A model generated the notes under the pieces. That model saw only the letters and a program-made list of their open reading frames with translations. It was not told the origin of the DNA and did no database searches. Position numbers and translations under genes: made by a program. DNA of 64,000 bases from an uncultured Flavobacteriaceae bacterium. Its GTDB lineage: Bacteria > Bacteroidota > Bacteroidia > Flavobacteriales > Flavobacteriaceae. Position 1 is the stretch's first letter. Each line of letters opens with the position of its first letter. The DNA lies in contig CALLVX010000142.1 of assembly GCA_938010765.1 (NCBI GenBank), forward strand, positions 1 through 64,000. Reading direction: 5' to 3'. Of the stretch, positions 1-64,000 are shown in pieces.

Positions 1-61
1 GCTCTACGTGACCATCGAAAAAACCCATCTGTACCTTTTTTGTGTTCTTGTAACGTTCCAT
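1..61 (-). CDS. N-terminal fragment of an unidentified protein
   Basis: An open frame starts at an ATG whose first base is 61 and runs leftward off the window edge. It begins MERYKNTKKVQMGFFDGHVE and has no stop in the visible part. Only 20 codons are visible, so I do not recognise the family. It lies downstream of the Crp/Fnr gene on the same strand, and a plausible promoter (83-111) sits between the two. The start is inferred; a second frame also opens with an ATG a few bases upstream but reaches a stop quickly. Confidence 0.4.
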   Translation of the reverse strand, partial: MERYKNTKKVQMGFFDGHVE

Positions 62-82
62 TTCATATAAAGGTACGATCCA

Positions 83-134
83 CAACTATACCTGTCAAGA
101 TCACATAACAACTTTTTTGCAATTTTAGTGCAAA
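83..134 (-). promoter_or_regulatory. Candidate promoter with upstream palindrome
   Basis: On the minus strand a TATAGTTG box (83-90) resembles the Bacteroidetes -7 consensus TAnnTTTG, and a TTG lies 18 bases upstream (109-111). Directly upstream of the TTG is a perfect inverted repeat TTTGCA-N7-TGCAAA (116-134). Its position suits an activator site. The neighbouring Crp/Fnr regulator is the natural candidate to bind it, but that is inference. Confidence 0.4.
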
Positions 135-209
135 GGTCTCATTATATTTTTTTAAATGGTTTTGTTCCTTATCTACATTACTCCCCTTTATTTTGTTTTA
201 TTTCCAAAC

Positions 210-842
210 TTATAAGTCGAGTACTTTGATTTGGTTTCGGTGCATTTTTATCTTTCCCTCGTTCTCTAACTTTTTGAGCAGGCGCGAAACCACCACCCTT
301 GAGGTATGCATATCAAACGCGATGTCTTGATGGGTGGTTTGTACCAAATCATCATGGTTTACCTTGGCCTTGTCCTGCAAATGTTTCAACAAACGTTCAT
401 CCATACGCATAAAAGCAAGGGTATCTACGGTTTCCAATAACTCCATCATACGTGTATGGTAGCTGTCTAGGATAAATTGTTGCCAGCTTTTGTAACGGCT
501 CATCCAAACTTCCATATTTTTGATGGGAATCAAAACTAGCTCGGTCTCGGTCTCGGCCACCGCTCGTATTTCACTTTTATTTTTACCCATACAACAAGAG
601 AAGGTCATTGCGCATGTATCCCCGGTCTCCAAAAAATACAGCAACAACTCATCGCCATTATCATCTTCCCGCAAGATTTTAATGGCACCCGTTAGCAACA
701 AAGGCATCATGGTGATCGGTTCGCCAATATCCATCAATTGCAGACCTTGCCCTATTTTCTTATATACACCCACACCTTCAATTTCCGCTAACAGGGCTGT
801 TTCGAATAAGTATCCATAATTAGCCTCTAAAATCTTTTTCAT
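210..842 (-). CDS. Crp/Fnr family transcriptional regulator
   Basis: The 210-residue product has the usual length and layout of this family. A cyclic-nucleotide-binding-like beta-barrel covers about residues 5-120. A long dimerisation helix follows, then a C-terminal winged HTH at about 165-200 containing TTHQDIAFDMHTSRVVVSRL. The sensor half holds a cysteine cluster (TCAMTFSCCMG) found in a Bacteroidetes subgroup of these regulators, so a redox or sulfur signal is possible; no ligand can be assigned. A MITE-like element ends 4 bp upstream of the start codon, so the promoter must lie inside or beyond it. A palindrome downstream at 116-134 may be a target site. Confidence 0.9.
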   Translation of the reverse strand: MKKILEANYGYLFETALLAEIEGVGVYKKIGQGLQLMDIGEPITMMPLLLTGAIKILREDDNGDELLLYFLETGDTCAMTFSCCMGKNKSEIRAVAETETELVLIPIKNMEVWMSRYKSWQQFILDSYHTRMMELLETVDTLAFMRMDERLLKHLQDKAKVNHDDLVQTTHQDIAFDMHTSRVVVSRLLKKLENEGKIKMHRNQIKVLDL

Positions 843-845
843 AAC

Positions 846-1005
846 GAAGTGATTTAAACTTTTCGCGTTTAAGCGAAAATTAGTGATTTTTTCACCCGTT
901 TGACGGCTTTTTTGAGTTGCATAGCGCCGCTACGGAGGGGAAAAAAGACAAAAAATAGGCAAAAAGAACAATTTGTTAGCAAATGGGAAAAGTTTAAATC
1001 ACTTC
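846..1005. mobile_element. MITE-like element with 19-bp perfect terminal inverted repeats
   Basis: GAAGTGATTTAAACTTTTC at 846-864 is repeated exactly in inverted orientation at 987-1005, bounding a 160-bp non-coding segment. It contains no ORF. Its size, lack of coding capacity and perfect ends fit a miniature inverted-repeat element. No clear target duplication is visible. It fills the space between the crp/fnr start codon and the end of the aldose epimerase gene, so it must carry or separate the crp/fnr promoter. A long terminator hairpin is the alternative, but the 122-bp interior makes that less likely. Confidence 0.6.
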
Positions 1006-1016
1006 AGTAAAAGGAA

Positions 1017-1796
1017 TCAACTAAGCGTTGAAATATGCACTACAAATTCCCTCGGGGCATCCAATAGATAATCAAAGCCCTCGTGCATTCCTTGCTGTTG
1101 TACGGCATACGGATAAAAGGTAATCGGCTCTATACAAATCATATTGGAAACTTCTGTCCACAACATAAAGTTCTCGAAGCCTTCGGTACGGATTCGCAAA
1201 TCTTTTGCGTCTTTCAAAATCAGCTCTTGGCAAGCTGGCACATGAAATGCGCGACTGCCGGCCGCCAATACTTCTTCCAAGGAAATGGTTTTATCTCCAT
1301 TTGCGATGCTAACCTCAGTTGTATGAAGTTTAAAGGCAGGATGGTATCCAAACATAAAAGGGCTATCGCGTTCTCCCGTTATCTTAAAACGTACCTGCAA
1401 TCCCTCCGAACCTAGTCGAAATTCTTTTTCAAATAGAAAGTCATACGGCCAAAACAGCTGTTTCTTGGTCGATTTCTCAGGGTATTTTGAATTTTCGACC
1501 GGCGTGCGGGCCACATATGTTTTTTTAAAAACCGCTTCGGTTTCCGTTATCGAGACCTCCTTATATGCTAGCTCCCTAAGCAATCCGTGCTGGTCAAGTA
1601 CCGCGACATCTTTTGGGGTCTGCACAAAAAAGCCGGCGTCTGCAGTAGGCCCTATGATAGGAAACATTTCGGTATCGGCATTTCGCCAGCCCGGACTGCC
1701 CTTTTGATGAATGTATTCATGCCCGTCGACTTGGTAACTTACAAGCTCCCCCGCATCGATCAAAACAAGTTGATTTTGAAATCTTAAAGTTGTCAT
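1017..1796 (-). CDS. Aldose 1-epimerase family protein
   Basis: The 259-residue product belongs to the galactose mutarotase-like fold (LacX-like branch) and would interconvert anomers of a hexose or hexose phosphate. Visible landmarks are a central FGYHPAFKLH segment with the presumed catalytic histidine and a C-terminal EPITFYPYAVQQ segment. There is no signal peptide, so it should be cytoplasmic. It starts 1 nt downstream of the M20 peptidase stop, and together with the CotH gene these form a three-gene operon read leftward. The sugar substrate cannot be inferred. Confidence 0.85.
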   Translation of the reverse strand: MTTLRFQNQLVLIDAGELVSYQVDGHEYIHQKGSPGWRNADTEMFPIIGPTADAGFFVQTPKDVAVLDQHGLLRELAYKEVSITETEAVFKKTYVARTPVENSKYPEKSTKKQLFWPYDFLFEKEFRLGSEGLQVRFKITGERDSPFMFGYHPAFKLHTTEVSIANGDKTISLEEVLAAGSRAFHVPACQELILKDAKDLRIRTEGFENFMLWTEVSNMICIEPITFYPYAVQQQGMHEGFDYLLDAPREFVVHISTLS

Positions 1797-1797
1797 A

Positions 1798-3099
1798 TTA
1801 TTGATTGATAAGTCGATAAATAAACACTGCCGTACGTTTCGTTAATGCTTCGATCGTATTTAGATTGACTGTTTCTTGTGGGGTATGGGCACCTGTACCC
1901 ATGGTTCCCAAGCCATCGAGACAGGCCACATAGGCCGCCACGAAAGAAGTGTCGGCAGCGCCGCGTTTCCCGGGATCATAGGCAAGCACTTCGCCTTGTT
2001 CTAGATCCAAACTCACTTGGTTCAATTGAGATAGTAAGGCTTTGTTACGCTCGGTTGGCCCCATCGCCGGATAACTGTCAGTGAAACTAATTTCGGCCGT
2101 AGTATGCGGTAAATTAGCAGTCGCTATTTCGCGCATTTTATTCCGGGCGTTTTCCTTTTGCTCTTCCGATATAAAACGAAGACCGCCTTTTACGACCGCC
2201 GTCTGTGCCACTACATTGCTTTTACCAAAAGCATTGCCCTTGCCGCTTTTAGGGTCATACTCCAAAAAAGTACCTCCCAAAGCAATACCAGGATTAAAGG
2301 TTAGGTACTCCTCCCCTCTCACTTGCTCATAAAACGCATTGAGAATACGCGACATCTCAAAGATGGCGCCCGCTCCGGTATGTTCCCTAAAAACACCTGA
2401 AGAATGGGCCCTTTTACCCTTTACTTTAAGCTCCCAACCCGAAGCACCTCTGCGAGCGACCGTCGCATAATTGAAACCCGTTGAATTTTCAAAACCCAAA
2501 GCAATATCACTCCTTTTCGCAGCATCTATCAGCTCCTTTCTACTAATGCTTAGGGGTTTTCCGGTACTTTCTTCATCACCTGTGTAGGCGACCACGATCT
2601 GCGCATCGGTTAGCATTCCGTTTTCGCGCAGGGCTTTTAAGGCGTATAACATGATTACATTACCGCCTTTCATATCATTGCCCCCGGGGGCATGAGCGAT
2701 GCTATCATTCACTTTTTTGAATTGCTGAAACGGACTATCTTCTTCGAAAACGGTGTCGAGGTGCCCTATAAGCAGTAGCTTTTTTCCTTTGTTGCCCTTG
2801 GTTTCGGCAAACAAATGCCCCGCTCTATTCATTTCCGGGGGCATTGCTATCCACGAGGTTTCAAAGCTGATCGCATCATACGCATCCCGAAAGACCGCCC
2901 CTACCTCTTGAACCCCCTTTGCATTCAACGTACCACTATTAATATTCACTACTTTTTCTAAAAAGGAAATCGCCTCGGTATTATTCTTTTCGATCGATTT
3001 TAAAAGTTTTTTTTCTGCCTTTGATAGTTTTTGTGCGTACAGGGTATGGAAAGAAAATAAACAAGCGATCAAGCAATACAAAAAAGGAAGTTTCTTCAT
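1798..3099 (-). CDS. M20 family metallopeptidase, exported
   Basis: The 433-residue product begins with a signal peptide ending near LYAQK. It carries M20 dizinc landmarks: LLIGHLDTVF (metal-ligand His and catalytic Asp), GGNDMKGGN (bridging Asp) and GDEESTGKP (general-base Glu and ligand). It resembles glutamate carboxypeptidase / CPG2-type exopeptidases, with a dimerisation domain in the middle, and likely trims peptides or acyl-amino acids in the periplasm. Its start codon overlaps the stop of the CotH gene (TAATG), and the aldose epimerase follows after 1 nt, so the three are co-transcribed. Confidence 0.88.
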   Translation of the reverse strand: MKKLPFLYCLIACLFSFHTLYAQKLSKAEKKLLKSIEKNNTEAISFLEKVVNINSGTLNAKGVQEVGAVFRDAYDAISFETSWIAMPPEMNRAGHLFAETKGNKGKKLLLIGHLDTVFEEDSPFQQFKKVNDSIAHAPGGNDMKGGNVIMLYALKALRENGMLTDAQIVVAYTGDEESTGKPLSISRKELIDAAKRSDIALGFENSTGFNYATVARRGASGWELKVKGKRAHSSGVFREHTGAGAIFEMSRILNAFYEQVRGEEYLTFNPGIALGGTFLEYDPKSGKGNAFGKSNVVAQTAVVKGGLRFISEEQKENARNKMREIATANLPHTTAEISFTDSYPAMGPTERNKALLSQLNQVSLDLEQGEVLAYDPGKRGAADTSFVAAYVACLDGLGTMGTGAHTPQETVNLNTIEALTKRTAVFIYRLINQ

Positions 3100-4517
3100 T
3101 ATTGTAGTTCATTTATTGCGGTATCTAGCCATTGCAAACGATCATCGATCCAAGTTTTCAGGTAGTTGGATTCCTGGTCATAGCTATCCCCTACAAAATT
3201 ATTGGGCCAAACGTACACACCAAGAACACTCCATGTATTAAAATTTTCTTCTATTGCACCCGCATCCTGCATTCTAGTTACAAAGGAATCGATCTTTGTA
3301 CCTATGCTCCCAATAGAAAAAGTAGTACCTCTTAGGCCATTCCATCGGTCTTTTAGCTTCACGACAAAAGCGGGGTCTTGAAGCAGACGTTCCCACCAAA
3401 AGGGCACCAACCAAAAATCTAGATTACACCGCTCATTAAATTTATAGGCCCATACATTCGTTTCACCTCCACTACAGTAGTCTGCATTGCCAAAAGCCAA
3501 ATTAAAATCCCAAATGGGTCCCATTGCAAGTTTCCCTGCCTTGTCTTTATGCATATAAGTACTCAAGCGATACCCATCAACATTATTTGAAAGCTCATTG
3601 AGTAAAAAGAAATCTATAAAACTATCAACGTCAATATAATTCGCATATCCTGCTTGCGGGTCGGCAAAAGTATCGGAAGAGAGCGCATTTTCAAATTGCG
3701 TTACATAATCACTGATGTATGCTTTTTGCTCCGTGGTTATATCCTCAGCTTCCGGGTATTCATAGAGATACTTGATCGTTTGTCCCATGCCGTTGCCCGG
3801 TGGGGGAATCTGTGATTCAAAAGAATTCGAGGAAGTATAACTTTGCCCTAGATTGGAGCCCGAAAGTTTGTCAATTTTAAGAATGTACCCCCCCGTAAGG
3901 TCTTCACCCGTGTTCTCATCGATCTTTAATTTAGAAATATTGATCCGATCCTTATCTCGTTTCAGTTTCTCCATAAACACATAGATACCCTGGTAGCTGT
4001 CATTTATGTTGAGCTCGACCAATTCGGTACGACTCGCATAATTACCCATTTCCCGCGCTAAATCGTAGATTAGGTGGTTGCGAACCAAAGATTTATCACT
4101 ATAAGGACCATTAAGTATCCAATCTTCCTCTTCGGGGAAACCCAAAAGGGAAACATCTAAATCCTGACCGCTGGTATCCCAGGTCTCAAAACCATAGGAT
4201 TTTTTCTCAAAACCTTGGGAGGAAGCACCTCGAAACTCAATCCCAATAGGACCATCGAACAGTACCGTATTATTTTTCATGATCGACAGATCGGCACTTA
4301 CTTTGGGTTCATCTACAATTACTGCGCCGTTGGTGGTTAAGGTGAATTGCGGAAGGTCGCCATTACTAATCGGGGTTGGTGTTGGTGGGGTTTCTCCATC
4401 TGGAGGAAGTGTCGGGTCATCATCCTTATTACAGGAAAGTGCTATAAGTAGGAGAAAGGAATAAATCAAAATGGTGATTACCATTTTTGAAAAAAAAATT
4501 CTTTGGGACATCTTCAT
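3099..4517 (-). CDS. CotH kinase family lipoprotein
   Basis: The product has a hydrophobic N-terminus ending in a lipobox (LLIALSCNKDD), a proline- and threonine-rich linker, and a CotH-like domain (for example GPIGIEFRGASSQG and MGPIWDFNLAFGNADYC). CotH proteins are atypical secretory kinases; the WDFNLAFGN segment corresponds to the metal-binding motif of the family. In Bacteroidetes they are usually surface or periplasmic lipoproteins of unknown substrate. I chose the ATG at 4517 (MKMSQ); an upstream ATG at 4538 would put extra residues before the signal peptide. It is the first gene of the operon with the M20 peptidase and aldose epimerase. Confidence 0.85.
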   Translation of the reverse strand: MKMSQRIFFSKMVITILIYSFLLLIALSCNKDDDPTLPPDGETPPTPTPISNGDLPQFTLTTNGAVIVDEPKVSADLSIMKNNTVLFDGPIGIEFRGASSQGFEKKSYGFETWDTSGQDLDVSLLGFPEEEDWILNGPYSDKSLVRNHLIYDLAREMGNYASRTELVELNINDSYQGIYVFMEKLKRDKDRINISKLKIDENTGEDLTGGYILKIDKLSGSNLGQSYTSSNSFESQIPPPGNGMGQTIKYLYEYPEAEDITTEQKAYISDYVTQFENALSSDTFADPQAGYANYIDVDSFIDFFLLNELSNNVDGYRLSTYMHKDKAGKLAMGPIWDFNLAFGNADYCSGGETNVWAYKFNERCNLDFWLVPFWWERLLQDPAFVVKLKDRWNGLRGTTFSIGSIGTKIDSFVTRMQDAGAIEENFNTWSVLGVYVWPNNFVGDSYDQESNYLKTWIDDRLQWLDTAINELQ

Positions 4518-4641
4518 CTTATTTATGGGTGCGTACAAAATAGGTATTTCTTTTTTCGATCAAATCACTCTCTATAGGATATATCAAAAAGAGACAACAT
4601 ACATTGAGACCGGTCTTTATAGCCGACTCTAAGGTACAAAA

Positions 4642-5622
4642 CTAATCTAAAAAGCCTTGTTCACGCATCCAATCATCGTTGAACATCTTGCCCACATACC
4701 TACTTCCATGATCATGGAACAAGATCACTACCACATCATCTTTTGAAAAATGTTCTTTCAACTGTAAGAGGCCTTTAATCGCTGCCCCGGCAGAGTTACC
4801 TAGAAACATGCCTTCTTCTTTTGCCAACAATTGGGTATACACCGCGGCATCTTTATCGGTCACTTTCGTAAAACCATCGATCACCTCAAAACGAACATTT
4901 CTTGGTAGAATATCTTCTCCGATTCCTTCAGTGATATAGGGGTAAATCTCATTTTTATCGAAAACCCCTGTCTCATGGTACTTTTTGAATACAGAACCAA
5001 AGGTATCGATTCCCCATACTTTAACATTCGGATTCTTCATTTTCAAATACGATCCCACTCCAGATATGGTACCACCTGTACCTACCCCAACCACAAAGTG
5101 CGTCACTTTTCCTTCGGTCTGTTCCCATATTTCAGGACCTGTACTTAAGAAATGAGCCCTGCAATTCGATGGATTGTCATATTGGTTTACATACCATGAA
5201 TTGGGTGTTTCCTTGGCCAAGCGCTTGGCGGTCGAATAGTAACTTCTAGGATCCTCGGGAGCTACATCGGTAGGGCAAACATGCACTTCACTTCCCATCG
5301 CCCTAAGGATATCCATCTTTTCTTTTGATTGTTTATCACTCAGAACACATATTAACTTGTAGCCTTTTACCACTGCGGCCAAGGCAAGGCCCATTCCGGT
5401 ATTCCCAGAAGTGCCCTCGATGATCGTATACCCTGGTTTAAGAATACCGGCCGCTTCGGCATCTTCTACAATCTGCAAAGCCATTCGATCTTTCACCGAG
5501 TTACCGGGATTAAAAGTCTCATATTTCGCCAAGACCAGACAAGGAAGTTCAGAGGTCAATTTATTCAGCTTCACCAAGGGCGTTTTACCGATGGTTCCTA
5601 AAATATTTTCAGCGTATTCCAT
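4642..5622 (-). CDS. Cystathionine beta-synthase / cysteine synthase family PLP enzyme
   Basis: The product is a fold-type II PLP enzyme of about 326 residues. Landmarks are the PLP lysine in NPGNSVKDRM, the substrate loop EGTSGNTGMG and the phosphate-binding loop GVGTGGTISGVG. It lacks the C-terminal CBS pair, and the sequence looks nearer to cystathionine beta-synthase than to CysK. It would join homocysteine or a sulfide donor to serine or O-acetylserine. I start at 5622 because AAGGAA lies a proper distance upstream and the family begins here (MEYAENILGTIG); an ATG at 5652 adds ten untypical residues. The exact substrate is uncertain. Confidence 0.85.
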   Translation of the reverse strand: MEYAENILGTIGKTPLVKLNKLTSELPCLVLAKYETFNPGNSVKDRMALQIVEDAEAAGILKPGYTIIEGTSGNTGMGLALAAVVKGYKLICVLSDKQSKEKMDILRAMGSEVHVCPTDVAPEDPRSYYSTAKRLAKETPNSWYVNQYDNPSNCRAHFLSTGPEIWEQTEGKVTHFVVGVGTGGTISGVGSYLKMKNPNVKVWGIDTFGSVFKKYHETGVFDKNEIYPYITEGIGEDILPRNVRFEVIDGFTKVTDKDAAVYTQLLAKEEGMFLGNSAGAAIKGLLQLKEHFSKDDVVVILFHDHGSRYVGKMFNDDWMREQGFLD

Positions 5623-5715
5623 ATAATTCCTTGCATTTTGAAATTTGGGCAATTCCGTACCATTTGATATTTAAAATACTCAAAGGATCCATCTATCTAT
5701 TTTTGGATCGTGTCA

Positions 5716-6957
5716 TCATTCAAAATTCATCGCTTTAACGGGCGTGATTTTAGTGATGATATATGAGGGAACCAACAGCATTAGAAGACAAAGGAACAAT
5801 ACCCCGATGTTTAGCAGCATGACGGTCATAAAATCGATATGTACCGGAATATAATCAATATAATATTCTTCAGGGTTCGGGAATTTGAACAGCCGAAATT
5901 GCTGCTGCAAAAACAATACTCCAAGCCCGATCAGATTGCCCCAAAAGAGCCCAATAAGAATCAAATAGCCCGCGTTGTAAAGAAATACCTTTCGAATACT
6001 CCAGTTCGAAGTTCCCAATGCCTTTAGGATACCGATCATCTGTGTTCGCTCCAAAATAAGCACTAGCAAGGCGGTAATCATATTAATACCTCCAACAATT
6101 ATTAAGATACCGATGATCAGCGTAATATTAAAATCGAAAAGGCCGATCCACTCAAAAATCTTTTGGTACTTATCCCTTACGGTTCTCGTATCTAGGGTAG
6201 ACAAGGTTTTCCCGTAAATTTCCTTCCCTTTTTCGTCCATCATATTAAAATCGTCCAAAAACACTTCAAAATTCCCTATCTCATTTTTTTCCCATTTGTT
6301 CATTCGTTGAACATGGCGAATGTCTATTAGGATGTATTTTGAATCGAGTTCTTCAAAACCGCTATCATAAAGCCCTACCAAGTTAAATTTTCGTTGATTG
6401 GGGGTATTTAAAGCGTCTTCTTGCTTAGGGAACAAGGCATAAAACACATCTCCTACCCTTAGGTTGAGGCGATTGGCCATTAAGACAGACATTAATACCT
6501 CTTCATTCAGGTCACCGGAATAGTCGGGAAGTTCACCATTTACGAGGTACTCTTTAAAAGCGTCCCATCGGTAGTCGCTACCCACGCCTTTTGCAATAAA
6601 AGCGTCAAATGTTTCTTCTGTTCGGATTACCCCGGCTTTGGTCGCTACCGCCTGTACATGTGCTACACCATCGACCGTTGAAAATTCAGGGTAAAAATCT
6701 TGTTCTAACGAAACGGGGGTCACCGAAACATCGGAATGGTTGTTATCGAAATTCGAAATTTGAAGATGCCCATTAAACGCCGCTACCTTCTCGCGAACCT
6801 TGTACTTAAGACCCACCCCGGTTGCAATGGCGATCAACATGATAACTATACTGATGGCAATAGCCGCAATAGCAATTTTTATTATTGGGGCGGAAATGCT
6901 AATTTTATGCTCCTTACCGGTTATGAGTCGCTTTGCGATGTAAAATTCTAAATTCAA
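5716..6957 (-). CDS. ABC transporter permease, LolC/LolE (FtsX) type
   Basis: The 413-residue inner-membrane protein has one N-terminal membrane helix (about 22-48), a large periplasmic domain (about 50-270) and three C-terminal helices in the FtsX arrangement. It contains the LolC/E-like cytoplasmic segment RTQMIGILKALG. LolCDE releases lipoproteins from the inner membrane to the carrier LolA. The family also contains other MacB-like permeases, so a strict Lol role is not proven, and no ATPase gene is adjacent. Its ATG lies only 3 bp from the ATG of the divergent NamZ-like gene. Confidence 0.85.
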   Translation of the reverse strand: MNLEFYIAKRLITGKEHKISISAPIIKIAIAAIAISIVIMLIAIATGVGLKYKVREKVAAFNGHLQISNFDNNHSDVSVTPVSLEQDFYPEFSTVDGVAHVQAVATKAGVIRTEETFDAFIAKGVGSDYRWDAFKEYLVNGELPDYSGDLNEEVLMSVLMANRLNLRVGDVFYALFPKQEDALNTPNQRKFNLVGLYDSGFEELDSKYILIDIRHVQRMNKWEKNEIGNFEVFLDDFNMMDEKGKEIYGKTLSTLDTRTVRDKYQKIFEWIGLFDFNITLIIGILIIVGGINMITALLVLILERTQMIGILKALGTSNWSIRKVFLYNAGYLILIGLFWGNLIGLGVLFLQQQFRLFKFPNPEEYYIDYIPVHIDFMTVMLLNIGVLFLCLLMLLVPSYIITKITPVKAMNFE

Positions 6958-6960
6958 TAT

Positions 6961-8223
6961 ATGGCGTTTCTCTCCGTTGTCAAAAGTACATTTTTCTTAT
7001 GGTTTTTACTGGTATCGGCCTGTGGAAACCCACCTAAAGAGCAGAAAGTCCCCGCCCCTGGCACTACCCTAGGTTCTAGAACCGATAGTACACCTCCTGT
7101 CACAGTAGCCGCTAATCGCACAAGGGAGTATGTACCTTTGCTACAAGGAAAAAAAATAGCGATCGTCGCCAACCAGACAAGTGTAATTTTCCAGAAACCC
7201 AACGGAAAAGATAAGACAACGGCCCCGCATACCCATCTTGTTGATTCTCTACTAACCTTGCAAATTGATATCCAAAAGGTATTTGCCCCTGAACATGGTT
7301 TTCGTGGCAAGGCCGATGCCGGAGAAAAGGTAAAAGACGAACTTGATACAAAAACGGGCCTCCCAATTATTTCTCTGCATGGAAAAAACAGGAAACCAAG
7401 TGCCGCACAATTGGAAGGTTTGGACCTCGTACTCTTTGACATTCAAGATGTTGGAGTTCGGTTTTACACCTATATAGCCACCTTACAACTGGTAATGGAA
7501 GCCTGTGCCGAAGCCGGGATTCCCATAATTGTTTTGGATCGCCCCAACCCCAATGCACATTATATTGATGGCCCCACAATGGAGCGAGCCCATACCGGTT
7601 TTTTAGGGATGACCGAAATTCCGCTGGTGTACGGTATGACCATAGGGGAATATGCTAATATGATCAATGAAGAGGGCTGGCTCGAAGAAGGGCGTAAAGC
7701 AGTACTTCAAGTAATTAATTTACAAAACTGGCAACATACTACTCCCTACAGTCTCCCCATACGGCCCTCACCAAATCTACCAAACGATCAGGCCATCAAT
7801 CTCTATCCAAGTCTAGGTCTTTTTGAAGGAACCACGATCAATGCGGGTCGCGGCACCGAGTCGCAGTTTCAACGCTACGGAGCTCCTTTTTTAAAAAAAG
7901 AACTGTACACCTTTAAATATACCCCTGTACCCAATTTCGGATCAAAAAGTCCAAAGCACAGCGGAGAAATCTGTTTTGGGGTTAACTTAGAGACAGTTCC
8001 ACTAATGAATGAGGTTTCATTAGCCTGGCTTATAGATGCGTACGCAAACGCTGAAGACCAAAGCAAGGTTTTCAATAAAAAAGGGTTTACCAAACATGCA
8101 GGTACCCAAAAACTGCAAGCACAAATTGAAGCGGGCCTCGCGGAAGCGGACATCAAAAAAAAATGGCAGGGCGATTTGAAAAGGTTCGAAGCGATACGGG
8201 CGAAGTATTTATTGTATGATTAA
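6961..8223 (+). CDS. DUF1343 lipoprotein, NamZ-like exo-beta-N-acetylmuramidase
   Basis: The 420-residue product has a short signal peptide with lipobox (FLLVSACGN) and a DUF1343 domain. Typical segments are FAPEHGFRGKADAGE, FDIQDVGVRFYTY, LDRPNPN and GRGTESQFQRYGAP. Characterised members (NamZ) release N-acetylmuramic acid from non-reducing ends of peptidoglycan fragments, so a periplasmic wall-recycling role is likely. The lipobox only works if translation starts at or very near this ATG, so the 3-bp gap to the divergent permease gene is real. It converges with the hydroxylase gene at 8240. Confidence 0.87.
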   Translation: MAFLSVVKSTFFLWFLLVSACGNPPKEQKVPAPGTTLGSRTDSTPPVTVAANRTREYVPLLQGKKIAIVANQTSVIFQKPNGKDKTTAPHTHLVDSLLTLQIDIQKVFAPEHGFRGKADAGEKVKDELDTKTGLPIISLHGKNRKPSAAQLEGLDLVLFDIQDVGVRFYTYIATLQLVMEACAEAGIPIIVLDRPNPNAHYIDGPTMERAHTGFLGMTEIPLVYGMTIGEYANMINEEGWLEEGRKAVLQVINLQNWQHTTPYSLPIRPSPNLPNDQAINLYPSLGLFEGTTINAGRGTESQFQRYGAPFLKKELYTFKYTPVPNFGSKSPKHSGEICFGVNLETVPLMNEVSLAWLIDAYANAEDQSKVFNKKGFTKHAGTQKLQAQIEAGLAEADIKKKWQGDLKRFEAIRAKYLLYD

Positions 8224-8239
8224 GACCATTGGTCGTGAC

Positions 8240-9082
8240 TTATTTATCACTCCTAATAACCGTAGTGGGCTTACGGTACTTATGAAAGGGTTGTTTTAAA
8301 AGTGCTTTAATACTAGTGTTCTCTTTTTCATCAGGAAAAGTGTCTACGCCATATACAATGGCATCACGATCAAATTTCATATAGGTTCCGAACAGCCGAT
8401 CCCAAAGGGAAAAGATATTCCCATAGTTACTATCGGTATAAGGCAATACATAATGGTGGTGTACTTTATGCATATCGGGTGAAACAATAAGCCAGCTTAG
8501 CACTTCATCTACTTTTCTGGGGAGTTTGATGTTCGCATGGTTGAACTGGCTCAAAACCAAAGAAATAGATTGGTAAAGCATCACGATGCCTATGGGCGCA
8601 CCAACTACTAAGACGCCGACCAGGGTAAAGGTAAAACGAATCACACTTTCCAAAGGGTGGTGCCTATTCGCCGTGGTAGTATCTACATTATGATCGGTGT
8701 GATGTACTAGGTGTATCATCCACAAGGGTTTTACCTTATGCTCTACCAAGTGGGCAAGATAGGCCCCTATCAAATCGAGCAATAACAATCCAATAAGCGC
8801 GTATAACCACAGGGGCATTTCCGGTAACCAATTTAGAATACCAAAACTGTTGGTCACGGTAAAATCAGCGGTTCGCAATAGCAAGAAAGCCAGGGCAAAA
8901 TTTACAATGATCGTGGTAACCGTGAAAAAGAAATTTGGTAACGCATGTCTCCATTTTTTATAATCGAACTTAAACAAAGGCACCGCACCTTCCAAGACCC
9001 AAAACAAGGTGATGCCACCTACCAAAAGGGCGCTCCGGTGTGCAGTAGGTATGTTTTCAAAATAAGCGATGAGTGCTTCCAT
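8240..9082 (-). CDS. Sterol desaturase / fatty acid hydroxylase family membrane protein
   Basis: The 280-residue integral membrane protein has several hydrophobic helices and the histidine boxes of di-iron hydroxylases: HLVEHKVKPLWMIHLVHHTD, then NRHHP, then the C-terminal HKVHHHY. Such enzymes hydroxylate or desaturate lipids using O2. In Flavobacteria they may act on fatty acids, carotenoids or alkylglycerol-type lipids; the substrate cannot be read from the sequence. It is transcribed alone, converging on the NamZ-like gene. Confidence 0.85.
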   Translation of the reverse strand: MEALIAYFENIPTAHRSALLVGGITLFWVLEGAVPLFKFDYKKWRHALPNFFFTVTTIIVNFALAFLLLRTADFTVTNSFGILNWLPEMPLWLYALIGLLLLDLIGAYLAHLVEHKVKPLWMIHLVHHTDHNVDTTTANRHHPLESVIRFTFTLVGVLVVGAPIGIVMLYQSISLVLSQFNHANIKLPRKVDEVLSWLIVSPDMHKVHHHYVLPYTDSNYGNIFSLWDRLFGTYMKFDRDAIVYGVDTFPDEKENTSIKALLKQPFHKYRKPTTVIRSDK

Positions 9083-9140
9083 ATGGTTAAAGATATTAAA
9101 ATCAAGCAGAATTCGCAGCGTTGGCTGTTAGATGATGGGA

Positions 9141-9173
9141 GTCGGAGGTCGGAGGTCGAAGGTCGAAGGTCGA
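9141..9173. repeat. 7-bp satellite (GGTCGAA / GGTCGGA) interrupted by an IS
   Basis: The tract reads as consecutive heptamers GTCGGAG, GTCGGAG, GTCGAAG, GTCGAAG and then GTCGA, where the IS3 element begins. The same period resumes at 10488 (CGAAGGTCGGCTG) on the other side. Removing the IS with one CGA copy restores an uninterrupted heptamer array. Confidence 0.8.
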
Positions 9174-9215
9174 TGTACGTCCCTGATATAGGTTGACCAT
9201 ATTTAATGGAAAACC

Positions 9216-9614
9216 ATGAAAGCAAATTTAAGAAAGATCAGCAAGCGCCGTTATTTTTCGGACGATTACAAAAAGAGAATTGTCTCTGATTTTGAGAGTG
9301 GCAAGTTCAGTGTGTTGGAGCTGACGCGATTGCACAAAATATCGGAAAGCGGTATTTATCGATGGATATATAAATTCTCTACCTTTAACGAACAAGGAAT
9401 CAGGGTTGTTGAAATGAAGGAAAGTAGCACGAACAAGGTCAAGGAACTGGAGGATCGGATCAAAGAACTTGAAGCGGTTGTGGGCCGTAAGCAGATTATG
9501 ATCGATTATCTGGAAACGATGATGGAGGTTGCCAAGGACGAACTTGATATCGATATCAAAAAAAACTACTCCACCCCACGATCGGGCGTTTTAAAGAAAG
9601 GCGAAGAACAATGA
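9216..9614 (+). CDS. IS3-family transposase OrfA
   Basis: The 132-residue product has an N-terminal HTH_Tnp_1-type helix-turn-helix (RYFSDDYKKRIVSDFESGKF) that recognises the element ends. A leucine-rich coiled coil follows at about 75-115 (KVKELEDRIKELEAVVG) for multimerisation. Its TGA overlaps the orfB start codon as ATGA (9611-9614). That suggests translational coupling rather than the classic A6G slippery -1 frameshift; I see no A6G heptamer near the junction. Confidence 0.92.
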   Translation: MKANLRKISKRRYFSDDYKKRIVSDFESGKFSVLELTRLHKISESGIYRWIYKFSTFNEQGIRVVEMKESSTNKVKELEDRIKELEAVVGRKQIMIDYLETMMEVAKDELDIDIKKNYSTPRSGVLKKGEEQ

Positions 9615-10459
9615 ACTATTCTTTGAATCAGCTGTACACCACGATCGGCATCACCAAACAGGCGGTACACCGGTATGCCGGTCGTCAGGCTATTTTTGAT
9701 TCCAATATGGCCCGAACGGTCCGTGAAGCGGACGAGCTTCGAAGGGACTTTCCCGGTTGTGGGGTGGAGAAGATGTATGACATATTGCAGCCTGGTTTTA
9801 TCGGAAGGGACAGGTTCGTGGAAACGATGATGTCCCTAGGCTATGGACTTAATCGAAAGAGGAATTACAGGCGTACGACATTTTCCTCAAGAACGGACTG
9901 TCCCAACTTGATCAAGGGGATGAAAGTCGCAAGGCCTTCAACGATATGGCAGTCCGACATTACCTATATACCTGTTGGGGGCAAACACTTCTACGCGGTA
10001 TTTATAATAGATGTATACACAAAGAAGATCGTAGGCCATGCCATCTCGGAGCATATGAGGGCCAGTGCCAATATCCGGGCACTGAAAATGGCCCTCAAAT
10101 ACCATGACGCCCCTAAGATCCATCATTCGGACAGGGGCGCTCAGTACACCTATGGCAAGTATATAGAGCTATTGGAAAACCATGGATGCAAAGTAAGCAT
10201 GGCGCGATCGGCCCAAGACAATGCCTATGCAGAGCGAATCAACAGGACCATAAAAAACGATTACATCGAATTATGGAAACCCGAAACGTTCGCTCAGCTA
10301 AAAACACAAATAAAAAAAGCGGTAAAGCATTACAATACCGTTAGGACACATGACAATATTGATAAAATGACACCTGTTCAATTTGAAAAAGAGTTTTCTT
10401 TGATGGCTAGCCATCAAAGAAAAACAATGACTATTTTTAACAATGAAGTATTAACCTAA
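9611..10459 (+). CDS. IS3-family transposase OrfB (DDE integrase core)
   Basis: The 282-residue product has the rve-type catalytic core: first Asp in WQSDITYIPVGG, second Asp in IHHSDRGAQYT and the Glu in AQDNAYAERINRTIKNDYI. All three catalytic residues and the DDE spacing are intact, so the element may still be mobile. It ends 3 bp before the right terminal inverted repeat. The start overlaps orfA by 4 nt. Confidence 0.94.
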   Translation: MNYSLNQLYTTIGITKQAVHRYAGRQAIFDSNMARTVREADELRRDFPGCGVEKMYDILQPGFIGRDRFVETMMSLGYGLNRKRNYRRTTFSSRTDCPNLIKGMKVARPSTIWQSDITYIPVGGKHFYAVFIIDVYTKKIVGHAISEHMRASANIRALKMALKYHDAPKIHHSDRGAQYTYGKYIELLENHGCKVSMARSAQDNAYAERINRTIKNDYIELWKPETFAQLKTQIKKAVKHYNTVRTHDNIDKMTPVQFEKEFSLMASHQRKTMTIFNNEVLT

Positions 10460-10510
10460 AACGGTCAACCCTAATCAGGGAAGTACACGAAGGTCGGCTG
10501 AAAAAAATAA

Positions 10511-10580
10511 ATTAAATGCAAATAGCAAATTCAACTACAAAAAGTGTTCACTGCTTACTGTTAATTGATCACTGTTATGT
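10511..10580. repeat. Dispersed intergenic repeat (TTCAA tract plus CTGTTCACTG-like tail)
   Basis: The stretch holds AAATTCAACTACAAAAAG followed by GTTCACTGCTTACTGTTAAT. Similar TTCAA-rich tracts followed by CTGTTCACTGTT-like tails occur at about 30655, 34765 and 53681, always between genes. It may be a degenerate, non-coding dispersed repeat family; no terminal inverted repeats are evident. Confidence 0.5.
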
Positions 10581-10581
10581 G

Positions 10582-11082
10582 TTAGCGTTTACTTCCAATA
10601 ATCGTCTTCATCTTTTCCACAATATCATAAGCAGCGGGGCAAATAGCCACATTTTTCATAGTAAGGTGACTAATTCGTTGAAATTTTTTTCGATCTGTAT
10701 GGGGGAATTCGCGACAGGCCTTTGGGCGAACATCATATATAGAACAATAATTATCACTTCCTAAAAAAGAACAAGGTACTTGCTGTAGCACATAGTCGTT
10801 CTCTTCATCGAGGTGTAAATATGCGGCTATGAATTGCTGTGGTTTTAAACGAAAGTGCTTGGAAATCCGTTCAATATCGGCATTGGTAAACAAGGGTCCG
10901 GTAGTTTTGCAACAATTTGCACATTCGAGGCAATCGGTCTTCCGAAATACTTCATCATGCAACTCTTGCATTAAGTAATCCAAATTTTTGGGCGGTTTCT
11001 TCTTAAGTTTTGCAAAAAACTTTTTATTTTCTACCTGCTTCTTCTTGGCCTTTTTTGGAAGCTCCCGTAATAAATCCTCCAT
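10582..11082 (-). CDS. YkgJ family cysteine-cluster protein
   Basis: The 166-residue cytoplasmic protein has the family's eight-cysteine pattern, including DCLECANCCKTTGPLF and CSFLGSDNYCSIYDVRPKAC. Family members are predicted to bind zinc or an Fe-S cluster; their reaction is unknown. The lysine-rich N-terminus (KKAKKKQVENKKF) is common in the flavobacterial branch. It follows the DUF2059 gene by 4 nt and is probably co-transcribed with it. Confidence 0.85.
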   Translation of the reverse strand: MEDLLRELPKKAKKKQVENKKFFAKLKKKPPKNLDYLMQELHDEVFRKTDCLECANCCKTTGPLFTNADIERISKHFRLKPQQFIAAYLHLDEENDYVLQQVPCSFLGSDNYCSIYDVRPKACREFPHTDRKKFQRISHLTMKNVAICPAAYDIVEKMKTIIGSKR

Positions 11083-11086
11083 CTTC

Positions 11087-11602
11087 TTACTTTAACAGAC
11101 TTAGTGCCGTTTCATAGAGGTCACGGCTCCAACTCTCCGATATTTTGGAAATTTCTTGAGAAAGAATCGATTGCTTCTTCATTATTTTTTTTCCGAGAGC
11201 ACTGCCATAAAATTCATTTACCATCTCCTTTTGTTCATCGCTCATCTGCGTACTATCTTTTCTTAACTGTTTTCCTGCGCTACTTTCATAAAAAGCAGCC
11301 ATCTCGCGAATCTCTTCTTGTGAAAACAGTTGCTTATAAATTGGTACTAACAGCTGTTTAATATCTGACACCGCCTTCCCCTTATTCGTATCAAGGTATT
11401 GCCACCCCTCTTTGTTCTCTGCAGTTTTTGGAAATCGTTTTCTCAACATTTTTAGGAGTTCATCATAGGCACCCTCATACTGAGCAGCAGTTCCGTTCCC
11501 TTCAAAATAAGCCATTACCTCCCTATCGAACTCTTGTTCCTGCGCAAAACAATCTGAAGCAATTAGACATAAAAAGACTATTAATAGGTTGACAATTCTC
11601 AT
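11087..11602 (-). CDS. DUF2059 family exported protein
   Basis: I place the start at 11602 (MRIVNLL) because a signal peptide follows directly, ending near SDCFAQEQ; an upstream ATG at 11653 would bury it. The mature part is helical and contains the DUF2059 hallmark FSQEEIREMAAFYESSAGKQ, repeated in weaker form as EFYGSALGKKIMKKQ. The function of the family is unknown; members are periplasmic. It forms a two-gene unit with the YkgJ-like gene. Confidence 0.8.
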   Translation of the reverse strand: MRIVNLLIVFLCLIASDCFAQEQEFDREVMAYFEGNGTAAQYEGAYDELLKMLRKRFPKTAENKEGWQYLDTNKGKAVSDIKQLLVPIYKQLFSQEEIREMAAFYESSAGKQLRKDSTQMSDEQKEMVNEFYGSALGKKIMKKQSILSQEISKISESWSRDLYETALSLLK

Positions 11603-11658
11603 TTTTTGTTTTATGTATCGGTTAAATAAACCACTTTTGTAGGCAAAGTACAAAATAA

Positions 11659-12366
11659 ATGGCTACAGATATTTTTGGGAAAGCCTTGGTCGATTATCAA
11701 AACGGTGACTATACCGAAGATATCCGAACTTTTTCCTCCCTGGACGAAGAAGATACAATGCCATTGCCCTATTTATTTCGCGACTATAGTGAAATGCCCT
11801 TTTTAGAGCAAAAAGCCTTAGCAATTTGCTCTGGTAGTGTGCTTGATATTGGTTGCGGTGCCGGTAGTCATAGTCTATATCTACAAAATCAAGGGTTTGA
11901 AGTGACAGCGCTAGACAGCTCCTCTGGAGCTATTAAGACCTGCAAGGCGCGCGGTATTTCAAAAACAGTTTTAGCCGATGTAAACCTGTACTCAAAAGAA
12001 AAATTCGACACCTTGCTCCTACTAATGAACGGTATCGGAATCGTTGGCCAGTATCAAAACCTCGGTGTTTTTTTAACACAGCTGAAACAACTACTACGAC
12101 CGCAGGGACAAATTTTAATAGATTCTAGTGACATCATATACATGTTCCAGGATGAAGATTATGAATTGCCAACAACATCCTATTATGGGGAAGTACAATT
12201 TCAAATGCATTATAAAGCCGAAAAAAGTGATTCTTTCCCCTGGTTGTATCTAAAATACGAAGATTTAGAACATGTAGCAGCACAACAAAATTTACATTGT
12301 GAGCTGATAGCTAAAGGCGAACATTACGACTATTTAGCAAGATTAAGTCTACCGGTATATAGCTAG
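11659..12366 (+). CDS. Class I SAM-dependent methyltransferase
   Basis: The 235-residue protein has a clear SAM-binding motif I (VLDIGCGAGSHSLYL), an acidic residue ending strand 2 (VTALDSSSGAI) and the post-motif segment DTLLLLMNGIGIVG. It is cytoplasmic and stand-alone, divergent from the DUF2059 gene. The substrate cannot be assigned; the overall form resembles small-molecule methyltransferases. Confidence 0.82.
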   Translation: MATDIFGKALVDYQNGDYTEDIRTFSSLDEEDTMPLPYLFRDYSEMPFLEQKALAICSGSVLDIGCGAGSHSLYLQNQGFEVTALDSSSGAIKTCKARGISKTVLADVNLYSKEKFDTLLLLMNGIGIVGQYQNLGVFLTQLKQLLRPQGQILIDSSDIIYMFQDEDYELPTTSYYGEVQFQMHYKAEKSDSFPWLYLKYEDLEHVAAQQNLHCELIAKGEHYDYLARLSLPVYS

Positions 12367-12473
12367 GCACGTTTTTTGCATTATCTTAGAACATTCATTA
12401 TCGGATATGCTATGAAATGGGCCATGTTGTTGCTTGGCAAATTCAATCCGACCCTTTAAAAAAATTGCTACAG

Positions 12474-13355
12474 ATGAAAATATACAATTTTGCCTTTCTT
12501 GCCTTGTTTTTAAGTTTGGCCTTTGCCTGTTCCAAAAATGACAACAATGACCCTACGGACCCTCAGCAATCGGTAGATAAGACTGCTAATTTGTTGGGAA
12601 CCGGAGATTCTGCCAACGACATTTTGTCAAATGGGACATTCACCAAGCTTTTAGTCGAAATTGCCTACGTGGAAGGTTTTAGACCTGCCCCGGCATCAAT
12701 CGCTTCTTTTGAAACCTATCTAAAAGAACACACCTTTAAGGAAAATATTGAAGTTATTTACAACGAATTGCCTTCGCCTAAAAAGGAAGTATTGAGCATT
12801 CAGGAAATTGCCGATCTTGAAAGTGAAAATAGAACCGCCTATAACGATGGGGAGACCTTGGCCATTTACATTTACTTCGCCGACGCCCCCTCTGACGATG
12901 ACGATGAAGACCAAGGATTGGTTACTTTGGGAGCGGTATACCGCAATACTTCAATGGTTATTCATGAGATTACCGTAGTGCGTCTGGCTGGTCGCAGCCT
13001 GGTTATTACCGAAACCGATGTAGAAGTCGCCACGTTGAACCATGAATTCGGTCACCTGTTCGGACTTGTAAATTTAGGGTCTACCCCGGTCAATAACCAT
13101 GAAGACCCGGAAGCTAGTAACCATTGCAATGTTGAAGGATGCCTCATGCGGGCGGAACTGCAATTTGGAGCAGCCGACAAATCAGATTTTGCAAGCACTG
13201 CCAAAACCGCTGAAGGTGCCTTAAAAGTAGGTTGTCAATTAAGTGGGGCTTCGGTAATGCACTTACTAACAAAGCAACTTGCAAAAGGAAGTAACGTTAC
13301 TCCTTCACTAGATGCCGAGTGTATGTTAGACCTGCAATCGAACGGAGGAAGATAA
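12474..13355 (+). CDS. Zinc metalloprotease-like lipoprotein
   Basis: The ATG at 12474 opens a signal peptide with lipobox (LSLAFACSKND); an upstream in-frame ATG at 12417 would bury it. The mature protein has an acidic loop (DDDDEDQG) and a catalytic HEFGHLFGLVNLG motif followed by HCNVEGCLM, where the methionine probably forms the Met-turn of a metzincin-like active site. It is likely an outer-membrane-anchored zinc protease. Bacteroidetes homologues are often labelled membrane metalloprotease. Substrate unknown. Confidence 0.78.
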   Translation: MKIYNFAFLALFLSLAFACSKNDNNDPTDPQQSVDKTANLLGTGDSANDILSNGTFTKLLVEIAYVEGFRPAPASIASFETYLKEHTFKENIEVIYNELPSPKKEVLSIQEIADLESENRTAYNDGETLAIYIYFADAPSDDDDEDQGLVTLGAVYRNTSMVIHEITVVRLAGRSLVITETDVEVATLNHEFGHLFGLVNLGSTPVNNHEDPEASNHCNVEGCLMRAELQFGAADKSDFASTAKTAEGALKVGCQLSGASVMHLLTKQLAKGSNVTPSLDAECMLDLQSNGGR

Positions 13356-13366
13356 ATTAGCCGCAG

Positions 13367-14626
13367 TCAGGAAAGCAACTTTTCAAGCTTTCCGATTTTT
13401 TGCCGTATAAAGTTCTTTTCGACTTCCATTTTGGTGAGTGCCAAGGCATTTAGATAAAAATCCAAGGCTGCCTTCGGTTGATTTTCTATTGCGTGCATTT
13501 TGGCCAAAGTCGCAAAGTACAAATGGTTTTTTTCCAATCCCTTTAAAGACTTTACCTTGGCCATCGCCACTTGCCTTTCTCCTGAATAAAAAAGCGCAAT
13601 AAACCGGTTCAAAAGAACCGTATCGTTGTTATTTATAGTGCACAGGCCATCGTACAAGCCAAGAATCGCGTTCCATGGGGTCTCTGCAAAGTTCTTCGCA
13701 TTGCAATGCAATGAAGCTATACCCGCTTCGTAATGGTAAGAAGACCATGCAGCCGTTTTTCGAGCTGCATTAAAATAACGGATTCCCAATTGAATTGTTT
13801 TCTGATCCCATAGCGATCTATCTTGGTCTTCCAACGTTATGGGAATACCCTCGTTATTGGTACGCCCTTCAAAACGGGCACTATTAAAAAGCATTAAGGC
13901 GTACAACGCTTTGGTATCAGTGGTACCGATTTTAGGTTCTTCTAACAATGCCTTTAAAGTGCGGATGGCCTCTAAACAAAGGTCTTTACGAATTAGTTGT
14001 GCCCCAGTGGATGAACTGTAACCCTCATTAAAGATCAAATACAATATGCGATGAACCGTATTGATCCGCTCTCTAGACTGCAGCGCATAAGGCACTTTGA
14101 AAAGTACATTCTGTTCTTTAAGTTGCTTTTTGGCTCTTGAAACGGTTTTTTTTACGGCCGCCAACTCCATATTCAAAGCTTTGGCGATTTCGATTGTATG
14201 AAAACCGATGGATGTTTTTAAAGTAAGTACGATCTGTGCTTTTACCGAAAGGATGGGATGACAGGTAGCAAAGAGCAGACGAAGCCGACTGTCCCTGATT
14301 TCGTGAGGCAAAAAGAGTTGTTCTAGCCTTTGAGATCGGGAAGCGGTCAAATGATGTTCGTTCAATTCTAAATATTGGGTTCCCTTGCGCTGTACCGCAT
14401 TGATCGTCTTATTCTTACACACCTTAAAAAGCCATCCGGACGGCTGCTCGGGCACGCCATTTTCGGACCAGTTTTTTAAAGCGGCATAGAAGGTATCCTG
14501 AACAATATCCTCGGCCAGACTAATTTCCGATAGTTTAAAAAAAGAAACTAAGGAAGCAACCAACTTTCCGTAGTAAAAACGGTACAGATGGTCTACTTCC
14601 TGTTGAATATTGTTTGGAACAATCAA
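13367..14626 (-). CDS. ECF42-type RNA polymerase sigma factor with C-terminal TPR-like extension
   Basis: The 419-residue product has sigma region 2 at the N-terminus (EDIVQDTFYAALKNW), region 4 at about 110-160, and a long C-terminal helical extension (DUF6596/TPR-like) typical of the ECF42 group. These sigma factors lack a classical anti-sigma factor; the extension is needed for activity in the studied cases. The gene lies just after the YCII/DGPF gene, the hallmark ECF42 partner. The only good start is a TTG at 14624-14626, just past the partner's stop. Confidence 0.88.
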   Translation of the reverse strand: MIVPNNIQQEVDHLYRFYYGKLVASLVSFFKLSEISLAEDIVQDTFYAALKNWSENGVPEQPSGWLFKVCKNKTINAVQRKGTQYLELNEHHLTASRSQRLEQLFLPHEIRDSRLRLLFATCHPILSVKAQIVLTLKTSIGFHTIEIAKALNMELAAVKKTVSRAKKQLKEQNVLFKVPYALQSRERINTVHRILYLIFNEGYSSSTGAQLIRKDLCLEAIRTLKALLEEPKIGTTDTKALYALMLFNSARFEGRTNNEGIPITLEDQDRSLWDQKTIQLGIRYFNAARKTAAWSSYHYEAGIASLHCNAKNFAETPWNAILGLYDGLCTINNNDTVLLNRFIALFYSGERQVAMAKVKSLKGLEKNHLYFATLAKMHAIENQPKAALDFYLNALALTKMEVEKNFIRQKIGKLEKLLS

Positions 14627-14627
14627 A

Positions 14628-14966
14628 TCAATGTTTCATTATCGGGCGTACTTCTACCGCCCCTTTATTCTTAAAAACCGGACACTTCTTGGCAATCCTT
14701 ACCGCTTGATCTATATCATTGGCCTGTATAAGAATATACCCGGTCACAGCCTCCTTTGATTCGATAAAAGGTCCATCGGAATGCACTGCACCCTTGGATA
14801 CATAGCGGCCTTCCGGGTCTAATGGATCTCCGGAAATATAGTTCCCGGTCTTGCCCATTTCTTCTACCCATGCCATGTACTCATTGATATCTGCCTGCAT
14901 CTGAACCTCCGACATCTCGGCCATAGCGGCAGCATCTTCACGAATTAAAATCATAAAATTTTTCAT
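14628..14966 (-). CDS. YCII/DGPF domain protein, ECF42 partner
   Basis: The product of about 112 residues contains the DGPF-type motif SDGPFIESKEAVTGYILIQA and a ferredoxin-like fold. YCII proteins are small, possibly catalytic, and in many phyla sit directly beside ECF42 sigma factors as their likely target or partner. I chose the ATG at 14966 (MKNFMI). The gene precedes the sigma factor on the same strand with no spacer, so the two are translationally coupled. Confidence 0.87.
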   Translation of the reverse strand: MKNFMILIREDAAAMAEMSEVQMQADINEYMAWVEEMGKTGNYISGDPLDPEGRYVSKGAVHSDGPFIESKEAVTGYILIQANDIDQAVRIAKKCPVFKNKGAVEVRPIMKH

Positions 14967-15053
14967 ACTCAAATTATGTATTGGTTCGTACTATAGACAG
15001 TTCACTCTAAAAATAAGGGACAAATAATTAAAAAAAATGTAATTTAGAGATAG

Positions 15054-15428
15054 ATGATGGAAAAGAGAAACATAGCAGAACGTGCTCAAATTTGGATCGC
15101 ACTCTCGGACCTGTACTTAGATACAGAAATGCAGGAGTATACATATCGCCGTATCGCAAAGATCATTGCAGAAAGTTCGTATAGCTTTTCGCAAGTACAA
15201 CAAATTGATAGGGCAGAGGTATTTCCGGTACTGTATTCCAACATGTTAAGTACCGCAGGTGTTTGGGATGGTTTTCATGAAGAATGGCTTATCGAAACAA
15301 TTCAGAAAAAAATCGCCCGGGAAAACTTCTTGAATCGCATAACCAGAAACCTCACTTATCGCATGTTTAAAAAAACATTCGCGCCCCATTGGGAAAAAAT
15401 ACGTAGTTCATTAACTGATAAGAAATAA
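15054..15428 (+). CDS. DUF7079-like hypothetical protein
   Basis: The 124-residue helical cytoplasmic protein contains the segments WIALSDLYLDTEMQEYT and EVFPVLYSNMLSTAGVWDGF. These match my memory of DUF7079, a small family of unknown function. It has no signal peptide or metal motif. Two consecutive ATGs (15054 and 15057) could serve as start. It converges with queE. Confidence 0.65.
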   Translation: MMEKRNIAERAQIWIALSDLYLDTEMQEYTYRRIAKIIAESSYSFSQVQQIDRAEVFPVLYSNMLSTAGVWDGFHEEWLIETIQKKIARENFLNRITRNLTYRMFKKTFAPHWEKIRSSLTDKK

Positions 15429-15458
15429 GGAACAATACCTTCTCTACGACTATAAGGT

Positions 15459-16091
15459 CTAAGGAATGTTGAGGTACTTATGCGTTTGCAAAGACACTTT
15501 CCATTTCGGATGCTGCATCACATAATCAACGATCAACGGGGTTACCTTATCTCGAACACTCCACTCTGGCTGCAGATATAAAATACAATTCTCATTCACC
15601 TGTACCGCTTGTTCCTCGGCAAAAATCAAATCGTGCTTGTTGTAGACAATCACTTTCAGTTCGTGCGCCTTTTGATAGATTTCGCCCACGGGGAGTTTGT
15701 TCTTTTTAGGTGATAGGCAAATCCAGTCCCAATTACCCGAAAGCGCATATGCCCCGGAAGTTTCTATATGGGTCTGCAATTTCTTTGCTTTCAGTGCTTG
15801 GGTCAAAGGGGTCATATCCCACATTAACGGCTCACCGCCAGTTACGACTATCGTATCCGAAAACTTCGAGGCGTTCCCCACAATCTTATCAATTTCGGTA
15901 GGCGGGTGGGTATCGGCATTCCAACTTTCCTTCACATCGCACCAATGGCAACCCACATCACATCCTCCTATACGGATAAAATAAGCGGCGGTACCTTTGT
16001 GAAAACCTTCTCCCTGAATGGTATAGAACTCCTCCATTAACGGCAACATAAGGCCCTTATCTACCCATTTCGAAACATCTTTCTTAAGCAT
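15459..16091 (-). CDS. queE: 7-carboxy-7-deazaguanine synthase (radical SAM)
   Basis: QueE converts 6-carboxytetrahydropterin to 7-carboxy-7-deazaguanine in queuosine biosynthesis. The N-terminal EEFYTIQGEGFHKGTAAYFI and the cluster motif CDVGCHWCD (C-x3-C-x2-C) are diagnostic, and VVTGGEPLMW is the SAM-binding GGE motif. About 210 residues is the normal length. The frame stays open upstream through a hexamer satellite that would encode an artificial Phe-Glu/Phe-Val tail, so I start at the ATG at 16091 (MLKKDVSKW). Confidence 0.92.
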   Translation of the reverse strand: MLKKDVSKWVDKGLMLPLMEEFYTIQGEGFHKGTAAYFIRIGGCDVGCHWCDVKESWNADTHPPTEIDKIVGNASKFSDTIVVTGGEPLMWDMTPLTQALKAKKLQTHIETSGAYALSGNWDWICLSPKKNKLPVGEIYQKAHELKVIVYNKHDLIFAEEQAVQVNENCILYLQPEWSVRDKVTPLIVDYVMQHPKWKVSLQTHKYLNIP

Positions 16092-16112
16092 CTGGCAAAG
16101 ATAGGCGTTGCT

Positions 16113-16231
16113 TTCAAATACAAACACAAATACAAACACAAATTCAAATTCAAACACAAATTCAAACACAAATTCAAACTCAAACTCAAACACAAGTTCA
16201 AGTTCAAGTTCAAGTTCAAGTTCAAGTTCAA
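16113..16231. repeat. Hexanucleotide satellite (TTCAAA / TTCAAG type)
   Basis: About twenty consecutive hexamers of the form TTCAAA, TACAAA, CACAAA, CTCAAA and, at the right end, six pure TTCAAG copies. It fills the divergent interval between queE (start 16091) and the HerA-like gene (start 16478). Unit length is a multiple of three, so copy-number change would not shift a frame but would change promoter spacing. The rest of this 386-bp interval (16232-16477) is T/C-rich with no gene that I can support. Confidence 0.85.
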
Positions 16232-16477
16232 AAAAGTATATGTGCAGTATTCGTTATTCCTTATTCCTTGTCACACGTCTTTTGTCATACGTCTTACGTT
16301 CTAAGTCTGTTATCTTTCTATTTTTTTTCCTTCCGTCCGTTGTCCCTTATAGTCCTTCCATCTTTTCCTTCCTTCTTTCCTTAATTTACACCAAAAAGCA
16401 GCTACAATTTGACCATGGCCACCAAAAATCTGCTTCATTATGCAATTTTGCCCTATTTTTATACCAAATTCAAACCA

Positions 16478-17992
16478 ATGAGTAGCAAAGACGAATTCTT
16501 CGGGCATATTGAAAAAGGATATACTACCAAAGGAGATTTTATTAATATGGGAGCCGCAATCTTAGATGGTGAAGCGGTTACCAATGCATTTGTAAAAATT
16601 CCTTTAAAAACCTTGAATCGTCATGGTCTTATTGCCGGGGCGACCGGTACCGGAAAAACAAAGACCTTGCAGGTATTGGCCGAAAACTTGTCGGACAAAG
16701 GTGTTCCTGTTCTGTTAATGGATTTAAAAGGGGATCTTAGTGGAATTGCCCAGCCCAGCCCCGGACATCCTAAAATAGACGAACGTCATGCCAAAATCGG
16801 CTTCCCCTTTGAAGCGAATAGTTTCCCTGTAGAAATTTTGTCGTTATCGGAACAAGACGGGGTTAAACTAAGGGCTACGGTTTCCGAATTTGGTCCGGTA
16901 TTGCTTTCGCGTATACTTGATCTTAGTGAAACGCAATCAGGAATTGTGGCAGTGGTATTCAAATATTGCGACGATAATAAAATGCCCCTGCTTGACCTAA
17001 AAGATTTTAAAAAGGTATTAAACTATGCGACCGGCGCTGGAAAAGCGGAGTTCACCGAAGCGTACGGAAGAATACATACCAGTTCTACAGGAACTATTCT
17101 TCGCAAAGTAATAGAGCTTGAACAACAAGGAGCCGAGCTCTTTTTTGGAGAAAAATCGTTCGAAGTGGAAGACCTAACACGAATTGATGAAAATGGCCGA
17201 GGATATATTAATATTTTGCGCTTGACCGATATTCAAGATCGGCCAAAATTATTCTCAACATTTATGTTAAGTCTGTTGGCGGAAATCTATTCTACCTTCC
17301 CGGAACAAGGAGATAGCGATCGACCAGAATTAATCTTGTTCATAGACGAAGCGCATTTAATTTTTAACGAGGCTTCAAAAGCGTTATTGGATCAAATCGA
17401 AAGTATCGTAAAACTCATTCGATCTAAAGGAATAGGTCTGTATTTCGTTACCCAAAACCCAACGGATGTTCCCAATGCCGTGCTTTCACAATTGGGCCTT
17501 AAAGTGCAACATGCACTGCGCGCGTTTACAGCACGAGATCGTAAAGCAATAAAACTAACGGCAGAAAATTATCCCGAATCAGAATTTTATGATACCAAAG
17601 AAGTACTAACTGCCCTAGGTATTGGAGAAGCCTTAATTTCTGCCTTAGATGAAAAAGGACGCCCTACCCCCTTGGCCGCGACCTTATTGCGTGCGCCTAT
17701 GAGCCGAATGGATGTATTGACCAAGGCCGAACTAAAAGAGGTCATCGTGCGCTCAAAATTGGTTAAGAAATATAACGATATCATTGACCGGGAAAGTGCC
17801 TACGAGATTCTGAACGTGAAAATAGAAAAAGCAGAAAAAGAAGCAGAAAAAGAAAAGGAAAAGGAAAAGCCGGTCGCTCGCAAACGTAGTTCAAGCCGAC
17901 AAAGTACTCGAATGAACCCGGTCATTAAAGTATTGACCAGCGCTACCTTCATCAGGGGTGTATTAGGGGTACTGAAAAAAGTACTCCGCTAA
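16478..17992 (+). CDS. HerA-like (DUF853) P-loop ATPase
   Basis: The product of about 504 residues has a Walker A GATGTGKTK near residue 47 and a Walker B LILFIDEAHLIF at about 285. It also shows the DUF853 segments VPVLLMDLKGDLSGIAQP and YFVTQNPTDVPNAVLSQLG. This is the YjgR branch of the HerA/FtsK superfamily; members are cytoplasmic hexameric ATPases of unclear role. A Lys/Glu-rich helix follows at about 445-470, then a basic tail. I start at 16478 (MSSKDEFF); the frame extends upstream to 16409 but with untypical sequence. Confidence 0.85.
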   Translation: MSSKDEFFGHIEKGYTTKGDFINMGAAILDGEAVTNAFVKIPLKTLNRHGLIAGATGTGKTKTLQVLAENLSDKGVPVLLMDLKGDLSGIAQPSPGHPKIDERHAKIGFPFEANSFPVEILSLSEQDGVKLRATVSEFGPVLLSRILDLSETQSGIVAVVFKYCDDNKMPLLDLKDFKKVLNYATGAGKAEFTEAYGRIHTSSTGTILRKVIELEQQGAELFFGEKSFEVEDLTRIDENGRGYINILRLTDIQDRPKLFSTFMLSLLAEIYSTFPEQGDSDRPELILFIDEAHLIFNEASKALLDQIESIVKLIRSKGIGLYFVTQNPTDVPNAVLSQLGLKVQHALRAFTARDRKAIKLTAENYPESEFYDTKEVLTALGIGEALISALDEKGRPTPLAATLLRAPMSRMDVLTKAELKEVIVRSKLVKKYNDIIDRESAYEILNVKIEKAEKEAEKEKEKEKPVARKRSSSRQSTRMNPVIKVLTSATFIRGVLGVLKKVLR

Positions 17993-18034
17993 CTCTCATT
18001 TGTTCAAGTCTCTATCATTAAACAACACAACTCT

Positions 18035-18583
18035 ATGAAGCACACGATTGCGATATTATTGTTAGCCCTTTTATTGTTCCAATGTACGAAAGAAGTGGAT
18101 ACTTCTTGGTTAATTACCAATGGAACTGTAGGGGTGCTTTCCAGAGAAAGTTTGGCTAGGGACATTGAATTGATCTATGCAAACGATTCGGTGATAAAGG
18201 ATACAAGCAGTTTGAACCTTGGGAACAAAGCGAAAAAATTAAAGATTTTCGAAAAGAATGGAAAACATTTGTTAACCTTAACACCTAGTGCCGATAGCAT
18301 TCCAACGATAGAAAATGTACGTTTTGAAGACAGTAGATATCAGACCGAAAAAGGAATCAGTACCGCGAGTACCTTCAAGGATATTAAAAATGCCTACACA
18401 ATTCGCAAGCTGATCACCTCGACCAAAAATGTGCTCGTTCTGGTAAAAGAAAGTGATGTGTACTTCACGATAAGCAAAGAAGAGCTCCCTAGCAGCCTGC
18501 GCTATGCGGCCAGTGTGAATATCGAAGCGGTACAGATACCCGACAAGGCCAAGATTAAATATATGATGTTGGGTTGGGACTGA
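18035..18583 (+). CDS. Hypothetical lipoprotein
   Basis: The 182-residue product has a signal peptide and lipobox (LLLALLLFQCTKEVD), so it should be anchored to a membrane facing the periplasm. The remainder is mixed alpha/beta with no family I recognise; a segment GVLSRESLARDIELIYAND is rich in acidic residues. It lies 42 bp after the HerA-like gene on the same strand and may share its transcript. Confidence 0.7.
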   Translation: MKHTIAILLLALLLFQCTKEVDTSWLITNGTVGVLSRESLARDIELIYANDSVIKDTSSLNLGNKAKKLKIFEKNGKHLLTLTPSADSIPTIENVRFEDSRYQTEKGISTASTFKDIKNAYTIRKLITSTKNVLVLVKESDVYFTISKEELPSSLRYAASVNIEAVQIPDKAKIKYMMLGWD

Positions 18584-18644
18584 TATGAGTGCAAGAGAAC
18601 GGTTCAAATATCAAATTCGGAAGATGGGAGACTATCAAAAGCTA

Positions 18645-19070
18645 TTACACTTTTCCAAAACCTTTTCTATTTGACATGACCTGATCGCTGTGCGTTGTTG
18701 CCCATTCGCTTAACTCGATCAATTTTTGTAAATACGAATGGCCAAAATCTGTCAAGTTATATTCGACGCGTACAGGCACTTCTGGGAACATATTACGTGC
18801 AAGATACCCATCTGCCGCCAGTACTTTTAACCGCTCGCTCAATACCTTATTTGAAATACCGTACACCCGCTTCTTCAAGTGGTTAAAACGCATTACCGGG
18901 TAGTAGCCCAAATACAGAATAATCAAAATGCTCCATTTATCAGACGCAAGGGCCATTACATCGCGAATGGGACAGTATTCCATTTGTCGCCGATCCATAT
19001 GACCGAACATTTTTTTTAGTTTTTCCGCTACTCTAACCTTCTGATTTTCAGTAATAGTTTCCATTTCCAT
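18645..19070 (-). CDS. HxlR family winged-HTH transcriptional regulator
   Basis: The protein of about 141 residues has the HxlR core: YCPIRDVMALASDKWSILI, NHLKKRVYGISNKVLSERL (recognition helix) and the wing VPVRVEYNLTDFG. The cysteine in EYCPI is the conserved redox-sensitive position of many HxlR proteins. AGG lies before the ATG at 19070, preferred over the upstream start at 19142. The gene is divergent from 19185-19445, a likely regulatory target. Confidence 0.9.
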   Translation of the reverse strand: MEMETITENQKVRVAEKLKKMFGHMDRRQMEYCPIRDVMALASDKWSILIILYLGYYPVMRFNHLKKRVYGISNKVLSERLKVLAADGYLARNMFPEVPVRVEYNLTDFGHSYLQKLIELSEWATTHSDQVMSNRKGFGKV

Positions 19071-19184
19071 ACCTGATGTGATTTTTATCACCTGCAAATT
19101 TTTCAACCAAAAAGCGTATTTTTGGTATGTAATAAAGAGCAAGTTACCAAAAGTAACTAATTTTTAACAAACGAACAAAACAAC

Positions 19185-19445
19185 ATGCCATATGTAAATA
19201 TCCCTACGTACAAAGGAGATTTCTACGCTCATGAAAAACGAGCACCACAAGAAAAAATCACGGATCTTCTAATCCTGTATGAAGGAAAAGGGAGCCCAGA
19301 ATCTCAAAAACCGGTCTGGGTAAAGCTCCAAAAGGAAAATATAGAAAATTGCATGGTTGGTGGCCAGAACATTAAAGACCGCCTTGATGCCAATTCACAA
19401 TTTAAAGAAAACTATCTTCGCAATCTCAATGAAAAAACTACTTAA
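19185..19445 (+). CDS. Small hypothetical protein
   Basis: An 86-residue soluble protein with no signal peptide, beginning MPYVNIPTYKGDFYAHEK. I do not recognise a family; it has one cysteine and is charged at the C-terminus. It is divergent from the HxlR gene with a 114-bp interval, and it overlaps the alpha/beta hydrolase start by 17 bases. This suggests coupled expression under HxlR control. Confidence 0.6.
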   Translation: MPYVNIPTYKGDFYAHEKRAPQEKITDLLILYEGKGSPESQKPVWVKLQKENIENCMVGGQNIKDRLDANSQFKENYLRNLNEKTT

Positions 19446-20268
19446 CAAATTAGTACTGTTAGGGTATGGTGCCTTCTTTAATATGGCCTCCTACTTTTCA
19501 AGAGAAAAGACTGCAAAAAAAGCTTTTTTACTATTTTGCACGCCCAGAAAAGGCAGGGTATTGCCTGCTCAAAAGTTGTATCTTGAAAATGCGAAAGACG
19601 CTATTATCGAAGTGAAAGGCATTGCCATACAAACCTATCGCTGGCAAGAAGAAGGGGCCACAGTGCTCTTATTGCATGGCTGGGAAAGTAATTCCTTTCG
19701 TTGGCGCAACTTGGTTCCCAAGTTAACTGAAAAAGGTTATAACGTGGTCGCTATGGACGCTCCCGCCCATGGAAATTCGGGCAATACGACCTTCAATGCC
19801 CCGATGTATGCCGATTGCGTTCAAAAAATCATCGAAATTCATAAACCCGCCTACATCATTGGCCATTCGCTGGGGGGTATGACCTTGATATACAACCAAT
19901 ACAAATACAAGAACAAGGGCGTTGAAAAAATGGTCGCTTTGGGCGCCCCTTCCGAACTAGCGGATTTTATGCAGCAATACCAAAAAATACTTGGCCTTAG
20001 CAAACGGCTCATGGGCGATTTAGAAAACTACTTTGTAGCCCATTTTCAAATGCGTTTTGCCGATTTTTCAACGCCCAAATTTGCCAAGACCTTGAATGTA
20101 AAAGGCCTTTTAATTCATGATGAACTCGATCTGATCGCTCCAATGTCGTGTTCGGAAGCAGTACATGCCAGTTGGAAAAGGAGTCAATTCATAAAGACCA
20201 AGGGACTAGGACATTCCCTCCATCAAGACAAGGTGCGAAACCAGATTATCGACTTCTTGAATTCCTAA
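19429..20268 (+). CDS. Alpha/beta hydrolase
   Basis: The product of about 279 residues has the canonical landmarks: an oxyanion HG turn (VLLLHGWESNSFRW), a nucleophile elbow GHSLGG, an acid in LLIHDELDLIAPM and a histidine in GLGHSLHQD. The N-terminus (MKKLLNKLVLLGYGAFFNMASYF) is hydrophobic and may anchor it to the membrane. I start at 19429, overlapping the preceding small gene; the frame reaches 19357 but with unlikely sequence. Substrate unknown. Confidence 0.85.
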   Translation: MKKLLNKLVLLGYGAFFNMASYFSREKTAKKAFLLFCTPRKGRVLPAQKLYLENAKDAIIEVKGIAIQTYRWQEEGATVLLLHGWESNSFRWRNLVPKLTEKGYNVVAMDAPAHGNSGNTTFNAPMYADCVQKIIEIHKPAYIIGHSLGGMTLIYNQYKYKNKGVEKMVALGAPSELADFMQQYQKILGLSKRLMGDLENYFVAHFQMRFADFSTPKFAKTLNVKGLLIHDELDLIAPMSCSEAVHASWKRSQFIKTKGLGHSLHQDKVRNQIIDFLNS

Positions 20269-20343
20269 GAAAGCAGTATTTTTGTTGCTCAACCCATTGG
20301 GTTGGTAGGTATTTACGAACACCCCGTTAAATTCGATACTACG

Positions 20344-20769
20344 ATGCAGGCAGTTACTCCTTTTCATATTGCTATTCCCGTTCACAACCTGGCCGAATGC
20401 CGTAATTTCTATCGAGATGTTTTAGATTGTGAGGAAGGTCGTAGTAGTGACCATTGGGTCGATTTTAATTTGTTCGGGCACCAATTGGTAATTCATTACA
20501 AAGAAAAAGAAAAGGTTGAAGATTTGCATCACAATGCCGTAGATGGCAAGGCGGTACCCGTGCCCCATTACGGTGTAGTATTGCCATGGGATACATTCCA
20601 GTCTTTTTCTCAGGAACTACGTAAAAAGGGCATTCAGTTCGTAATTGAACCCTATGTACGTTTTGAAGGAGCGATTGGGGAACAAGCTACTATGTTTTTT
20701 CTGGATCCAGCGGGAAATGCCCTTGAATTCAAGGCCTTTAAAGATATGGAGCAGCTGTTCGCAAAATAA
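20344..20769 (+). CDS. VOC (glyoxalase/bleomycin resistance) family protein
   Basis: The product of about 141 residues has the paired beta-alpha-beta-beta-beta modules of the vicinal oxygen chelate fold: [20 protein letters not shown] at the N-terminus and [15 protein letters not shown] at the C-terminus. Metal ligands His and Glu are in the expected places. Members are dioxygenases, isomerases or binding proteins; this one resembles uncharacterised flavobacterial homologues. The ATG at 20344 is preferred over 20302. Confidence 0.82.
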
Positions 20770-20772
20770 GCA

Positions 20773-21366
20773 TTATAGGCTCCATGAATTTCCAATCTCC
20801 TCCAAAGAGGTGCAGCCGATAAATTTTCCAGGAACGGGATCATAATTCAGCACATTCTCCACAACTTCCTATGAACTGAAATACCCAAAAAGAACGAGCC
20901 CCTTCAGTTGGCGATAGAAAGATACTTTCCCCTCTTCTTTGATTTTATTGCCCCAAAGATAAATGGCAGGCTCATAGTTTATTTCTTCCTCTGCGGCAAA
21001 AATTGCATCGCGTTCTTCTTGAGAACAATCCTGGAAGCTTTTTCCGTATTGCTCTTGACATTTTTTTTGGAAGGTGGCCAGTTCTTGACTAAACTCTTTC
21101 TTGCCATCTGTGTTGTACGTGGCGGCTATTAATTGATCTAGAAAACGATCCACCATAACATCTTTGGCCCCCGGAGTTGTTGTCTTGGGCAAAAAGTGCT
21201 CGGCTAGTTCCCCAATAAAAATTGCTAGTTCTTTGGTAAAAAAAATGGGTTCCCAATCGAGGCCCGGGTCTACTTTACACCCGTTGCGCATACTGGAAAA
21301 AACTACTCCCGAAAGGCTATACCCCATAAATGCGGCACTTAATCGCAATGCTTCTCGTCATTCCAT
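20773..21366 (-). pseudogene. Gluconate 2-dehydrogenase subunit 3 family, broken
   Basis: Read through, the frame gives a Tat-like start (REALRLSAAFMGYSLSG), the family core (KTTTPGAKDVMVDRFLDQL) and the conserved end NYDPVPGKFIGCTSLEEIG before a TAA at 20773-20775. Two in-frame stops interrupt it: a TGA at codon 3 (21358-21360) and a TAG at 20869-20871, which removes the last 31 residues. The intact family is the periplasmic partner of a GMC oxidoreductase, and here the ATG overlaps the TAA of the equally broken GMC gene. Both were probably inactivated together. Confidence 0.88.
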
Positions 21367-23078
21367 TAGCTTAATTCTTTTAGTGCGTGATCTACGGCTC
21401 TTGCCGTAAGGGCCATATAAGTAATTGATGGGTTTACGCAAGACGGGGAGGTCATCGCCGCACCATCTGTCACATACACATTCGAAACCGCGTGCAATTG
21501 GTTGTGTGCATTTAGTACCGATGTTTTGGGGTCATGGCCCATACGTGCGGTACCCATCTCGTGAATTCCTTTCCCCAATGCACCGATTTTGTCATAGACC
21601 GCTACATTTTTAATTCCTCCGGCCTCCAACATTTCAGCAGCATCAATTTTTATCTGCTCACGCATGTTCAATTCATTTTCTTTGAACTCAGCATCAAAAA
21701 CTACCAAGGGCAAGCCCCACTGGTCTTTCTTGGTCTAATGCAGGTACATTTTGTTTTCGTGGTAAGGCAAACACTCACCAAAGCCATTCATAATAATCGT
21801 CCAATCTCCCGGTTTCATCATTGCTTCCTTGAAATCAGCACCAAAACCTTTGGTTGCGGTTCCTCTGCTCCACTCATCTCTCGAGGCACTGCCTTGAAAA
21901 CCATAACCCTTAAAAAACTTATCGGTCTTCGAAGTCGTATCGATATTGCGATACCCCGGTATATAAAAACCGTTCGGACGACGACCTTGGTAATAGCCAT
22001 CTTGCATCCCGGAATAGGTACCACTGGCTCCTGAAAAATAATGGTGATCCATTAAGTTATGGCCCAGCTCTCCACTATCGTTACCAATGCCATTCGGAAA
22101 TCGATCACTTTTAGAATGCAACAATAGGGAAGTACTTGCTATGGTTGAAGCATTTACGAATACAATCGTCGCGAAATACTCAATGGTCTCCTTCGTTTCT
22201 TCATCAATAATCCGTACGCCGGTAGCTTTTCCTGTTTTGCCATCGTACACAATCTCGCTAACAATCGAATGGGGTCGTAGTGTCATATTACCCGTGCGTT
22301 CCGCGGCTGGCAAGGTTACCGCATTCGCGCTAAAGCAAGCGCCATAGGGGCATCCTCGGTTACAGCGATTTCGAAACTGGCAACCCCGTCCAATACTACC
22401 CGCTAACGGTTCGGTAAGGTGGGCTACCCTTCCGATAGTCATATATCGGCCCGGGAATTCTTTTTGAATTCGTTTCTTTACTTCGGTTTCCAAACAATTC
22501 AGATCCATTGGTTTAAGAAACTACCCATCCGGCAGTTGTTTCAATCCCAACTTTTCACCGCTTACGCCCACAAAACGCTCTACATAGTCGTACCAAGGAC
22601 CCAAATCTTTGTAACGAATGGGCCAATCGACCCCAATACCTTCTTTTGCATTCGCTTCGAAATCTAGCTCGTTCCATCGATAACATTGCCTTCCCCAAAT
22701 AAGTGATTTTCCGCCTGTTTGATATCCCCTTATCCAATCAAAACGTTTCACTTCTTCATAGGGGTGTTCCAAATCATTCTACAAAATGTTTATTCTGGGC
22801 GCCTACGAATCCGGTGCGACTCTGCTTGGGGTATTTGGTTTGTTCTTCTGGAGTTAGAACACCTATATTTTCAAAATCCCAAGGGTCTTTGGTAGCCGTG
22901 GTATAGTCTTCGACATGCTTCACCAGTCTTCCACGTTCCAGTACCAGCGTTTTAAGCCCTTTCTCACAAATTCCTTGGCGGCCCAACTGCCGCTCACCCC
23001 AGACCCAATAACAATGGCATCGTAGGTGTCTGATGTTTTGCCTTTTCCGTTGAAGTAGATATTTTTTATAATATGCAT
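21366..23078 (-). pseudogene. GMC family oxidoreductase, broken by two stops and two frameshifts
   Basis: Stitched together, the frames give a complete GMC flavoenzyme of about 570 residues: FAD-binding VIGSGVSGSWAAKE near the start, TGGKSLIWGRQCYRW, the cysteine-rich CQFRNRCNRGCPYGACFSAN and the C-terminal TARMGHDPKTS and SCVNPSITYMAL. It is interrupted by a TAG at 22521-22523, a TAG at 21735-21737, an apparent extra base near 22779 (after NKHFV) and a missing T near 22970 (after WAAKE). Intact homologues oxidise sugars or alcohols in the periplasm with the subunit 3 protein encoded next. Confidence 0.92.
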
Positions 23079-23188
23079 GCGCTCTAGCACATCTTTAAAT
23101 ATAACTAAAGCCCAGAGGATTGGATACTCTTTTTTATTCAGTTTCCGATCATATCATGTCAAGTCTGCTCCTCTTCGCACCCAACAAT

Positions 23189-24160
23189 TTATTGCGACCA
23201 AGAAGTAGGTTTTCGTACCCAACGGTGCTTGCGCAATTCGGTCATTAATTCTTCCGATAGGCCTTTGCCATCACTTGTAGCTGTATTGGCCAACACATTG
23301 CGTGCTCTACGCATTCCCGGGATGAGGGTTCCTATGGTATTGTTCATTGTAATAAAACGCAAGGCCATCTCGGCCATGGTCATCCCCTCGGGTATAAGTA
23401 GCCGTAGGGCATCGGCGCGTGCCACACTAGCTATTAGGTTCTCAGGAACAAAGTAGGTGCCACGCCAATCACCTTCGGGAAAGGTAGTTTCTTTGGTAAT
23501 GGTTCCTGTAAGGGTTCCTTCATCAAAAGGAACACGGGCAATAACTCCGATATCCAATTTTTCACAAAGCGGAAAAAGGACATCCTCGGGGTTTTGATCA
23601 AAAATATTGTAAATGACTTGTACGGCATCGATCATGCCCGTTTGCAAAGCTTTGATTCCATTTTCTGTTTCCCAACGGTTCATACTGATACCCATGGCGG
23701 CTATTTTTCCGGAAGCTTTCAAATCTTCAATGGCCCGTTGCCATTCTTCGCGATCGGCCCAACCATCATCCCAGGTGTGAAATTGCATCAGATCTAACTG
23801 CTCCAATCCAAGGTTTTTTAACGTCTTTTCGGTGTATTTCACGATATGAGAAGTCGGGTACGATTCCGTAAAGCTGTATTCGGGACGGGCAGGCCACTTA
23901 AAATTCATAGGCGGAATTTTGCTAGCAGCATATAACTTTTTAGAAGGATGTCTGCGTACGAGCTGCCCTAAAAGTTGCTCGCTATGACCTTCCCCATACC
24001 CCCAGGCAGTATCAAAAAAGGTAACTCCGTTTTCCACGGCCAAATCAAGCGATTTTGCCGATTGGGCGTCGTCAGATTCTGTCCAGCCGGCCATACCCCA
24101 CATACCGTATCCTACCTCACTTATTTGCCAATCAGTCCTTCCAAATCTTCTGTATTTCAT
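23189..24160 (-). CDS. Aldo/keto reductase
   Basis: The 323-residue protein is a TIM-barrel NAD(P)H oxidoreductase. Catalytic residues are visible as the Asp and Tyr of FFDTAWGYGEG, the Lys of YAASKIPPMN and the His of MQFHTWDD. Its start overlaps the upstream lipoprotein stop by 4 nt, giving an operon with 24157-24636 and 24629-25549. The broken GMC gene lies 110 bp downstream on the same strand, which suggests the region once served carbohydrate or polyol oxidation. Confidence 0.9.
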   Translation of the reverse strand: MKYRRFGRTDWQISEVGYGMWGMAGWTESDDAQSAKSLDLAVENGVTFFDTAWGYGEGHSEQLLGQLVRRHPSKKLYAASKIPPMNFKWPARPEYSFTESYPTSHIVKYTEKTLKNLGLEQLDLMQFHTWDDGWADREEWQRAIEDLKASGKIAAMGISMNRWETENGIKALQTGMIDAVQVIYNIFDQNPEDVLFPLCEKLDIGVIARVPFDEGTLTGTITKETTFPEGDWRGTYFVPENLIASVARADALRLLIPEGMTMAEMALRFITMNNTIGTLIPGMRRARNVLANTATSDGKGLSEELMTELRKHRWVRKPTSWSQ

Positions 24161-24636
24161 TCTTTGGTCTGTTTTTTAAGTGTATTTGCATCTTTAAAAT
24201 GAATCTCCCTAGCCAGCACCTGTTCCCCGTCTATTGTCACGATCTTACTTACCAGAAGGGCCCGTAATAATTCGGTGGTCGTTTGAAGCGAATCTCCAAA
24301 GGTAACCGAAAGGGCTACTAACAAGGTATCGCCTTGTTCTTGGGAAGCTAGAATTTTGAATCCCTGGAGTTCGGTTTTATCTGAAATTTCACTTTTGAAC
24401 GGAAGGGTGTCGGCCTCTAAAATTTCAAATGCCGGGTATTTTTTTTGCAAGCGGGCGTTCTCAAGTCGTTCCCTTAATTTACCTTCCAAGACTCCTGAAA
24501 TCGCTTCTGATTTTGAAAGGGCCACCACTACTTCATTACCCTCAACCACCATCAAATCGGTTTCTTTGGACGCACTGTATTGATTGCACCCTATAAGGCC
24601 ACAAAAAATCAATGCTATATAGAACCATTTAGTCAT
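24157..24636 (-). CDS. Hypothetical lipoprotein
   Basis: The 159-residue product starts at the ATG at 24636 (MTKWFYIAL) and has a lipobox (FCGLIGCNQYS). The mature part is charged alpha/beta with no family I recognise. It overlaps the upstream membrane protein gene by 8 nt and the downstream aldo/keto reductase by 4 nt, so the three are translationally coupled. The coupling with a one-helix membrane protein suggests a shared envelope task; this is inference. Confidence 0.65.
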   Translation of the reverse strand: MTKWFYIALIFCGLIGCNQYSASKETDLMVVEGNEVVVALSKSEAISGVLEGKLRERLENARLQKKYPAFEILEADTLPFKSEISDKTELQGFKILASQEQGDTLLVALSVTFGDSLQTTTELLRALLVSKIVTIDGEQVLAREIHFKDANTLKKQTKE

Positions 24637-25549
24637 TGGCAATTTTGAATTTTAGTTTCATTACCTGCCCATTGCGATACGCTGTTTCAATAATTTTTAA
24701 TTTTTGAAGCGTTGGGGTCGGTACGCTTAACTTATTTATAAACTGCTTTTTCGTATACAGTTCAACTCCTATTTGATAGGGTAACAACTCAAAAATTATC
24801 GCATCATCGGCAATGAGCTTGTTTAACTCTGCGCGTCGTAATTTCCAATCTTTTTGATTATTTCCCGCATAGTATTGAAGCATGAGCGCATAATCATCTG
24901 TTCGCAAACGCACTTGATGTGACGCATCCCCATGCACTGATTTGTATATCGTATCGGTTTTATGATACGGAGACTTGGCTATAAAACGAATATGGGCCGC
25001 CTTGGTTTCCCAACTAAAACACCCAAGACTATCGGTTTTATGATAGGTCGGAGATTCCCCTTGCTTCAAAATCACCAAGTCGATCGGAATCTCAGTAATG
25101 GGCTCTTTTTTATCCGCATCTAGAAAACAGAAATATACCGTTCGCGATTTTGATGAAAAGGCATATGCCAAAAAACCAATTACAGCGAGCAGCAACGCCG
25201 AACCCAAATATACTTTTTTTAGTGCGCTCCCAGCGTCCTTTTTAAATGACTTATTGGCCTTATCGGCCTTAAAGGCGTTCCAATTTTGGTATCCTGCATA
25301 GGCTGCCAAAAGGTTCAGTATATCGACACGGGGAAGCTTTTTCGGGCTATTCTTAACGTAGTTATAGAACCACTTTTCACTTACCGTACTTTGCGTCTTT
25401 GCTCGTAAATCTTCTTGAAAATCAATGATATCCTGCCCCTTCCATTCCGTCATGTTCGTACTACTGGGATGGTAGTGCTGCCCGAACTTCAAGGCTACTC
25501 GCTCCAACAAATATTGAAATAGCTGTAAATCTCTTGAAAGTTCGTTCAT
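24629..25549 (-). CDS. Hypothetical single-pass membrane protein
   Basis: The 306-residue product has a helical cytoplasmic N-terminal part (about 1-105), one membrane helix at about 113-132 (YLGSALLLAVIGFLAYAF) and a periplasmic C-terminal part starting with a beta-rich segment (VYFCFLDADKKEPI) that resembles a carboxypeptidase-regulatory-like fold. Related proteins occur in Flavobacteria without known function. It heads the operon with the lipoprotein and the aldo/keto reductase. Confidence 0.65.
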   Translation of the reverse strand: MNELSRDLQLFQYLLERVALKFGQHYHPSSTNMTEWKGQDIIDFQEDLRAKTQSTVSEKWFYNYVKNSPKKLPRVDILNLLAAYAGYQNWNAFKADKANKSFKKDAGSALKKVYLGSALLLAVIGFLAYAFSSKSRTVYFCFLDADKKEPITEIPIDLVILKQGESPTYHKTDSLGCFSWETKAAHIRFIAKSPYHKTDTIYKSVHGDASHQVRLRTDDYALMLQYYAGNNQKDWKLRRAELNKLIADDAIIFELLPYQIGVELYTKKQFINKLSVPTPTLQKLKIIETAYRNGQVMKLKFKIAND

Positions 25550-25670
25550 CTAATTATCTGAATATCAAATTCTTGCAAAATACAAAAAGATACAAGCCAT
25601 TTACAACGATTGTACAAAGCATTCGTACCACAACTTCCTAGTTTGCGGTATCAATTTAAACACAATCGAT

Positions 25671-26516
25671 ATGAAATCAAATATTTTTAGCAGTATCCTT
25701 TACAGTACGCTTCTTTTAATAAGCGTTGGTTGTAACCAACACCGTTCGAAAGATGCGGATCTATTTACCTTGAACGAGGTAGCGGAGACAAAAGAGGCCG
25801 GTAGCATTTCACTGAATCCTAAAATAGACGAAGCCCTACAAAAGAACGATTTAGCGAAGAACCTTAAGATTATTAAGAATGCACAATGTCGTTTTAAAGT
25901 GGCCAATGTAGCTAGTAGTACTAAAATGGCAAGAAGCATTGTTACCGATCATTCTGCATACATTTCCGATATGCGTTTTACCAATGATCAGCATCGTATT
26001 GAAAACCGCTTTACGGTGCGGGTGCCTCAAGAACAGTTCGAAGTGGTTTTGGAGGCTTTGTCTGATTTAGCAGAATTTGTAGAAGTAAAAGACATTAGCT
26101 CTACCGATGTGTCAGAGGAGTATGTAGACCTTCAAAGCCGTTTGCAGACCAAGCTAGAGGTGAAACAACGGTACGATGCCATTCTAAGAAACAAGGCGAA
26201 AACTGTTGAGGAGGTTTTGATGGCGGAGGAAAAATTGCGCGTACTTCAAGAAGAGATAGAAGCAGCACAAGGGCGGCTACAATTTTTAAGCAATAAGGTA
26301 GCATTGAGTACCATTCAAGTAGATCTTTACGAAACGGTGGCTTTTCAGGAACAGCCAGAACGTTTTACAAAATCGTTTGGAGCCAAGATAGCCGAAAGTA
26401 TGGGCGCCGGTTGGCGGTTGTTGCAGTACTTGTTTCTCGGACTCCTATATATTTGGCCCATACTATTGCTAGGTATTGGTGCGATCCTTTTTTGGAAATA
26501 TGGTAGGAAAAAATAA
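25671..26516 (+). CDS. DUF4349 domain lipoprotein
   Basis: The 281-residue product has a lipobox (LISVGCNQHR), then a DUF4349 region with FRFTVRVPQEQF-like segments (here ENRFTVRVPQEQFEVVLEAL). A coiled coil follows (about 150-205, VEEVLMAEEKLRVLQEEI), and a C-terminal membrane helix at about 250-275 ends in a basic tail. The combination suggests anchoring at both ends across the periplasm. The role is unknown. It is divergent from the 24629-25549 operon. Confidence 0.8.
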   Translation: MKSNIFSSILYSTLLLISVGCNQHRSKDADLFTLNEVAETKEAGSISLNPKIDEALQKNDLAKNLKIIKNAQCRFKVANVASSTKMARSIVTDHSAYISDMRFTNDQHRIENRFTVRVPQEQFEVVLEALSDLAEFVEVKDISSTDVSEEYVDLQSRLQTKLEVKQRYDAILRNKAKTVEEVLMAEEKLRVLQEEIEAAQGRLQFLSNKVALSTIQVDLYETVAFQEQPERFTKSFGAKIAESMGAGWRLLQYLFLGLLYIWPILLLGIGAILFWKYGRKK

Positions 26517-26552
26517 AGGTATTGGCGTCCCGATCCTGCTTCCCTGTCTGCC

Positions 26553-26876
26553 TTATTTGGGTGGCAGGGTCATTACGTAATCATAACTTTCATTAAGATA
26601 CCCGGCCAGGGTTTTCAAATCACCCCAAAGCGCTTCAGGAATCAGAATATATCCTTGCATTACGGCACCGTATGATTTATAAATTGTGGTATTTAATTCT
26701 TTCAAATAATGTGCCTGTCGCTCCTTGGAAAACCGAATTCCAATTTCGTTCGCCTTGTTGAACAAGGAAAACATATAGCCGTTTGCCGAAGTGTAGGGCA
26801 TGGTCTTTCCTTTGCGTTCAAATCGCGGACATTGTGCCACCAAGGCATCGTATATTTTTAGTTTTTCCTCCTTCAT
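26553..26876 (-). CDS. Small conserved protein, possibly TfoX-N-like fold
   Basis: The 107-residue cytoplasmic protein contains GKTMPYTSANGYMFSLFNKA and IGIRFSKE, an arrangement reminiscent of the TfoX N-terminal / YjbR-type fold. The match is weak, so I give no function. It is on the minus strand, converging with the DUF4349 gene, and is 31 bp downstream of the DUF1569 gene, likely in one transcript with it. Confidence 0.55.
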   Translation of the reverse strand: MKEEKLKIYDALVAQCPRFERKGKTMPYTSANGYMFSLFNKANEIGIRFSKERQAHYLKELNTTIYKSYGAVMQGYILIPEALWGDLKTLAGYLNESYDYVMTLPPK

Positions 26877-26907
26877 ACCACTTATTTTAGGATCCTATAA
26901 CGCTTTA

Positions 26908-27366
26908 CTAGGCACCAAACTGTTGCAGATGATGATCTAAATGTTTAGAAAATAGCGTGTTCCACTCGGCTTCAGTCAAGTTACCGAAAGCATGTGACTC
27001 CTTCCCATCAAAATAATCCCCACCCAATTCTTGCGTTTTTTTGATATAAGCGATCAAGCGGTTTTTTTCAGCTTCAAAATCCCGGTTTCCTTCTATGACG
27101 AACATGGGAGCGGTACGGCTGTTCTTCTTATAGGGTTTTGGACCTACGACCACGCTCTTGGCAAAAAGTTTGATCATGAATTTTTGAAAGCCGCCAGGCT
27201 TTGGTTGCTTGTTATCGTACACCAATTCGTAAGCTACATTTACATGTGCCAGCATTTGAGAAACGTTCATCTTGCCCCAAACACTTGCCGTCTCCGGGGT
27301 CAGGGAATTAATTCGTTCGATAGTTTGTTGCACCTCTTGGACATTGAAAAGGTTTTTCCAGCTCAT
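26908..27366 (-). CDS. DUF1569 (DinB-like) protein
   Basis: The 152-residue protein matches the DUF1569 group of DinB/YfiT-like four-helix bundles: RINSLTPETASVWGKMNVSQ, MLAHVNVAYE (first metal-ligand His) and SKHLDHHLQQFG (C-terminal His pair). Such proteins bind a divalent metal and many are thiol-dependent transferases, but this branch is uncharacterised. I use the ATG at 27366; a TTG at 27384 is the alternative. Confidence 0.8.
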   Translation of the reverse strand: MSWKNLFNVQEVQQTIERINSLTPETASVWGKMNVSQMLAHVNVAYELVYDNKQPKPGGFQKFMIKLFAKSVVVGPKPYKKNSRTAPMFVIEGNRDFEAEKNRLIAYIKKTQELGGDYFDGKESHAFGNLTEAEWNTLFSKHLDHHLQQFGA

Positions 27367-27499
27367 ATTGATCGTTTTTGACAAACCCTAAAATAAGAAA
27401 AAAGCGGGTATACTGCCAACGATTTATGCATCCTTTACAAGAAAAATGGATAGCCAATCTATTCGTATAGAACTATATAAATCAGTACGTTCAGTAAAC

Positions 27500-27625
27500 T
27501 ACCTCGGGGCGAACCCACGAGGCATTAAAAGGAAATTTAACATTGATTTCGACGCAGGCCTGTCTGAACACTTGTCGTTCAGACGCCGGAGCATTATAAA
27601 TATCGAGTAAAGAAATATATACAAA
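27500..27625. repeat. Dispersed repeat, copy A (CCTCG...CGAGG element)
   Basis: This intergenic stretch contains CTACCTCGGGGCGAACCCAC, then GAGGCATTAAAAGG and TTTAACATTGATTTCGA. It also has a strong hairpin GTCTGAAC-N7-GTTCAGAC and ends near TATCGAG. A second copy with the same order of blocks is at 45708-45832 in front of a receptor gene. The 268-bp gap between the DUF1569 gene and the carboxypeptidase-regulatory-like gene otherwise holds nothing that I can identify. Confidence 0.65.
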
Positions 27626-27652
27626 GGAACTTTCTAAAATTGCGCCAGGCTA

Positions 27653-28864
27653 CTATCTAGGTAGCGCTTTCTTGAGCTCCGCTTCAATTTTGCTCATCGC
27701 CTTGGTTCTTAGCGGTGCATTGTAGCGTTCCCAGAATAGCGGATTGTATTCTTTTGCCTGCCCTTCGATACTCGTACCCACTTGCAGGTTCTTATTGAAA
27801 CTATAAATAGCAACGTCGGCTGTAATGATTTTGTTTATGAAGAGTTCTTTTTTAGGCTTTTTGGTAAACATTAGCCGGGTGGGCTTCTCGATATTATAAA
27901 TTTGCCAGGTATCTTCTTCTTTTTGGTATTTTAAGTACATTTTACCCATGTGCTCCTGATATTCGCAAACAAAGTGGTACTGCATTTGTTGAGCACCATT
28001 GGTTAATCGTCTCATCCAAGAGATGCCATTGTGTGCTTTTCTAGTAAGTTCTAAACGAACAAAGGCAAAGGTTTCGGTATCGATATAAAGCAATGCCGTT
28101 TGAAAAGGGGTATCCACTCCTATGATTTTATATACATATTTCCCATTAAAGGGAACAACACCGACCAATTCATATTCCCAGCCTTTTTTTCCTTTAATGG
28201 GCCCATAATCATAGCGGATTAGATCATCTTCGATTAAATCGATAATCGAGTTTTTACGTTCTTGTTGCTCGTTCCATGGGTGTTTTTCAGCAATATAGTT
28301 ACTACGTACTTCCACTAGTTCTACTGCGGGGTCCCGTTTCAATTGATAGCTTTGGTAATAAAACTTTGCGGCGCATTCTAAGTATTCCACATAGGTGTCA
28401 TCTTCATTTTGAAGGTCTCGTACATAACCTTCCAGAATATAAGGCTGGGTCGGGTAATTTTTTTCAATCGCCTTGTATGCCTTTTTTACTAGCTGCTTGG
28501 CGGTCAACTTCTCCTTTGGGGCAACAACAACCACCTCATCAAGGTTGGTGGTTTCGGCCTTGAGAAATACGAATTGTCCCGTTTCAAAGTCTGACACATT
28601 TATTTCGATGGTCTCATACCCGATCATAGAGATTACGATAGTAGCCTGCGGACTTCCAGAAAAATAAAAAACAAAATTCCCTTCTTCATTAGTGGTAGCT
28701 CCCACCCCTTGGCCCTTTAAATATATCGAAGCAAATACAATAGGCTCTTGAGTCTCCTTATTCAATAATTGACCAGAAATAGTATGCTCCTCAATTTGTG
28801 CACTTCCGAAATAAGAGAGAAGAAATACCAGTAAACAGGTGCCGAATTTTAAAAGCTGCTTCAT
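27653..28864 (-). CDS. Carboxypeptidase-regulatory-like domain protein, exported
   Basis: The product of about 403 residues has a signal peptide ending at FGSAQIEE and an N-terminal CarboxypepD_reg-like beta-sandwich (HTISGQLLNKETQEPIVFAS). A linker similar to TonB-receptor plug entry follows (NLDEVVVVAPKEKLTAKQLV), then a domain as in DUF5686-like proteins. These are periplasmic or outer-membrane-associated proteins of Bacteroidetes with unknown role. I start at 28864 (MKQLLKF); the frame reaches 28882. Confidence 0.72.
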   Translation of the reverse strand: MKQLLKFGTCLLVFLLSYFGSAQIEEHTISGQLLNKETQEPIVFASIYLKGQGVGATTNEEGNFVFYFSGSPQATIVISMIGYETIEINVSDFETGQFVFLKAETTNLDEVVVVAPKEKLTAKQLVKKAYKAIEKNYPTQPYILEGYVRDLQNEDDTYVEYLECAAKFYYQSYQLKRDPAVELVEVRSNYIAEKHPWNEQQERKNSIIDLIEDDLIRYDYGPIKGKKGWEYELVGVVPFNGKYVYKIIGVDTPFQTALLYIDTETFAFVRLELTRKAHNGISWMRRLTNGAQQMQYHFVCEYQEHMGKMYLKYQKEEDTWQIYNIEKPTRLMFTKKPKKELFINKIITADVAIYSFNKNLQVGTSIEGQAKEYNPLFWERYNAPLRTKAMSKIEAELKKALPR

Positions 28865-28906
28865 TTTTTCAAGACGAGTCATTCGTTTTTTTGTTACGGA
28901 AGTGAT

Positions 28907-29011
28907 TTAATCTTCAACTTGTATGATCTCTGTCAAAATATAGAGGTTGATCTTCTTCTGCAAGGTTTCAATATGTTCAAAAGGAATCAAATGACCCGCA
29001 TCTTCCACTTT
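28907..29011 (-). pseudogene. Remnant of an alpha/beta hydrolase C-terminus
   Basis: On the minus strand, codons from 29011 down to a TAA at 28907-28909 read KVEDAGHLIPFEHIETLQKK and onward to QVED. GHLIPFEH is typical of the catalytic-histidine end of alpha/beta hydrolases. No hydrolase body lies upstream, so this is a leftover fragment of about 34 codons between the regulatory-like gene and the S41 peptidase. The identification rests on a short motif only. Confidence 0.4.
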
Positions 29012-29110
29012 TAAAATAGTTTTTAACAGCCTCTATTTCTTGAAAATACTTTTCAATCGCAAAGCTCATAATACGGCAACCAGTATTGAATATTACTCAT
29101 TGTTAATTGA

Positions 29111-30547
29111 TTACTTGTCGACTTCGGCAAGTACCTTTTCAATGGCTTGATCACCGTCTTTTAAATCTTCTAACAGGTATTCGTACAAAGCCTTTGATTC
29201 CCTAGGGTAGTCAATGGTCACATCAGGGGCAATTCCTATGTTTTCATAGCTCACCCCCTGCATCGATTCGTAGACGAGGTTGCTAAGGCCATAGATCCAA
29301 CCATTCGGTAATTTTTTGCGAAGGACATCGGAGAAAACACCTTCGGTAGTGGATCCGATAATCTTTGAGTTCGGGATGACCTTACTCCCTAGGGTCAACA
29401 ATTCTGCGGCACTTGCCGTTAAATGACTGGTCAAGATATACAAATTCCCCTCAAATACATTTTTGGCAGGAATCAGGGTCATCGTTTGTTTTTCCGTAAA
29501 ACCGTCCCCACGGCGTGCTTTTTTAGTACAGAAATCAATTTGTTGCTTTGCAAAGTGATTCAAAGTCTCAACAGATACTTCATCAAATCCTCCACCATTA
29601 AAACGCAGATCAATAACAATTGCCTTTTTGTCTTTGAAGGTACCAGCAATCGAATCCATTATGTAACGTGTTCCGTCCCAGGTATCGTCATGGTAATTCT
29701 TCGCCTCGTTCAGCTTTTGCCACCATTGACCCCAAAAGTCCTCTTTTGACAAGCTATCAGGAATAGCGTAATGCGCGAACCCGATCATATTGGAGAACTG
29801 CAAATAGCCGACTTCTTCGTTGATTGCACCCCACTTAAAATCTCCCCGATTGTACTCTTGTATATCTTTTACATAGTTTGCGATCAATGCTTTTTTTACT
29901 TTTTTTTCCAATACGCCCGAATCATCCTCTTCTTCCGCATCCTCTTTGTTTTCAACACCAAAAGTTGCATGCTTGGCATATTCTTCTTCTAATTCATCGG
30001 GCAGATTGATCGAGATATGCCCGTCCCCAATTTCGTTCAACATTTTTTCAAGCAACAGGTAGAGTGCTATAGGAGTTGTTTTAGGGGTTATTTGGGGTCG
30101 GTATTTCTGATAGTACGCGTCCCAATCTACCTTTCGTTCCTTAAAATAGCAATACTGCTCGTTAAAGGTGCTCCATATCACCTCAAAATTATATTCCGGG
30201 TCGTTCGCAAGTGAATCGTTTACCATCGCAGCGTAATCGGTATCCGTTCGATATAGTTTAAAAGTTTTTACCCCATCTTTAAGCAAGATAGTATCAACAC
30301 TTACCGTATCTACCGTATAGTATCCGAAAAAATCTTTCGGTGAATTATCAGACAGGGCTACATTGCCTGCCGTACTGATATGGTATCGTTTGATCAGGGT
30401 ATCCTTAAAGCTAATGGCCCTTCCGAAACCTAAATACTCCCAGTTCCCATTGAGGTTTATTTTTTCTGTTTGAGTTGTTGTTTTTTCTTTAGTTTGGCAA
30501 GAAATTAGTAGGATCACACTAAGGAATGCCACAATCGATTTATTCAT
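29111..30547 (-). CDS. S41 family peptidase, lipoprotein
   Basis: The 478-residue product has a lipobox (ILLISCQTKEK), an N-terminal region of about 130 residues, and an S41 (C-terminal processing peptidase/tricorn-core-like) catalytic domain: KKAIVIDLRFNGGGFDEV and the nucleophile segment SHLTASAAELLTLGSKV. An acidic stretch (EEEDDSGVLE) lies between. It should act in the periplasm. Downstream is a hydrolase remnant. The physiological substrate is unknown. Confidence 0.85.
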   Translation of the reverse strand: MNKSIVAFLSVILLISCQTKEKTTTQTEKINLNGNWEYLGFGRAISFKDTLIKRYHISTAGNVALSDNSPKDFFGYYTVDTVSVDTILLKDGVKTFKLYRTDTDYAAMVNDSLANDPEYNFEVIWSTFNEQYCYFKERKVDWDAYYQKYRPQITPKTTPIALYLLLEKMLNEIGDGHISINLPDELEEEYAKHATFGVENKEDAEEEDDSGVLEKKVKKALIANYVKDIQEYNRGDFKWGAINEEVGYLQFSNMIGFAHYAIPDSLSKEDFWGQWWQKLNEAKNYHDDTWDGTRYIMDSIAGTFKDKKAIVIDLRFNGGGFDEVSVETLNHFAKQQIDFCTKKARRGDGFTEKQTMTLIPAKNVFEGNLYILTSHLTASAAELLTLGSKVIPNSKIIGSTTEGVFSDVLRKKLPNGWIYGLSNLVYESMQGVSYENIGIAPDVTIDYPRESKALYEYLLEDLKDGDQAIEKVLAEVDK

Positions 30548-30654
30548 AAAGCTGCTATTTGGTTGGTCTGGGGAAATTAGTGAAAATTGCGCGCGCCTTA
30601 AATGAATTTGTTCAATTGTTTTGTTGAAAGGGTTAAGAGAAAAACAAATTAAAA

Positions 30655-30765
30655 AGAGTTAAGTGAAAACAAAGTTCAAGTGTAAGGGTCAAGTTCAAAC
30701 TCGACCGCAAAGTTTACTACACATCTGCAAAAGTGCTAATTACTCTATACTGTTTACTGTTCGCC
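30655..30765. repeat. Dispersed TTCAA / CTGTTTACTG-like intergenic repeat
   Basis: Within the 261-bp gap between the S41 peptidase and the Lrp gene there is a degenerate tract: AAAGTTCAAGTGTAAGG, GTCAAGTTCAAACTC and then ATACTGTTTACTGTTCGCC. It resembles the tracts near 10511, 34765 and 53681. I see no gene in it. Confidence 0.45.
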
Positions 30766-30808
30766 GCTAGGCAAACTCAAGTACAGATCTCGAAACCAGC
30801 TTAGATTC

Positions 30809-31297
30809 TTATAGAGGAATAGCATAGGTGTTTTTAATAATCCCCATAACAAAAGTACTATGAGCACTTCCAATATTTTTAATCGAACCTAAATCATCTA
30901 TTACAAATTTTTGATAGTGTTTCATGTCCTCGACGATAATCTTCAGTAAAAAGTCATAATCTCCAGATATATTATAACATTCGGCAACTTCTTTTAGTGA
31001 GGTGATTTCTTTTACAAATTGATGTCCAATTTCTTTGGTATGCTCTTTCAAAGTGATATTACAAAAAACGGTAAGCGATTTACCTAGTTTATCCGCATCA
31101 ACAATTGCAGCATATTTTTTGATAATACCTTCCTTCTCCATCCTTTTAATTCTTTCGTAAACCGGGGTAGGAGACAAATGCACCCGTTTAGCTATCTCCT
31201 TAGTAGTGATTTTTCCATCCTCTTGAAGTATCTCTAATAATTTTAAGTCGATACCATCCAAGTTAGAAACAGAAAAATTTTCTTTTTCAAAATCCAT
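30809..31297 (-). CDS. Lrp/AsnC family transcriptional regulator
   Basis: The 162-residue product has an N-terminal HTH (LLEILQEDGKITTKEIAKRV, then HLSPTPVYERIKRM) and a C-terminal RAM/AsnC ligand-binding domain (about 75-160) with VAECYNISGDYDFLLKI. It is divergently arranged with metE, separated by a 126-bp interval. Lrp-type proteins sense amino acids such as methionine or leucine, so control of metE is the natural hypothesis. Confidence 0.92.
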   Translation of the reverse strand: MDFEKENFSVSNLDGIDLKLLEILQEDGKITTKEIAKRVHLSPTPVYERIKRMEKEGIIKKYAAIVDADKLGKSLTVFCNITLKEHTKEIGHQFVKEITSLKEVAECYNISGDYDFLLKIIVEDMKHYQKFVIDDLGSIKNIGSAHSTFVMGIIKNTYAIPL

Positions 31298-31423
31298 AAT
31301 ACAAGTTTATAGTTAATATAACCACATAATGGCTATTTAAAGATTTTTTATCTAAATTAATACATTTACTTGGATTATATGTTTTTAAAAATGAATTTTT
31401 GTAGAAATTTAAATACAAATATC

Positions 31424-33730
31424 ATGAAGTCAATAGTCTTAGGATATCCTCGTATAGGAGAAAAAAGAGCCCTCAAAAGTGTCACCGAAAATTTTTGGAA
31501 AAAGAAAATTACAGAAAATCATTTCTCTGACGTTTCAAAAGATCTTAGAAAAAAACACTGGAAAATACAGAAAGCTATAGGCATTGATCTCATTTCATCA
31601 AATGATTTTTCCCTATATGACCAAATATTGGATATGTGTATTACTCTAGGGTGTATCCCTGAAAGGTTTCAAGGTTTAAAAGGGCTTGAACAATACTTTG
31701 CAATGGCACGAGGTTTGCAAAATGAAGAGGTAGATGTAACTGCAATGGAAATGACCAAATGGTTTGATACCAACTATCATTACATCGTTCCTGAGTTTAT
31801 AAAAGAGCAACGGTTCGCATTGAATCCGGAAAAAATCACAACAGAATTCAAAGAAGCCCTAAAACTAGGTATTAAAACCAAGCCAGTAATTATTGGTCCA
31901 GTAACATTTTTGTTACTGGGAAAGGAAAAACAAGAGGGGTTTAATCGTTTGGAGTTGCTTGATAAAATTCTTCCTGTATATGAAGATTTAATTATAGAAA
32001 TAAATACGCTTGGGGCAGAATATCTACAAATTGACGAACCCATATTAGCAGGAGACCTTACAGCTGCGGAACAAGCAGCGGTATCAAAATCGTACCATCG
32101 GCTCAGAAAGCATACTTCCGGACTAAAAATCATTGTGGCAAATTACTTTGATTGTTATGGGTCCAATTTAGACTTGGCGCTAAAACTTCCCGTAGAGGTC
32201 TTGCATTTAGATTTGGTACGCTGCCCTTGCCAGCTAGAAGATGTTTTGAACCATGAATCATTTAACAACGAACTAATACTGTCTTTAGGTGTTGTAAATG
32301 GAAGAAACATTTGGAAAAACGATTTCGAAGACTCGTTGAAATCTATTCAAAAAGTAATCAATAAAATTGGAAAAAACAGAGTCTGGGTCGGCTCTTCCTG
32401 CTCTCTTTTGCATTGCCCCAATGACCTAGACTTAGAGACGAACAATAGTGCTATTGCTCCTGAAATCAAACAATGGCTTGCTTTCTCAAAACAAAAACTT
32501 TATGAGATCGCAACACTAAAAACATTGGTATTACAACCCAAAGATCCAAAAGCTCAACAGCGTTTCGAGGCAAATAAAAAAGCAAATCAAAATCGGCGAG
32601 AATCGGCTATAATTCATAATCCTGCGGTTAAAAAGCGGGTTGAGAATTTAACAGATGCCGACAGTCGAAGAGCATCAGGATTTAACATTCGTCAACCTAA
32701 GCAACGCGAAAAACTAGCCCTTTCTTTATTTCCTACCACGACTATTGGGTCTTTTCCACAAACAAAAGAAGTAAGAGCAACTAGATCTAGGTTTAAAAAA
32801 GGAGTAATTTCCCAATCGGAATATGATCGGTTTATCGCAAAGGAAACGATAGCTACTATTCGTTTTCAAGAAGACATTGGATTGGATGTTTTGGTGCATG
32901 GAGAGTTTGAGCGAAATGATATGGTCGAATATTTTGGTGAACAACTTGCTGGGTTTGCTTTCACCCAATTTGGATGGGTACAGAGTTATGGAACCAGGTG
33001 TGTTAAACCTCCGCTTATTTTTGGAGACGTTTCAAGGCCTAAAGCCATGACGGTCAAATGGTCTTCCTTTGCACAATCTAAAACCAAAAAACCAGTAAAA
33101 GGAATGCTTACAGGACCCGTAACGATCCTACAATGGTCTTTTGTAAGAAACGATCAGCCAAGATCTACGACCTGTAACCAAATTGCATTGGCCATTCGCG
33201 ACGAGGTCAATGATCTTGAAAAAGCGGGACTTAGCGTTATCCAAATAGACGAACCTGCTATACGAGAAGGACTACCACTAAGACAAAAAGACAAAAAAGC
33301 CTACTTAAATTGGGCGATAAAAGCCTTTCGAATTTCAGCTAGCGGTGTAAGGGACGAAACCCAAATACACACGCACATGTGCTACTCAGAATTTAATGAT
33401 ATCATAAAAAGCATAGCAGACATGGATGCAGATGTAATTACTATTGAGACTTCCCGGTCAGAGATGGAACTTCTCAAAGCCTTCGTTGATTTCAAATACC
33501 CTAATGAAATTGGCCCTGGGGTATATGATATACATTCAGAACGAGTGCCTACACAACAAGAAATAGAAAAGTTACTTGATAAAGCTTCTGATCTTCTTCC
33601 TGTCAGAAATATTTGGGTCAATCCCGATTGCGGGTTAAAAACAAGAGATTGGCCAGAGACGAAATCGGCATTGGAAAACCTTGTTCAGACCGCAAAGAAA
33701 ATGAGAGAAAAGCAATCTATAGTACTATAA
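31424..33730 (+). CDS. metE: Cobalamin-independent methionine synthase
   Basis: The 768-residue enzyme transfers the methyl group of 5-methyltetrahydropteroyltri-L-glutamate to homocysteine. Both halves of the double barrel are present: N-terminal LGYPRIGEKRALK and C-terminal PTTTIGSFPQT. Zinc ligands are visible in HTHMCYSEFNDI (His, Cys) and VNPDCGLKTRDW (Cys), and the substrate-binding QIDEPAIREG is intact. I start at 31424 (MKSIVLGYPRIG), the usual family start; the frame extends to 31370. A strong terminator follows at 33756. Confidence 0.96.
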   Translation: MKSIVLGYPRIGEKRALKSVTENFWKKKITENHFSDVSKDLRKKHWKIQKAIGIDLISSNDFSLYDQILDMCITLGCIPERFQGLKGLEQYFAMARGLQNEEVDVTAMEMTKWFDTNYHYIVPEFIKEQRFALNPEKITTEFKEALKLGIKTKPVIIGPVTFLLLGKEKQEGFNRLELLDKILPVYEDLIIEINTLGAEYLQIDEPILAGDLTAAEQAAVSKSYHRLRKHTSGLKIIVANYFDCYGSNLDLALKLPVEVLHLDLVRCPCQLEDVLNHESFNNELILSLGVVNGRNIWKNDFEDSLKSIQKVINKIGKNRVWVGSSCSLLHCPNDLDLETNNSAIAPEIKQWLAFSKQKLYEIATLKTLVLQPKDPKAQQRFEANKKANQNRRESAIIHNPAVKKRVENLTDADSRRASGFNIRQPKQREKLALSLFPTTTIGSFPQTKEVRATRSRFKKGVISQSEYDRFIAKETIATIRFQEDIGLDVLVHGEFERNDMVEYFGEQLAGFAFTQFGWVQSYGTRCVKPPLIFGDVSRPKAMTVKWSSFAQSKTKKPVKGMLTGPVTILQWSFVRNDQPRSTTCNQIALAIRDEVNDLEKAGLSVIQIDEPAIREGLPLRQKDKKAYLNWAIKAFRISASGVRDETQIHTHMCYSEFNDIIKSIADMDADVITIETSRSEMELLKAFVDFKYPNEIGPGVYDIHSERVPTQQEIEKLLDKASDLLPVRNIWVNPDCGLKTRDWPETKSALENLVQTAKKMREKQSIVL

Positions 33731-33755
33731 AAACTCCCCAAGTACAACTGCAATA

Positions 33756-33786
33756 ACGGTTCGGGTATTTACCCGGACCGTTTTTA
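33756..33786 (+). terminator. Rho-independent terminator of metE
   Basis: ACGGTTCGGGTA pairs with TACCCGGACCGT (one G-U type mismatch) and is followed by TTTTT. It lies 26 bp after the metE stop. Confidence 0.9.
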
Positions 33787-33960
33787 CCGCCTAACGAGAT
33801 TTCTTTAACCTAAGACCAGGGGCATATTAGTTATCTCTTTTTTAGCTAAACCTTTATAGATACCGCTTTACTGGTAGAAACTAATTCGGCCTATATATCA
33901 ACTAAAAATATCATCCGAAGTAGCGTTTGCAGTTATAATTCTCTAATATTCCAAAATAGA

Positions 33961-34126
33961 AAAAAGCACAAACCAAGGATTTGCGCTTTCTATACTGGTA
34001 AAGATATAAACCCTGTAAAGATTACTTTTTACGCACTCACTTCCGGTTTGTGCAAACTCACTATAATACGTACGGCTGCACCATTTATCAAATAATAAAA
34101 CTTATCTATCCCTTCGAACGAAAGGT
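33961..34126 (-). ncRNA. Candidate small structured RNA
   Basis: On the minus strand a Bacteroidetes-type -7 box (34128-34135) leads directly into a hairpin CCTTTC-GTTC-GAAGGG (34110-34125). About 165 nt further a rho-independent terminator ends the unit: AAAGCGCAAATCC pairs with GGTTTGTGCTTT, followed by a T-run (33961-33990). No ATG-started ORF of useful length is inside, although one frame without a start codon stays open for about 30 codons. The layout fits an independently transcribed RNA, possibly a Bacteroidetes 6S-like or Flavo-1-like RNA; I cannot tell which. Confidence 0.4.
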
Positions 34127-34127
34127 G

Positions 34128-34156
34128 CAAATATACATACCAAAGCGACCAAAAAA
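34128..34156 (-). promoter_or_regulatory. Candidate promoter of the small RNA
   Basis: Minus strand TATATTTG (34128-34135) matches the TAnnTTTG -7 consensus exactly. A T-rich TTTTTTGG element lies upstream (about 34148-34156), somewhat closer than the ideal -33 distance. Confidence 0.5.
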
Positions 34157-34248
34157 TCTATTATGAGGTGAACCTTACAGTTGGGATACTGGAAATACAC
34201 CTAATTGACGATCTGTCAATACCTTTTAGACAAAGGTAGCGACTCTTG

Positions 34249-34666
34249 TTACCATAGAAAGGTCAATTTGCCGTACTCTATAATCGAGGTGAATTTTTTA
34301 TAAAATTCTTGGGGAATTGTAATGTTCGCCTCGTCAAAAATTCCATCCATTCCCGGCTTGGGAGGTGTAGGTCGCATCTAATTGCTAGTAATCATTACCA
34401 AACCACCTTGAAATCGTTGTTTTACCATTTTTTCCTGAAAACGAAAAAATAGGATTGGCATCGGTACCTCGTATAAACACAACCAAATTTGTTGGTTTCT
34501 CAGTGTAATTTTTCAGGTAATAAAATATGGTATCGCTTTTTATCGATTAGTCGTTCTTGAATAAAATAAATTTTTTCAGGGCGTCATCGATCGTCGGGAC
34601 TGTTGCTTTTTGCGCAATTGTTACTTAAGAAACAACAATAAAAAGGAGTGTGAAAAATATTTTCAT
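34249..34666 (-). pseudogene. Secreted alpha/beta hydrolase-like gene, degraded and truncated
   Basis: From an ATG at 34666 the minus strand encodes a signal peptide (MKIFFTLLFIVVS), then a TAA, then VTIAQKATVPTIDDALKKF, a second TAA, SIKSDTIFYYLKNYTEKPTN, LVVFIRGTDANPIFSF, a TAG, and finally IFDEANITIPQEFYKKF before a last stop. Three in-frame stops in about 140 codons plus the absence of the rest of a hydrolase fold make this a decayed 5' fragment. The family call (alpha/beta hydrolase of the serine aminopeptidase type) rests on the LVVFIRGTDANP region. Confidence 0.7.
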
Positions 34667-34764
34667 CGATCAAGATTTTCAATAAGACGTTTTCAACGAC
34701 TAAATGTAACCGACACGCAAAGCTGATTGCCAGCTATTGGCTAGAGATTTTTAGAGGTTAGAGA

Positions 34765-34925
34765 AAAAATAAATTCCAACTCAAATATCAAAATCAACTA
34801 CAAAAACTGTTCACTGTTCACCCCATCACCAAATTAAAGCGAAAGTGTCAACTTCAATCGCAACAACAAATTCAAAACACTGTTCCCTGTTTATTGCTAA
34901 TTGCCAATTAGCTTCCTGTTCACGT
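34765..34925. repeat. Dispersed TTCAA / CTGTTCACTG intergenic repeats
   Basis: Two successive degenerate copies are present: one ending ACAAAAACTGTTCACTGTTC near 34817, another with AACAAATTCAAAACACTGTT near 34882 and further CTGTT/AATTGCCAATTAG blocks. They match the tracts near 10511, 30655 and 53681. The interval from 34667 to 34930 holds no gene that I can support. Confidence 0.5.
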
Positions 34926-34930
34926 AGCCC

Positions 34931-35773
34931 CTACCGAAACGTCCAGGCGATAAAGCGGCTTTTTTTGTTCCCCTGCCCCATTTCAATAACCTTTACTTCT
35001 GTAGGCCCTGTTTTATTGATAGCTCGCCTAATGGTTTTAAGATGTTCCTTTCGAGACACTAAGGCCGTAAACCAATGCACTTGATCTTTAAACTTAGTGC
35101 TCTCCTGCGCCATTTTCTTCACAAACCCCTCTTCCCCTCCCTTGCACCATAACTCGTTCGCGTTTCCTCCAAAATTCTGTGATGTAGTTTCTTGCAGCCG
35201 AAGGTTTTTAACTTTGCGGTGATTGTTGCGTTGCGCATCTTTTGCATTCTTAAAAAAAGGGGGATTGCAAACCACTACGTCAAACATATCGGTTGGTTGT
35301 ATGATATGTTCTAAAATAGCATTCCTGAACTTTTGATGTCGAATCGTTATTTGCTGCAGTTTTTGGTTCTGATCTAGAAGGCTTTGCGCGTGCGTTAAAG
35401 ACTCTAGGTCGGTTTCGCTAGCCGCGCAAGACCAATTAAAGTGGCGAGTACCTAATATAGGGTAAATCAGATTGGCTCCCGTACCAATATCCAATAAGTC
35501 AATGGCTGTTTTGGGAAGCAAGTCGGCCACATGCAAAAGGTAATCCAAACGGCCCGGAATGGGCGGACAAAGATTATTTTCCGGAATATCCCAAAGAACT
35601 CCATAATAGGCTTTTAATAGAGCCGCATTTAATGCCTTCACGGCTTGTTGATTCCCGAATTTGATGGTCTTGTTACCATACTCATTGATAAAAACAAAGG
35701 GTTTCAGGGTATCGCTATGCCGAATAAGCGTATCAAAATCATAATCTGCAATAAAAGGGTTTTTCGGATGCAC
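34931..35773 (-). CDS. rlmF: 23S rRNA (adenine(1618)-N(6))-methyltransferase
   Basis: The 280-residue protein matches RlmF: it opens with MHPKNPFIADYDFDTLI, has SAM-binding TAIDLLDIGTGANLIYPIL, and the N6-adenine methyltransferase catalytic motif NPPFF in DVVVCNPPFFKNAKDA. RlmF methylates A1618 (E. coli numbering) of 23S rRNA. It is a single gene, downstream of a hairpin at 35814. Confidence 0.93.
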   Translation of the reverse strand: MHPKNPFIADYDFDTLIRHSDTLKPFVFINEYGNKTIKFGNQQAVKALNAALLKAYYGVLWDIPENNLCPPIPGRLDYLLHVADLLPKTAIDLLDIGTGANLIYPILGTRHFNWSCAASETDLESLTHAQSLLDQNQKLQQITIRHQKFRNAILEHIIQPTDMFDVVVCNPPFFKNAKDAQRNNHRKVKNLRLQETTSQNFGGNANELWCKGGEEGFVKKMAQESTKFKDQVHWFTALVSRKEHLKTIRRAINKTGPTEVKVIEMGQGNKKSRFIAWTFR

Positions 35774-35813
35774 GTGAGGATGATGTCAACTTAGTAAGTT
35801 CTAAAAATACAAA

Positions 35814-35836
35814 AACCACGGTTTGCGGCCGTGGTT
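35814..35836 (-). terminator. Hairpin terminator downstream of peptide gene P1
   Basis: AACCACGG pairs with CCGTGGTT around a 7-nt loop, with T-rich sequence on both sides, so it may work in both directions. On the minus strand it is about 150 bp beyond the stop of peptide P1 and 41 bp upstream of the rlmF start. Confidence 0.7.
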
Positions 35837-35983
35837 CTTTTTGATTTGAACATCTATGGTAATTTACAAGAAACAACTAGGATCTATAAAAACTTATACT
35901 TACGATCCTATCTATACCAGCAGTTTACTTCAAATATTACTCATGTTCTTTTATTAGTTCCACAATTGATTGTCGATTGTAAA

Positions 35984-36124
35984 TCATTCACCAAAAAATA
36001 CGTACAGAATGCAACATATTATATAAAATATGCCTAATAAAAAGAAAATAGCTGCACTGTCCATCGAACTTTGCTTTTTCTTGGGCGTGCTATAGTGCTC
36101 GTTACTTTTATCCTTATCTAACAT
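35984..36124 (-). CDS. P1: small single-pass membrane peptide, array unit 1
   Basis: A 46-residue peptide, MLDKDKSNEHYSTPKKKQ then SSMDSAAIFFLLGIFYIICC and a YVFFGE end. Residues 1-23 are polar and 24-44 form one membrane helix with a Cys-Cys pair. Seven loci in this window encode the same peptide with mostly third-position base differences, which argues for real coding. It is divergent from the degraded receptor of unit 1, with a 465-bp interval between them. ATAAG precedes the ATG as a weak ribosome site. Function unknown. Confidence 0.75.
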   Translation of the reverse strand: MLDKDKSNEHYSTPKKKQSSMDSAAIFFLLGIFYIICCILYVFFGE

Positions 36125-36589
36125 CTTATAAAAATTAAATTTTAAGACCCCTATTTATACTATTCCCGTTAGCCCATGAATTATTAGTTCATGGGCCAAT
36201 TGCTAAAAGGAAACAACGGGACATGCTTAAATTTTCCTGTTTCCTCGAGGGTCACGTATCTTTGTTTTCCTATGAAAAGGAATTCGTAGATTGCATTAAA
36301 CCCTGATCAACTGTTCTCAAAATTACTATTAACCAAATTGATTATTCAATTTACAGGGGGCTCAAAAGGTATGCATCGGATTTTTTTTGAAGACCAGATT
36401 TTCCTTACATAAAAAGAGCCCATATTTGAAATAAAAAGGCTTGGAAAGCAATTGTTATAAGGGAATTCGGGAAAATAAGTTATATGTTCTTTTTTCAGAT
36501 TTAAGCACAGATGCATACCAAAAGAATACCCTAAAGTGCCAAAGTGAAGATTCCATTACCCACACTTAAACTAAGAGTTGATTAAAAAA
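36125..36589. promoter_or_regulatory. Unit 1 divergent control interval
   Basis: The interval separates peptide P1 and the unit 1 receptor remnant. It holds an inverted pair GGTATGCA (36368-36375) and TGCATACC (36512-36519), 144 bp apart start to start. A T-run followed by GAAGACC comes after the first site and CAAAAGAAT after the second. A conserved block GGCCAATTGCTAAAAGGAAA lies nearer the peptide side. The same architecture recurs in units 2, 3, 4, 8 and 9. No gene is seen inside. Confidence 0.6.
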
Positions 36590-37864
36590 ATGATGCAAGG
36601 TGATGACGGCAATTCGATATTTTTAAGTGCGGGTGCTACCCACGCATTGTGACCACAATTTATAAGTCTACTTTCTTTCATTAACTCATTTTCTGATTTT
36701 GACCAAGCCCTAATTCTTTGCCAAATGTCGAAATCGATAGTCTGAATAATATCGCCGATCCGTTTTTTCCAGACGATGGAAACTTCAGAACAGCCCATTA
36801 TCAAAACCTTTTTAAGAATTCAGTAGCCAATAAACACACTAATGGAATTATGCGGGCTAGCTTTAATTTGGGACAATATTATAATATTAAAAGTAAACAG
36901 CTCGACAGCGCAGTGTACTATTATGATAGAAATATCCTCTTGATTGAGAAACTCGGAATTTCAAAATGGAAGAATATTATCTCAATCATATGGCCAAAAG
37001 GCCATTTATCTCGCCACTTCCTATCCCTTGAATCTTTCGAAAAAACCTACAAACTATCCTTAGGAGGTGAAGACGCCTATGAAATAATACGCCAAAGATT
37101 AACCTTGCGGAGCTCAACAGGGTATTGCAGAACTACAACAAGGCGATTGATATGGCTTCTGAAATGCTGAAGGATTCTTCCGGTTTGGATGAAACTGCAA
37201 AAGCAATACTAAATGGCGTCATAGGCGCCAGTCCTGTACAAAACAAAAAACCGGCACAGATACTAACGTTTTTTGAAATCTCAGATTCGATTTGTCAAAA
37301 TAATAATTTGGATGATTACATTATAATTGATGCAAGGGCTTGGAGGGCAAATGACCATCTGGGTTTGGAAAATCTAAAAAAGACCAATGAAAAGACAATA
37401 CTTGAAGCGCAGATAAAACTTCGGGAAGATGAACTGAGCACCACCATGGTTCATTTTACCAAAAACACAAAAACCATAAAAAAGACCATAAAGAATCTGA
37501 ATACCAGCCTGGCAAAAAAAGGCTATGGGGCATTGGAAAAGGTGAAAGATTCGTTAAAGGACTATCAAAAATCTTCTTTGACCGTGTCTCCTTGCTGACC
37601 GATCGTGTCGAGTCACAATACCCGGGAATAGCTATACAACTAAGGGCGCTTTACCCCAATTTCTTCCCTAATGATATAAAGCATTGTCTTATAATCAAAC
37701 CTGGACTGAGCCTAAAAGAAACCACACAACTGTTCAACATTACCATTGTGGCGGTAAAATCGGTCAAGGGCCGTATGCACAAAAAGGTCGGGTTGGATCC
37801 AGAACTTTCTTTGAAGCAACATTGCAAAATCGGCCTAGAAAAGGAAGGGCTACGTTTAGTTTAA
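36590..37864 (+). pseudogene. Unit 1 TPR-LuxR receptor, degraded
   Basis: Pieces of the receptor are recognisable in order but in different frames: signal-peptide region with a TGA (about 36653), TPR part from 36718 (NVEIDSLNNIADPFFPDDG), a frameshift near 37100, TPR part from 37125 (YNKAIDMASEMLKDSSGLDE), then a deletion. The deletion removes the rest of the TPR region and the membrane helix, joining directly to KKTNEKTILEAQIKLREDEL. A frameshift near 37590 follows, then the HTH (LSLKETTQLFNITIVAVKS). The usual ATG further upstream is also altered. It cannot make a normal receptor. Confidence 0.92.
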
Positions 37865-37994
37865 TTCCCTATAGAACGGCGACAGCGTTACGAGCGTATC
37901 AAAATGCCCGCGCACCTGATTATTCTAAAAAATAGCTAGATCTTTAAAAGCCGCTAAATCTCAGCTACCTATTCCTAGGTTCCGGCCCGGTGGA

Positions 37995-38132
37995 CTAGCC
38001 AAAGAATACGTACATTATACAACACACTATGTATAGTATTCCCAATAGAAAGAAAATGGCGGCACTATCGGCCGGATTTTGGTATTTCTTGGCCTGCCCA
38101 TAGTTTTCGTTGCTTTGATTTTTATCTAACAT
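37995..38132 (-). CDS. P2: small single-pass membrane peptide, array unit 2
   Basis: A 45-residue peptide with N-terminal MLDKNQSNENYGQAKKYQ, then NPADSAAIFFLLGILYIVCC and a YVFFG C-terminus. It converges with the unit 1 receptor remnant and diverges from the unit 2 receptor at 38587, 454 bp away. It has the same length and start context (TAAG then ATG) as its paralogues. The polar half is rich in Asn, Gln and Lys, and the helix would carry the Cys pair. It is too short for most gene finders. Confidence 0.8.
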   Translation of the reverse strand: MLDKNQSNENYGQAKKYQNPADSAAIFFLLGILYIVCCIMYVFFG

Positions 38133-38586
38133 CTTATAAAAATTAAATTTTTAGTGATTCTATTACCATTGGTCTACGCAATTAGAATTCGTTGGCCAAT
38201 TATTATAAGGAAACGAATAGGGCATAAATAAATCCTCCGCGTTTTCCTTAAAGTTCCCAATCTTATTTTCAGTTGTTATTAGAAGAACCGACCTACAAGA
38301 CCGAACCCTACCCTAACTAACTCTTTTCAAAATTACGGTTCATTATATAGAGTTCTTAATTTTTCAGGGGTTCAAAAGGTATGCAACTTATTTTTTTTTG
38401 AAGACCAGATTCGTCTTACATAAAAAGGACCTATATTTGAAGTGAAAAGACTTGGAAAGCAATTGTTATAAGGGAATTCGGAAAAGTAAGCCAAATTCTC
38501 CACTTTCAGATTTAAGCACGTATGCATACCAAAAGAATACCTAAAAGTGCTAAAGTGAAGACTTCATTATTCACACTCAAACCAAT
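38133..38586. promoter_or_regulatory. Unit 2 divergent control interval
   Basis: Inverted sites GGTATGCA (38378-38385) and TGCATACC (38523-38530) lie 145 bp apart. A TATATTTG box (about 38432) that fits the -7 consensus sits between them, and the second site is 57 bp from the receptor ATG. The block CCAATTATTATAAGGAAACG near 38200 is shared with the other intervals. I see no gene inside. Confidence 0.6.
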
Positions 38587-40377
38587 ATGTTGATTAAAAA
38601 AATGCAAAAAGACGATGTCGAAAATTCGATAGTTTTAAGGGCGTATGAAACCCGTACGTTCCGCTTACAGCTTACATATCTACTCTCATTTATTAGTGCA
38701 TTTTCTGTTTTTGGCCAAGTCTCGAATACTCTTTCAAATGCAGAAATCGACAGTCTAATACTTCTAAGTGACCCGGTTTTCCCAGAGAATAGGCATTTTG
38801 GAGTAGCATACTATCAAAACCTTCTTAAGAACTCCGTAGCAAATAAACACACTAGCGGAATTATAAATTCCTACTTCAGTTTAGGGGAATATTATCATTT
38901 TACCGACAAACAGATAGACAGCTCTGTGTATTACTTTGACCAAACAATTCTCTTGATCGAGAAGACGGGCATTTACAAGCGAATTTTAGCTGCGGCATAT
39001 AATCAAAAATGCGGTAGCCTCGCAGATTCAGGCATGAAGTACCTTGCTCTTGAATCTTTGCAAAAAGCTTATGAAATAGACTTGCAACAAGATAATAAAG
39101 ATGGAATGATCATTCGGCAGCTCAACCTTGCAGAGTTGAATAGGGATTTGCAGAATAACGAAAGGGCTATTGAGATTGCTACAAAAGTACTCAAGGATTC
39201 TACTTTGGAGAACTATAGAAAAGGTACACTAAATGCTATAATCGGTTCTTCCTTGATACAACTAAAAAAACCAAAAGAAGGGCTTTTATTTCTAGAAATT
39301 GCCGATTCGATTTACCAAAAAAATCGTTGGGAAGATATTGAAATAATTAATGTGCGTACTTATGTTGCCCAAGCTTACCTGGATCTCGGAGATTTGAAAA
39401 AATCTATTCAATTATGCGAAAGTATACGTGCTGAGTTTCCAGATTCCATGAAAAGTATGAACGTAACGAACTTGGTGTTGGGTAAAGCTTTACTGCAAAG
39501 TGGTCGGGCAAGACGTGCAATACAAGTATTGGAAAAGGCACTCATAGTTAACAGAAACGAAGAGAAAAAGATACCTATTTTGGAAACACTGGGCTTTGCC
39601 TATCTCTCTCAAAACAACGTTGAAAAGTCCGAACCGCTATTTACCGAGGCGACCGTACTTAGGGACAGCATACAGGATTCAAGGGCAAAACGATTTTCTA
39701 GCTACTCCTCCATTTCCTATAATTTGCTGGAAACGCAGTATAAAAATGACAACTTGGTACATAAAAATGAAACACTCGAGGCTAAGGCAGTCGAAAGGGA
39801 ATACTTGCTCAGTGTTTTAGTGTTGTCCATTACGGTCATGTTACTGTCGATCCTCGGGTATATCCTTTGGAAAAAATACCATACCGGAAAAAATACCATT
39901 ATAAGTTTAAAGGCCAATGAAAAAGCGATACTTGAAGCGCAGATAAAACTTCGGGAAGATGAGTTGAGCGCTACCATGGTTCATTTCTCCAAAAACATGA
40001 AAACCATAGAAAATATCTTAAAGGACATGGATGCCAGCTTGGCAAAAAAAGATTTCGGCGCTTTGGAAATGATCAAGAAAGAATTACATGATTATCAAAA
40101 ATCCTCTTCGGCGATTTCTTTATTGACCGATCGGATCGAGTCGCAATACCCGGGAATATCTATGCAACTCCGGACGCTTTATCCCAATTTCTCCCCTAAT
40201 GATATAAAGCATTGTCTTATGATCAAACTTGGTCTGAGCTTAAAAGAAACCGCGCAGCTGTTCAACATTACCATTGCAGCGGTAAAATCGGCCAGGGGCC
40301 GTATGCGTAAAAAGATGGGGTTGGATCCGGACATTTCTTTGAAGCAACATTTAAGTAACATTGCAAAATCGGCCTAG
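38587..40377 (+). CDS. Unit 2 receptor: exported TPR sensor, membrane helix, LuxR-type HTH
   Basis: The 596-residue product has an N-terminal export signal ending near FSVFGQVSN and a variable TPR-like sensor to about residue 400. One membrane helix follows at about 405-427 (YLLSVLVLSITVMLLSILGY), then a coiled coil (about 437-500, EKAILEAQIKLREDELSATM). The C-terminal HTH at about 549-575 reads LSLKETAQLFNITIAAVKSA. The topology puts the sensor outside and the DNA-binding part inside: a membrane-tethered one-component regulator of a type common in Bacteroidetes. Ligand unknown. It pairs with peptide P2. Confidence 0.88.
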   Translation: MLIKKMQKDDVENSIVLRAYETRTFRLQLTYLLSFISAFSVFGQVSNTLSNAEIDSLILLSDPVFPENRHFGVAYYQNLLKNSVANKHTSGIINSYFSLGEYYHFTDKQIDSSVYYFDQTILLIEKTGIYKRILAAAYNQKCGSLADSGMKYLALESLQKAYEIDLQQDNKDGMIIRQLNLAELNRDLQNNERAIEIATKVLKDSTLENYRKGTLNAIIGSSLIQLKKPKEGLLFLEIADSIYQKNRWEDIEIINVRTYVAQAYLDLGDLKKSIQLCESIRAEFPDSMKSMNVTNLVLGKALLQSGRARRAIQVLEKALIVNRNEEKKIPILETLGFAYLSQNNVEKSEPLFTEATVLRDSIQDSRAKRFSSYSSISYNLLETQYKNDNLVHKNETLEAKAVEREYLLSVLVLSITVMLLSILGYILWKKYHTGKNTIISLKANEKAILEAQIKLREDELSATMVHFSKNMKTIENILKDMDASLAKKDFGALEMIKKELHDYQKSSSAISLLTDRIESQYPGISMQLRTLYPNFSPNDIKHCLMIKLGLSLKETAQLFNITIAAVKSARGRMRKKMGLDPDISLKQHLSNIAKSA

Positions 40378-40423
40378 AAAATACATGAGTACCTATGACC
40401 GAACCCTAGAGGAGATCCGTGTT

Positions 40424-40561
40424 TCAACCAAAAAATACGTACAGTATACAACACACTATGTATAGTATGCCCAATAGAAAGAAAATGGTAGCGCTATCGG
40501 CCGGACTTTGGTATTTCTTGGCCTGCCCGTAGTTTTTGTTGCTTTGATCTTTATCTAACAT
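40424..40561 (-). CDS. P3: small single-pass membrane peptide, array unit 3
   Basis: A 45-residue peptide, MLDKDQSNKNYGQAKKYQ, then SPADSATIFFLLGILYIVCC and a YVFFG end. Ala-to-Thr at the start of the helix is the main difference from P2. It ends 46 bp after the stop of the unit 2 receptor, convergent with it, and is divergent from the unit 3 receptor at 41031 (469 bp between). Confidence 0.8.
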   Translation of the reverse strand: MLDKDQSNKNYGQAKKYQSPADSATIFFLLGILYIVCCILYVFFG

Positions 40562-41030
40562 CTTATGAAAATTAAATTTTTAGTAATTCTATTACCCTTG
40601 GTCTACGCAATTACAATTCGTTGGCCAATTATTATAAGGAAATGAATAGGGCATAAATAAATCCTCTATGTTTTCCTTAAAGTTCCCAATCATTATTTTC
40701 AGTTGTATAGGAGAACCGAAACACAGACCGAATCTTACCCTAACAAACTCTTTTCGAAATTACGGTTCATTATATAGAATTCTTAATTCTTAGGGGACTC
40801 AAAAGGTATGCAGATAATTATTTTTTGAAGACCGGATTCACCCTAAGCAAAAAGGAAGTATCTTTAAATAAAAAAGACTTGGAAAGCAAGTTCTATAGGG
40901 CAGTTCGCAAAAATAAGCTAAATACCATGCTCTTAGCTTTAAACCGATATGCATACCAAAAGAACTCCTTAAAGTGCTGATGTGAAGACTTCACTACCCA
41001 TACTTAAATTAATAGTTCATTTGTAAAGCA
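40562..41030. promoter_or_regulatory. Unit 3 divergent control interval
   Basis: Inverted sites GGTATGCA (40805-40812) and TGCATACC (40950-40957) are 145 bp apart, the second 74 bp before the receptor ATG. A T-run with GAAGACC follows the first site. The peptide-proximal conserved block CCAATTATTATAAGGAAATG is present. No gene seen. Confidence 0.6.
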
Positions 41031-42839
41031 ATGTTAAAAGGCAGCGGTTTTTCAATATTTTTAAGTGCAGATACAACCCGGGTATTGTGCACCTGGCTAA
41101 TTTGTATACTTTCTTTTATTAACTCATTTTCAATTTTAGGCCAATCTCCTAGGATTATGGAGAATGCCGTTATAGATAGTTTAAATATCGCAATAACCCC
41201 TTTTAATCCCGACAACGAACACTTGGGGGTGACCAACTATCAAAACCTTCTTAAAAATTCAGAGGCGAATAAGCATACAAAGGGAATTATAGATTCCTAT
41301 TACAATTTGGGCCATTATTACTTTTATAATGACCGACAGGTCGACAGCATGCTATATTTCTATGATCAAGCCATAATCTTAATCGAGCGGACAGGTGTCG
41401 AAAAATTAAAATTACCCGAAATTTATACTTTCAAGGCAACCAACCTTATGTCATCGAGCATGGAATTCTTGTCCCTTGAATCTTTTGAAAAAGCCTATGA
41501 GCTATCCTTAGAGGGTGGAAATTCCTACGATATTTTACGTGCTCAGGTGAACCTTTCAGGCCTTAATTTGAAATTAAAGAATTACGAAAAGGCGATTAAG
41601 ATAACTTCGGAATTACTCGAAAACCCAGCTGTTTTAGCCGATAACTTGGCTGGTGCAATTAATAAAAACTACAATGTAATTGATTATGTAACGGCCACAC
41701 TATATGATATATTGGGTGCTAGCCTTGTAGAAACTAATAAGCTCGAAGAAGGGCTTGCTTTATTAAAAATTTCAGATTCGATTTCACGTAAAAACCAATG
41801 GGATCAACAAACAGCTGAAACACAGACATGGATAGCAAGGACCTATTTGGATTTGGGGGATTTAAAAAAAGCTATTCTTCTATGTGAAAGCATAAATACA
41901 GAGTTTGCCGATTTCCCAGGCAAAACAAAGCTAACGAATTTGATACTTGGAAGGGCGCTAGTACAAGATGGCCAGATACCAAAGGGGGTTCGGATGCTAG
42001 AAGAAGGGCTCGAATTAAATGGAACCAAGGAGGAAATGATAGCTATTTTGGAAACTTTAGGCTTTGCCTATCTCTCCCAAAACAACGTTCAACAATCCGA
42101 ACCCCTATTTTCCAAAGCGATTGAGTTACGGGACAGTATGCAGGACTCAAGGGCAAAACGATTTTCGCGCTACTCCTCCATTTCCTATAATTTATTGGAA
42201 ACGCAGTTTAAAAATGACAACCTCGCACATAAAAATGAGGTTTTGGAGGTCAAGGCCATTGAAAGGGAGTACCTTCTGGGTGTTTTGGTATTGTCCATTA
42301 CCGTAATACTGCTATCGATCCTCGGGTATGTTCTTTGGAAAAAATACCATACCGGAAAGAAGACCATTCAAAGTTTAAAGGCAAATGAAAAAGCAATTCT
42401 TGAAGCGCAGATAAAACTTCGGGAAGATGAGCTGAGCGCTACCATGGTTCATTTTACCAAAAACATGAAAACTATTAAAACGATCGTAAAGGATCTGGAT
42501 AGCAGCTTGGCAAAAAAAGACTACGGTGCATTACAAATGGTAAAAAACTCCTTACAGGAATATCAAAAATCTTCTTCGACCGCCTCCTTGTTGACCGATC
42601 GGATCGAGTCGCAATACCCGGGAATATCTATGCAACTTCGTGAGCTATATCCCAATTTCTCCCCAAATGATATTAAGCATTGTCTTATGATCAAACTTGG
42701 GCTGAGCTTAAAGGAAACTGCCCAACTATTCAATATTACCATCGCGGCCGTAAAATCGGCCAGGGGCCGAATGAAAAAAAAGATGGGGCTTGACCAGGAT
42801 GTTTCCTTGAAGCAACATTTGAGTTTCATTGCAAAATAG
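41031..42839 (+). CDS. Unit 3 receptor: exported TPR sensor, membrane helix, LuxR-type HTH
   Basis: The 602-residue product has the array architecture: export signal ending at FSILGQSPR, TPR-like sensor, membrane helix at about 414-436 (YLLGVLVLSITVILLSILGY), coiled coil, and HTH at about 557-583. The sensor has a short insertion near residue 205 (LAGAINKNYNVIDYV) shared only with the unit 4 receptor. The following block (SISRKNQWDQQTAETQTWIA) is almost identical in unit 4, so these two exchanged or inherited that segment recently. It is probably expressed from the interval shared with P3. Confidence 0.88.
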   Translation: MLKGSGFSIFLSADTTRVLCTWLICILSFINSFSILGQSPRIMENAVIDSLNIAITPFNPDNEHLGVTNYQNLLKNSEANKHTKGIIDSYYNLGHYYFYNDRQVDSMLYFYDQAIILIERTGVEKLKLPEIYTFKATNLMSSSMEFLSLESFEKAYELSLEGGNSYDILRAQVNLSGLNLKLKNYEKAIKITSELLENPAVLADNLAGAINKNYNVIDYVTATLYDILGASLVETNKLEEGLALLKISDSISRKNQWDQQTAETQTWIARTYLDLGDLKKAILLCESINTEFADFPGKTKLTNLILGRALVQDGQIPKGVRMLEEGLELNGTKEEMIAILETLGFAYLSQNNVQQSEPLFSKAIELRDSMQDSRAKRFSRYSSISYNLLETQFKNDNLAHKNEVLEVKAIEREYLLGVLVLSITVILLSILGYVLWKKYHTGKKTIQSLKANEKAILEAQIKLREDELSATMVHFTKNMKTIKTIVKDLDSSLAKKDYGALQMVKNSLQEYQKSSSTASLLTDRIESQYPGISMQLRELYPNFSPNDIKHCLMIKLGLSLKETAQLFNITIAAVKSARGRMKKKMGLDQDVSLKQHLSFIAK

Positions 42840-42980
42840 GCCTAGAAAAGGCAGGAGTACCGCTATTTCAATTCCCTATATACCGGTAACGGTGCCATGA
42901 GTGTATCAAAATGCCAATGCACTTGATTATCTAAAAAAATAGCAAAACCTTAAAGGCCGCCAAATCTCAGCTTCCCTTTC

Positions 42981-43118
42981 CTAGCCAAAAAACACGTACA
43001 CAATACAGCACACTACATATAGTATGCCCAATAAAAAGAAAATGGCAGCACTGTCGGCCGAGCTTTGATATTTATTAGCCCGCCCATAGTTTTTGTTGCT
43101 TTGATCTTTATCTAACAT
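42981..43118 (-). CDS. P4: small single-pass membrane peptide, array unit 4
   Basis: A 45-residue peptide, MLDKDQSNKNYGRANKYQ then SSADSAAIFFLLGILYVVCC and a YVFFG end. The frame continues upstream to 43196, but the paralogues all start at the MLDKD codon, so I use 43118. It is divergent from the unit 4 receptor at 43599 (480 bp between) and convergent with the unit 3 receptor. Confidence 0.8.
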   Translation of the reverse strand: MLDKDQSNKNYGRANKYQSSADSAAIFFLLGILYVVCCIVYVFFG

Positions 43119-43598
43119 CCTGTAAAAAATTAAACTTATATTAATCATTGTCGATTCTACTTCCATTGGCCTGCGCAGTTTCAATTCGTTGGCCAATTGT
43201 TATAAGGAAATGAATAGGACATAAATAAATCTCCCCGTTTTCCTTAAAGTTCTCAATCTTTATTTTCAGTGGTTATAGGAGAGCCGATCTACAGATCTAA
43301 GCTTACCCTACCATACTCTTTACAAAATTACGGTTCATTGAACAGAATATTCAACTTACGAGGAGTTCAAAAGGTATGCAGGTAATTTTTATTTTGAAGA
43401 CCTGTTCGGCCATGTAAAAAAGAAGCTATACCTAAGCAAAAGAACCCAAAAACCATTCGCAGCAGGGTTTCCGGTCAAAGTACCGGAAGGGTCAAATTTA
43501 AGCCTAAAGGGCCTATGCATACTAAAAGCATCCCCGAAATTGACAAGATCAAAGCCTCATTGCATTAACTTAGCGTTGATCGTTAATCCAAAAAATCA
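43119..43598. promoter_or_regulatory. Unit 4 divergent control interval
   Basis: Inverted sites GGTATGCA (43373-43380) and TGCATACT (43516-43523, last base changed) are 143 bp apart, the second 75 bp before the receptor ATG. The peptide-proximal block CCAATTGTTATAAGGAAATG is conserved. No gene seen. Confidence 0.6.
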
Positions 43599-45416
43599 AT
43601 GCTAAAAAAATTCATTAATTCAATATTTCCGATTGCAGGGGTAACTAGCACGCTTTGTTTTCAATCGGCTTGTCTACTTTCTTTTATTAGCTCATTTTCA
43701 ATTTTCGGTCAAGCCCCGAATACCTTGTCGAATACTCAAATCGATAGTTTGAACAGTTTATCCAAACCTTTTTATGTTAAAAACGACAAGTTGGATATGG
43801 CTCACTACAAGAATCTTCTAAACCAGTCTATAGCAAATAACCATACAAAAGGAATTATTGATTCTTACTATAATTTAGGCAATTATTACTATTACAACGA
43901 TAAGCAGTTAGACAGCATGCTTTACTTCTTTGACCAAACGATCATCTTAATCGAGAAGACTGATATCGAAAAAAAATTATTGCCAGATATTTACAGGTAC
44001 AAAGGCGCTTACCTTGCAGTGAATGGCATGGAATTCTTATCACTTGAATATTTAGAGAAAGCCTATGAAGTATCGTTAGAGCATGGTGATACAGAGGCAA
44101 TTTTGGCGGCCAAAATTAACCTTGCAGGGCTTAACTTGAAATTAAAGAATTATGAAAAGGCGATTAGTTTAGCCTCAGAGCTACTCGAAAATCCTGCTAC
44201 CTTAAATTATAAATTAGGGAATAGCTTAAAAGATAAGGGATACAATCTAGTTGATTATACTAATGTTACACTAAATGATATCTTGGGCGCTAGCCTTGTA
44301 GAAACTAATAAGCTCAAAGAAGGGCTTGCCCTTCTAAAAATTTCCGATTCGATTTCACGGAAAAACCAATGGGATCAACAAACAGCTGAAACACAGACAT
44401 GGATAGCACGGACCTATTTGGATTTGGGAGATATAAAAAAGGCTATTCTTCTATGTGAAAGCATAAATACAGAGTTTGCCGATTTCCCAGGCAATACAAA
44501 ACTAACGAATTTGATACTTGGAAAGGCGCTAATGCAAGATGGCCAGATATTAAAAGCGATCGGGGCTCTGGAAGAAGGCCTTACCTTAGAGGGCACCAAG
44601 GAGGAACAAATAACTATTTTGGAAACACTTGGCTTTGCATATTTATCCCAAAAAAACCTCGAGAAGTCCAAGCCGCAGTTTATTAAGGCAATTGATATAA
44701 GGGATAGTATACAGCATTCAAGGGCAAAAAGTTTTTCTCGCTACTCCTCCATTTCCTATAATTTATTGGAAACACAGTATAAAAACGATAACCTCGCACA
44801 TAAAAATGAAGTTTTGGAGGCCAAAGCCATTGAGAGGGAGTACCTTCTGGGTGTTTTGGTGTTGTCTATTTCCGTAATATTACTATCGATCCTCGGATAT
44901 GTTCTTTTGAAAAAGTACTATATAGGAAAAAGGACCATTAAGAGCCTAAAAGCAAATGAAAAGGCAATTCTAGAAGCGCAGATAAAACTTCGGGAAGATG
45001 AATTGAGTGCCACCATGGTTCATTTCACCAAAAACATGAAAACTATTAAAACGATCGTAAAGGACTTGGATGCGAGCCTAGTAAAAAAAGACTACGGCGC
45101 CTTAGAAGTGGTAAAAAACTCCCTACAGGAATATCAAAAATCTTCTTCGACCGCCTCCTTGCTGACCGATCGGATCGAGTCGCAATACCCGGGAATATCT
45201 ATGCAACTTCGCGAGCTATATCCCAATTTCTCTCCCAATGATATTAAGCATTGTCTTATGATCAAACTTGGGCTGAGTTTAAAGGAAACCGCACAACTGT
45301 TCAATATTACGATCGCGGCCGTAAAATCGGCCAGAGGTCGTATGCGCAAAAAAATGGGTGTGGACAAGGAGGTTTCGCTAAAAAAGCACTTGAGTTTGGT
45401 TGCCAAATCGGCCTAG
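43599..45416 (+). CDS. Unit 4 receptor: exported TPR sensor, membrane helix, LuxR-type HTH
   Basis: The 605-residue product has an export signal ending at FSIFGQAPN, a TPR-like sensor, a membrane helix at about 414-436 (VLVLSISVILLSILGYVLLK), a coiled coil, and the HTH at about 559-585. It shares with unit 3 the sensor insertion and a nearly identical block around residues 235-300, but differs in the first 200 residues. The C-terminal 180 residues are almost the same as in all other units. The last residues (DKEVSLKKHLSLVAKSA) differ slightly from the others. Confidence 0.88.
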   Translation: MLKKFINSIFPIAGVTSTLCFQSACLLSFISSFSIFGQAPNTLSNTQIDSLNSLSKPFYVKNDKLDMAHYKNLLNQSIANNHTKGIIDSYYNLGNYYYYNDKQLDSMLYFFDQTIILIEKTDIEKKLLPDIYRYKGAYLAVNGMEFLSLEYLEKAYEVSLEHGDTEAILAAKINLAGLNLKLKNYEKAISLASELLENPATLNYKLGNSLKDKGYNLVDYTNVTLNDILGASLVETNKLKEGLALLKISDSISRKNQWDQQTAETQTWIARTYLDLGDIKKAILLCESINTEFADFPGNTKLTNLILGKALMQDGQILKAIGALEEGLTLEGTKEEQITILETLGFAYLSQKNLEKSKPQFIKAIDIRDSIQHSRAKSFSRYSSISYNLLETQYKNDNLAHKNEVLEAKAIEREYLLGVLVLSISVILLSILGYVLLKKYYIGKRTIKSLKANEKAILEAQIKLREDELSATMVHFTKNMKTIKTIVKDLDASLVKKDYGALEVVKNSLQEYQKSSSTASLLTDRIESQYPGISMQLRELYPNFSPNDIKHCLMIKLGLSLKETAQLFNITIAAVKSARGRMRKKMGVDKEVSLKKHLSLVAKSA

Positions 45417-45845
45417 TTAAGAGTAAATGAACAGTGTATTGTTCAGGCTTTAAAAGGTTCTTCTCAATGTGTTGAAAAACGCTGTCTTTAAGTAATCACA
45501 TCGCTAAAATTACAGTGAACATATAGAGTCAAAAAACAACACCTCGAATTTACATTTATAGCAGCGCAATTCTAAAAGTAAAACGCATGTAAAATCCTCA
45601 CAAAAACCCGTTGGGGTAAATTATTTGGTGGCGACTCGAATGCATACCAAAAGCATCCCTGAAATTTACCTGTAAAGGGTTTCATTATTCTATCTTTATA
45701 ACGGTGAATTACCTCAGAGTAAGCCCACGAGGTATCAAAAGAAAATTCAACATTGATTTCGATACAAAAATCAGAGCAACTTGTCTTACGCCAGTCAGGT
45801 TTAAACCTCGATTATCGAGTCGATAAACAATAAATCTTCAAATAG
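45417..45845. promoter_or_regulatory. Unit 5 upstream region, divergent from the other intervals
   Basis: This 429-bp region has no peptide ORF and no left GGTATGCA site. A single TGCATACC remains at 45641-45648, followed by the usual CAAAAGCATCCC-like context. A dispersed repeat (45708-45832) separates the site from the receptor ATG, so the site-to-ATG distance is 197 bp instead of about 75. Unit 5 therefore probably has different control. Confidence 0.55.
45708..45832. repeat. Dispersed repeat, copy B (CCTCG...CGAGG element)
   Basis: It contains ATTACCTCAGAGTAAGCCCA, CGAGGTATCAAAAGAAAATT, CAACATTGATTTCGATAC and ATTATCGAGTCGATAA, matching copy A at 27500-27625 block by block. The added length between the unit 5 TGCATACC site and the receptor ATG (about 122 bp relative to units 3, 4 and 8) equals the size of the repeat, suggesting insertion here. 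Confidence 0.65.
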
Positions 45846-47627
45846 ATGCTAAAAAGAGATATTTCCAAAGCACGTTCAAATGCGAACACCTCTGGTGCAA
45901 TTTGTTTTCAACTTCTTTTTCTTTATTCACTCTTCACTTCATTCTTGGTTTTTGGTCAAAGCCGGGCGAAAATGACCAATGATCAGATCGATAGTTTAAT
46001 CATAGCGGAGAAGCCAACCTATCAAAACAATAAAGCCTACGGTTTGGAAAATTATAAAATTATTTTGAACAATGCCATCTCCAATGGGTATACCAAGGGA
46101 ACCGTCTATTCTTATTTTCACTTAGCAGGTTATTACCAAAAAAATGATTTCCAACTTGACAGTGCATTGTATTATTACGATCAAGCAATCCTGTTAATCA
46201 ATAAGACCGGTATTGCAAAAAAAAATATTTTAACGGGTTCACATTCCAATAAGGGCATTTTACTTGCCGAATCTGGCATGGATTTCCTTTCCCTAGCATC
46301 TTTTGAAAAAGCCTACAAAGCGGCATTGGAAGAAGGGGACTACTATAATATTTTACTTGTCAAGACCAACCTTGCCGAGCTCAATAGGGTTTTACAGAAC
46401 AACGAAAAGGCAATTGGTATGGCCAACGAACTGCTCAGCGATCCCGAAACCGAGAAAGATGAATTGGGAAAAGCGATATTGAACGGTATCATTGGTGCCA
46501 GTCTAGTTCAGTCGCAAAAACCCAAACAAGGTCTCTCGTTTCTCAAAATTTCGGATTCTATTGAGCGTAATGCAGGTGTAAGTACGAATGTCCGAATTGA
46601 TACCCATACTTGGATAGCACAAGCTTATCTAGATATGGAAAATCTGGACAGCGCCATTAGCACATGCGAAAATATACTTGCCGAATTTCCCGATTATCAG
46701 GGCAAGGTAAAGCAGACCTATCTAATCTTCGGTAAGGCCTTGTTGAAAAAAGGACAAACGGCCCTGGGGATACAAACCCTGGAAAAGGCACTCAAAAAGA
46801 CGGGCTCCAAGAAAAACCACATTGCCATATTGGAAACCTTGGCCAATTCATACCTCTCACAGAACGAACTTCGAAAATCACAGCCCCTCTTCACCAAGGC
46901 GACCAAATTACGAGACAGTATTCAAACCTCCCGGGCTAAACAGTTTTCCAAATACTCTTCCATCTCCTACAATTTATTGGAAACACAGTTTAAAAATGAC
47001 AACCTCGCACATAAAAATGAGGTTTTGGAGGCCAAGGCCATTAAAAGGGAGTACCTGTTGGGTGTTTTGATATTGTCCATTACAGTAATACTACTATCCA
47101 TCCTTGGGTATGTTCTTTGGAAAAAATATTATCTAGGAAAAAAGACCATTCAAAGTTTAAAGGCAAATGAAAAGGCGATACTGGAAGCGCAGATAAAACT
47201 TCGGGAAGATGAACTGAGTGCGACCATGGTTCATTTTAGCAAAAACATGAAAACTATTAAAACGATTGTAAAAGATCTGGATGCCAGCTTGGCAAAAAAA
47301 GACTATGGTGCTTTACAAATAGTAAAAAACTCCCTACAGGAATATCAAAAATCTTCTTCGACCGCCTCTTTGCTGACCGATCGGATCGAGTCGCAGTACC
47401 CGGGAATATCTATGCAACTTCGCGAGCTATATCCCAATTTCTCCCCCAATGATATTAAGCATTGTCTTATGATCAAACTTGGGCTGAGCTTAAAGGAAAC
47501 TGCCCAATTGTTCAATATTACCATCGCGGCCGTAAAATCGGCCAGGGGAAGGATGCGAAAAAAGATGGACTTGGATCCCGACATTTCCTTGAAGCAACAT
47601 TTGAGCTTCATTGCAAAATCGGCCTAG
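45846..47627 (+). CDS. Unit 5 receptor: exported TPR sensor, membrane helix, LuxR-type HTH
   Basis: The 593-residue product has an export signal ending at FLVFGQSRA, a TPR-like sensor, a membrane helix at about 402-424 (YLLGVLILSITVILLSILGY), a coiled coil, and the HTH at about 547-573. The sensor block THTWIAQAYLDMENLDSA with AEFPDYQG is nearly identical to unit 8, while the first 180 residues differ. It is the only intact receptor without a divergent peptide gene; a dispersed repeat lies in its 5' region. Confidence 0.88.
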   Translation: MLKRDISKARSNANTSGAICFQLLFLYSLFTSFLVFGQSRAKMTNDQIDSLIIAEKPTYQNNKAYGLENYKIILNNAISNGYTKGTVYSYFHLAGYYQKNDFQLDSALYYYDQAILLINKTGIAKKNILTGSHSNKGILLAESGMDFLSLASFEKAYKAALEEGDYYNILLVKTNLAELNRVLQNNEKAIGMANELLSDPETEKDELGKAILNGIIGASLVQSQKPKQGLSFLKISDSIERNAGVSTNVRIDTHTWIAQAYLDMENLDSAISTCENILAEFPDYQGKVKQTYLIFGKALLKKGQTALGIQTLEKALKKTGSKKNHIAILETLANSYLSQNELRKSQPLFTKATKLRDSIQTSRAKQFSKYSSISYNLLETQFKNDNLAHKNEVLEAKAIKREYLLGVLILSITVILLSILGYVLWKKYYLGKKTIQSLKANEKAILEAQIKLREDELSATMVHFSKNMKTIKTIVKDLDASLAKKDYGALQIVKNSLQEYQKSSSTASLLTDRIESQYPGISMQLRELYPNFSPNDIKHCLMIKLGLSLKETAQLFNITIAAVKSARGRMRKKMDLDPDISLKQHLSFIAKSA

Positions 47628-47672
47628 AAAAGATATTACCAATAATGATCGGGTCTGCTCAATAGTACTATT

Positions 47673-47810
47673 TCAACACAAAAAAACATATCCAGTTCAG
47701 CATACTGCATATAGTATTCCCAGTAAAAAGAAAGTTGCTGCGTTGTCGGCCCGATTTTGATATCTCCAGGTCAGCCCATAGTTTTCGTTGCTTTGATCTT
47801 TATCTTACAT
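47673..47810 (-). pseudogene. P6: broken copy of the array membrane peptide
   Basis: The locus has exactly the paralogue length (138 bp) and keeps DKDQSNENYG and FFLLGILYAVC, but codon 2 is TAA (47805-47807, TTA in the others) and a TGA replaces a helix codon further on. The Cys pair is lost with it. It belongs to unit 6, whose receptor is also broken. Confidence 0.88.
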
Positions 47811-48057
47811 CCTGTGAAAATTAAATTTTTAAAAATCTGTACTGATTCTACTTCCTTTGGCCTACCCAGTTACAATTCGTTGGCCAATTGTTATAAGGAA
47901 ACGAACAGGGCTTAAATAAATTCCTCGGGGCTTCCTTAAAGTTTCCAATCTTTATTTTAAGTTACTATAGGAGAACTAATCTACAGGTCGAACTTTACCC
48001 TAGTAAACTCTTTTCAAAATTACCGCTTGCAAAATAGAATTTTAAACTTCCATAAAA
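47811..48057. other. Unit 6 truncated control interval
   Basis: The peptide-proximal half of the conserved interval is present (for example CCAATTGTTATAAGGAAACG), but sequence breaks off near 48055 and joins directly to codons from the middle of the receptor's first TPR segment. Both GGTATGCA-type sites and the receptor start are gone. No gene seen. Confidence 0.6.
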
Positions 48058-49528
48058 CTTGATAGTGCAATGTACTTCTATGATCAAACCATTCTCTTGG
48101 CGGAAAAGAGTGGTAAAGAAAAAAATATATTGGGCATGGTACATGGCAACAAAGCCATTATTCTCTCGGAATCTGGCATGGACTTCCTGTCGCTTTCATC
48201 ATTCGAAAAAGCATATGAAGCATTCTTAGCAGTTGAAAATAAAAGTAACATTGCACTTTGCGGACTTAACCTTGCCGAGCTTAACAAGGAATTAAAGAAT
48301 TATGATGAGGCAATTAATTTGGCTATGGAAATACTCAAAGATACAGTCACTTTGGCTGATGAAACTGGAAAAGCTAACGCAAACAGTATAATAGGAGCTA
48401 GCCTCATAAAAGCCGGAAATCCCGAAAAATCACTCCCATTCCTTGAAATTGCAGACTCGCTTGGTAGAAGTAAAAATACGGAAGATCATGTGACGATCAA
48501 TGAGCGGACATGGATGGCACATGCCTATCTGGATCTTGGAAATCCTAAAAGAGCCATTCGAATCGGTGAAAATATAAAAAAGGAGTTTCCCAATTTCCAG
48601 GGCAGTGTAATGTTAGTAGACCTGATTCTTGGAAAGGCACTATTGCAGGAAGGACAAATAAAAAGAGCGATACGGGTATTGGAAGGGGGCCTCGCACGGA
48701 CGGGAACCAAGGATGACCAAATAGCTATTATAGAAACCTTGGGACATACCCATCTGTCCCAGAACATGGCTCAAAAGTCCTAATCGCTTTTCAACGAGGC
48801 GATTAGACTAAGGGACAGTATACAGGATTCAAGGGCAAAACGATTTTCGCGCTACTCCTCCATTTCTTATAATTTATTGGAGACACAGTATAAAAATGAC
48901 AATCTGGCTTATACAAATGAAACGCTCGAGGCGAAGGCCGCCGAAAGGGAATACCTTCTGGGGGTTTTGGTTTTGTCTATTACGGCCATATTATTGTCGA
49001 TCCTTGGATATATCCTTTGGAAAAAATACCATACCGGAAAAAAGACCATTATAAGTTTAAGGACAAATGAAAAAGCAATTCTTGAAGCGCAGATAAAACT
49101 TCGGGAAGATGAACTCAGCGCCACTATGGTACATTTTACCAAAAATATGAAAACTATAAAAACTATTTCAAAGGACCTGGATACCAGCTTGGCAAAAAAA
49201 GATTACGCCGCATTGGAAATGATAAAAAAAGCGCTACAAGACTACCAAAAGTCTTCTTCGACCACCTTCTTTGTTGACCGACCGTATCGAGTCTCAATAC
49301 CCCGGAATATCAATGCAGCTTCGGGAGGCATACCCAAATTTTTCCCAAAATGATATTAAGCATTGCCTTATGATCAAACTTGGGTTGAGTTTAAAGGAAA
49401 CCGCTCAACTTTTCAATATTACCATAGCGGCCGTAAAATCGGCTAGGGGCCGAACGCGAAAAAAGATGGGGTTGGGTCCGGATGTTTCTTTGAAGCAACA
49501 TCTGAGTTTCATTGCTAATTCTGCCTAG
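48058..49528 (+). pseudogene. Unit 6 TPR-LuxR receptor, degraded
   Basis: The frame starts without signal peptide at LDSAMYFYDQTILLAEKSGK because a deletion removed the promoter and about the first 100 codons. A TAA at 48781 follows NMAQKS. The reading resumes as SLFNEAIRLRDSIQDSRAKR through the membrane helix and coiled coil, then a frameshift near 49265 (after KSSSTT) puts the HTH (LTDRIESQYPGIS and onward) in another frame. At least three lesions, so no functional receptor is expected. Confidence 0.92.
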
Positions 49529-49776
49529 AAAAGGCCAATTTCGCAACGAAACAACTACTACGCCTTCTTTCAAGTGTCGCACCTGTATCAAAGTGCAGTT
49601 GTAGTACTTTATTATTTTAAGAAACGGCCCAAACTTTCAATACCAACTTATTTGCTAAATTATAACGGGCCATGCGGAAAGATAATCGAGTTAGCGAGGG
49701 TAATAAAGCCATTTCTTTTACCTTAAATCTCATCCTATTTTCTTCTGTTCGTTGTTCAATTGTCATTTTTAAAGAA

Positions 49777-49914
49777 TTAATCAAAGAACACATATACAAT
49801 ACAGTATACTACATATAGTATCCATAATAAAAAGAAAACATACGTATAGTCAGCCGACCTTTGATATTTCTTTGTCTGTCTATAGTTTTCGTTGCTCCGA
49901 TCTTTATCTAACAT
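49777..49914 (-). CDS. P7: divergent orphan copy of the array membrane peptide
   Basis: A 45-residue peptide, MLDKDRSNENYRQTKKYQ then RSADYTYVFFLLWILYVV, with one Cys replaced by Tyr and a final YVFFD. It is the most divergent intact copy and has no receptor of its own: the next features upstream on its strand are another peptide gene (P8) and then a receptor. The frame extends to 50022, but I use the paralogue start at 49914. Confidence 0.65.
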   Translation of the reverse strand: MLDKDRSNENYRQTKKYQRSADYTYVFFLLWILYVVYCIVYVFFD

Positions 49915-50108
49915 CCTATGAAAATTACGTTTTAAAAAAACCTGTTGATACTGCTTCAATTGGCCAATAGTCAAAATAAATATTGAATACGAAGGTTTTG
50001 CTGTTCTCCCCAACTGGCACATGCGCCATGGCAGTCATTGTGGGTAATCCTTAAGAATAGTGGCACTAATTCAATAGTTGGCTATAAACTAATTTACACG
50101 AACCCCGC

Positions 50109-50246
50109 CTACCCAAAAAACACATACACAATACAGCATACTACATATAGTATGCCCAATAAAAAGAAAATTGCCGCACTGTCGGCGGAGCTTTGATATT
50201 TCTCGGCCTGCCCATAATTTTCGTCACTTTGATCTTTATCTAACAT
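50109..50246 (-). CDS. P8: small single-pass membrane peptide, array unit 8
   Basis: A 45-residue peptide, MLDKDQSDENYGQAEKYQ then SSADSAAIFFLLGILYVVCC and a YVFFG end. It is divergent from the unit 8 receptor at 50726 (479 bp between). P7 lies 194 bp downstream on the same strand, so the two could be co-transcribed. Confidence 0.8.
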   Translation of the reverse strand: MLDKDQSDENYGQAEKYQSSADSAAIFFLLGILYVVCCIVYVFFG

Positions 50247-50725
50247 CCTATGAAAATTTAATTTTTAAAAATCTGTACTGATTCTACTTACTTTAGCCTA
50301 CCCAGTTATAATTCGTTGGCCAATTGTTATAAGGAAACGAATAGGGCTTAAACGCATCTGCCATATATTCCTTAAAGTTCCTAATCTTTAGTATCGATTG
50401 CTATAGAAGAGCCGATCTATAGATCGAACCTTATCCTAACAAACCTTTTTCAAATTTACGGCTCGCTAAATAGAATTATCAACTTTCGAGGTGCTCAAAA
50501 GGTATGCAGCCAATTTTTTTTTTGAAGACCTATTAGGTCATTTCAAAAAAGAAACGGTTTTTAAGGAAATAGGATCTTAATCCAATTATATCGGGGGTTT
50601 CGGCAGAAAAAAAGGAAGGTAAAAATTAAGATTTAGACACATATGCATACTAAAAGCATCCCTAAAAATGATTTAATCAAGGCTTCATTTCCTTAACTTA
50701 GCATTGATAGTTAATCTTAAAATCA
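50247..50725. promoter_or_regulatory. Unit 8 divergent control interval
   Basis: Inverted sites GGTATGCA (50501-50508) and TGCATACT (50644-50651) are 143 bp apart, the second 74 bp before the receptor ATG. A long T-run followed by GAAGACC comes after the first site. The peptide-proximal block CCAATTGTTATAAGGAAACG is present. No gene seen. Confidence 0.6.
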
Positions 50726-52504
50726 ATGCTAAAAAAATACTTTTATCCAATATTTTCAAGCATGAAAGCAACTAACACAATTTGCTTTCAACTTGTATCT
50801 CTGCTATCACTTACTAGTTCATTTTTAGTTTTGGGACAAAGCCCCACCATGACTAATGATCAGATCGATAGTTTAATCAGAGTTACCAACCCATCCTACA
50901 ATAATGACAATTCATATACTGCGGAGCATTATAAAAATATCCTGAATAATTCTATTGCAAACGATTATACCAAAGGAATCATAAATTCTTACTTTTGTTT
51001 GGGCCGCTATTACCATTTTAAAAATATACAGGTCGATAGCGCTTTGTATTTTTATGACCGAACGACCCTTTTTATAGAAAAAAATGGCGCAAAAGAAAAA
51101 GAAGTATTAGCAATAGCCCATGGGCATAAGGCCATTCTACTTTCTGAGTCAGGAATGGCATTTCTTTCCCTAGCATCTTTTGAAAAAGCGTATAAAACCT
51201 TTTTGGAGATTGGGAATAAAGCTCATATCGCCACTGCCATATTAAACCTTGCCGAGCTTAATCGTGTCTTAGGTAATAATAAAACGGCAATTAGCCTCGC
51301 TACCGAGATGCTAGAAGACACTTCCGATTTGGATGAATATGACAAATCTATACTAAATGGTATTATCGGCACCAGTTTAATACAAGACAAAAAACCGGAA
51401 CAGGCACTTACCTTTCTTAAAATTTCCGACTCTATTTATCAGGAACACAATTTAAAATATGAATCGCTGTTCATTGAAACCCATACTTGGATAGCACAAG
51501 CTTATCTGGATATGGAAAATCTGGACAGTGCCATTCACACATGCGAAAATATGCTTGCCGAATTTCCCGATTATCAGGGTAATTTAAAGTTGGTCCATCT
51601 AATCCTCGGCAAGGCCCTGTTTAAAAACGGGCAAACAGCCCTGGCGATACAAACTTTGGAAAAGGCGCTCAAATCAAAGGGAACCCAAAAGGATCAAATA
51701 GCCATTTTAGAAACCCTGGCCAATTCATATCTATCCAGGAAGAGCATTCAAAAGGCCCAACCCTTGCTTTCAGAGTCGATAAGATTACGTGATAGCATTC
51801 AGGATGCCAGAGCGAAACACTTCTCTCGCTACTCTTCCATTTCCTATAATTTATTGGAAACACAATTTAAAAATGATAACCTCGCACATAAAAATGAGGT
51901 TTTGGAGGCCAAGGCCATTGAAAGGGAGTACCTGTTGGGTGTTTTGATATTGTCCATTACGGTAATACTACTATCGATCCTTGGGTATGTTCTTTGGAAA
52001 AAATACCATACCGGAAAGAAAACCATTCAAAGTTTAAAGGCAAATGAAAAGGCGATACTAGAAGCGCAGATAAAACTTAGGGAAGATGAACTGAGTGCCA
52101 CCATGGTTCATTTTACCAAAAACATGAAAACTATTAAAACGATCGTAAAGGATTTGGATAGCAGCTTGGCAAAAAAAGACTACGGTGCATTGCAAATGGT
52201 AAAAACTTCCCTTCAGGAATATCAAAAATCTTCTTCGACCGCCTCTTTGCTGACCGATCGGATCGAGTCGCAGTATCCGGGAATATCTATGCAACTTCGC
52301 GAGCTATATCCCAATTTCTCCCCCAATGATATTAAGCATTCTCTTATGATCAAACTTGGGCTTAGCTTAAAGGAAACCGCCCAACTGTTCAACATTACCA
52401 TCGCTGCCGTAAAATCGGCCAGGGGCAGGATGCGAAAAAAGATGGATCTGGATCCCGACATTTCCTTAAAGCAACATTTGAGCTTCATTGCAAAATCGGC
52501 CTAA
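50726..52504 (+). CDS. Unit 8 receptor: exported TPR sensor, membrane helix, LuxR-type HTH
   Basis: The 592-residue product has an export signal ending at FLVLGQSPT, a TPR-like sensor, a membrane helix at about 401-423, a coiled coil, and the HTH at about 545-571. It shares a sensor block with unit 5 (about residues 255-310). In the output domain it has NDIKHSLMIKLG where all the others have Cys instead of that Ser. Its 3' third is nearly identical in DNA to the unit 9 remnant, so the two are recent relatives. Confidence 0.88.
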   Translation: MLKKYFYPIFSSMKATNTICFQLVSLLSLTSSFLVLGQSPTMTNDQIDSLIRVTNPSYNNDNSYTAEHYKNILNNSIANDYTKGIINSYFCLGRYYHFKNIQVDSALYFYDRTTLFIEKNGAKEKEVLAIAHGHKAILLSESGMAFLSLASFEKAYKTFLEIGNKAHIATAILNLAELNRVLGNNKTAISLATEMLEDTSDLDEYDKSILNGIIGTSLIQDKKPEQALTFLKISDSIYQEHNLKYESLFIETHTWIAQAYLDMENLDSAIHTCENMLAEFPDYQGNLKLVHLILGKALFKNGQTALAIQTLEKALKSKGTQKDQIAILETLANSYLSRKSIQKAQPLLSESIRLRDSIQDARAKHFSRYSSISYNLLETQFKNDNLAHKNEVLEAKAIEREYLLGVLILSITVILLSILGYVLWKKYHTGKKTIQSLKANEKAILEAQIKLREDELSATMVHFTKNMKTIKTIVKDLDSSLAKKDYGALQMVKTSLQEYQKSSSTASLLTDRIESQYPGISMQLRELYPNFSPNDIKHSLMIKLGLSLKETAQLFNITIAAVKSARGRMRKKMDLDPDISLKQHLSFIAKSA

Positions 52505-52534
52505 AAAAGATCCGGTCTACTCAATAGTACTATT

Positions 52535-52672
52535 TTAACCAAAAAATACGTACACAATACAACATACTACATATAATATGCCCAATAAAAAGAAAATTGC
52601 CGCGCTGTCGGCGGAGCTTTGATATTTCTCGGTCTGCCCATAATTTTCGTTACTTTGATCTTTATCTAACAT
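52535..52672 (-). CDS. P9: small single-pass membrane peptide, array unit 9
   Basis: A 45-residue peptide, MLDKDQSNENYGQTEKYQ then SSADSAAIFFLLGILYVVCC and a YVFFG end; it differs from P8 at two positions only. It converges with the unit 8 receptor (30 bp between stops) and is divergent from the truncated unit 9 receptor. Confidence 0.8.
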   Translation of the reverse strand: MLDKDQSNENYGQTEKYQSSADSAAIFFLLGILYVVCCIVYVFFG

Positions 52673-53204
52673 CCTATGAAAATTTAATTTTTAAAAATCT
52701 GTACTGATTCTACTTCCTTTGGCCTACCCAGTTACAATTCGTTGGCCAATTGTTATAAAGAAACGAATAGGGCCTAAATACAGCTCCCATATTTTCCTTA
52801 AAGTTCCTAATCCTTAGTATCGATTGCTATAGAAGAACCGATCCATAAATTGAACCTTACCCTATAACCTCTTTTCAAATTTACGGTTCGTAAAATAGAA
52901 TTCTTAACTTCTAGGGGGCTCAAAAGGTATGCAGCCAATTTTTTTTTTGAAGACCTATTAGGTCATTTCAAAAAAGAAACTATTTTTAAGGAAAGTGCGT
53001 ATAAAGCCAATGAAATAAGGGTTTTTAATGAAAAAAAAGAGTGTTCTATTTATGAAAAGGGCACATATGCATACTAAAAGAATCCCTAAAAATGATACAA
53101 TAAAGACTTCATTTATTTAACTTAGCATTGATAGTTAATCCTAAAATCAATACCGAAAAAATATTTGTATCCATTATTTTTCAAGTCTGAAAGCTGCTAG
53201 TGGG
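52673..53204. promoter_or_regulatory. Unit 9 divergent control interval
   Basis: Inverted sites GGTATGCA (52926-52933) and TGCATACT (53068-53075) are 142 bp apart. The position matching the normal receptor ATG (53150) reads ATA here, so the interval ends with a lost start codon and about 50 bp of former coding sequence. No intact gene inside. Confidence 0.6.
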
Positions 53205-53678
53205 ATGTCTTTTCAACTGGCATACCTCATTTCTTTTTTTAATGCATTTTCAATTTTTGGCCAAACCCAAGCCACCATGGTTCATTTTACCAAAAACATG
53301 AAAACTATTAAAACGATCGTAAAGGATCTGGATAGCAGCTTGGCAAAAAAAGACTACGGTGCATTGCAAATGGTAAAAACTTCCCTTCAGGAATATCAAA
53401 AATCTTCTTCGACCGCCTCTTTGCTGACCGACCGGATCGAGTCGCAGTACCCGGGAATATCTATGCAACTTCGCGAGCTATATCCCAATTTCTCCCCCAA
53501 TGATATTAAGCATTGTCTTATGATCAAACTTGGGCTGAGCTTAAAGGAAACCGCCCAACTGATCAACATTACCACTGCGGCCGTAAAATCGGCCAGGGGC
53601 AGGATGCGAAAAAAGATGGACTTGGATCCCGACATTTCCTTGAAGCAACATTTGAGTTTCATTGCAAAATCGACCTAG
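53205..53678 (+). pseudogene. Unit 9 receptor: sensor and membrane helix deleted, HTH intact
   Basis: The 157-codon frame joins the end of a signal peptide (LISFFNAFSIFGQTQ) directly to the coiled coil and HTH (ATMVHFTKNMKTIKT and onward). A deletion of about 1.2 kb has removed the TPR sensor and the membrane helix, and the original start codon is mutated. Translation from 53205 would export a DNA-binding domain. Translation from the internal ATG at 53277 would give a cytoplasmic HTH protein of about 133 residues that could compete at the array operators. I list it as a pseudogene but that product is possible. Confidence 0.75.
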
Positions 53679-53680
53679 AA

Positions 53681-53769
53681 ACAAACTCAAGTTCAAAAAA
53701 GTAATATTGCCAAAAATAAATTCAAACACAAATATCAAACTTTACTGTTCACTGTTAATTGCCCATTAC
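53681..53769. repeat. Dispersed TTCAA / CTGTTCACTGTT intergenic repeat
   Basis: ACAAACTCAAGTTCAAAAAA and AAATTCAAACACAAATATC are followed by TTTACTGTTCACTGTTAATT. This is the clearest copy of the family also seen near 10511, 30655 and 34765, and its TTCAA part is like the hexamer satellite at 16113. It closes the receptor array on the right. Confidence 0.55.
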
Positions 53770-55506
53770 CTACCGGTATCGCCAACTAGTTAAATCTGCG
53801 TCTTTGGGCGCGCTCTCGGCAATGCGTTTCATAATTTTCGGTACGTACATACTATTATACCGCAATCGGCTGATAGCGTTCGGCTGGTTGGGGTCGCCGT
53901 TCCAACAATGTTCGGCCTTGTCCCCATAAAGTACTTCCCCATCATAATAGGGATCGGAGGTTTTCTCCAAGAAATCTTCCATCAAATATACCGCATTGTT
54001 CAGGTAGTAATTATCCATATCGCCACAATAAATATGAATCTTCCCTTTCAGATTCTTCCCTAGCTTACTCCAATCGCGTTCGAGAATATAGCGTAGGTCG
54101 TAATTCTCTTTCCAATAATTGGCCACCTTAGAATCAATAGCACCAGTTTTCTTGTCCCAAATGCGCATCGGATAGCCATCATCGTCCTGAGGGGAGTAAG
54201 TAGCTTCCCAAATATCCCATTGCTGCCCCGAACGACTTTTATCGCCCAATACCAGTTCCAAATGATTTCCCTGTCGTAAAGTTGACTGTACCTGTCCTAG
54301 ATTATCACGATGGCTCGGCACTTCTAGTTTCTTGTGTTGACTCTTATAGTAATAGGCATTTTCATCTTCGTAGATATTGGTCAAACAATAGGCTCGAAAA
54401 TCGATTGGATCAGGACAGGCGGCAAAACAACCGTTGTATTCTTCGGGATACTTGACCTGCACGGCAAGCGCTTCCCACCCTCCGGTAGATCCGCCGTATA
54501 AAAAACGCGACCAGCCTTCGCCCATACCACGGAATTCCTTTTCAATATATGGAATAAGCTCGTAGGTAATTGCATCTCCATACGGTCCTTGATTTGCAGA
54601 ATTTACCGCATAAGAGTCGTCGTAATATGGAGTTGGATGCTGAATTTCGATGATTAAAAACCGGGGGAAGTTGGGTTCGTTCCAACGTTTATAAAAATCA
54701 TATGCTTCTTGCTGTTCGATTATATTATACCCTTCTAACTGAAAACGAGCGGAATATTCGGGTTTCAGGTTCGGATTCGGCGGGCTAGTACGAAAACCTC
54801 CAAAATCGGCGGGAAAATGTCCTTGAAAAACCATCAGGGGATATTTGGCCTCTGGGTGTTCCTTAAAGCCTTTCGGTAATAGTACATGGGCACCCAAATA
54901 CATATCGCGACCCCAAAATTCAGAAAGTTTTTCAGATTTAATCTTGACGTGTTTAATCCAATCGGTATCGGCCGGTTCGGGAATTGGTGGTATCACCTGA
55001 TCTAGTATCACCGTCGGGGTTTCTACACCATCTTCGGTTACGGTCATCTGAAATGGTTTGCTATATAAATTTCCAGGAGAACGGTTCCACTGCTGCCCTT
55101 CGCCATTGTCTATCGGAAGTTTTACCGTTTGGCCCGTAGCAAGCTGAAACGTTTCATAAACATGCAACAAAGCTTGCACCTGATATTTACCTGGTGGCAC
55201 CTCTGATAAGCTTGGATAGGGATATCCAAATACTTCCGAATCAAAGATCTGTAATTCTCCAGCTTTCATCCCTTCCACATTCATCCCATAGATCAATTGG
55301 GTATCGGGACCATCATTAATTTGAAAACGCGGTTCTTTTTCGGTATTGCTCGATAACATTAGCAATAAGCGACCATCGAGGGAAGCGTTACTTACCGAAT
55401 CTGAAAAAACGACCTTAATGGCGAAGTTGGCAGGTTGTTTGGTAGTAGGTTGACAACTTACAATTAGTATTAGTACCATTACCGACATTGAAAAGGGCGA
55501 TTTCAT
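53770..55506 (-). CDS. Esterase-like lipoprotein (alpha/beta hydrolase fold)
   Basis: The 578-residue product has a lipobox (VLILIVSCQPTTK) after the ATG at 55506. An N-terminal beta-rich region of about 190 residues precedes an alpha/beta hydrolase domain similar to enterochelin esterase-like proteins: LYGGSTGGWEALAVQVKYP contains the nucleophile Ser, and DKAEHCWNGDPNQPN probably the catalytic His. It is likely periplasmic or surface exposed. Substrate unknown. The frame reaches 55554 but the lipobox fits the later ATG. Confidence 0.75.
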   Translation of the reverse strand: MKSPFSMSVMVLILIVSCQPTTKQPANFAIKVVFSDSVSNASLDGRLLLMLSSNTEKEPRFQINDGPDTQLIYGMNVEGMKAGELQIFDSEVFGYPYPSLSEVPPGKYQVQALLHVYETFQLATGQTVKLPIDNGEGQQWNRSPGNLYSKPFQMTVTEDGVETPTVILDQVIPPIPEPADTDWIKHVKIKSEKLSEFWGRDMYLGAHVLLPKGFKEHPEAKYPLMVFQGHFPADFGGFRTSPPNPNLKPEYSARFQLEGYNIIEQQEAYDFYKRWNEPNFPRFLIIEIQHPTPYYDDSYAVNSANQGPYGDAITYELIPYIEKEFRGMGEGWSRFLYGGSTGGWEALAVQVKYPEEYNGCFAACPDPIDFRAYCLTNIYEDENAYYYKSQHKKLEVPSHRDNLGQVQSTLRQGNHLELVLGDKSRSGQQWDIWEATYSPQDDDGYPMRIWDKKTGAIDSKVANYWKENYDLRYILERDWSKLGKNLKGKIHIYCGDMDNYYLNNAVYLMEDFLEKTSDPYYDGEVLYGDKAEHCWNGDPNQPNAISRLRYNSMYVPKIMKRIAESAPKDADLTSWRYR

Positions 55507-55676
55507 AAGGTGGGTTTTATTGAGAGAAGGTACTAATTTTAAGAAAGCAATCAAATAGTTATTGGCTAGGAAAGTATTGTAAAAACACTTCGATTATTAG
55601 GGCATTATTACAAGAAAATGATGATTTTTTCGTTTGGGAACTACGCTTAGTTTACCGAACCTTTAAATCTTTTTGT

Positions 55677-55823
55677 ATGAAAAAACTTTGTTATGTCGTA
55701 TGCATCACATGCACTATCATCGCAATGTCGAGCTGCATCAACGACGAGGAGGCCAACGACTTAGAGATTATTGCCCCGAAAGATAGTACTGTCACCAGTG
55801 CATACCCAACGGTACTTCAATAA
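55677..55823 (+). CDS. Very small lipoprotein (48 residues)
   Basis: ATG at 55677 opens MKKLCYVVCITCTIIAMSSC, a signal peptide with lipobox, then INDEEANDLEIIAPKDSTVT and an end at TVLQ. The acidic mature part is only about 29 residues, so it could be a real small lipoprotein or the surviving start of a longer one. The next 168 bp up to folD hold nothing I can identify. Confidence 0.5.
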   Translation: MKKLCYVVCITCTIIAMSSCINDEEANDLEIIAPKDSTVTSAYPTVLQ

Positions 55824-55991
55824 AAAAGCACATCCTTGCAGACGGGCCATATAGCGGGCAAAGCCAAAAATCACCCCAAAGAAAAGCAGCTCGGCTCATT
55901 GTTCTATCCTAACTTTCTTACTATCGAATGTTATTTCGTCAGCAGTAATTCGCCCTGCCTTGATAGACCGTTTTTGTTACACCTATGAAGT

Positions 55992-56876
55992 TTAATTTTT
56001 AGCTCTATGCCGCTCCCTTGCCAATAAGGTATTCTTCAAGAGCATGGCAATGGTCATAGGGCCCACACCGCCAGGAACCGGAGTGATAAAAGAAGCCTTC
56101 TTACTCACATTGGCAAAATCGACATCTCCAGTAATGTAGTACCCTTTGGGTCTGCTCTCATCTGGCACCCGCGTAATACCCACATCGATTACCACCGCAT
56201 CGTCCTTCACCATTTCGGCTTTTAAGAAGTTGGGAACACCCAAGGCCGAAATGACAATATCGGCCTGTGAAATAATCTGAGTAATATTTTTGGTATGGCT
56301 GTGTGTGAGAGTGACGGTAGAGTTGCCCGGCCATCCTTTACGTCCCATTAAAATACTCATAGGGCGACCCACGATATGACTACGGCCAATGACTACTGTA
56401 TGTTTTCCTTTGGTATCTACTTTGTAACGCTCCAACAACTCTAAAATCCCGAAGGGTGTGGCGGGTATAAAGGTGCTCATATCTAAGGCCATTTTTCCAA
56501 AATTGGTAGGGTGAAACCCGTCTACATCCTTATCGGGATGTATTGCCATAATAACCTTTTGGGTATCGATTTGCTCGGGTAAGGGGAGTTGTACTATAAA
56601 CCCATCGATATCATCGTTCTCGTTCAGTTCTGTAATTTTTTTTAACAATTCCAACTCAGAAGTGGTACTGGCTAGTTGCACTAGAGTAGACTCAAAACCA
56701 ACCCGCTCGCATGACCGTACCTTACTACCAACATAGGTAAGACTGGCGCCATCATTTCCTACGATGATCGCTGCAAGATGGGGTACTTTTTCGCCCCGTT
56801 CTTTCATCTTCGAAACCGTTCCCTTGATTTCTTCCTTTATTTGGTTCGATACTTTTTTTCCGTCTAGTATTTCCAT
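55992..56876 (-). CDS. folD: Bifunctional methylenetetrahydrofolate dehydrogenase / cyclohydrolase
   Basis: The 294-residue enzyme interconverts 5,10-methylene-, 5,10-methenyl- and 10-formyl-tetrahydrofolate with NADP. Diagnostic segments are AIIVGNDGASLTYVGSKVR (with the catalytic Lys), FIVQLPLPEQID, DKDVDGFHPTNFG, VVIGRSHIVGRPMSILM and the C-terminal PVPGGVGPMTIAMLL. Length is normal. It lies 101 bp downstream of ffh on the same strand, a common pairing in Flavobacteria. Confidence 0.96.
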   Translation of the reverse strand: MEILDGKKVSNQIKEEIKGTVSKMKERGEKVPHLAAIIVGNDGASLTYVGSKVRSCERVGFESTLVQLASTTSELELLKKITELNENDDIDGFIVQLPLPEQIDTQKVIMAIHPDKDVDGFHPTNFGKMALDMSTFIPATPFGILELLERYKVDTKGKHTVVIGRSHIVGRPMSILMGRKGWPGNSTVTLTHSHTKNITQIISQADIVISALGVPNFLKAEMVKDDAVVIDVGITRVPDESRPKGYYITGDVDFANVSKKASFITPVPGGVGPMTIAMLLKNTLLARERHRAKN

Positions 56877-56977
56877 TATTGGTTCTAAAATTTTGTTCTC
56901 TCAATATAATTTTCCACTTACAGCTAGCCTAGACCGAGGTGCTTTTATAGTTAAGTTCTTTATGGCATCTAGTAAAC

Positions 56978-58315
56978 CTATTTCATCCCCTTCATGCCGC
57001 TCATCATTTGCATCATTTTTTTACCGCCACCACCTTGCATCATCTTCATCATTTTACCCATTTGGTCGAATTGTTTCAACAATTGGTTCACTTCCTGAAT
57101 GGTTCGCCCGCTTCCTTTTGCAATTCGTTTTTTCCTACTTGCATTCAACTTTGCGGGAGTTGAACGCTCTTCGGGGGTCATTGAGTGAATAATCGCTTCA
57201 ATATGCTTGAAGGCATCATCATCGATATCGAGTCCTTTTAGGGCTTTACCGGCCCCGGGAATCATTCCCATAAGGTCTTTGATATTCCCCATTTTTTTTA
57301 TCTGCTGAATCTGACTTAGAAAATCGTCGAAGCCGAACTTATTTTTGGCAATTTTCTTTTGGATCTTCCGAGCCTCTTCCTCATCAAATTGTTCTTGTGC
57401 ACGTTCAACCAAGGAGATAACGTCTCCCATACCCAGAATACGGTCTGCCATTCGAGAGGGATGGAATACATCGATCGCCTCCATTTTTTCACCTGTACCA
57501 ATGAACTTGATAGGCTTATCTACTACCGATTTAATCGAAATAGCCGCTCCTCCCCGTGTGTCCCCATCCAATTTTGTAAGGATTACTCCATCAAAATTCA
57601 AAATATCGTTAAAAGCCTTTGCCGTGTTTACCGCATCCTGCCCTGTCATAGAATCGACCACAAAGAGGGTCTCCTCTGGTTGAATGGCCTTATGAATGTT
57701 CGATATTTCGTTCATCATCTTCTCATCCACGGCTAATCGGCCTGCGGTATCGATAATAACAACGTTATAACCATTCGCCTTTGCATGTGCGATTCCTGCT
57801 TCCGCAATGGCTACCGGGTCATTATTACCTTTGTCAGAATAGACCTCTACACTTATCTGCCCTCCTACCACATGTAACTGATCGATCGCTGCAGGACGAT
57901 AAACATCACAGGCAACCAATAAAGGGTTTTTGCTTTTCTTCGTCTTTAAAAAGTTGGCAAGCTTTCCCGAAAAAGTGGTTTTACCCGAGCCTTGCAAACC
58001 CGACATTAGGATTACCGATGGTTCGCCAGAAAGGTTTATTCCTTCTGTTTCCCCACCCATGAGTTCGGTAAGTTCGTCTTTAACGATCTTCACCATCAAT
58101 TGTCCTGGTTGCAGGGTAGTCAATACATTTTGCCCTAGTGCCTTTTCTTTGACCCTATTGGTAAATTCTTTTGCTATCTTGAAATTGACATCCGCATCCA
58201 AAAGCGCACGGCGCACTTCCTTGGTTGTTTCGGCAACGTTAATTTCAGTTATTTGGCCATGTCCTTTTAGTACATGAAGGGCCTTATCGAGCTTTTCGCT
58301 TAAATTATCGAACAT
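56978..58315 (-). CDS. ffh: Signal recognition particle protein Ffh
   Basis: The 445-residue protein is the GTPase of the signal recognition particle, targeting nascent membrane proteins to the translocon. It has the N-terminal four-helix domain, G1 GLQGSGKTTFSGKLA, G3 VVIIDTAGRLAVD, G4 LTKLDGDTRGGAA and a methionine-rich M domain at the C-terminus (QFDQMGKMMKMMQ, then MMQMMSGMKGMK). Length is typical. Confidence 0.97.
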   Translation of the reverse strand: MFDNLSEKLDKALHVLKGHGQITEINVAETTKEVRRALLDADVNFKIAKEFTNRVKEKALGQNVLTTLQPGQLMVKIVKDELTELMGGETEGINLSGEPSVILMSGLQGSGKTTFSGKLANFLKTKKSKNPLLVACDVYRPAAIDQLHVVGGQISVEVYSDKGNNDPVAIAEAGIAHAKANGYNVVIIDTAGRLAVDEKMMNEISNIHKAIQPEETLFVVDSMTGQDAVNTAKAFNDILNFDGVILTKLDGDTRGGAAISIKSVVDKPIKFIGTGEKMEAIDVFHPSRMADRILGMGDVISLVERAQEQFDEEEARKIQKKIAKNKFGFDDFLSQIQQIKKMGNIKDLMGMIPGAGKALKGLDIDDDAFKHIEAIIHSMTPEERSTPAKLNASRKKRIAKGSGRTIQEVNQLLKQFDQMGKMMKMMQGGGGKKMMQMMSGMKGMK

Positions 58316-58448
58316 CGTCTTACTAAATTTTGAAGAAAAGCAAATTTAAGAATAAGGATGCGAACGAAGGGCGAATGCGCTTAAAAATATTCAACTCTAT
58401 AAAGCTTCTTATTTGACCTATTCAGGATTCTGGAATCTAGAATCAAAA

Positions 58449-58476
58449 AAAGCGACTATCAAATGATAGCCGCTTT
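58449..58476 (-). terminator. Rho-independent terminator of the acidic lipoprotein gene
   Basis: AAAGCG pairs with CGCTTT and CTATCA with TGATAG around a short loop. On the minus strand the hairpin is followed by a run of T, 50 bp beyond the stop at 58526. Confidence 0.85.
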
Positions 58477-58525
58477 CGAATGTGGGGCAAAAAGGTGTGG
58501 GGTATATTTTCGATTGCCCCGTTAG

Positions 58526-59896
58526 CTAATCGCAATTTCTTTCAAACACCAAAATTTCCTCACCACGTTTAATTTCAAAACGGTCTTCGGCGCATGACAT
58601 GATCGCCCATTCACCAATATAATTTGCAACCTCGACTGTCAGGTCATTAAAGCTGAGAATCCCCTGATATATAGACCAGTCTCCTTCATCTACTGCGGTT
58701 TCATTGGGGTTACGAACATGAATGTTCATATTGGAAAAATCCCATTTCAAGTACTGCAAAAAGGTGCCTTCATTGTTGGCCACTATCCATACGCATTCAG
58801 AAAGTTTGCTAGTTATTTGTTCATCGGTACACTGCTTTCCCGCATCACAAGCACTTTCTAAAATGATTCTATCTCCATCTCCCTTGAACAGTTTTATTTT
58901 GTTCTCGTCTATTTCATAAACGTACCAAGTGAGATTAAAATCAATCAAGCTTTCGAATTGTAAGGTCAAGACCACACGCCAATCGGTCACCGTTGTTTCC
59001 CAAGTTCCCGAAACAGTTCCTCCTGCCGGACCTACAGCGGTAACTGTGCCATTTGTTGAAAACTCTAATTTAAATTCTTCATATTGTCCTATTTGTACCG
59101 AATAATCACGTCGTAAATCTTTCACCCACCAAGGACATTCGACCAACAGTTTATCAAGACGTTCTTTCGTAAAATCATCATCGTTGTAATCATCATCATC
59201 GTCTTCATCACAGGCATCTTTGAACCTATTGATCGTATCGGCCAAGGACTCATAGTCGTTAATCGAAATTTCCGTGCCGTCAAAGGCTTTGAGTTCTATG
59301 GGGAAATCGATTCCAACCAAATCTTGTTGTTCCAAACCTGCAAAGAACAGTCGCATTTCACGATCATTGTTCACGGTAACACTTCCTGTTTGTTGTGAGT
59401 TCACATTAAACGTGAACATGGTTACCGGGTATACAATATCAATGCATTCAATATCATCATCTCCACCACCCTCAGTGCATTTGGCGGCTAATTCTCGTAA
59501 CTCTTCAATAGTGTTTAAGGTTGCTTCCTCAAAATCGGCCAATATAACGGTAATCGGAAATATGATATCTAAAAGATCCGAATCATCCTCAATAGCATCG
59601 AAAATTTTTTCTATTAGCTTTAAGTCTTGTTCAGAATTGATCGTAATTTCAACACCTCCGACCTTAACAGTATACGGAAAACGAATATTAAAACAGCTAG
59701 AACCATCAACGATGTTATCAAAGGAACCGTCGTTTGACACTGTTTTTTGAATCAACTGCGCCGTTGTTGAATTAGCAGCAAGACTTGTTTCTTCCTCCAC
59801 GATTGGATTGTCGTCCGCGTCTGACTGACAAGCGGTAAAAGTGAAAGCTGTAACCAGTAGGCAGGTGTACAACAGGGAGTTAAAATACTTTTTCAT
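58526..59896 (-). CDS. Acidic hypothetical lipoprotein
   Basis: The 456-residue product has a lipobox (VTAFTFTACQSDADD) and a strongly acidic mature sequence. Two related beta-rich modules each carry a CFNIRFPYTVKVGGVEI / CIDIVYPVTMFTFNVN pattern, with Asp-rich linkers (DEDDDDDYNDDD). A C-terminal lipocalin-like segment follows (GTWETTVTDWRVVLTLQF) and is repeated. It resembles uncharacterised flavobacterial lipoproteins and may bind calcium; function unknown. It diverges from the sigma factor operon. Confidence 0.7.
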   Translation of the reverse strand: MKKYFNSLLYTCLLVTAFTFTACQSDADDNPIVEEETSLAANSTTAQLIQKTVSNDGSFDNIVDGSSCFNIRFPYTVKVGGVEITINSEQDLKLIEKIFDAIEDDSDLLDIIFPITVILADFEEATLNTIEELRELAAKCTEGGGDDDIECIDIVYPVTMFTFNVNSQQTGSVTVNNDREMRLFFAGLEQQDLVGIDFPIELKAFDGTEISINDYESLADTINRFKDACDEDDDDDYNDDDFTKERLDKLLVECPWWVKDLRRDYSVQIGQYEEFKLEFSTNGTVTAVGPAGGTVSGTWETTVTDWRVVLTLQFESLIDFNLTWYVYEIDENKIKLFKGDGDRIILESACDAGKQCTDEQITSKLSECVWIVANNEGTFLQYLKWDFSNMNIHVRNPNETAVDEGDWSIYQGILSFNDLTVEVANYIGEWAIMSCAEDRFEIKRGEEILVFERNCD

Positions 59897-59979
59897 AATG
59901 ATTTGGATTTTTCGTTACTTCAATCTTAGAACAATCCATTTAAAAAACACCCTACCCACATTCGTATACTTTTTTAAAA

Positions 59980-59987
59980 TATCTTTG
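59980..59987 (+). promoter_or_regulatory. Candidate -7 box upstream of the FecI-like sigma gene
   Basis: TATCTTTG matches TAnnTTTG. No convincing TTG -33 element is at the expected distance. It is 127 bp before the sigma factor start in the 217-bp interval between divergent genes. Confidence 0.35.
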
Positions 59988-60113
59988 GACAACTTTGTGT
60001 TAATAAACCGATCTTGCTCTTTGTAAACTGAACATTTGCGATGTTCGGCCAGAGTTGGTTTTTTAACACCAACAAATGCATATTTTTTTGATTCAACCTT
60101 TAAAACCTGCTAA

Positions 60114-60626
60114 TTGGAAGACAATATCCAAGACAATGTTTGTGAAGAATCGGTGTTCGGCACCATTTTCAAAGCTACATCAAAAACGGTTTTTAACTAT
60201 ATTTATTATAAGTTCGGAAATGAAGAAAAAGCCCATGATGCTGTCCAAGAAGCCTTTGTAAAGCTTTGGGAAAATTGTAGCAAGGTAAGCCCTCAAAAGG
60301 CAAAGTCGTTCGTTTATACCGTTGCAAACAATACGTACCTTAATGTAATCAAGGCCGAAAAGGTTCGTTTGAAGTACGCCGACAAACGCTTAAAAACTAC
60401 CAACGAGTCTCCCGAATATATTATGGAGGAGAATGAATTCAAAGAAAAACTCGATAGGGCACTCGCTGATTTACCAGAAAACCAACGAATTACCTTTCTA
60501 TTGAATCGTATCGATGGAAAAAAGTATGCTGAAATTGCGGAAATGGAAGGTGTAGGTGTCAAAGCAATTGAAAAAAGGATGCATCTGGCACTCAAAACAC
60601 TGCGGAAAAAGATTGATGGCATCTAA
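60114..60626 (+). CDS. ECF sigma factor, FecI-like (Bacteroidetes family 1)
   Basis: The 170-residue product has sigma region 2 (YYKFGNEEKAHDAVQEAFVK) and region 4 (ALADLPENQRITFLLNRIDG, then YAEIAEMEGVGVKAIEKRMH). The typical VGVKAIEKRMHLAL ending is that of sigma factors controlling outer-membrane receptors. The only start consistent with the full region 2 is a TTG at 60114. FecR and TonB receptor genes follow, forming a signalling cassette. Confidence 0.92.
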   Translation: MEDNIQDNVCEESVFGTIFKATSKTVFNYIYYKFGNEEKAHDAVQEAFVKLWENCSKVSPQKAKSFVYTVANNTYLNVIKAEKVRLKYADKRLKTTNESPEYIMEENEFKEKLDRALADLPENQRITFLLNRIDGKKYAEIAEMEGVGVKAIEKRMHLALKTLRKKIDGI

Positions 60627-60761
60627 AAAAGTGTAAGTTTTCGGGTTAAACGTTCACGGTTTATCGATAAACAACCCAAAATGTTGAATTAAGAACCTGT
60701 GCCCCTTAAAAAGTAGGGTTTTTTACTAACTAGTTGTTATAATAGGACAAAGCTGCAGATT

Positions 60762-61673
60762 ATGCAAGAGAATCATTTAGCAAAATGGCTCAATAACGAG
60801 CTAACGGAGGCAGAGCTGGCGGAGTTTAAAAAGTCCGAAGCGTATGCTACTTACGAGCGTATACGCCTACTATCGGATACGTTGGAAGCACCCGATTTTA
60901 ATGTGGAGCAGGCGCTGAACGCCGTTCAAAATAAGCGTGCCCTGCAAAGTACCAAGGTGGTACAATTGCATCCGTTCAAGAAATTCTTGCGGGTGGCGGC
61001 AGCCATCGCAGTGTTAATAACGGCTTCTTACTTTTATTTGAACACCCTTGGTAAAAACATTGCCACGGAGTATGCCGAGAACAAAGAAATTGTACTCCCT
61101 GATAATTCTGAAATCTTTTTGAACGCCGATTCCGAAATCTCCTATGACGAAAAGAATTGGGATAGTAAACGAAACATTTCATTACAGGGTGAAGCTTTTT
61201 TTAAAGTGGCCAAAGGAAACCGTTTTACCGTTGAGACCGAGGCCGGTATCGTAACGGTTTTAGGTACCCAATTTAACGTAGAAGGGCGAAAAGACTTTTT
61301 TGAAGTTACCTGCTATGAAGGTTTGGTCAGTGTACTTTTTAACGGCGACGAAACCAAATTGCCGGCAGGCAATTCGTTAATGGCCATCAACGGAGAATTG
61401 GTAGAGGCAATGACTCCCACCACCGAAGCGCCATCCTGGATCAATAAAGAAAGTACATTTAAGAGTATTCCCCTTCGTTATGTCTTGGATGAGTTTCAAA
61501 GACAGCACAATATCGCTGTTAGTACCGAAAACGTGGACCTTGATCAATTATATACAGGTACCTTTAGTAATACCAATGCCGACTTGGCAATGAAGAGCAT
61601 TAGTGTCCCTTCCCGAATAAAGTTTAAATTTGAGGGGAATAAAGTGCTATTCTATGCTGAGAATACCCCATAG
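60762..61673 (+). CDS. FecR family anti-sigma factor
   Basis: The 303-residue protein has a cytoplasmic anti-sigma part (about 1-65), a membrane helix at about 73-92 (LRVAAAIAVLITASYFYL), and the periplasmic FecR domain (YAENKEIVLPDNSEIFLNAD and FFKVAKGNRFTVETEAGIV). The C-terminal DUF4974-like part (STFKSIPLRYVLDEFQRQHN) contacts the receptor in studied homologues. The TonB receptor start overlaps its 3' end by 20 nt. Confidence 0.93.
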   Translation: MQENHLAKWLNNELTEAELAEFKKSEAYATYERIRLLSDTLEAPDFNVEQALNAVQNKRALQSTKVVQLHPFKKFLRVAAAIAVLITASYFYLNTLGKNIATEYAENKEIVLPDNSEIFLNADSEISYDEKNWDSKRNISLQGEAFFKVAKGNRFTVETEAGIVTVLGTQFNVEGRKDFFEVTCYEGLVSVLFNGDETKLPAGNSLMAINGELVEAMTPTTEAPSWINKESTFKSIPLRYVLDEFQRQHNIAVSTENVDLDQLYTGTFSNTNADLAMKSISVPSRIKFKFEGNKVLFYAENTP

Positions 61674-64000
61674 GTCTTTTCTGATCTTTTCTTGTGTTTT
61701 GCTTTTCTTGACCGTGTTTTCAACTCGGGCACAGGAAGTACAGGCCCGCACTTTTCTAAGTAATTACCTTCAAAAGCTTGAAACGGACTATGCCGTAAAA
61801 TTCTCGTATGTAGACGCCGATATCAGTGCGGTAGAAATAACCGTTCCTAAAAGCACGGTTCTGCAAGAAATTCTCAGCGCCATCGAAGTACAGGCACAGT
61901 TATCTATTCAAAAACTGGATGATCGTTACTACACCCTTACCAAAAATAAGCTAATCAATATCTGCGCCCTAGTTTTCGATAATTTTGAAGAAAACACCCT
62001 ACCGGGTGCCACAGTAGAAGCCTTGAATACAGATCTTGCCATGGTTACTAATAGTGAGGGATACTTTTCTTTTCAAGAAATCCCTAGGGATGCTGTTCTT
62101 CAAATAAAATATGTGGGTTATAAAACCCTCTTCGTAAAGGCAGAGGAACTGGTGCGCAACAGCCCTTGTAAGACCCTATTATTAGCCTCTTTTTACCAAC
62201 CATTGGAAGAAGTGGTTGTCTACAAATTCTTAACCACCGGTCTTATAAAGCAGACCGATGCCAGTATTTTGTTGAACACTGCCGAATTCGGCATTCTTCC
62301 TGGAAGTATCGAACCAGATGTTTTACAAAGCATCCAGGCTTTGCCAGGTGTCAAAAGTATTGATGAAACTGTATCTGACATTAATATTCGTGGTGGTAGC
62401 AACGACCAAAATCTATTGCTTTGGGATGGCATTAAAATGTACCAGTCGGGCCATTTTTTCGGATTAATTTCGACGTTCAACCCTTACCTTACCGAGGATG
62501 TACTTTTAATAAAGAACGGGGCGAGCGCCGCCTATGGGGACGGGGTGAGCGGTATAATCGATATGCGTACAACAGATGACCTTAAAGAGACCTTCTTTGG
62601 TGGTGCTGGGTTTAACCTTATTAGTGGTGATGTATATACTCAGGTACCCTTAAGCGATAAAATGGCTTTACAACTCTCGGGGCGCCGTTCCACGACCGAT
62701 CTTATAGACACCCCTACCTATACCAAATTTTCAAAAAGAGCATTCCAAGATAGTCAGGTAATAGAGCAAGAAGCCGATTTCTATTTCTATGATTTCTCGG
62801 GAAAACTCCTTTATGATATCAATCAAAAACATCGTTTACGATTCAGCTATATTAATATTGCCAATCAGCTAAATTATTCGGAAATAAACTCGGAAACAAA
62901 TGAAACCACAAATGGCAAACTAGATCAAAAGAACGGCTCTTTTGGTGGCAAACTAAGCAGTGAATGGAGCAAGAAATTTACCAGTCAGGCGAGCATTTAC
63001 CACACGCGCTATATCTTGGATGCCCGAAACACCTTTCCTGACCCCCAGCAGCAATTGATACAGGTCAACAAGGTCAAAGAAACAGGTATCAAACTAAATA
63101 CCAAGTTAACCTTAGCAGAACACTTCTCCTGGCTTAATGGGTATCAACTCACCGAAACGGGAATCACCAACCAAGCCTTTGTTACCCAACCTCCTTTTGA
63201 AAACGATGTAAAACGAATCATGAGATCACATGCGATCTTTTCCGAAATCAGCTACCAATCTTCAGACCGAAAACTTTTTACCCGTGCCGGACTACGCTTT
63301 AACTATTTTCAAAACCCTGAACAATTTCAAAAACGTATTTTAGAACCTAGGCTCACTGTCAACTATACATTGGCGAAGGGTTTAAAGGCCATTGCGCAAG
63401 GAGAATTCAAAAGCCAGACCACTAACCAGGTAATCGACTTGGAGCAGAATTTTCTGGGAGTCGAAAAACGAAGGTGGATTATTGCAGATGGCGAAAACCT
63501 CCCCATTACCAGAAGCAAACAAGGCGCCCTGGGAATCAACTATGATCAAAAACAGCTATACATTGGCCTAGAAGCTTTCTTTAAAGAGGTAAAAGGGGTG
63601 AGTACAGCAACCCAAGGGTTCCAAAATCAAAACCAATTCAGTGGCGAAATCGGGCAATACGATGTAAAGGGGATTGAGTTTCTAGTAAACAAAAAAACCG
63701 ACGATTATAGTATATGGGGAAGTTACACCTATAATTTCAACAACTATTATTTCCCGACGGTCGTCCCGCCAGAATTTCCGAATAATCTTGATGTACGTCA
63801 TACGGTGACTCTTGCGGGGACCTATACTCGCGGAAACTTAAAACTCAGCCTCGGTTTAAACCACCGCACAGGCAAACCTTTCACCGAGCCTTTGGCGGAA
63901 GACCCCATTGACAACTCAGTATTTCCTAGTCGTATCGTATTCTCTGATGCCAATAGCAGCAGACTCCCTGACTATCTAAGGGCCGATTTTTCGGTAGTGT
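61654..64000 (+). CDS. TonB-dependent receptor with STN and carboxypeptidase-like domains, partial
   Basis: An open frame of at least 782 codons starts at the ATG at 61654, overlapping fecR, and runs off the right edge. The order is: signal peptide ending at FSTRAQEV, an STN/secretin-type signalling domain (about 25-100), a carboxypeptidase-regulatory-like domain (LVFDNFEENTLPGATVEAL), a plug (PDVLQSIQALPGVKS, then DINIRGGSNDQNLLLWDG), and the start of the beta-barrel. The STN domain plus the upstream sigma and FecR genes show a trans-envelope regulated receptor. The substrate could be a siderophore or an oligosaccharide. The C-terminus is outside the window. Confidence 0.93.
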   Translation, partial: MLRIPHRSFLIFSCVLLFLTVFSTRAQEVQARTFLSNYLQKLETDYAVKFSYVDADISAVEITVPKSTVLQEILSAIEVQAQLSIQKLDDRYYTLTKNKLINICALVFDNFEENTLPGATVEALNTDLAMVTNSEGYFSFQEIPRDAVLQIKYVGYKTLFVKAEELVRNSPCKTLLLASFYQPLEEVVVYKFLTTGLIKQTDASILLNTAEFGILPGSIEPDVLQSIQALPGVKSIDETVSDINIRGGSNDQNLLLWDGIKMYQSGHFFGLISTFNPYLTEDVLLIKNGASAAYGDGVSGIIDMRTTDDLKETFFGGAGFNLISGDVYTQVPLSDKMALQLSGRRSTTDLIDTPTYTKFSKRAFQDSQVIEQEADFYFYDFSGKLLYDINQKHRLRFSYINIANQLNYSEINSETNETTNGKLDQKNGSFGGKLSSEWSKKFTSQASIYHTRYILDARNTFPDPQQQLIQVNKVKETGIKLNTKLTLAEHFSWLNGYQLTETGITNQAFVTQPPFENDVKRIMRSHAIFSEISYQSSDRKLFTRAGLRFNYFQNPEQFQKRILEPRLTVNYTLAKGLKAIAQGEFKSQTTNQVIDLEQNFLGVEKRRWIIADGENLPITRSKQGALGINYDQKQLYIGLEAFFKEVKGVSTATQGFQNQNQFSGEIGQYDVKGIEFLVNKKTDDYSIWGSYTYNFNNYYFPTVVPPEFPNNLDVRHTVTLAGTYTRGNLKLSLGLNHRTGKPFTEPLAEDPIDNSVFPSRIVFSDANSSRLPDYLRADFSVV

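Follow-up and report, generated by a model that had tools for sequence, protein, structure and literature searches.

Tandemly repeated, divergent membrane-peptide and TPR-HTH receptor genes with a common operator in a Flavobacteriaceae genome

TPR-TM-HTH regulators form an architecture class in Bacteroidetes. In the stretch of DNA analysed here (referred to as the window, 64,000 nucleotides from an uncultured Flavobacteriaceae bacterium) such regulators are repeated in tandem, most of them beside a divergent gene for a small membrane peptide. This raises the question of what the peptides do and how they are connected to the receptors.

The tandem array between positions 35984 and 53678 noticed in a preliminary description, with the peptide on the minus strand and the receptor on the plus strand, was confirmed, as were its eight receptor and eight peptide loci in varying states of repair. 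Five receptor loci are intact and three damaged, all on the plus strand; of the eight peptide loci, all on the minus strand, seven are open and one is broken. The repeating unit holds overall but is not perfect: the receptor at 45846-47627 has no upstream peptide. The control interval, first put at 455-480 bp, measures 454, 469, 480 and 479 nt from peptide ATG to receptor start in the four fully intact pairs. The labels methyltransferase, esterase, LysE-like and transposase come from reading translations, with no family search behind them. The features of the array are as follows.

35984..36124, minus: membrane peptide 1, 46 aa, open
36357..36375, minus: operator, peptide side, unit 1; -7 element TAATTTTG 50 nt on
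36512..36530, plus: operator, receptor side, unit 1
about 36590-37864, plus: receptor 1, pseudogene with many stops and frame changes; start approximate
37995..38132, minus: membrane peptide 2, open
38367..38385, minus: operator, peptide side, unit 2
38523..38541, plus: operator, receptor side, unit 2
38587..40377, plus: receptor 2, intact, 596 aa
40424..40561, minus: membrane peptide 3, open
40794..40812, minus: operator, peptide side, unit 3
40950..40968, plus: operator, receptor side, unit 3
41031..42839, plus: receptor 3, intact, 602 aa
42981..43118, minus: membrane peptide 4, open
43362..43380, minus: operator, peptide side, unit 4
43516..43534, plus: operator, receptor side, unit 4
43599..45416, plus: receptor 4, intact, 605 aa; structure modelled
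45641..45659, plus: operator, receptor side, unit 5, a unit without peptide and without peptide-side operator
45846..47627, plus: receptor 5, intact, 593 aa
47682..47810, minus: membrane peptide 6, broken (no ATG, one TGA and one TAA)
48040..49528, plus: receptor 6, damaged (5' end/N-terminus lost, stops); the stretch holding both operators is gone
49777..49914, minus: variant peptide (FLLW..YVVYC), open, diverged, without receptor of its own
50109..50246, minus: membrane peptide 7, open
50490..50508, minus: operator, peptide side, unit 7
50644..50662, plus: operator, receptor side, unit 7
50726..52504, plus: receptor 7, intact, 592 aa
52535..52672, minus: membrane peptide 8, open
52915..52933, minus: operator, peptide side, unit 8
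53068..53086, plus: operator, receptor side, unit 8
53205..53678, plus: receptor 8 remnant, 157 aa; N-terminal helix fused to coil and HTH, with TPR and membrane helix deleted

The typical peptide has 45 residues with one hydrophobic helix and is coded opposite the receptor strand. Substitution patterns indicate that it is a real gene under purifying selection, because third-position changes dominate (minimum changes per codon position 48/29/75 among 11 peptide copies from two species; chi-square p 2.6e-5, indicative only, the sequences being related) and because dN/dS, computable for 39 of 55 pairs, ranges from 0.03 to 0.34. The six typical peptides of this genome are much alike, with 90% identity in the C-terminal and 74% in the N-terminal half. 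Broken peptide 6 and the peptide of a remnant array on C84 were left out of alignments A1 and A3, and the peptides of a second species, G004, also out of A1. Pfam and NCBIfam profiles run against three peptides gave nothing above noise, with a single Sec20 match at E 0.24, and these family profiles revealed no MgrB homology in the same three peptides.

An orthologous array, with three receptors and four peptides, occupies the corresponding site in a single further species of the genus (G004). The peptide is conserved beyond this array, as the check proposed at the outset required, and turned up in 2 of 149 relatives. Among 397 family genomes, a search beyond its own produced only noise, consisting of six weak matches in five genomes (other genera; E 0.002-0.008), which are fragments, some with stops. 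A scan of genome contigs with two patterns returned one locus, on G004's contig, and has little bearing on absence; a plasmid search gave only two weak partial receptor matches. The suggestion that the locus is expanding stands in part: there are eight receptor loci here and three in G004, yet here three are broken and in G004 none.

In the intact receptors a hydrophobic helix at the N-terminus is followed by a TPR solenoid, a single membrane helix (called by reading and from the structure model), a coil and an HTH; they thus have the TPR, single membrane helix and C-terminal HTH of the Bacteroidetes class. The term LuxR-type, originally used for the HTH, is a loose label, as both GerE (E 0.081, 13.0 bits against a cut-off of 23.5) and Sigma70_r4_2 (E 4.5e-4, 20.2 bits against 25.7) fall below the Pfam cut-off on the C-terminal piece, for which a PDB sequence search returned nothing under E 0.04.

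Within each of the two arrays, amino-acid identity is 51% in the sensor and 90% in residues 371-605. For the latter, within-array dS is 0.20-1.27 in 38 of 39 pair-bins (2.57 in the remaining one) and between arrays 1.29-2.77 or saturated in the 5 pairs computed of 15; sensor dS is mostly saturated. The five receptors of the array form one clade in the C-terminal tree (support 99/98), and the N-terminal tree is unresolved, a single clade for the array's five sensors not being rejected (p-AU 0.381). Receptors 1, 6 and 8 were left out of alignments A2 and A4. These comparisons indicate that the membrane-HTH part is homogenised inside each array while the sensors diverge. The early picture of an amplified locus with diversifying sensors and a common output that is kept is therefore borne out by the identities and the low C-terminal dS.

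New here is the presence of one operator before both divergent promoters at fixed spacing. The 19-nt operator TGCATACYWWWWGMNNNCC precedes the promoter on the peptide side as well as on the receptor side, and receptor 5, which lacks a peptide, retains the receptor-side copy alone. This genome (G000) has 14 exact matches, 13 of them inside the array; all five of G004's lie in its array, and the other eight genomes of the genus have one. On the peptide side, the distance from operator start to TAnnTT(T/C)G is exactly 50 nt in 9/9 units (TAnnTTTG in eight), TTG or TTA stands 24 nt before this -7 element in 9/9 units, and the leader is 201-257 nt long. On the receptor side the 50-nt spacing occurs in 6 of 10 units, and the -7 elements deviate from the consensus (TAnnTTTA or TAACTTAG, with degenerate forms in units 1-3) and have no TTG upstream. 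A 14-nt box is invariant and exactly spaced across the two species in intervals otherwise diverged (mean column identity 63%), bearing in mind that boxes of related units are non-independent observations. Units 5 and 6 and that of C84 were left out of alignments A5 and A6. Two other candidates were rejected: an invertible promoter, since the sequence enclosed by the inverted pair GGTATGCA/TGCATACC aligns in a single orientation in all nine units, and an RNA element in the interval, with no Rfam match and weak RNAalifold results on both strands.

Outside the arrays, the 14-nt box with one mismatch occurs 13 times in G000 and G004 (2 in the backward control) and 22 times in the other eight genomes (22 in the control); for the operator with at most one mismatch the counts are 15 against 10 and 39 against 38. 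At none of 14 outside sites (the 13 one-mismatch boxes and the exact operator at G000:C2:7142-7160) does a -7 element stand 50 nt away, and 13 of them fall within frames that stay free of stops over at least 90 codons. A wider regulon beyond the arrays is therefore unlikely. Searched in four genomes as a single pattern, operator plus -7 element matched 15 times with no more than one mismatch, always inside the two arrays; two mismatches added no match and three added seven, against 11 in the backward control, in a search that would miss targets with another site or spacing.

Our preferred reading, held tentatively and somewhat short of an even chance, is a closed, autoregulated membrane signalling array in which the peptides would feed back on the receptors in trans. 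The TPR domain would be periplasmic and sense protein or peptide state. An activated receptor would bind the common operator (about -62 to -44) through its nearly identical HTH, as suggested by co-occurrence in two genomes, and would switch on peptides, from a near-consensus promoter, and receptors, from a weak one. The peptides would be the main product of the circuit, because the operator-promoter combination is found nowhere else in this genome. They would most likely act in trans, via the membrane, on the conserved membrane-juxtamembrane part that the receptors have in common, modulating them by feedback much as MgrB does with PhoQ, and many sensors would feed one output as in an OR gate. 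In favour of this reading are the operator counts and spacing, the homogenised output part, selection on the peptide, peptides whose frames remain open although receptors 1 and 8 next to them are dead, and receptor 5, which has no peptide and keeps the receptor-side operator alone. The proposed contact has no sequence sign, since peptide and receptor membrane-region distances within species show no correspondence (Mantel r 0.52, p 0.91; 7 pairs, low power). The C84 receptor, which persists without an intact peptide alongside, and receptor 5, likewise without one, count against this reading, as do the off-consensus -7 elements of the receptor side.

MgrB is described as a 47-aa inner-membrane peptide, PhoP-regulated, that represses the PhoQ/PhoP system (PMC2789325). 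The array peptide is of similar size. An MgrB-like gene would lie under the regulator that its product modulates; on this point the array offers the common operator geometry. In contrast to MgrB-PhoQ/PhoP, the array has multiple one-component TPR-HTH receptors, lacks a kinase and gives no family match. BT_3442 is reported to be a TPR protein whose gene cluster includes a MACPF gene (PMC2954219). To the profile of its family the array receptors show only a weak match (NF053779, residues 203-589, E 2.3e-9, 36.5 bits against a cut-off of 940). We know of no peptide or operator array in the BT3442 family.

Three other explanations were weighed. RRNPP receptors are cytoplasmic, with an N-terminal HTH and C-terminal TPR. 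Rgg/SHP and RRNPP systems of Firmicutes are described as pairing a TPR-bearing HTH regulator with a divergently oriented gene for a small peptide (PMC13361665), as in the array. By analogy, though this is unlikely, the array peptide, whole or processed, might be exported as a periplasmic TPR ligand, with positive feedback and receptors diversifying in specificity. The divergent pair, TPR sensor and feedback layout fit this pheromone-receptor arrangement; Foldseek places the peptide receptors Rap and NprR among the best 50 matches to the receptor model, although generic TPR proteins come first, and the peptide N-half is the more variable, strongly so in G004, where N-halves are only 35% alike. 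However, the typical peptides here are alike while their sensors are not, their conserved C-half is the hydrophobic helix, and the adjacent divergent peptide shows no covariation with the sensor (Mantel r 0.17, p 0.60; a weak test on 7 pairs only). No exporter or protease gene was seen in the array among ORFs of at least 100 aa. Receptor relatives outside arrays (in G080, G244, G044 and G262 and on C138) have, by eye, a peptide-like upstream ORF in 0 of 5 cases among ORFs of 25-130 aa that begin with ATG, scanned over about 1.3-1.6 kb, several hydrophobic ones being present. The array also departs from RRNPP in its phylum, its tandem arrangement and the operator common to its units, in a longer peptide with a membrane helix, whose variation in this genome does not follow that of the sensor, and in a membrane-spanning receptor of reversed order, with C-terminal HTH and a hydrophobic helix between TPR and HTH. 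A slightly more probable alternative, itself unlikely, is that the peptide is a membrane-active effector resembling a type I toxin or a holin, induced when the TPR domains sense signals from the envelope or from competitors, with the receptors as its control. Ldr and Ibs are small type I toxins with a single helix and several gene copies, and the array peptide resembles them in size, hydrophobicity, copy number and long leader; the lack of operator-promoter targets outside the array also fits. On the other side stand the profile results, no antisense RNA or Rfam match found in the array, an operator of its own, no antitoxin gene noticed, and a borderline leader hairpin (its covariation values are attained in 14 to 47 of 500 shuffles, and sliding it by +1 gives a nearly equal score).

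Improbable is a decaying duplicate locus, grown by unequal crossing-over and now losing copies, with boxes and peptide as leftovers of common descent. The remnant array on C84 and the broken loci (three of eight receptors, one of eight peptides) would suit it, but purifying selection on the peptide, the invariant box with its exact spacing in much diverged intervals, and five intact receptors with a conserved output argue against it. Self-recognition, proposed at the outset, is not borne out in this genome: the peptides are alike, have kept open frames where the adjacent receptor is dead (1 and 8) and do not covary with sensors. The divergent N-halves in G004 leave room for peptide specificity in that species.

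Returning to the closed signalling array, a broader formulation is rather doubtful, less so than the alternatives above: in a many-sensors-one-output circuit, gene conversion would keep the membrane-HTH part and a private operator common while periplasmic sensors diversify, and the peptides, as sole non-receptor product, would be trans-acting or effectors, making this a new kind of Bacteroidetes system. In either form the array is a small natural example whose sequence displays diversifying sensors, a homogenised output and a promoter class of its own. If the peptides do act on the receptors, it would represent a Bacteroidetes peptide-regulator system with Rgg/SHP- or MgrB-PhoQ-like logic built from unrelated parts, of which titles and abstract openings in the open-licence literature describe no example. 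The variant peptide at 49777-49914 is coded on the strand of peptide 7, downstream of it, and has a counterpart in G004.

The preliminary description had recognized an 18-kb tandem block, and its eight copies do repeat in register. They comprise five intact receptors of 592–605 aa with TPR repeats and three damaged receptor loci, together with eight peptide loci on the minus strand, seven of which are open (consensus MLDKDQSNENYGQAKKYQSSADSAAIFFLLGILYVVCCIVYVFFG). The proposed unit of a peptide and its divergent receptor holds in general and fails for two members of the array:

45846–47627, plus strand: receptor 5, no peptide beside it
49777–49914, minus strand: variant peptide, no receptor of its own

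At window positions 53205–53678, a 157-aa open frame joins the N-terminal hydrophobic helix straight onto the coil and HTH; its product could be constitutively active or dominant-negative.

The general receptor architecture is already known. AlphaFold2 modelling of receptor 4 (11 sequences, pLDDT 79, pTM 0.56) predicts an N-terminal helix followed by helical repeats (45–350), a single long helix containing the hydrophobic segment (354–495) and a helical domain (519–603), with pLDDT of 51–67 across most of 441–530. When the model was compared to the PDB, general TPR proteins ranked first, and Rap and NprR were within the best 50, a similarity that points to no particular ligand.

Receptors of the array share 51% amino-acid identity in the sensor and 90% over residues 371–605, in agreement with the earlier view that sensors diversify while a common output is kept. 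Identities are equal within the array of uncultured Flavobacteriaceae isolate 2-697 (G004), the other array-bearing genome of the genus, and fall to 47% and 71%, respectively, between the two arrays. Over 371–605, dS is 0.20–1.27 in 38 of 39 within-array pair-bins (2.57 in the remaining one) and 1.29–2.77 or saturated between arrays (five pairs computed). Since mere constraint would not lower dS inside arrays alone, we infer that the output module is homogenised by gene conversion or repeated partial crossing-over. This appears to be local to an array, as a receptor on another contig of the same genome, C84, is not homogenised with it (dS 1.62–2.56 against receptor 4 over 371–605). Of 39 within-array pair-bins for the sensor, 34 show a dS that is saturated or above 1, and the values of 0.53–0.99 in the other five involve receptors 3+4, 5+7, 2+4 and g1+g4. 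The five receptors form one group in the C-terminal tree (support 99/98); the N-terminal tree gives no resolution.

By sequence criteria, the peptide is a real gene under selection. Among 11 open copies from two species, minimum changes at codon positions 1, 2 and 3 number 48, 29 and 75 (chi-square p 2.6e-5, indicative only as the sequences are related), and dN/dS (NG86) is 0.03–0.34 in the 39 of 55 pairs with computable dS, the other 16 being saturated. The frame is intact beside two defective receptors, 1 (ruined) and 8 (deleted). The variant peptide shares a FLLW..YVVYC core with one G004 peptide (locus L023, 12782–12916), and in both species a second, same-strand peptide gene precedes this subtype by about 200 nt; the subtype therefore probably predates the divergence of the two species, and may be co-transcribed with the upstream peptide. 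The peptide leader (e.g., window 38133–38335, minus strand) runs about 200 nt from promoter to ATG; it contains a conserved GCC(A/G)ATT block and may fold into a hairpin, for which covariation is weak. A terminator scan flagged a palindrome, GGCATAC..GTATGC, within the membrane-helix codons (43007–43028 and 50135–50156).

The aligned intervals of nine units include an invariant TCAAAAGGTATGCA, found exactly six times in the genome under study and three times in G004, always inside the arrays, and in none of the other eight genomes of the genus. Peptide and receptor sides, read outward, have TGCATACYWWWWGMNNNCC, the putative operator, in common, with 14 exact copies in the genome under study (13 in the array), five in G004 (all in the array) and one in the other eight genomes. 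The one exact copy beyond the array of the genome under study (contig C2, 7142–7160) falls within a long open frame and lacks a -7 element at 50 nt. On the peptide side, TAnnTT(T/C)G lies 50 nt from the operator start in 9/9 units, and TTG (three) or TTA (six) precedes it by 24 nt. Its receptor-side counterpart, TAnnTT(T/A)(A/G), occurs at 50 nt in 6/10 and at 48 nt in one, and is degenerate in units 1–3. PMC6847099 gives TAnnTTTG as the -7 element of Bacteroidetes, spanning -12 (T) to -5 (G) in F. johnsoniae, with a much less evident -33 element. This numbering, applied to the 50-nt spacing, would position the operator between about -62 and -44. Operator and -7 element form a class private to the arrays: searched jointly and allowing up to one mismatch, they give 15 matches in four genomes, ten in this array and five in that of G004, with two mismatches none, and with three mismatches seven versus 11 for the reversed control. 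Outside the arrays of the two array-bearing genomes, sites that have only the invariant 14-nt box, at one mismatch, are in slight excess (13 versus 2 for the control); all lack a -7 element at 50 nt, and almost all fall within long open frames.

We propose that the TPR domain is periplasmic, that the array's own HTH binds the operator and that the bound receptor would activate transcription, the peptide acting as a feedback modulator on the membrane module common to the receptors. We favour feedback modulation over its rivals for these reasons: the peptide's conserved half is a hydrophobic helix, the membrane helix belongs to the conserved half of the receptor, peptides do not track sensors in the genome under study, and the peptides are the only non-receptor products under the operator. 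Against it, distances of peptides and receptor membrane regions do not covary. We consider it less likely that the peptide is instead a membrane-active effector or toxin or, with about the same probability, a pheromone, the ligand of the periplasmic TPR domain. The array would work like divergent peptide-regulator pairs or like MgrB feedback, an analogy and not a shown membership. Among the titles and abstract openings listed in searches of open-licence literature, none describes an amplified operator-sharing pairing of receptors with this peptide.

The suggested profile search found the peptide conserved outside this array, in G004 (2 of 149 relatives, counting the genome under study, both of one genus). 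Among 397 evenly drawn family genomes, where G004 was not among the matches, only the genome under study convincingly has it. Arrays occur in 2 of 10 genomes of the genus, that of G004 with three receptors, all intact, and four peptides, all open. Both are flanked by the same genes, which we take to be 23S rRNA methyltransferase-like and esterase-like. Another genome of the genus, G008, has both flanking genes, other genes between them and no array; at this site (L067, contig C93, 2102–3410) are a 207-aa gene and a further, presumably LysE-like, gene. Receptor relatives lacking a peptide of this kind occur on contig C138 and in other genera. The C84 locus (L022, 10827–13730) is a probable remnant of a second array: its intact lone receptor lies tail-to-tail with a decayed peptide, past which stands a transposase-like gene.
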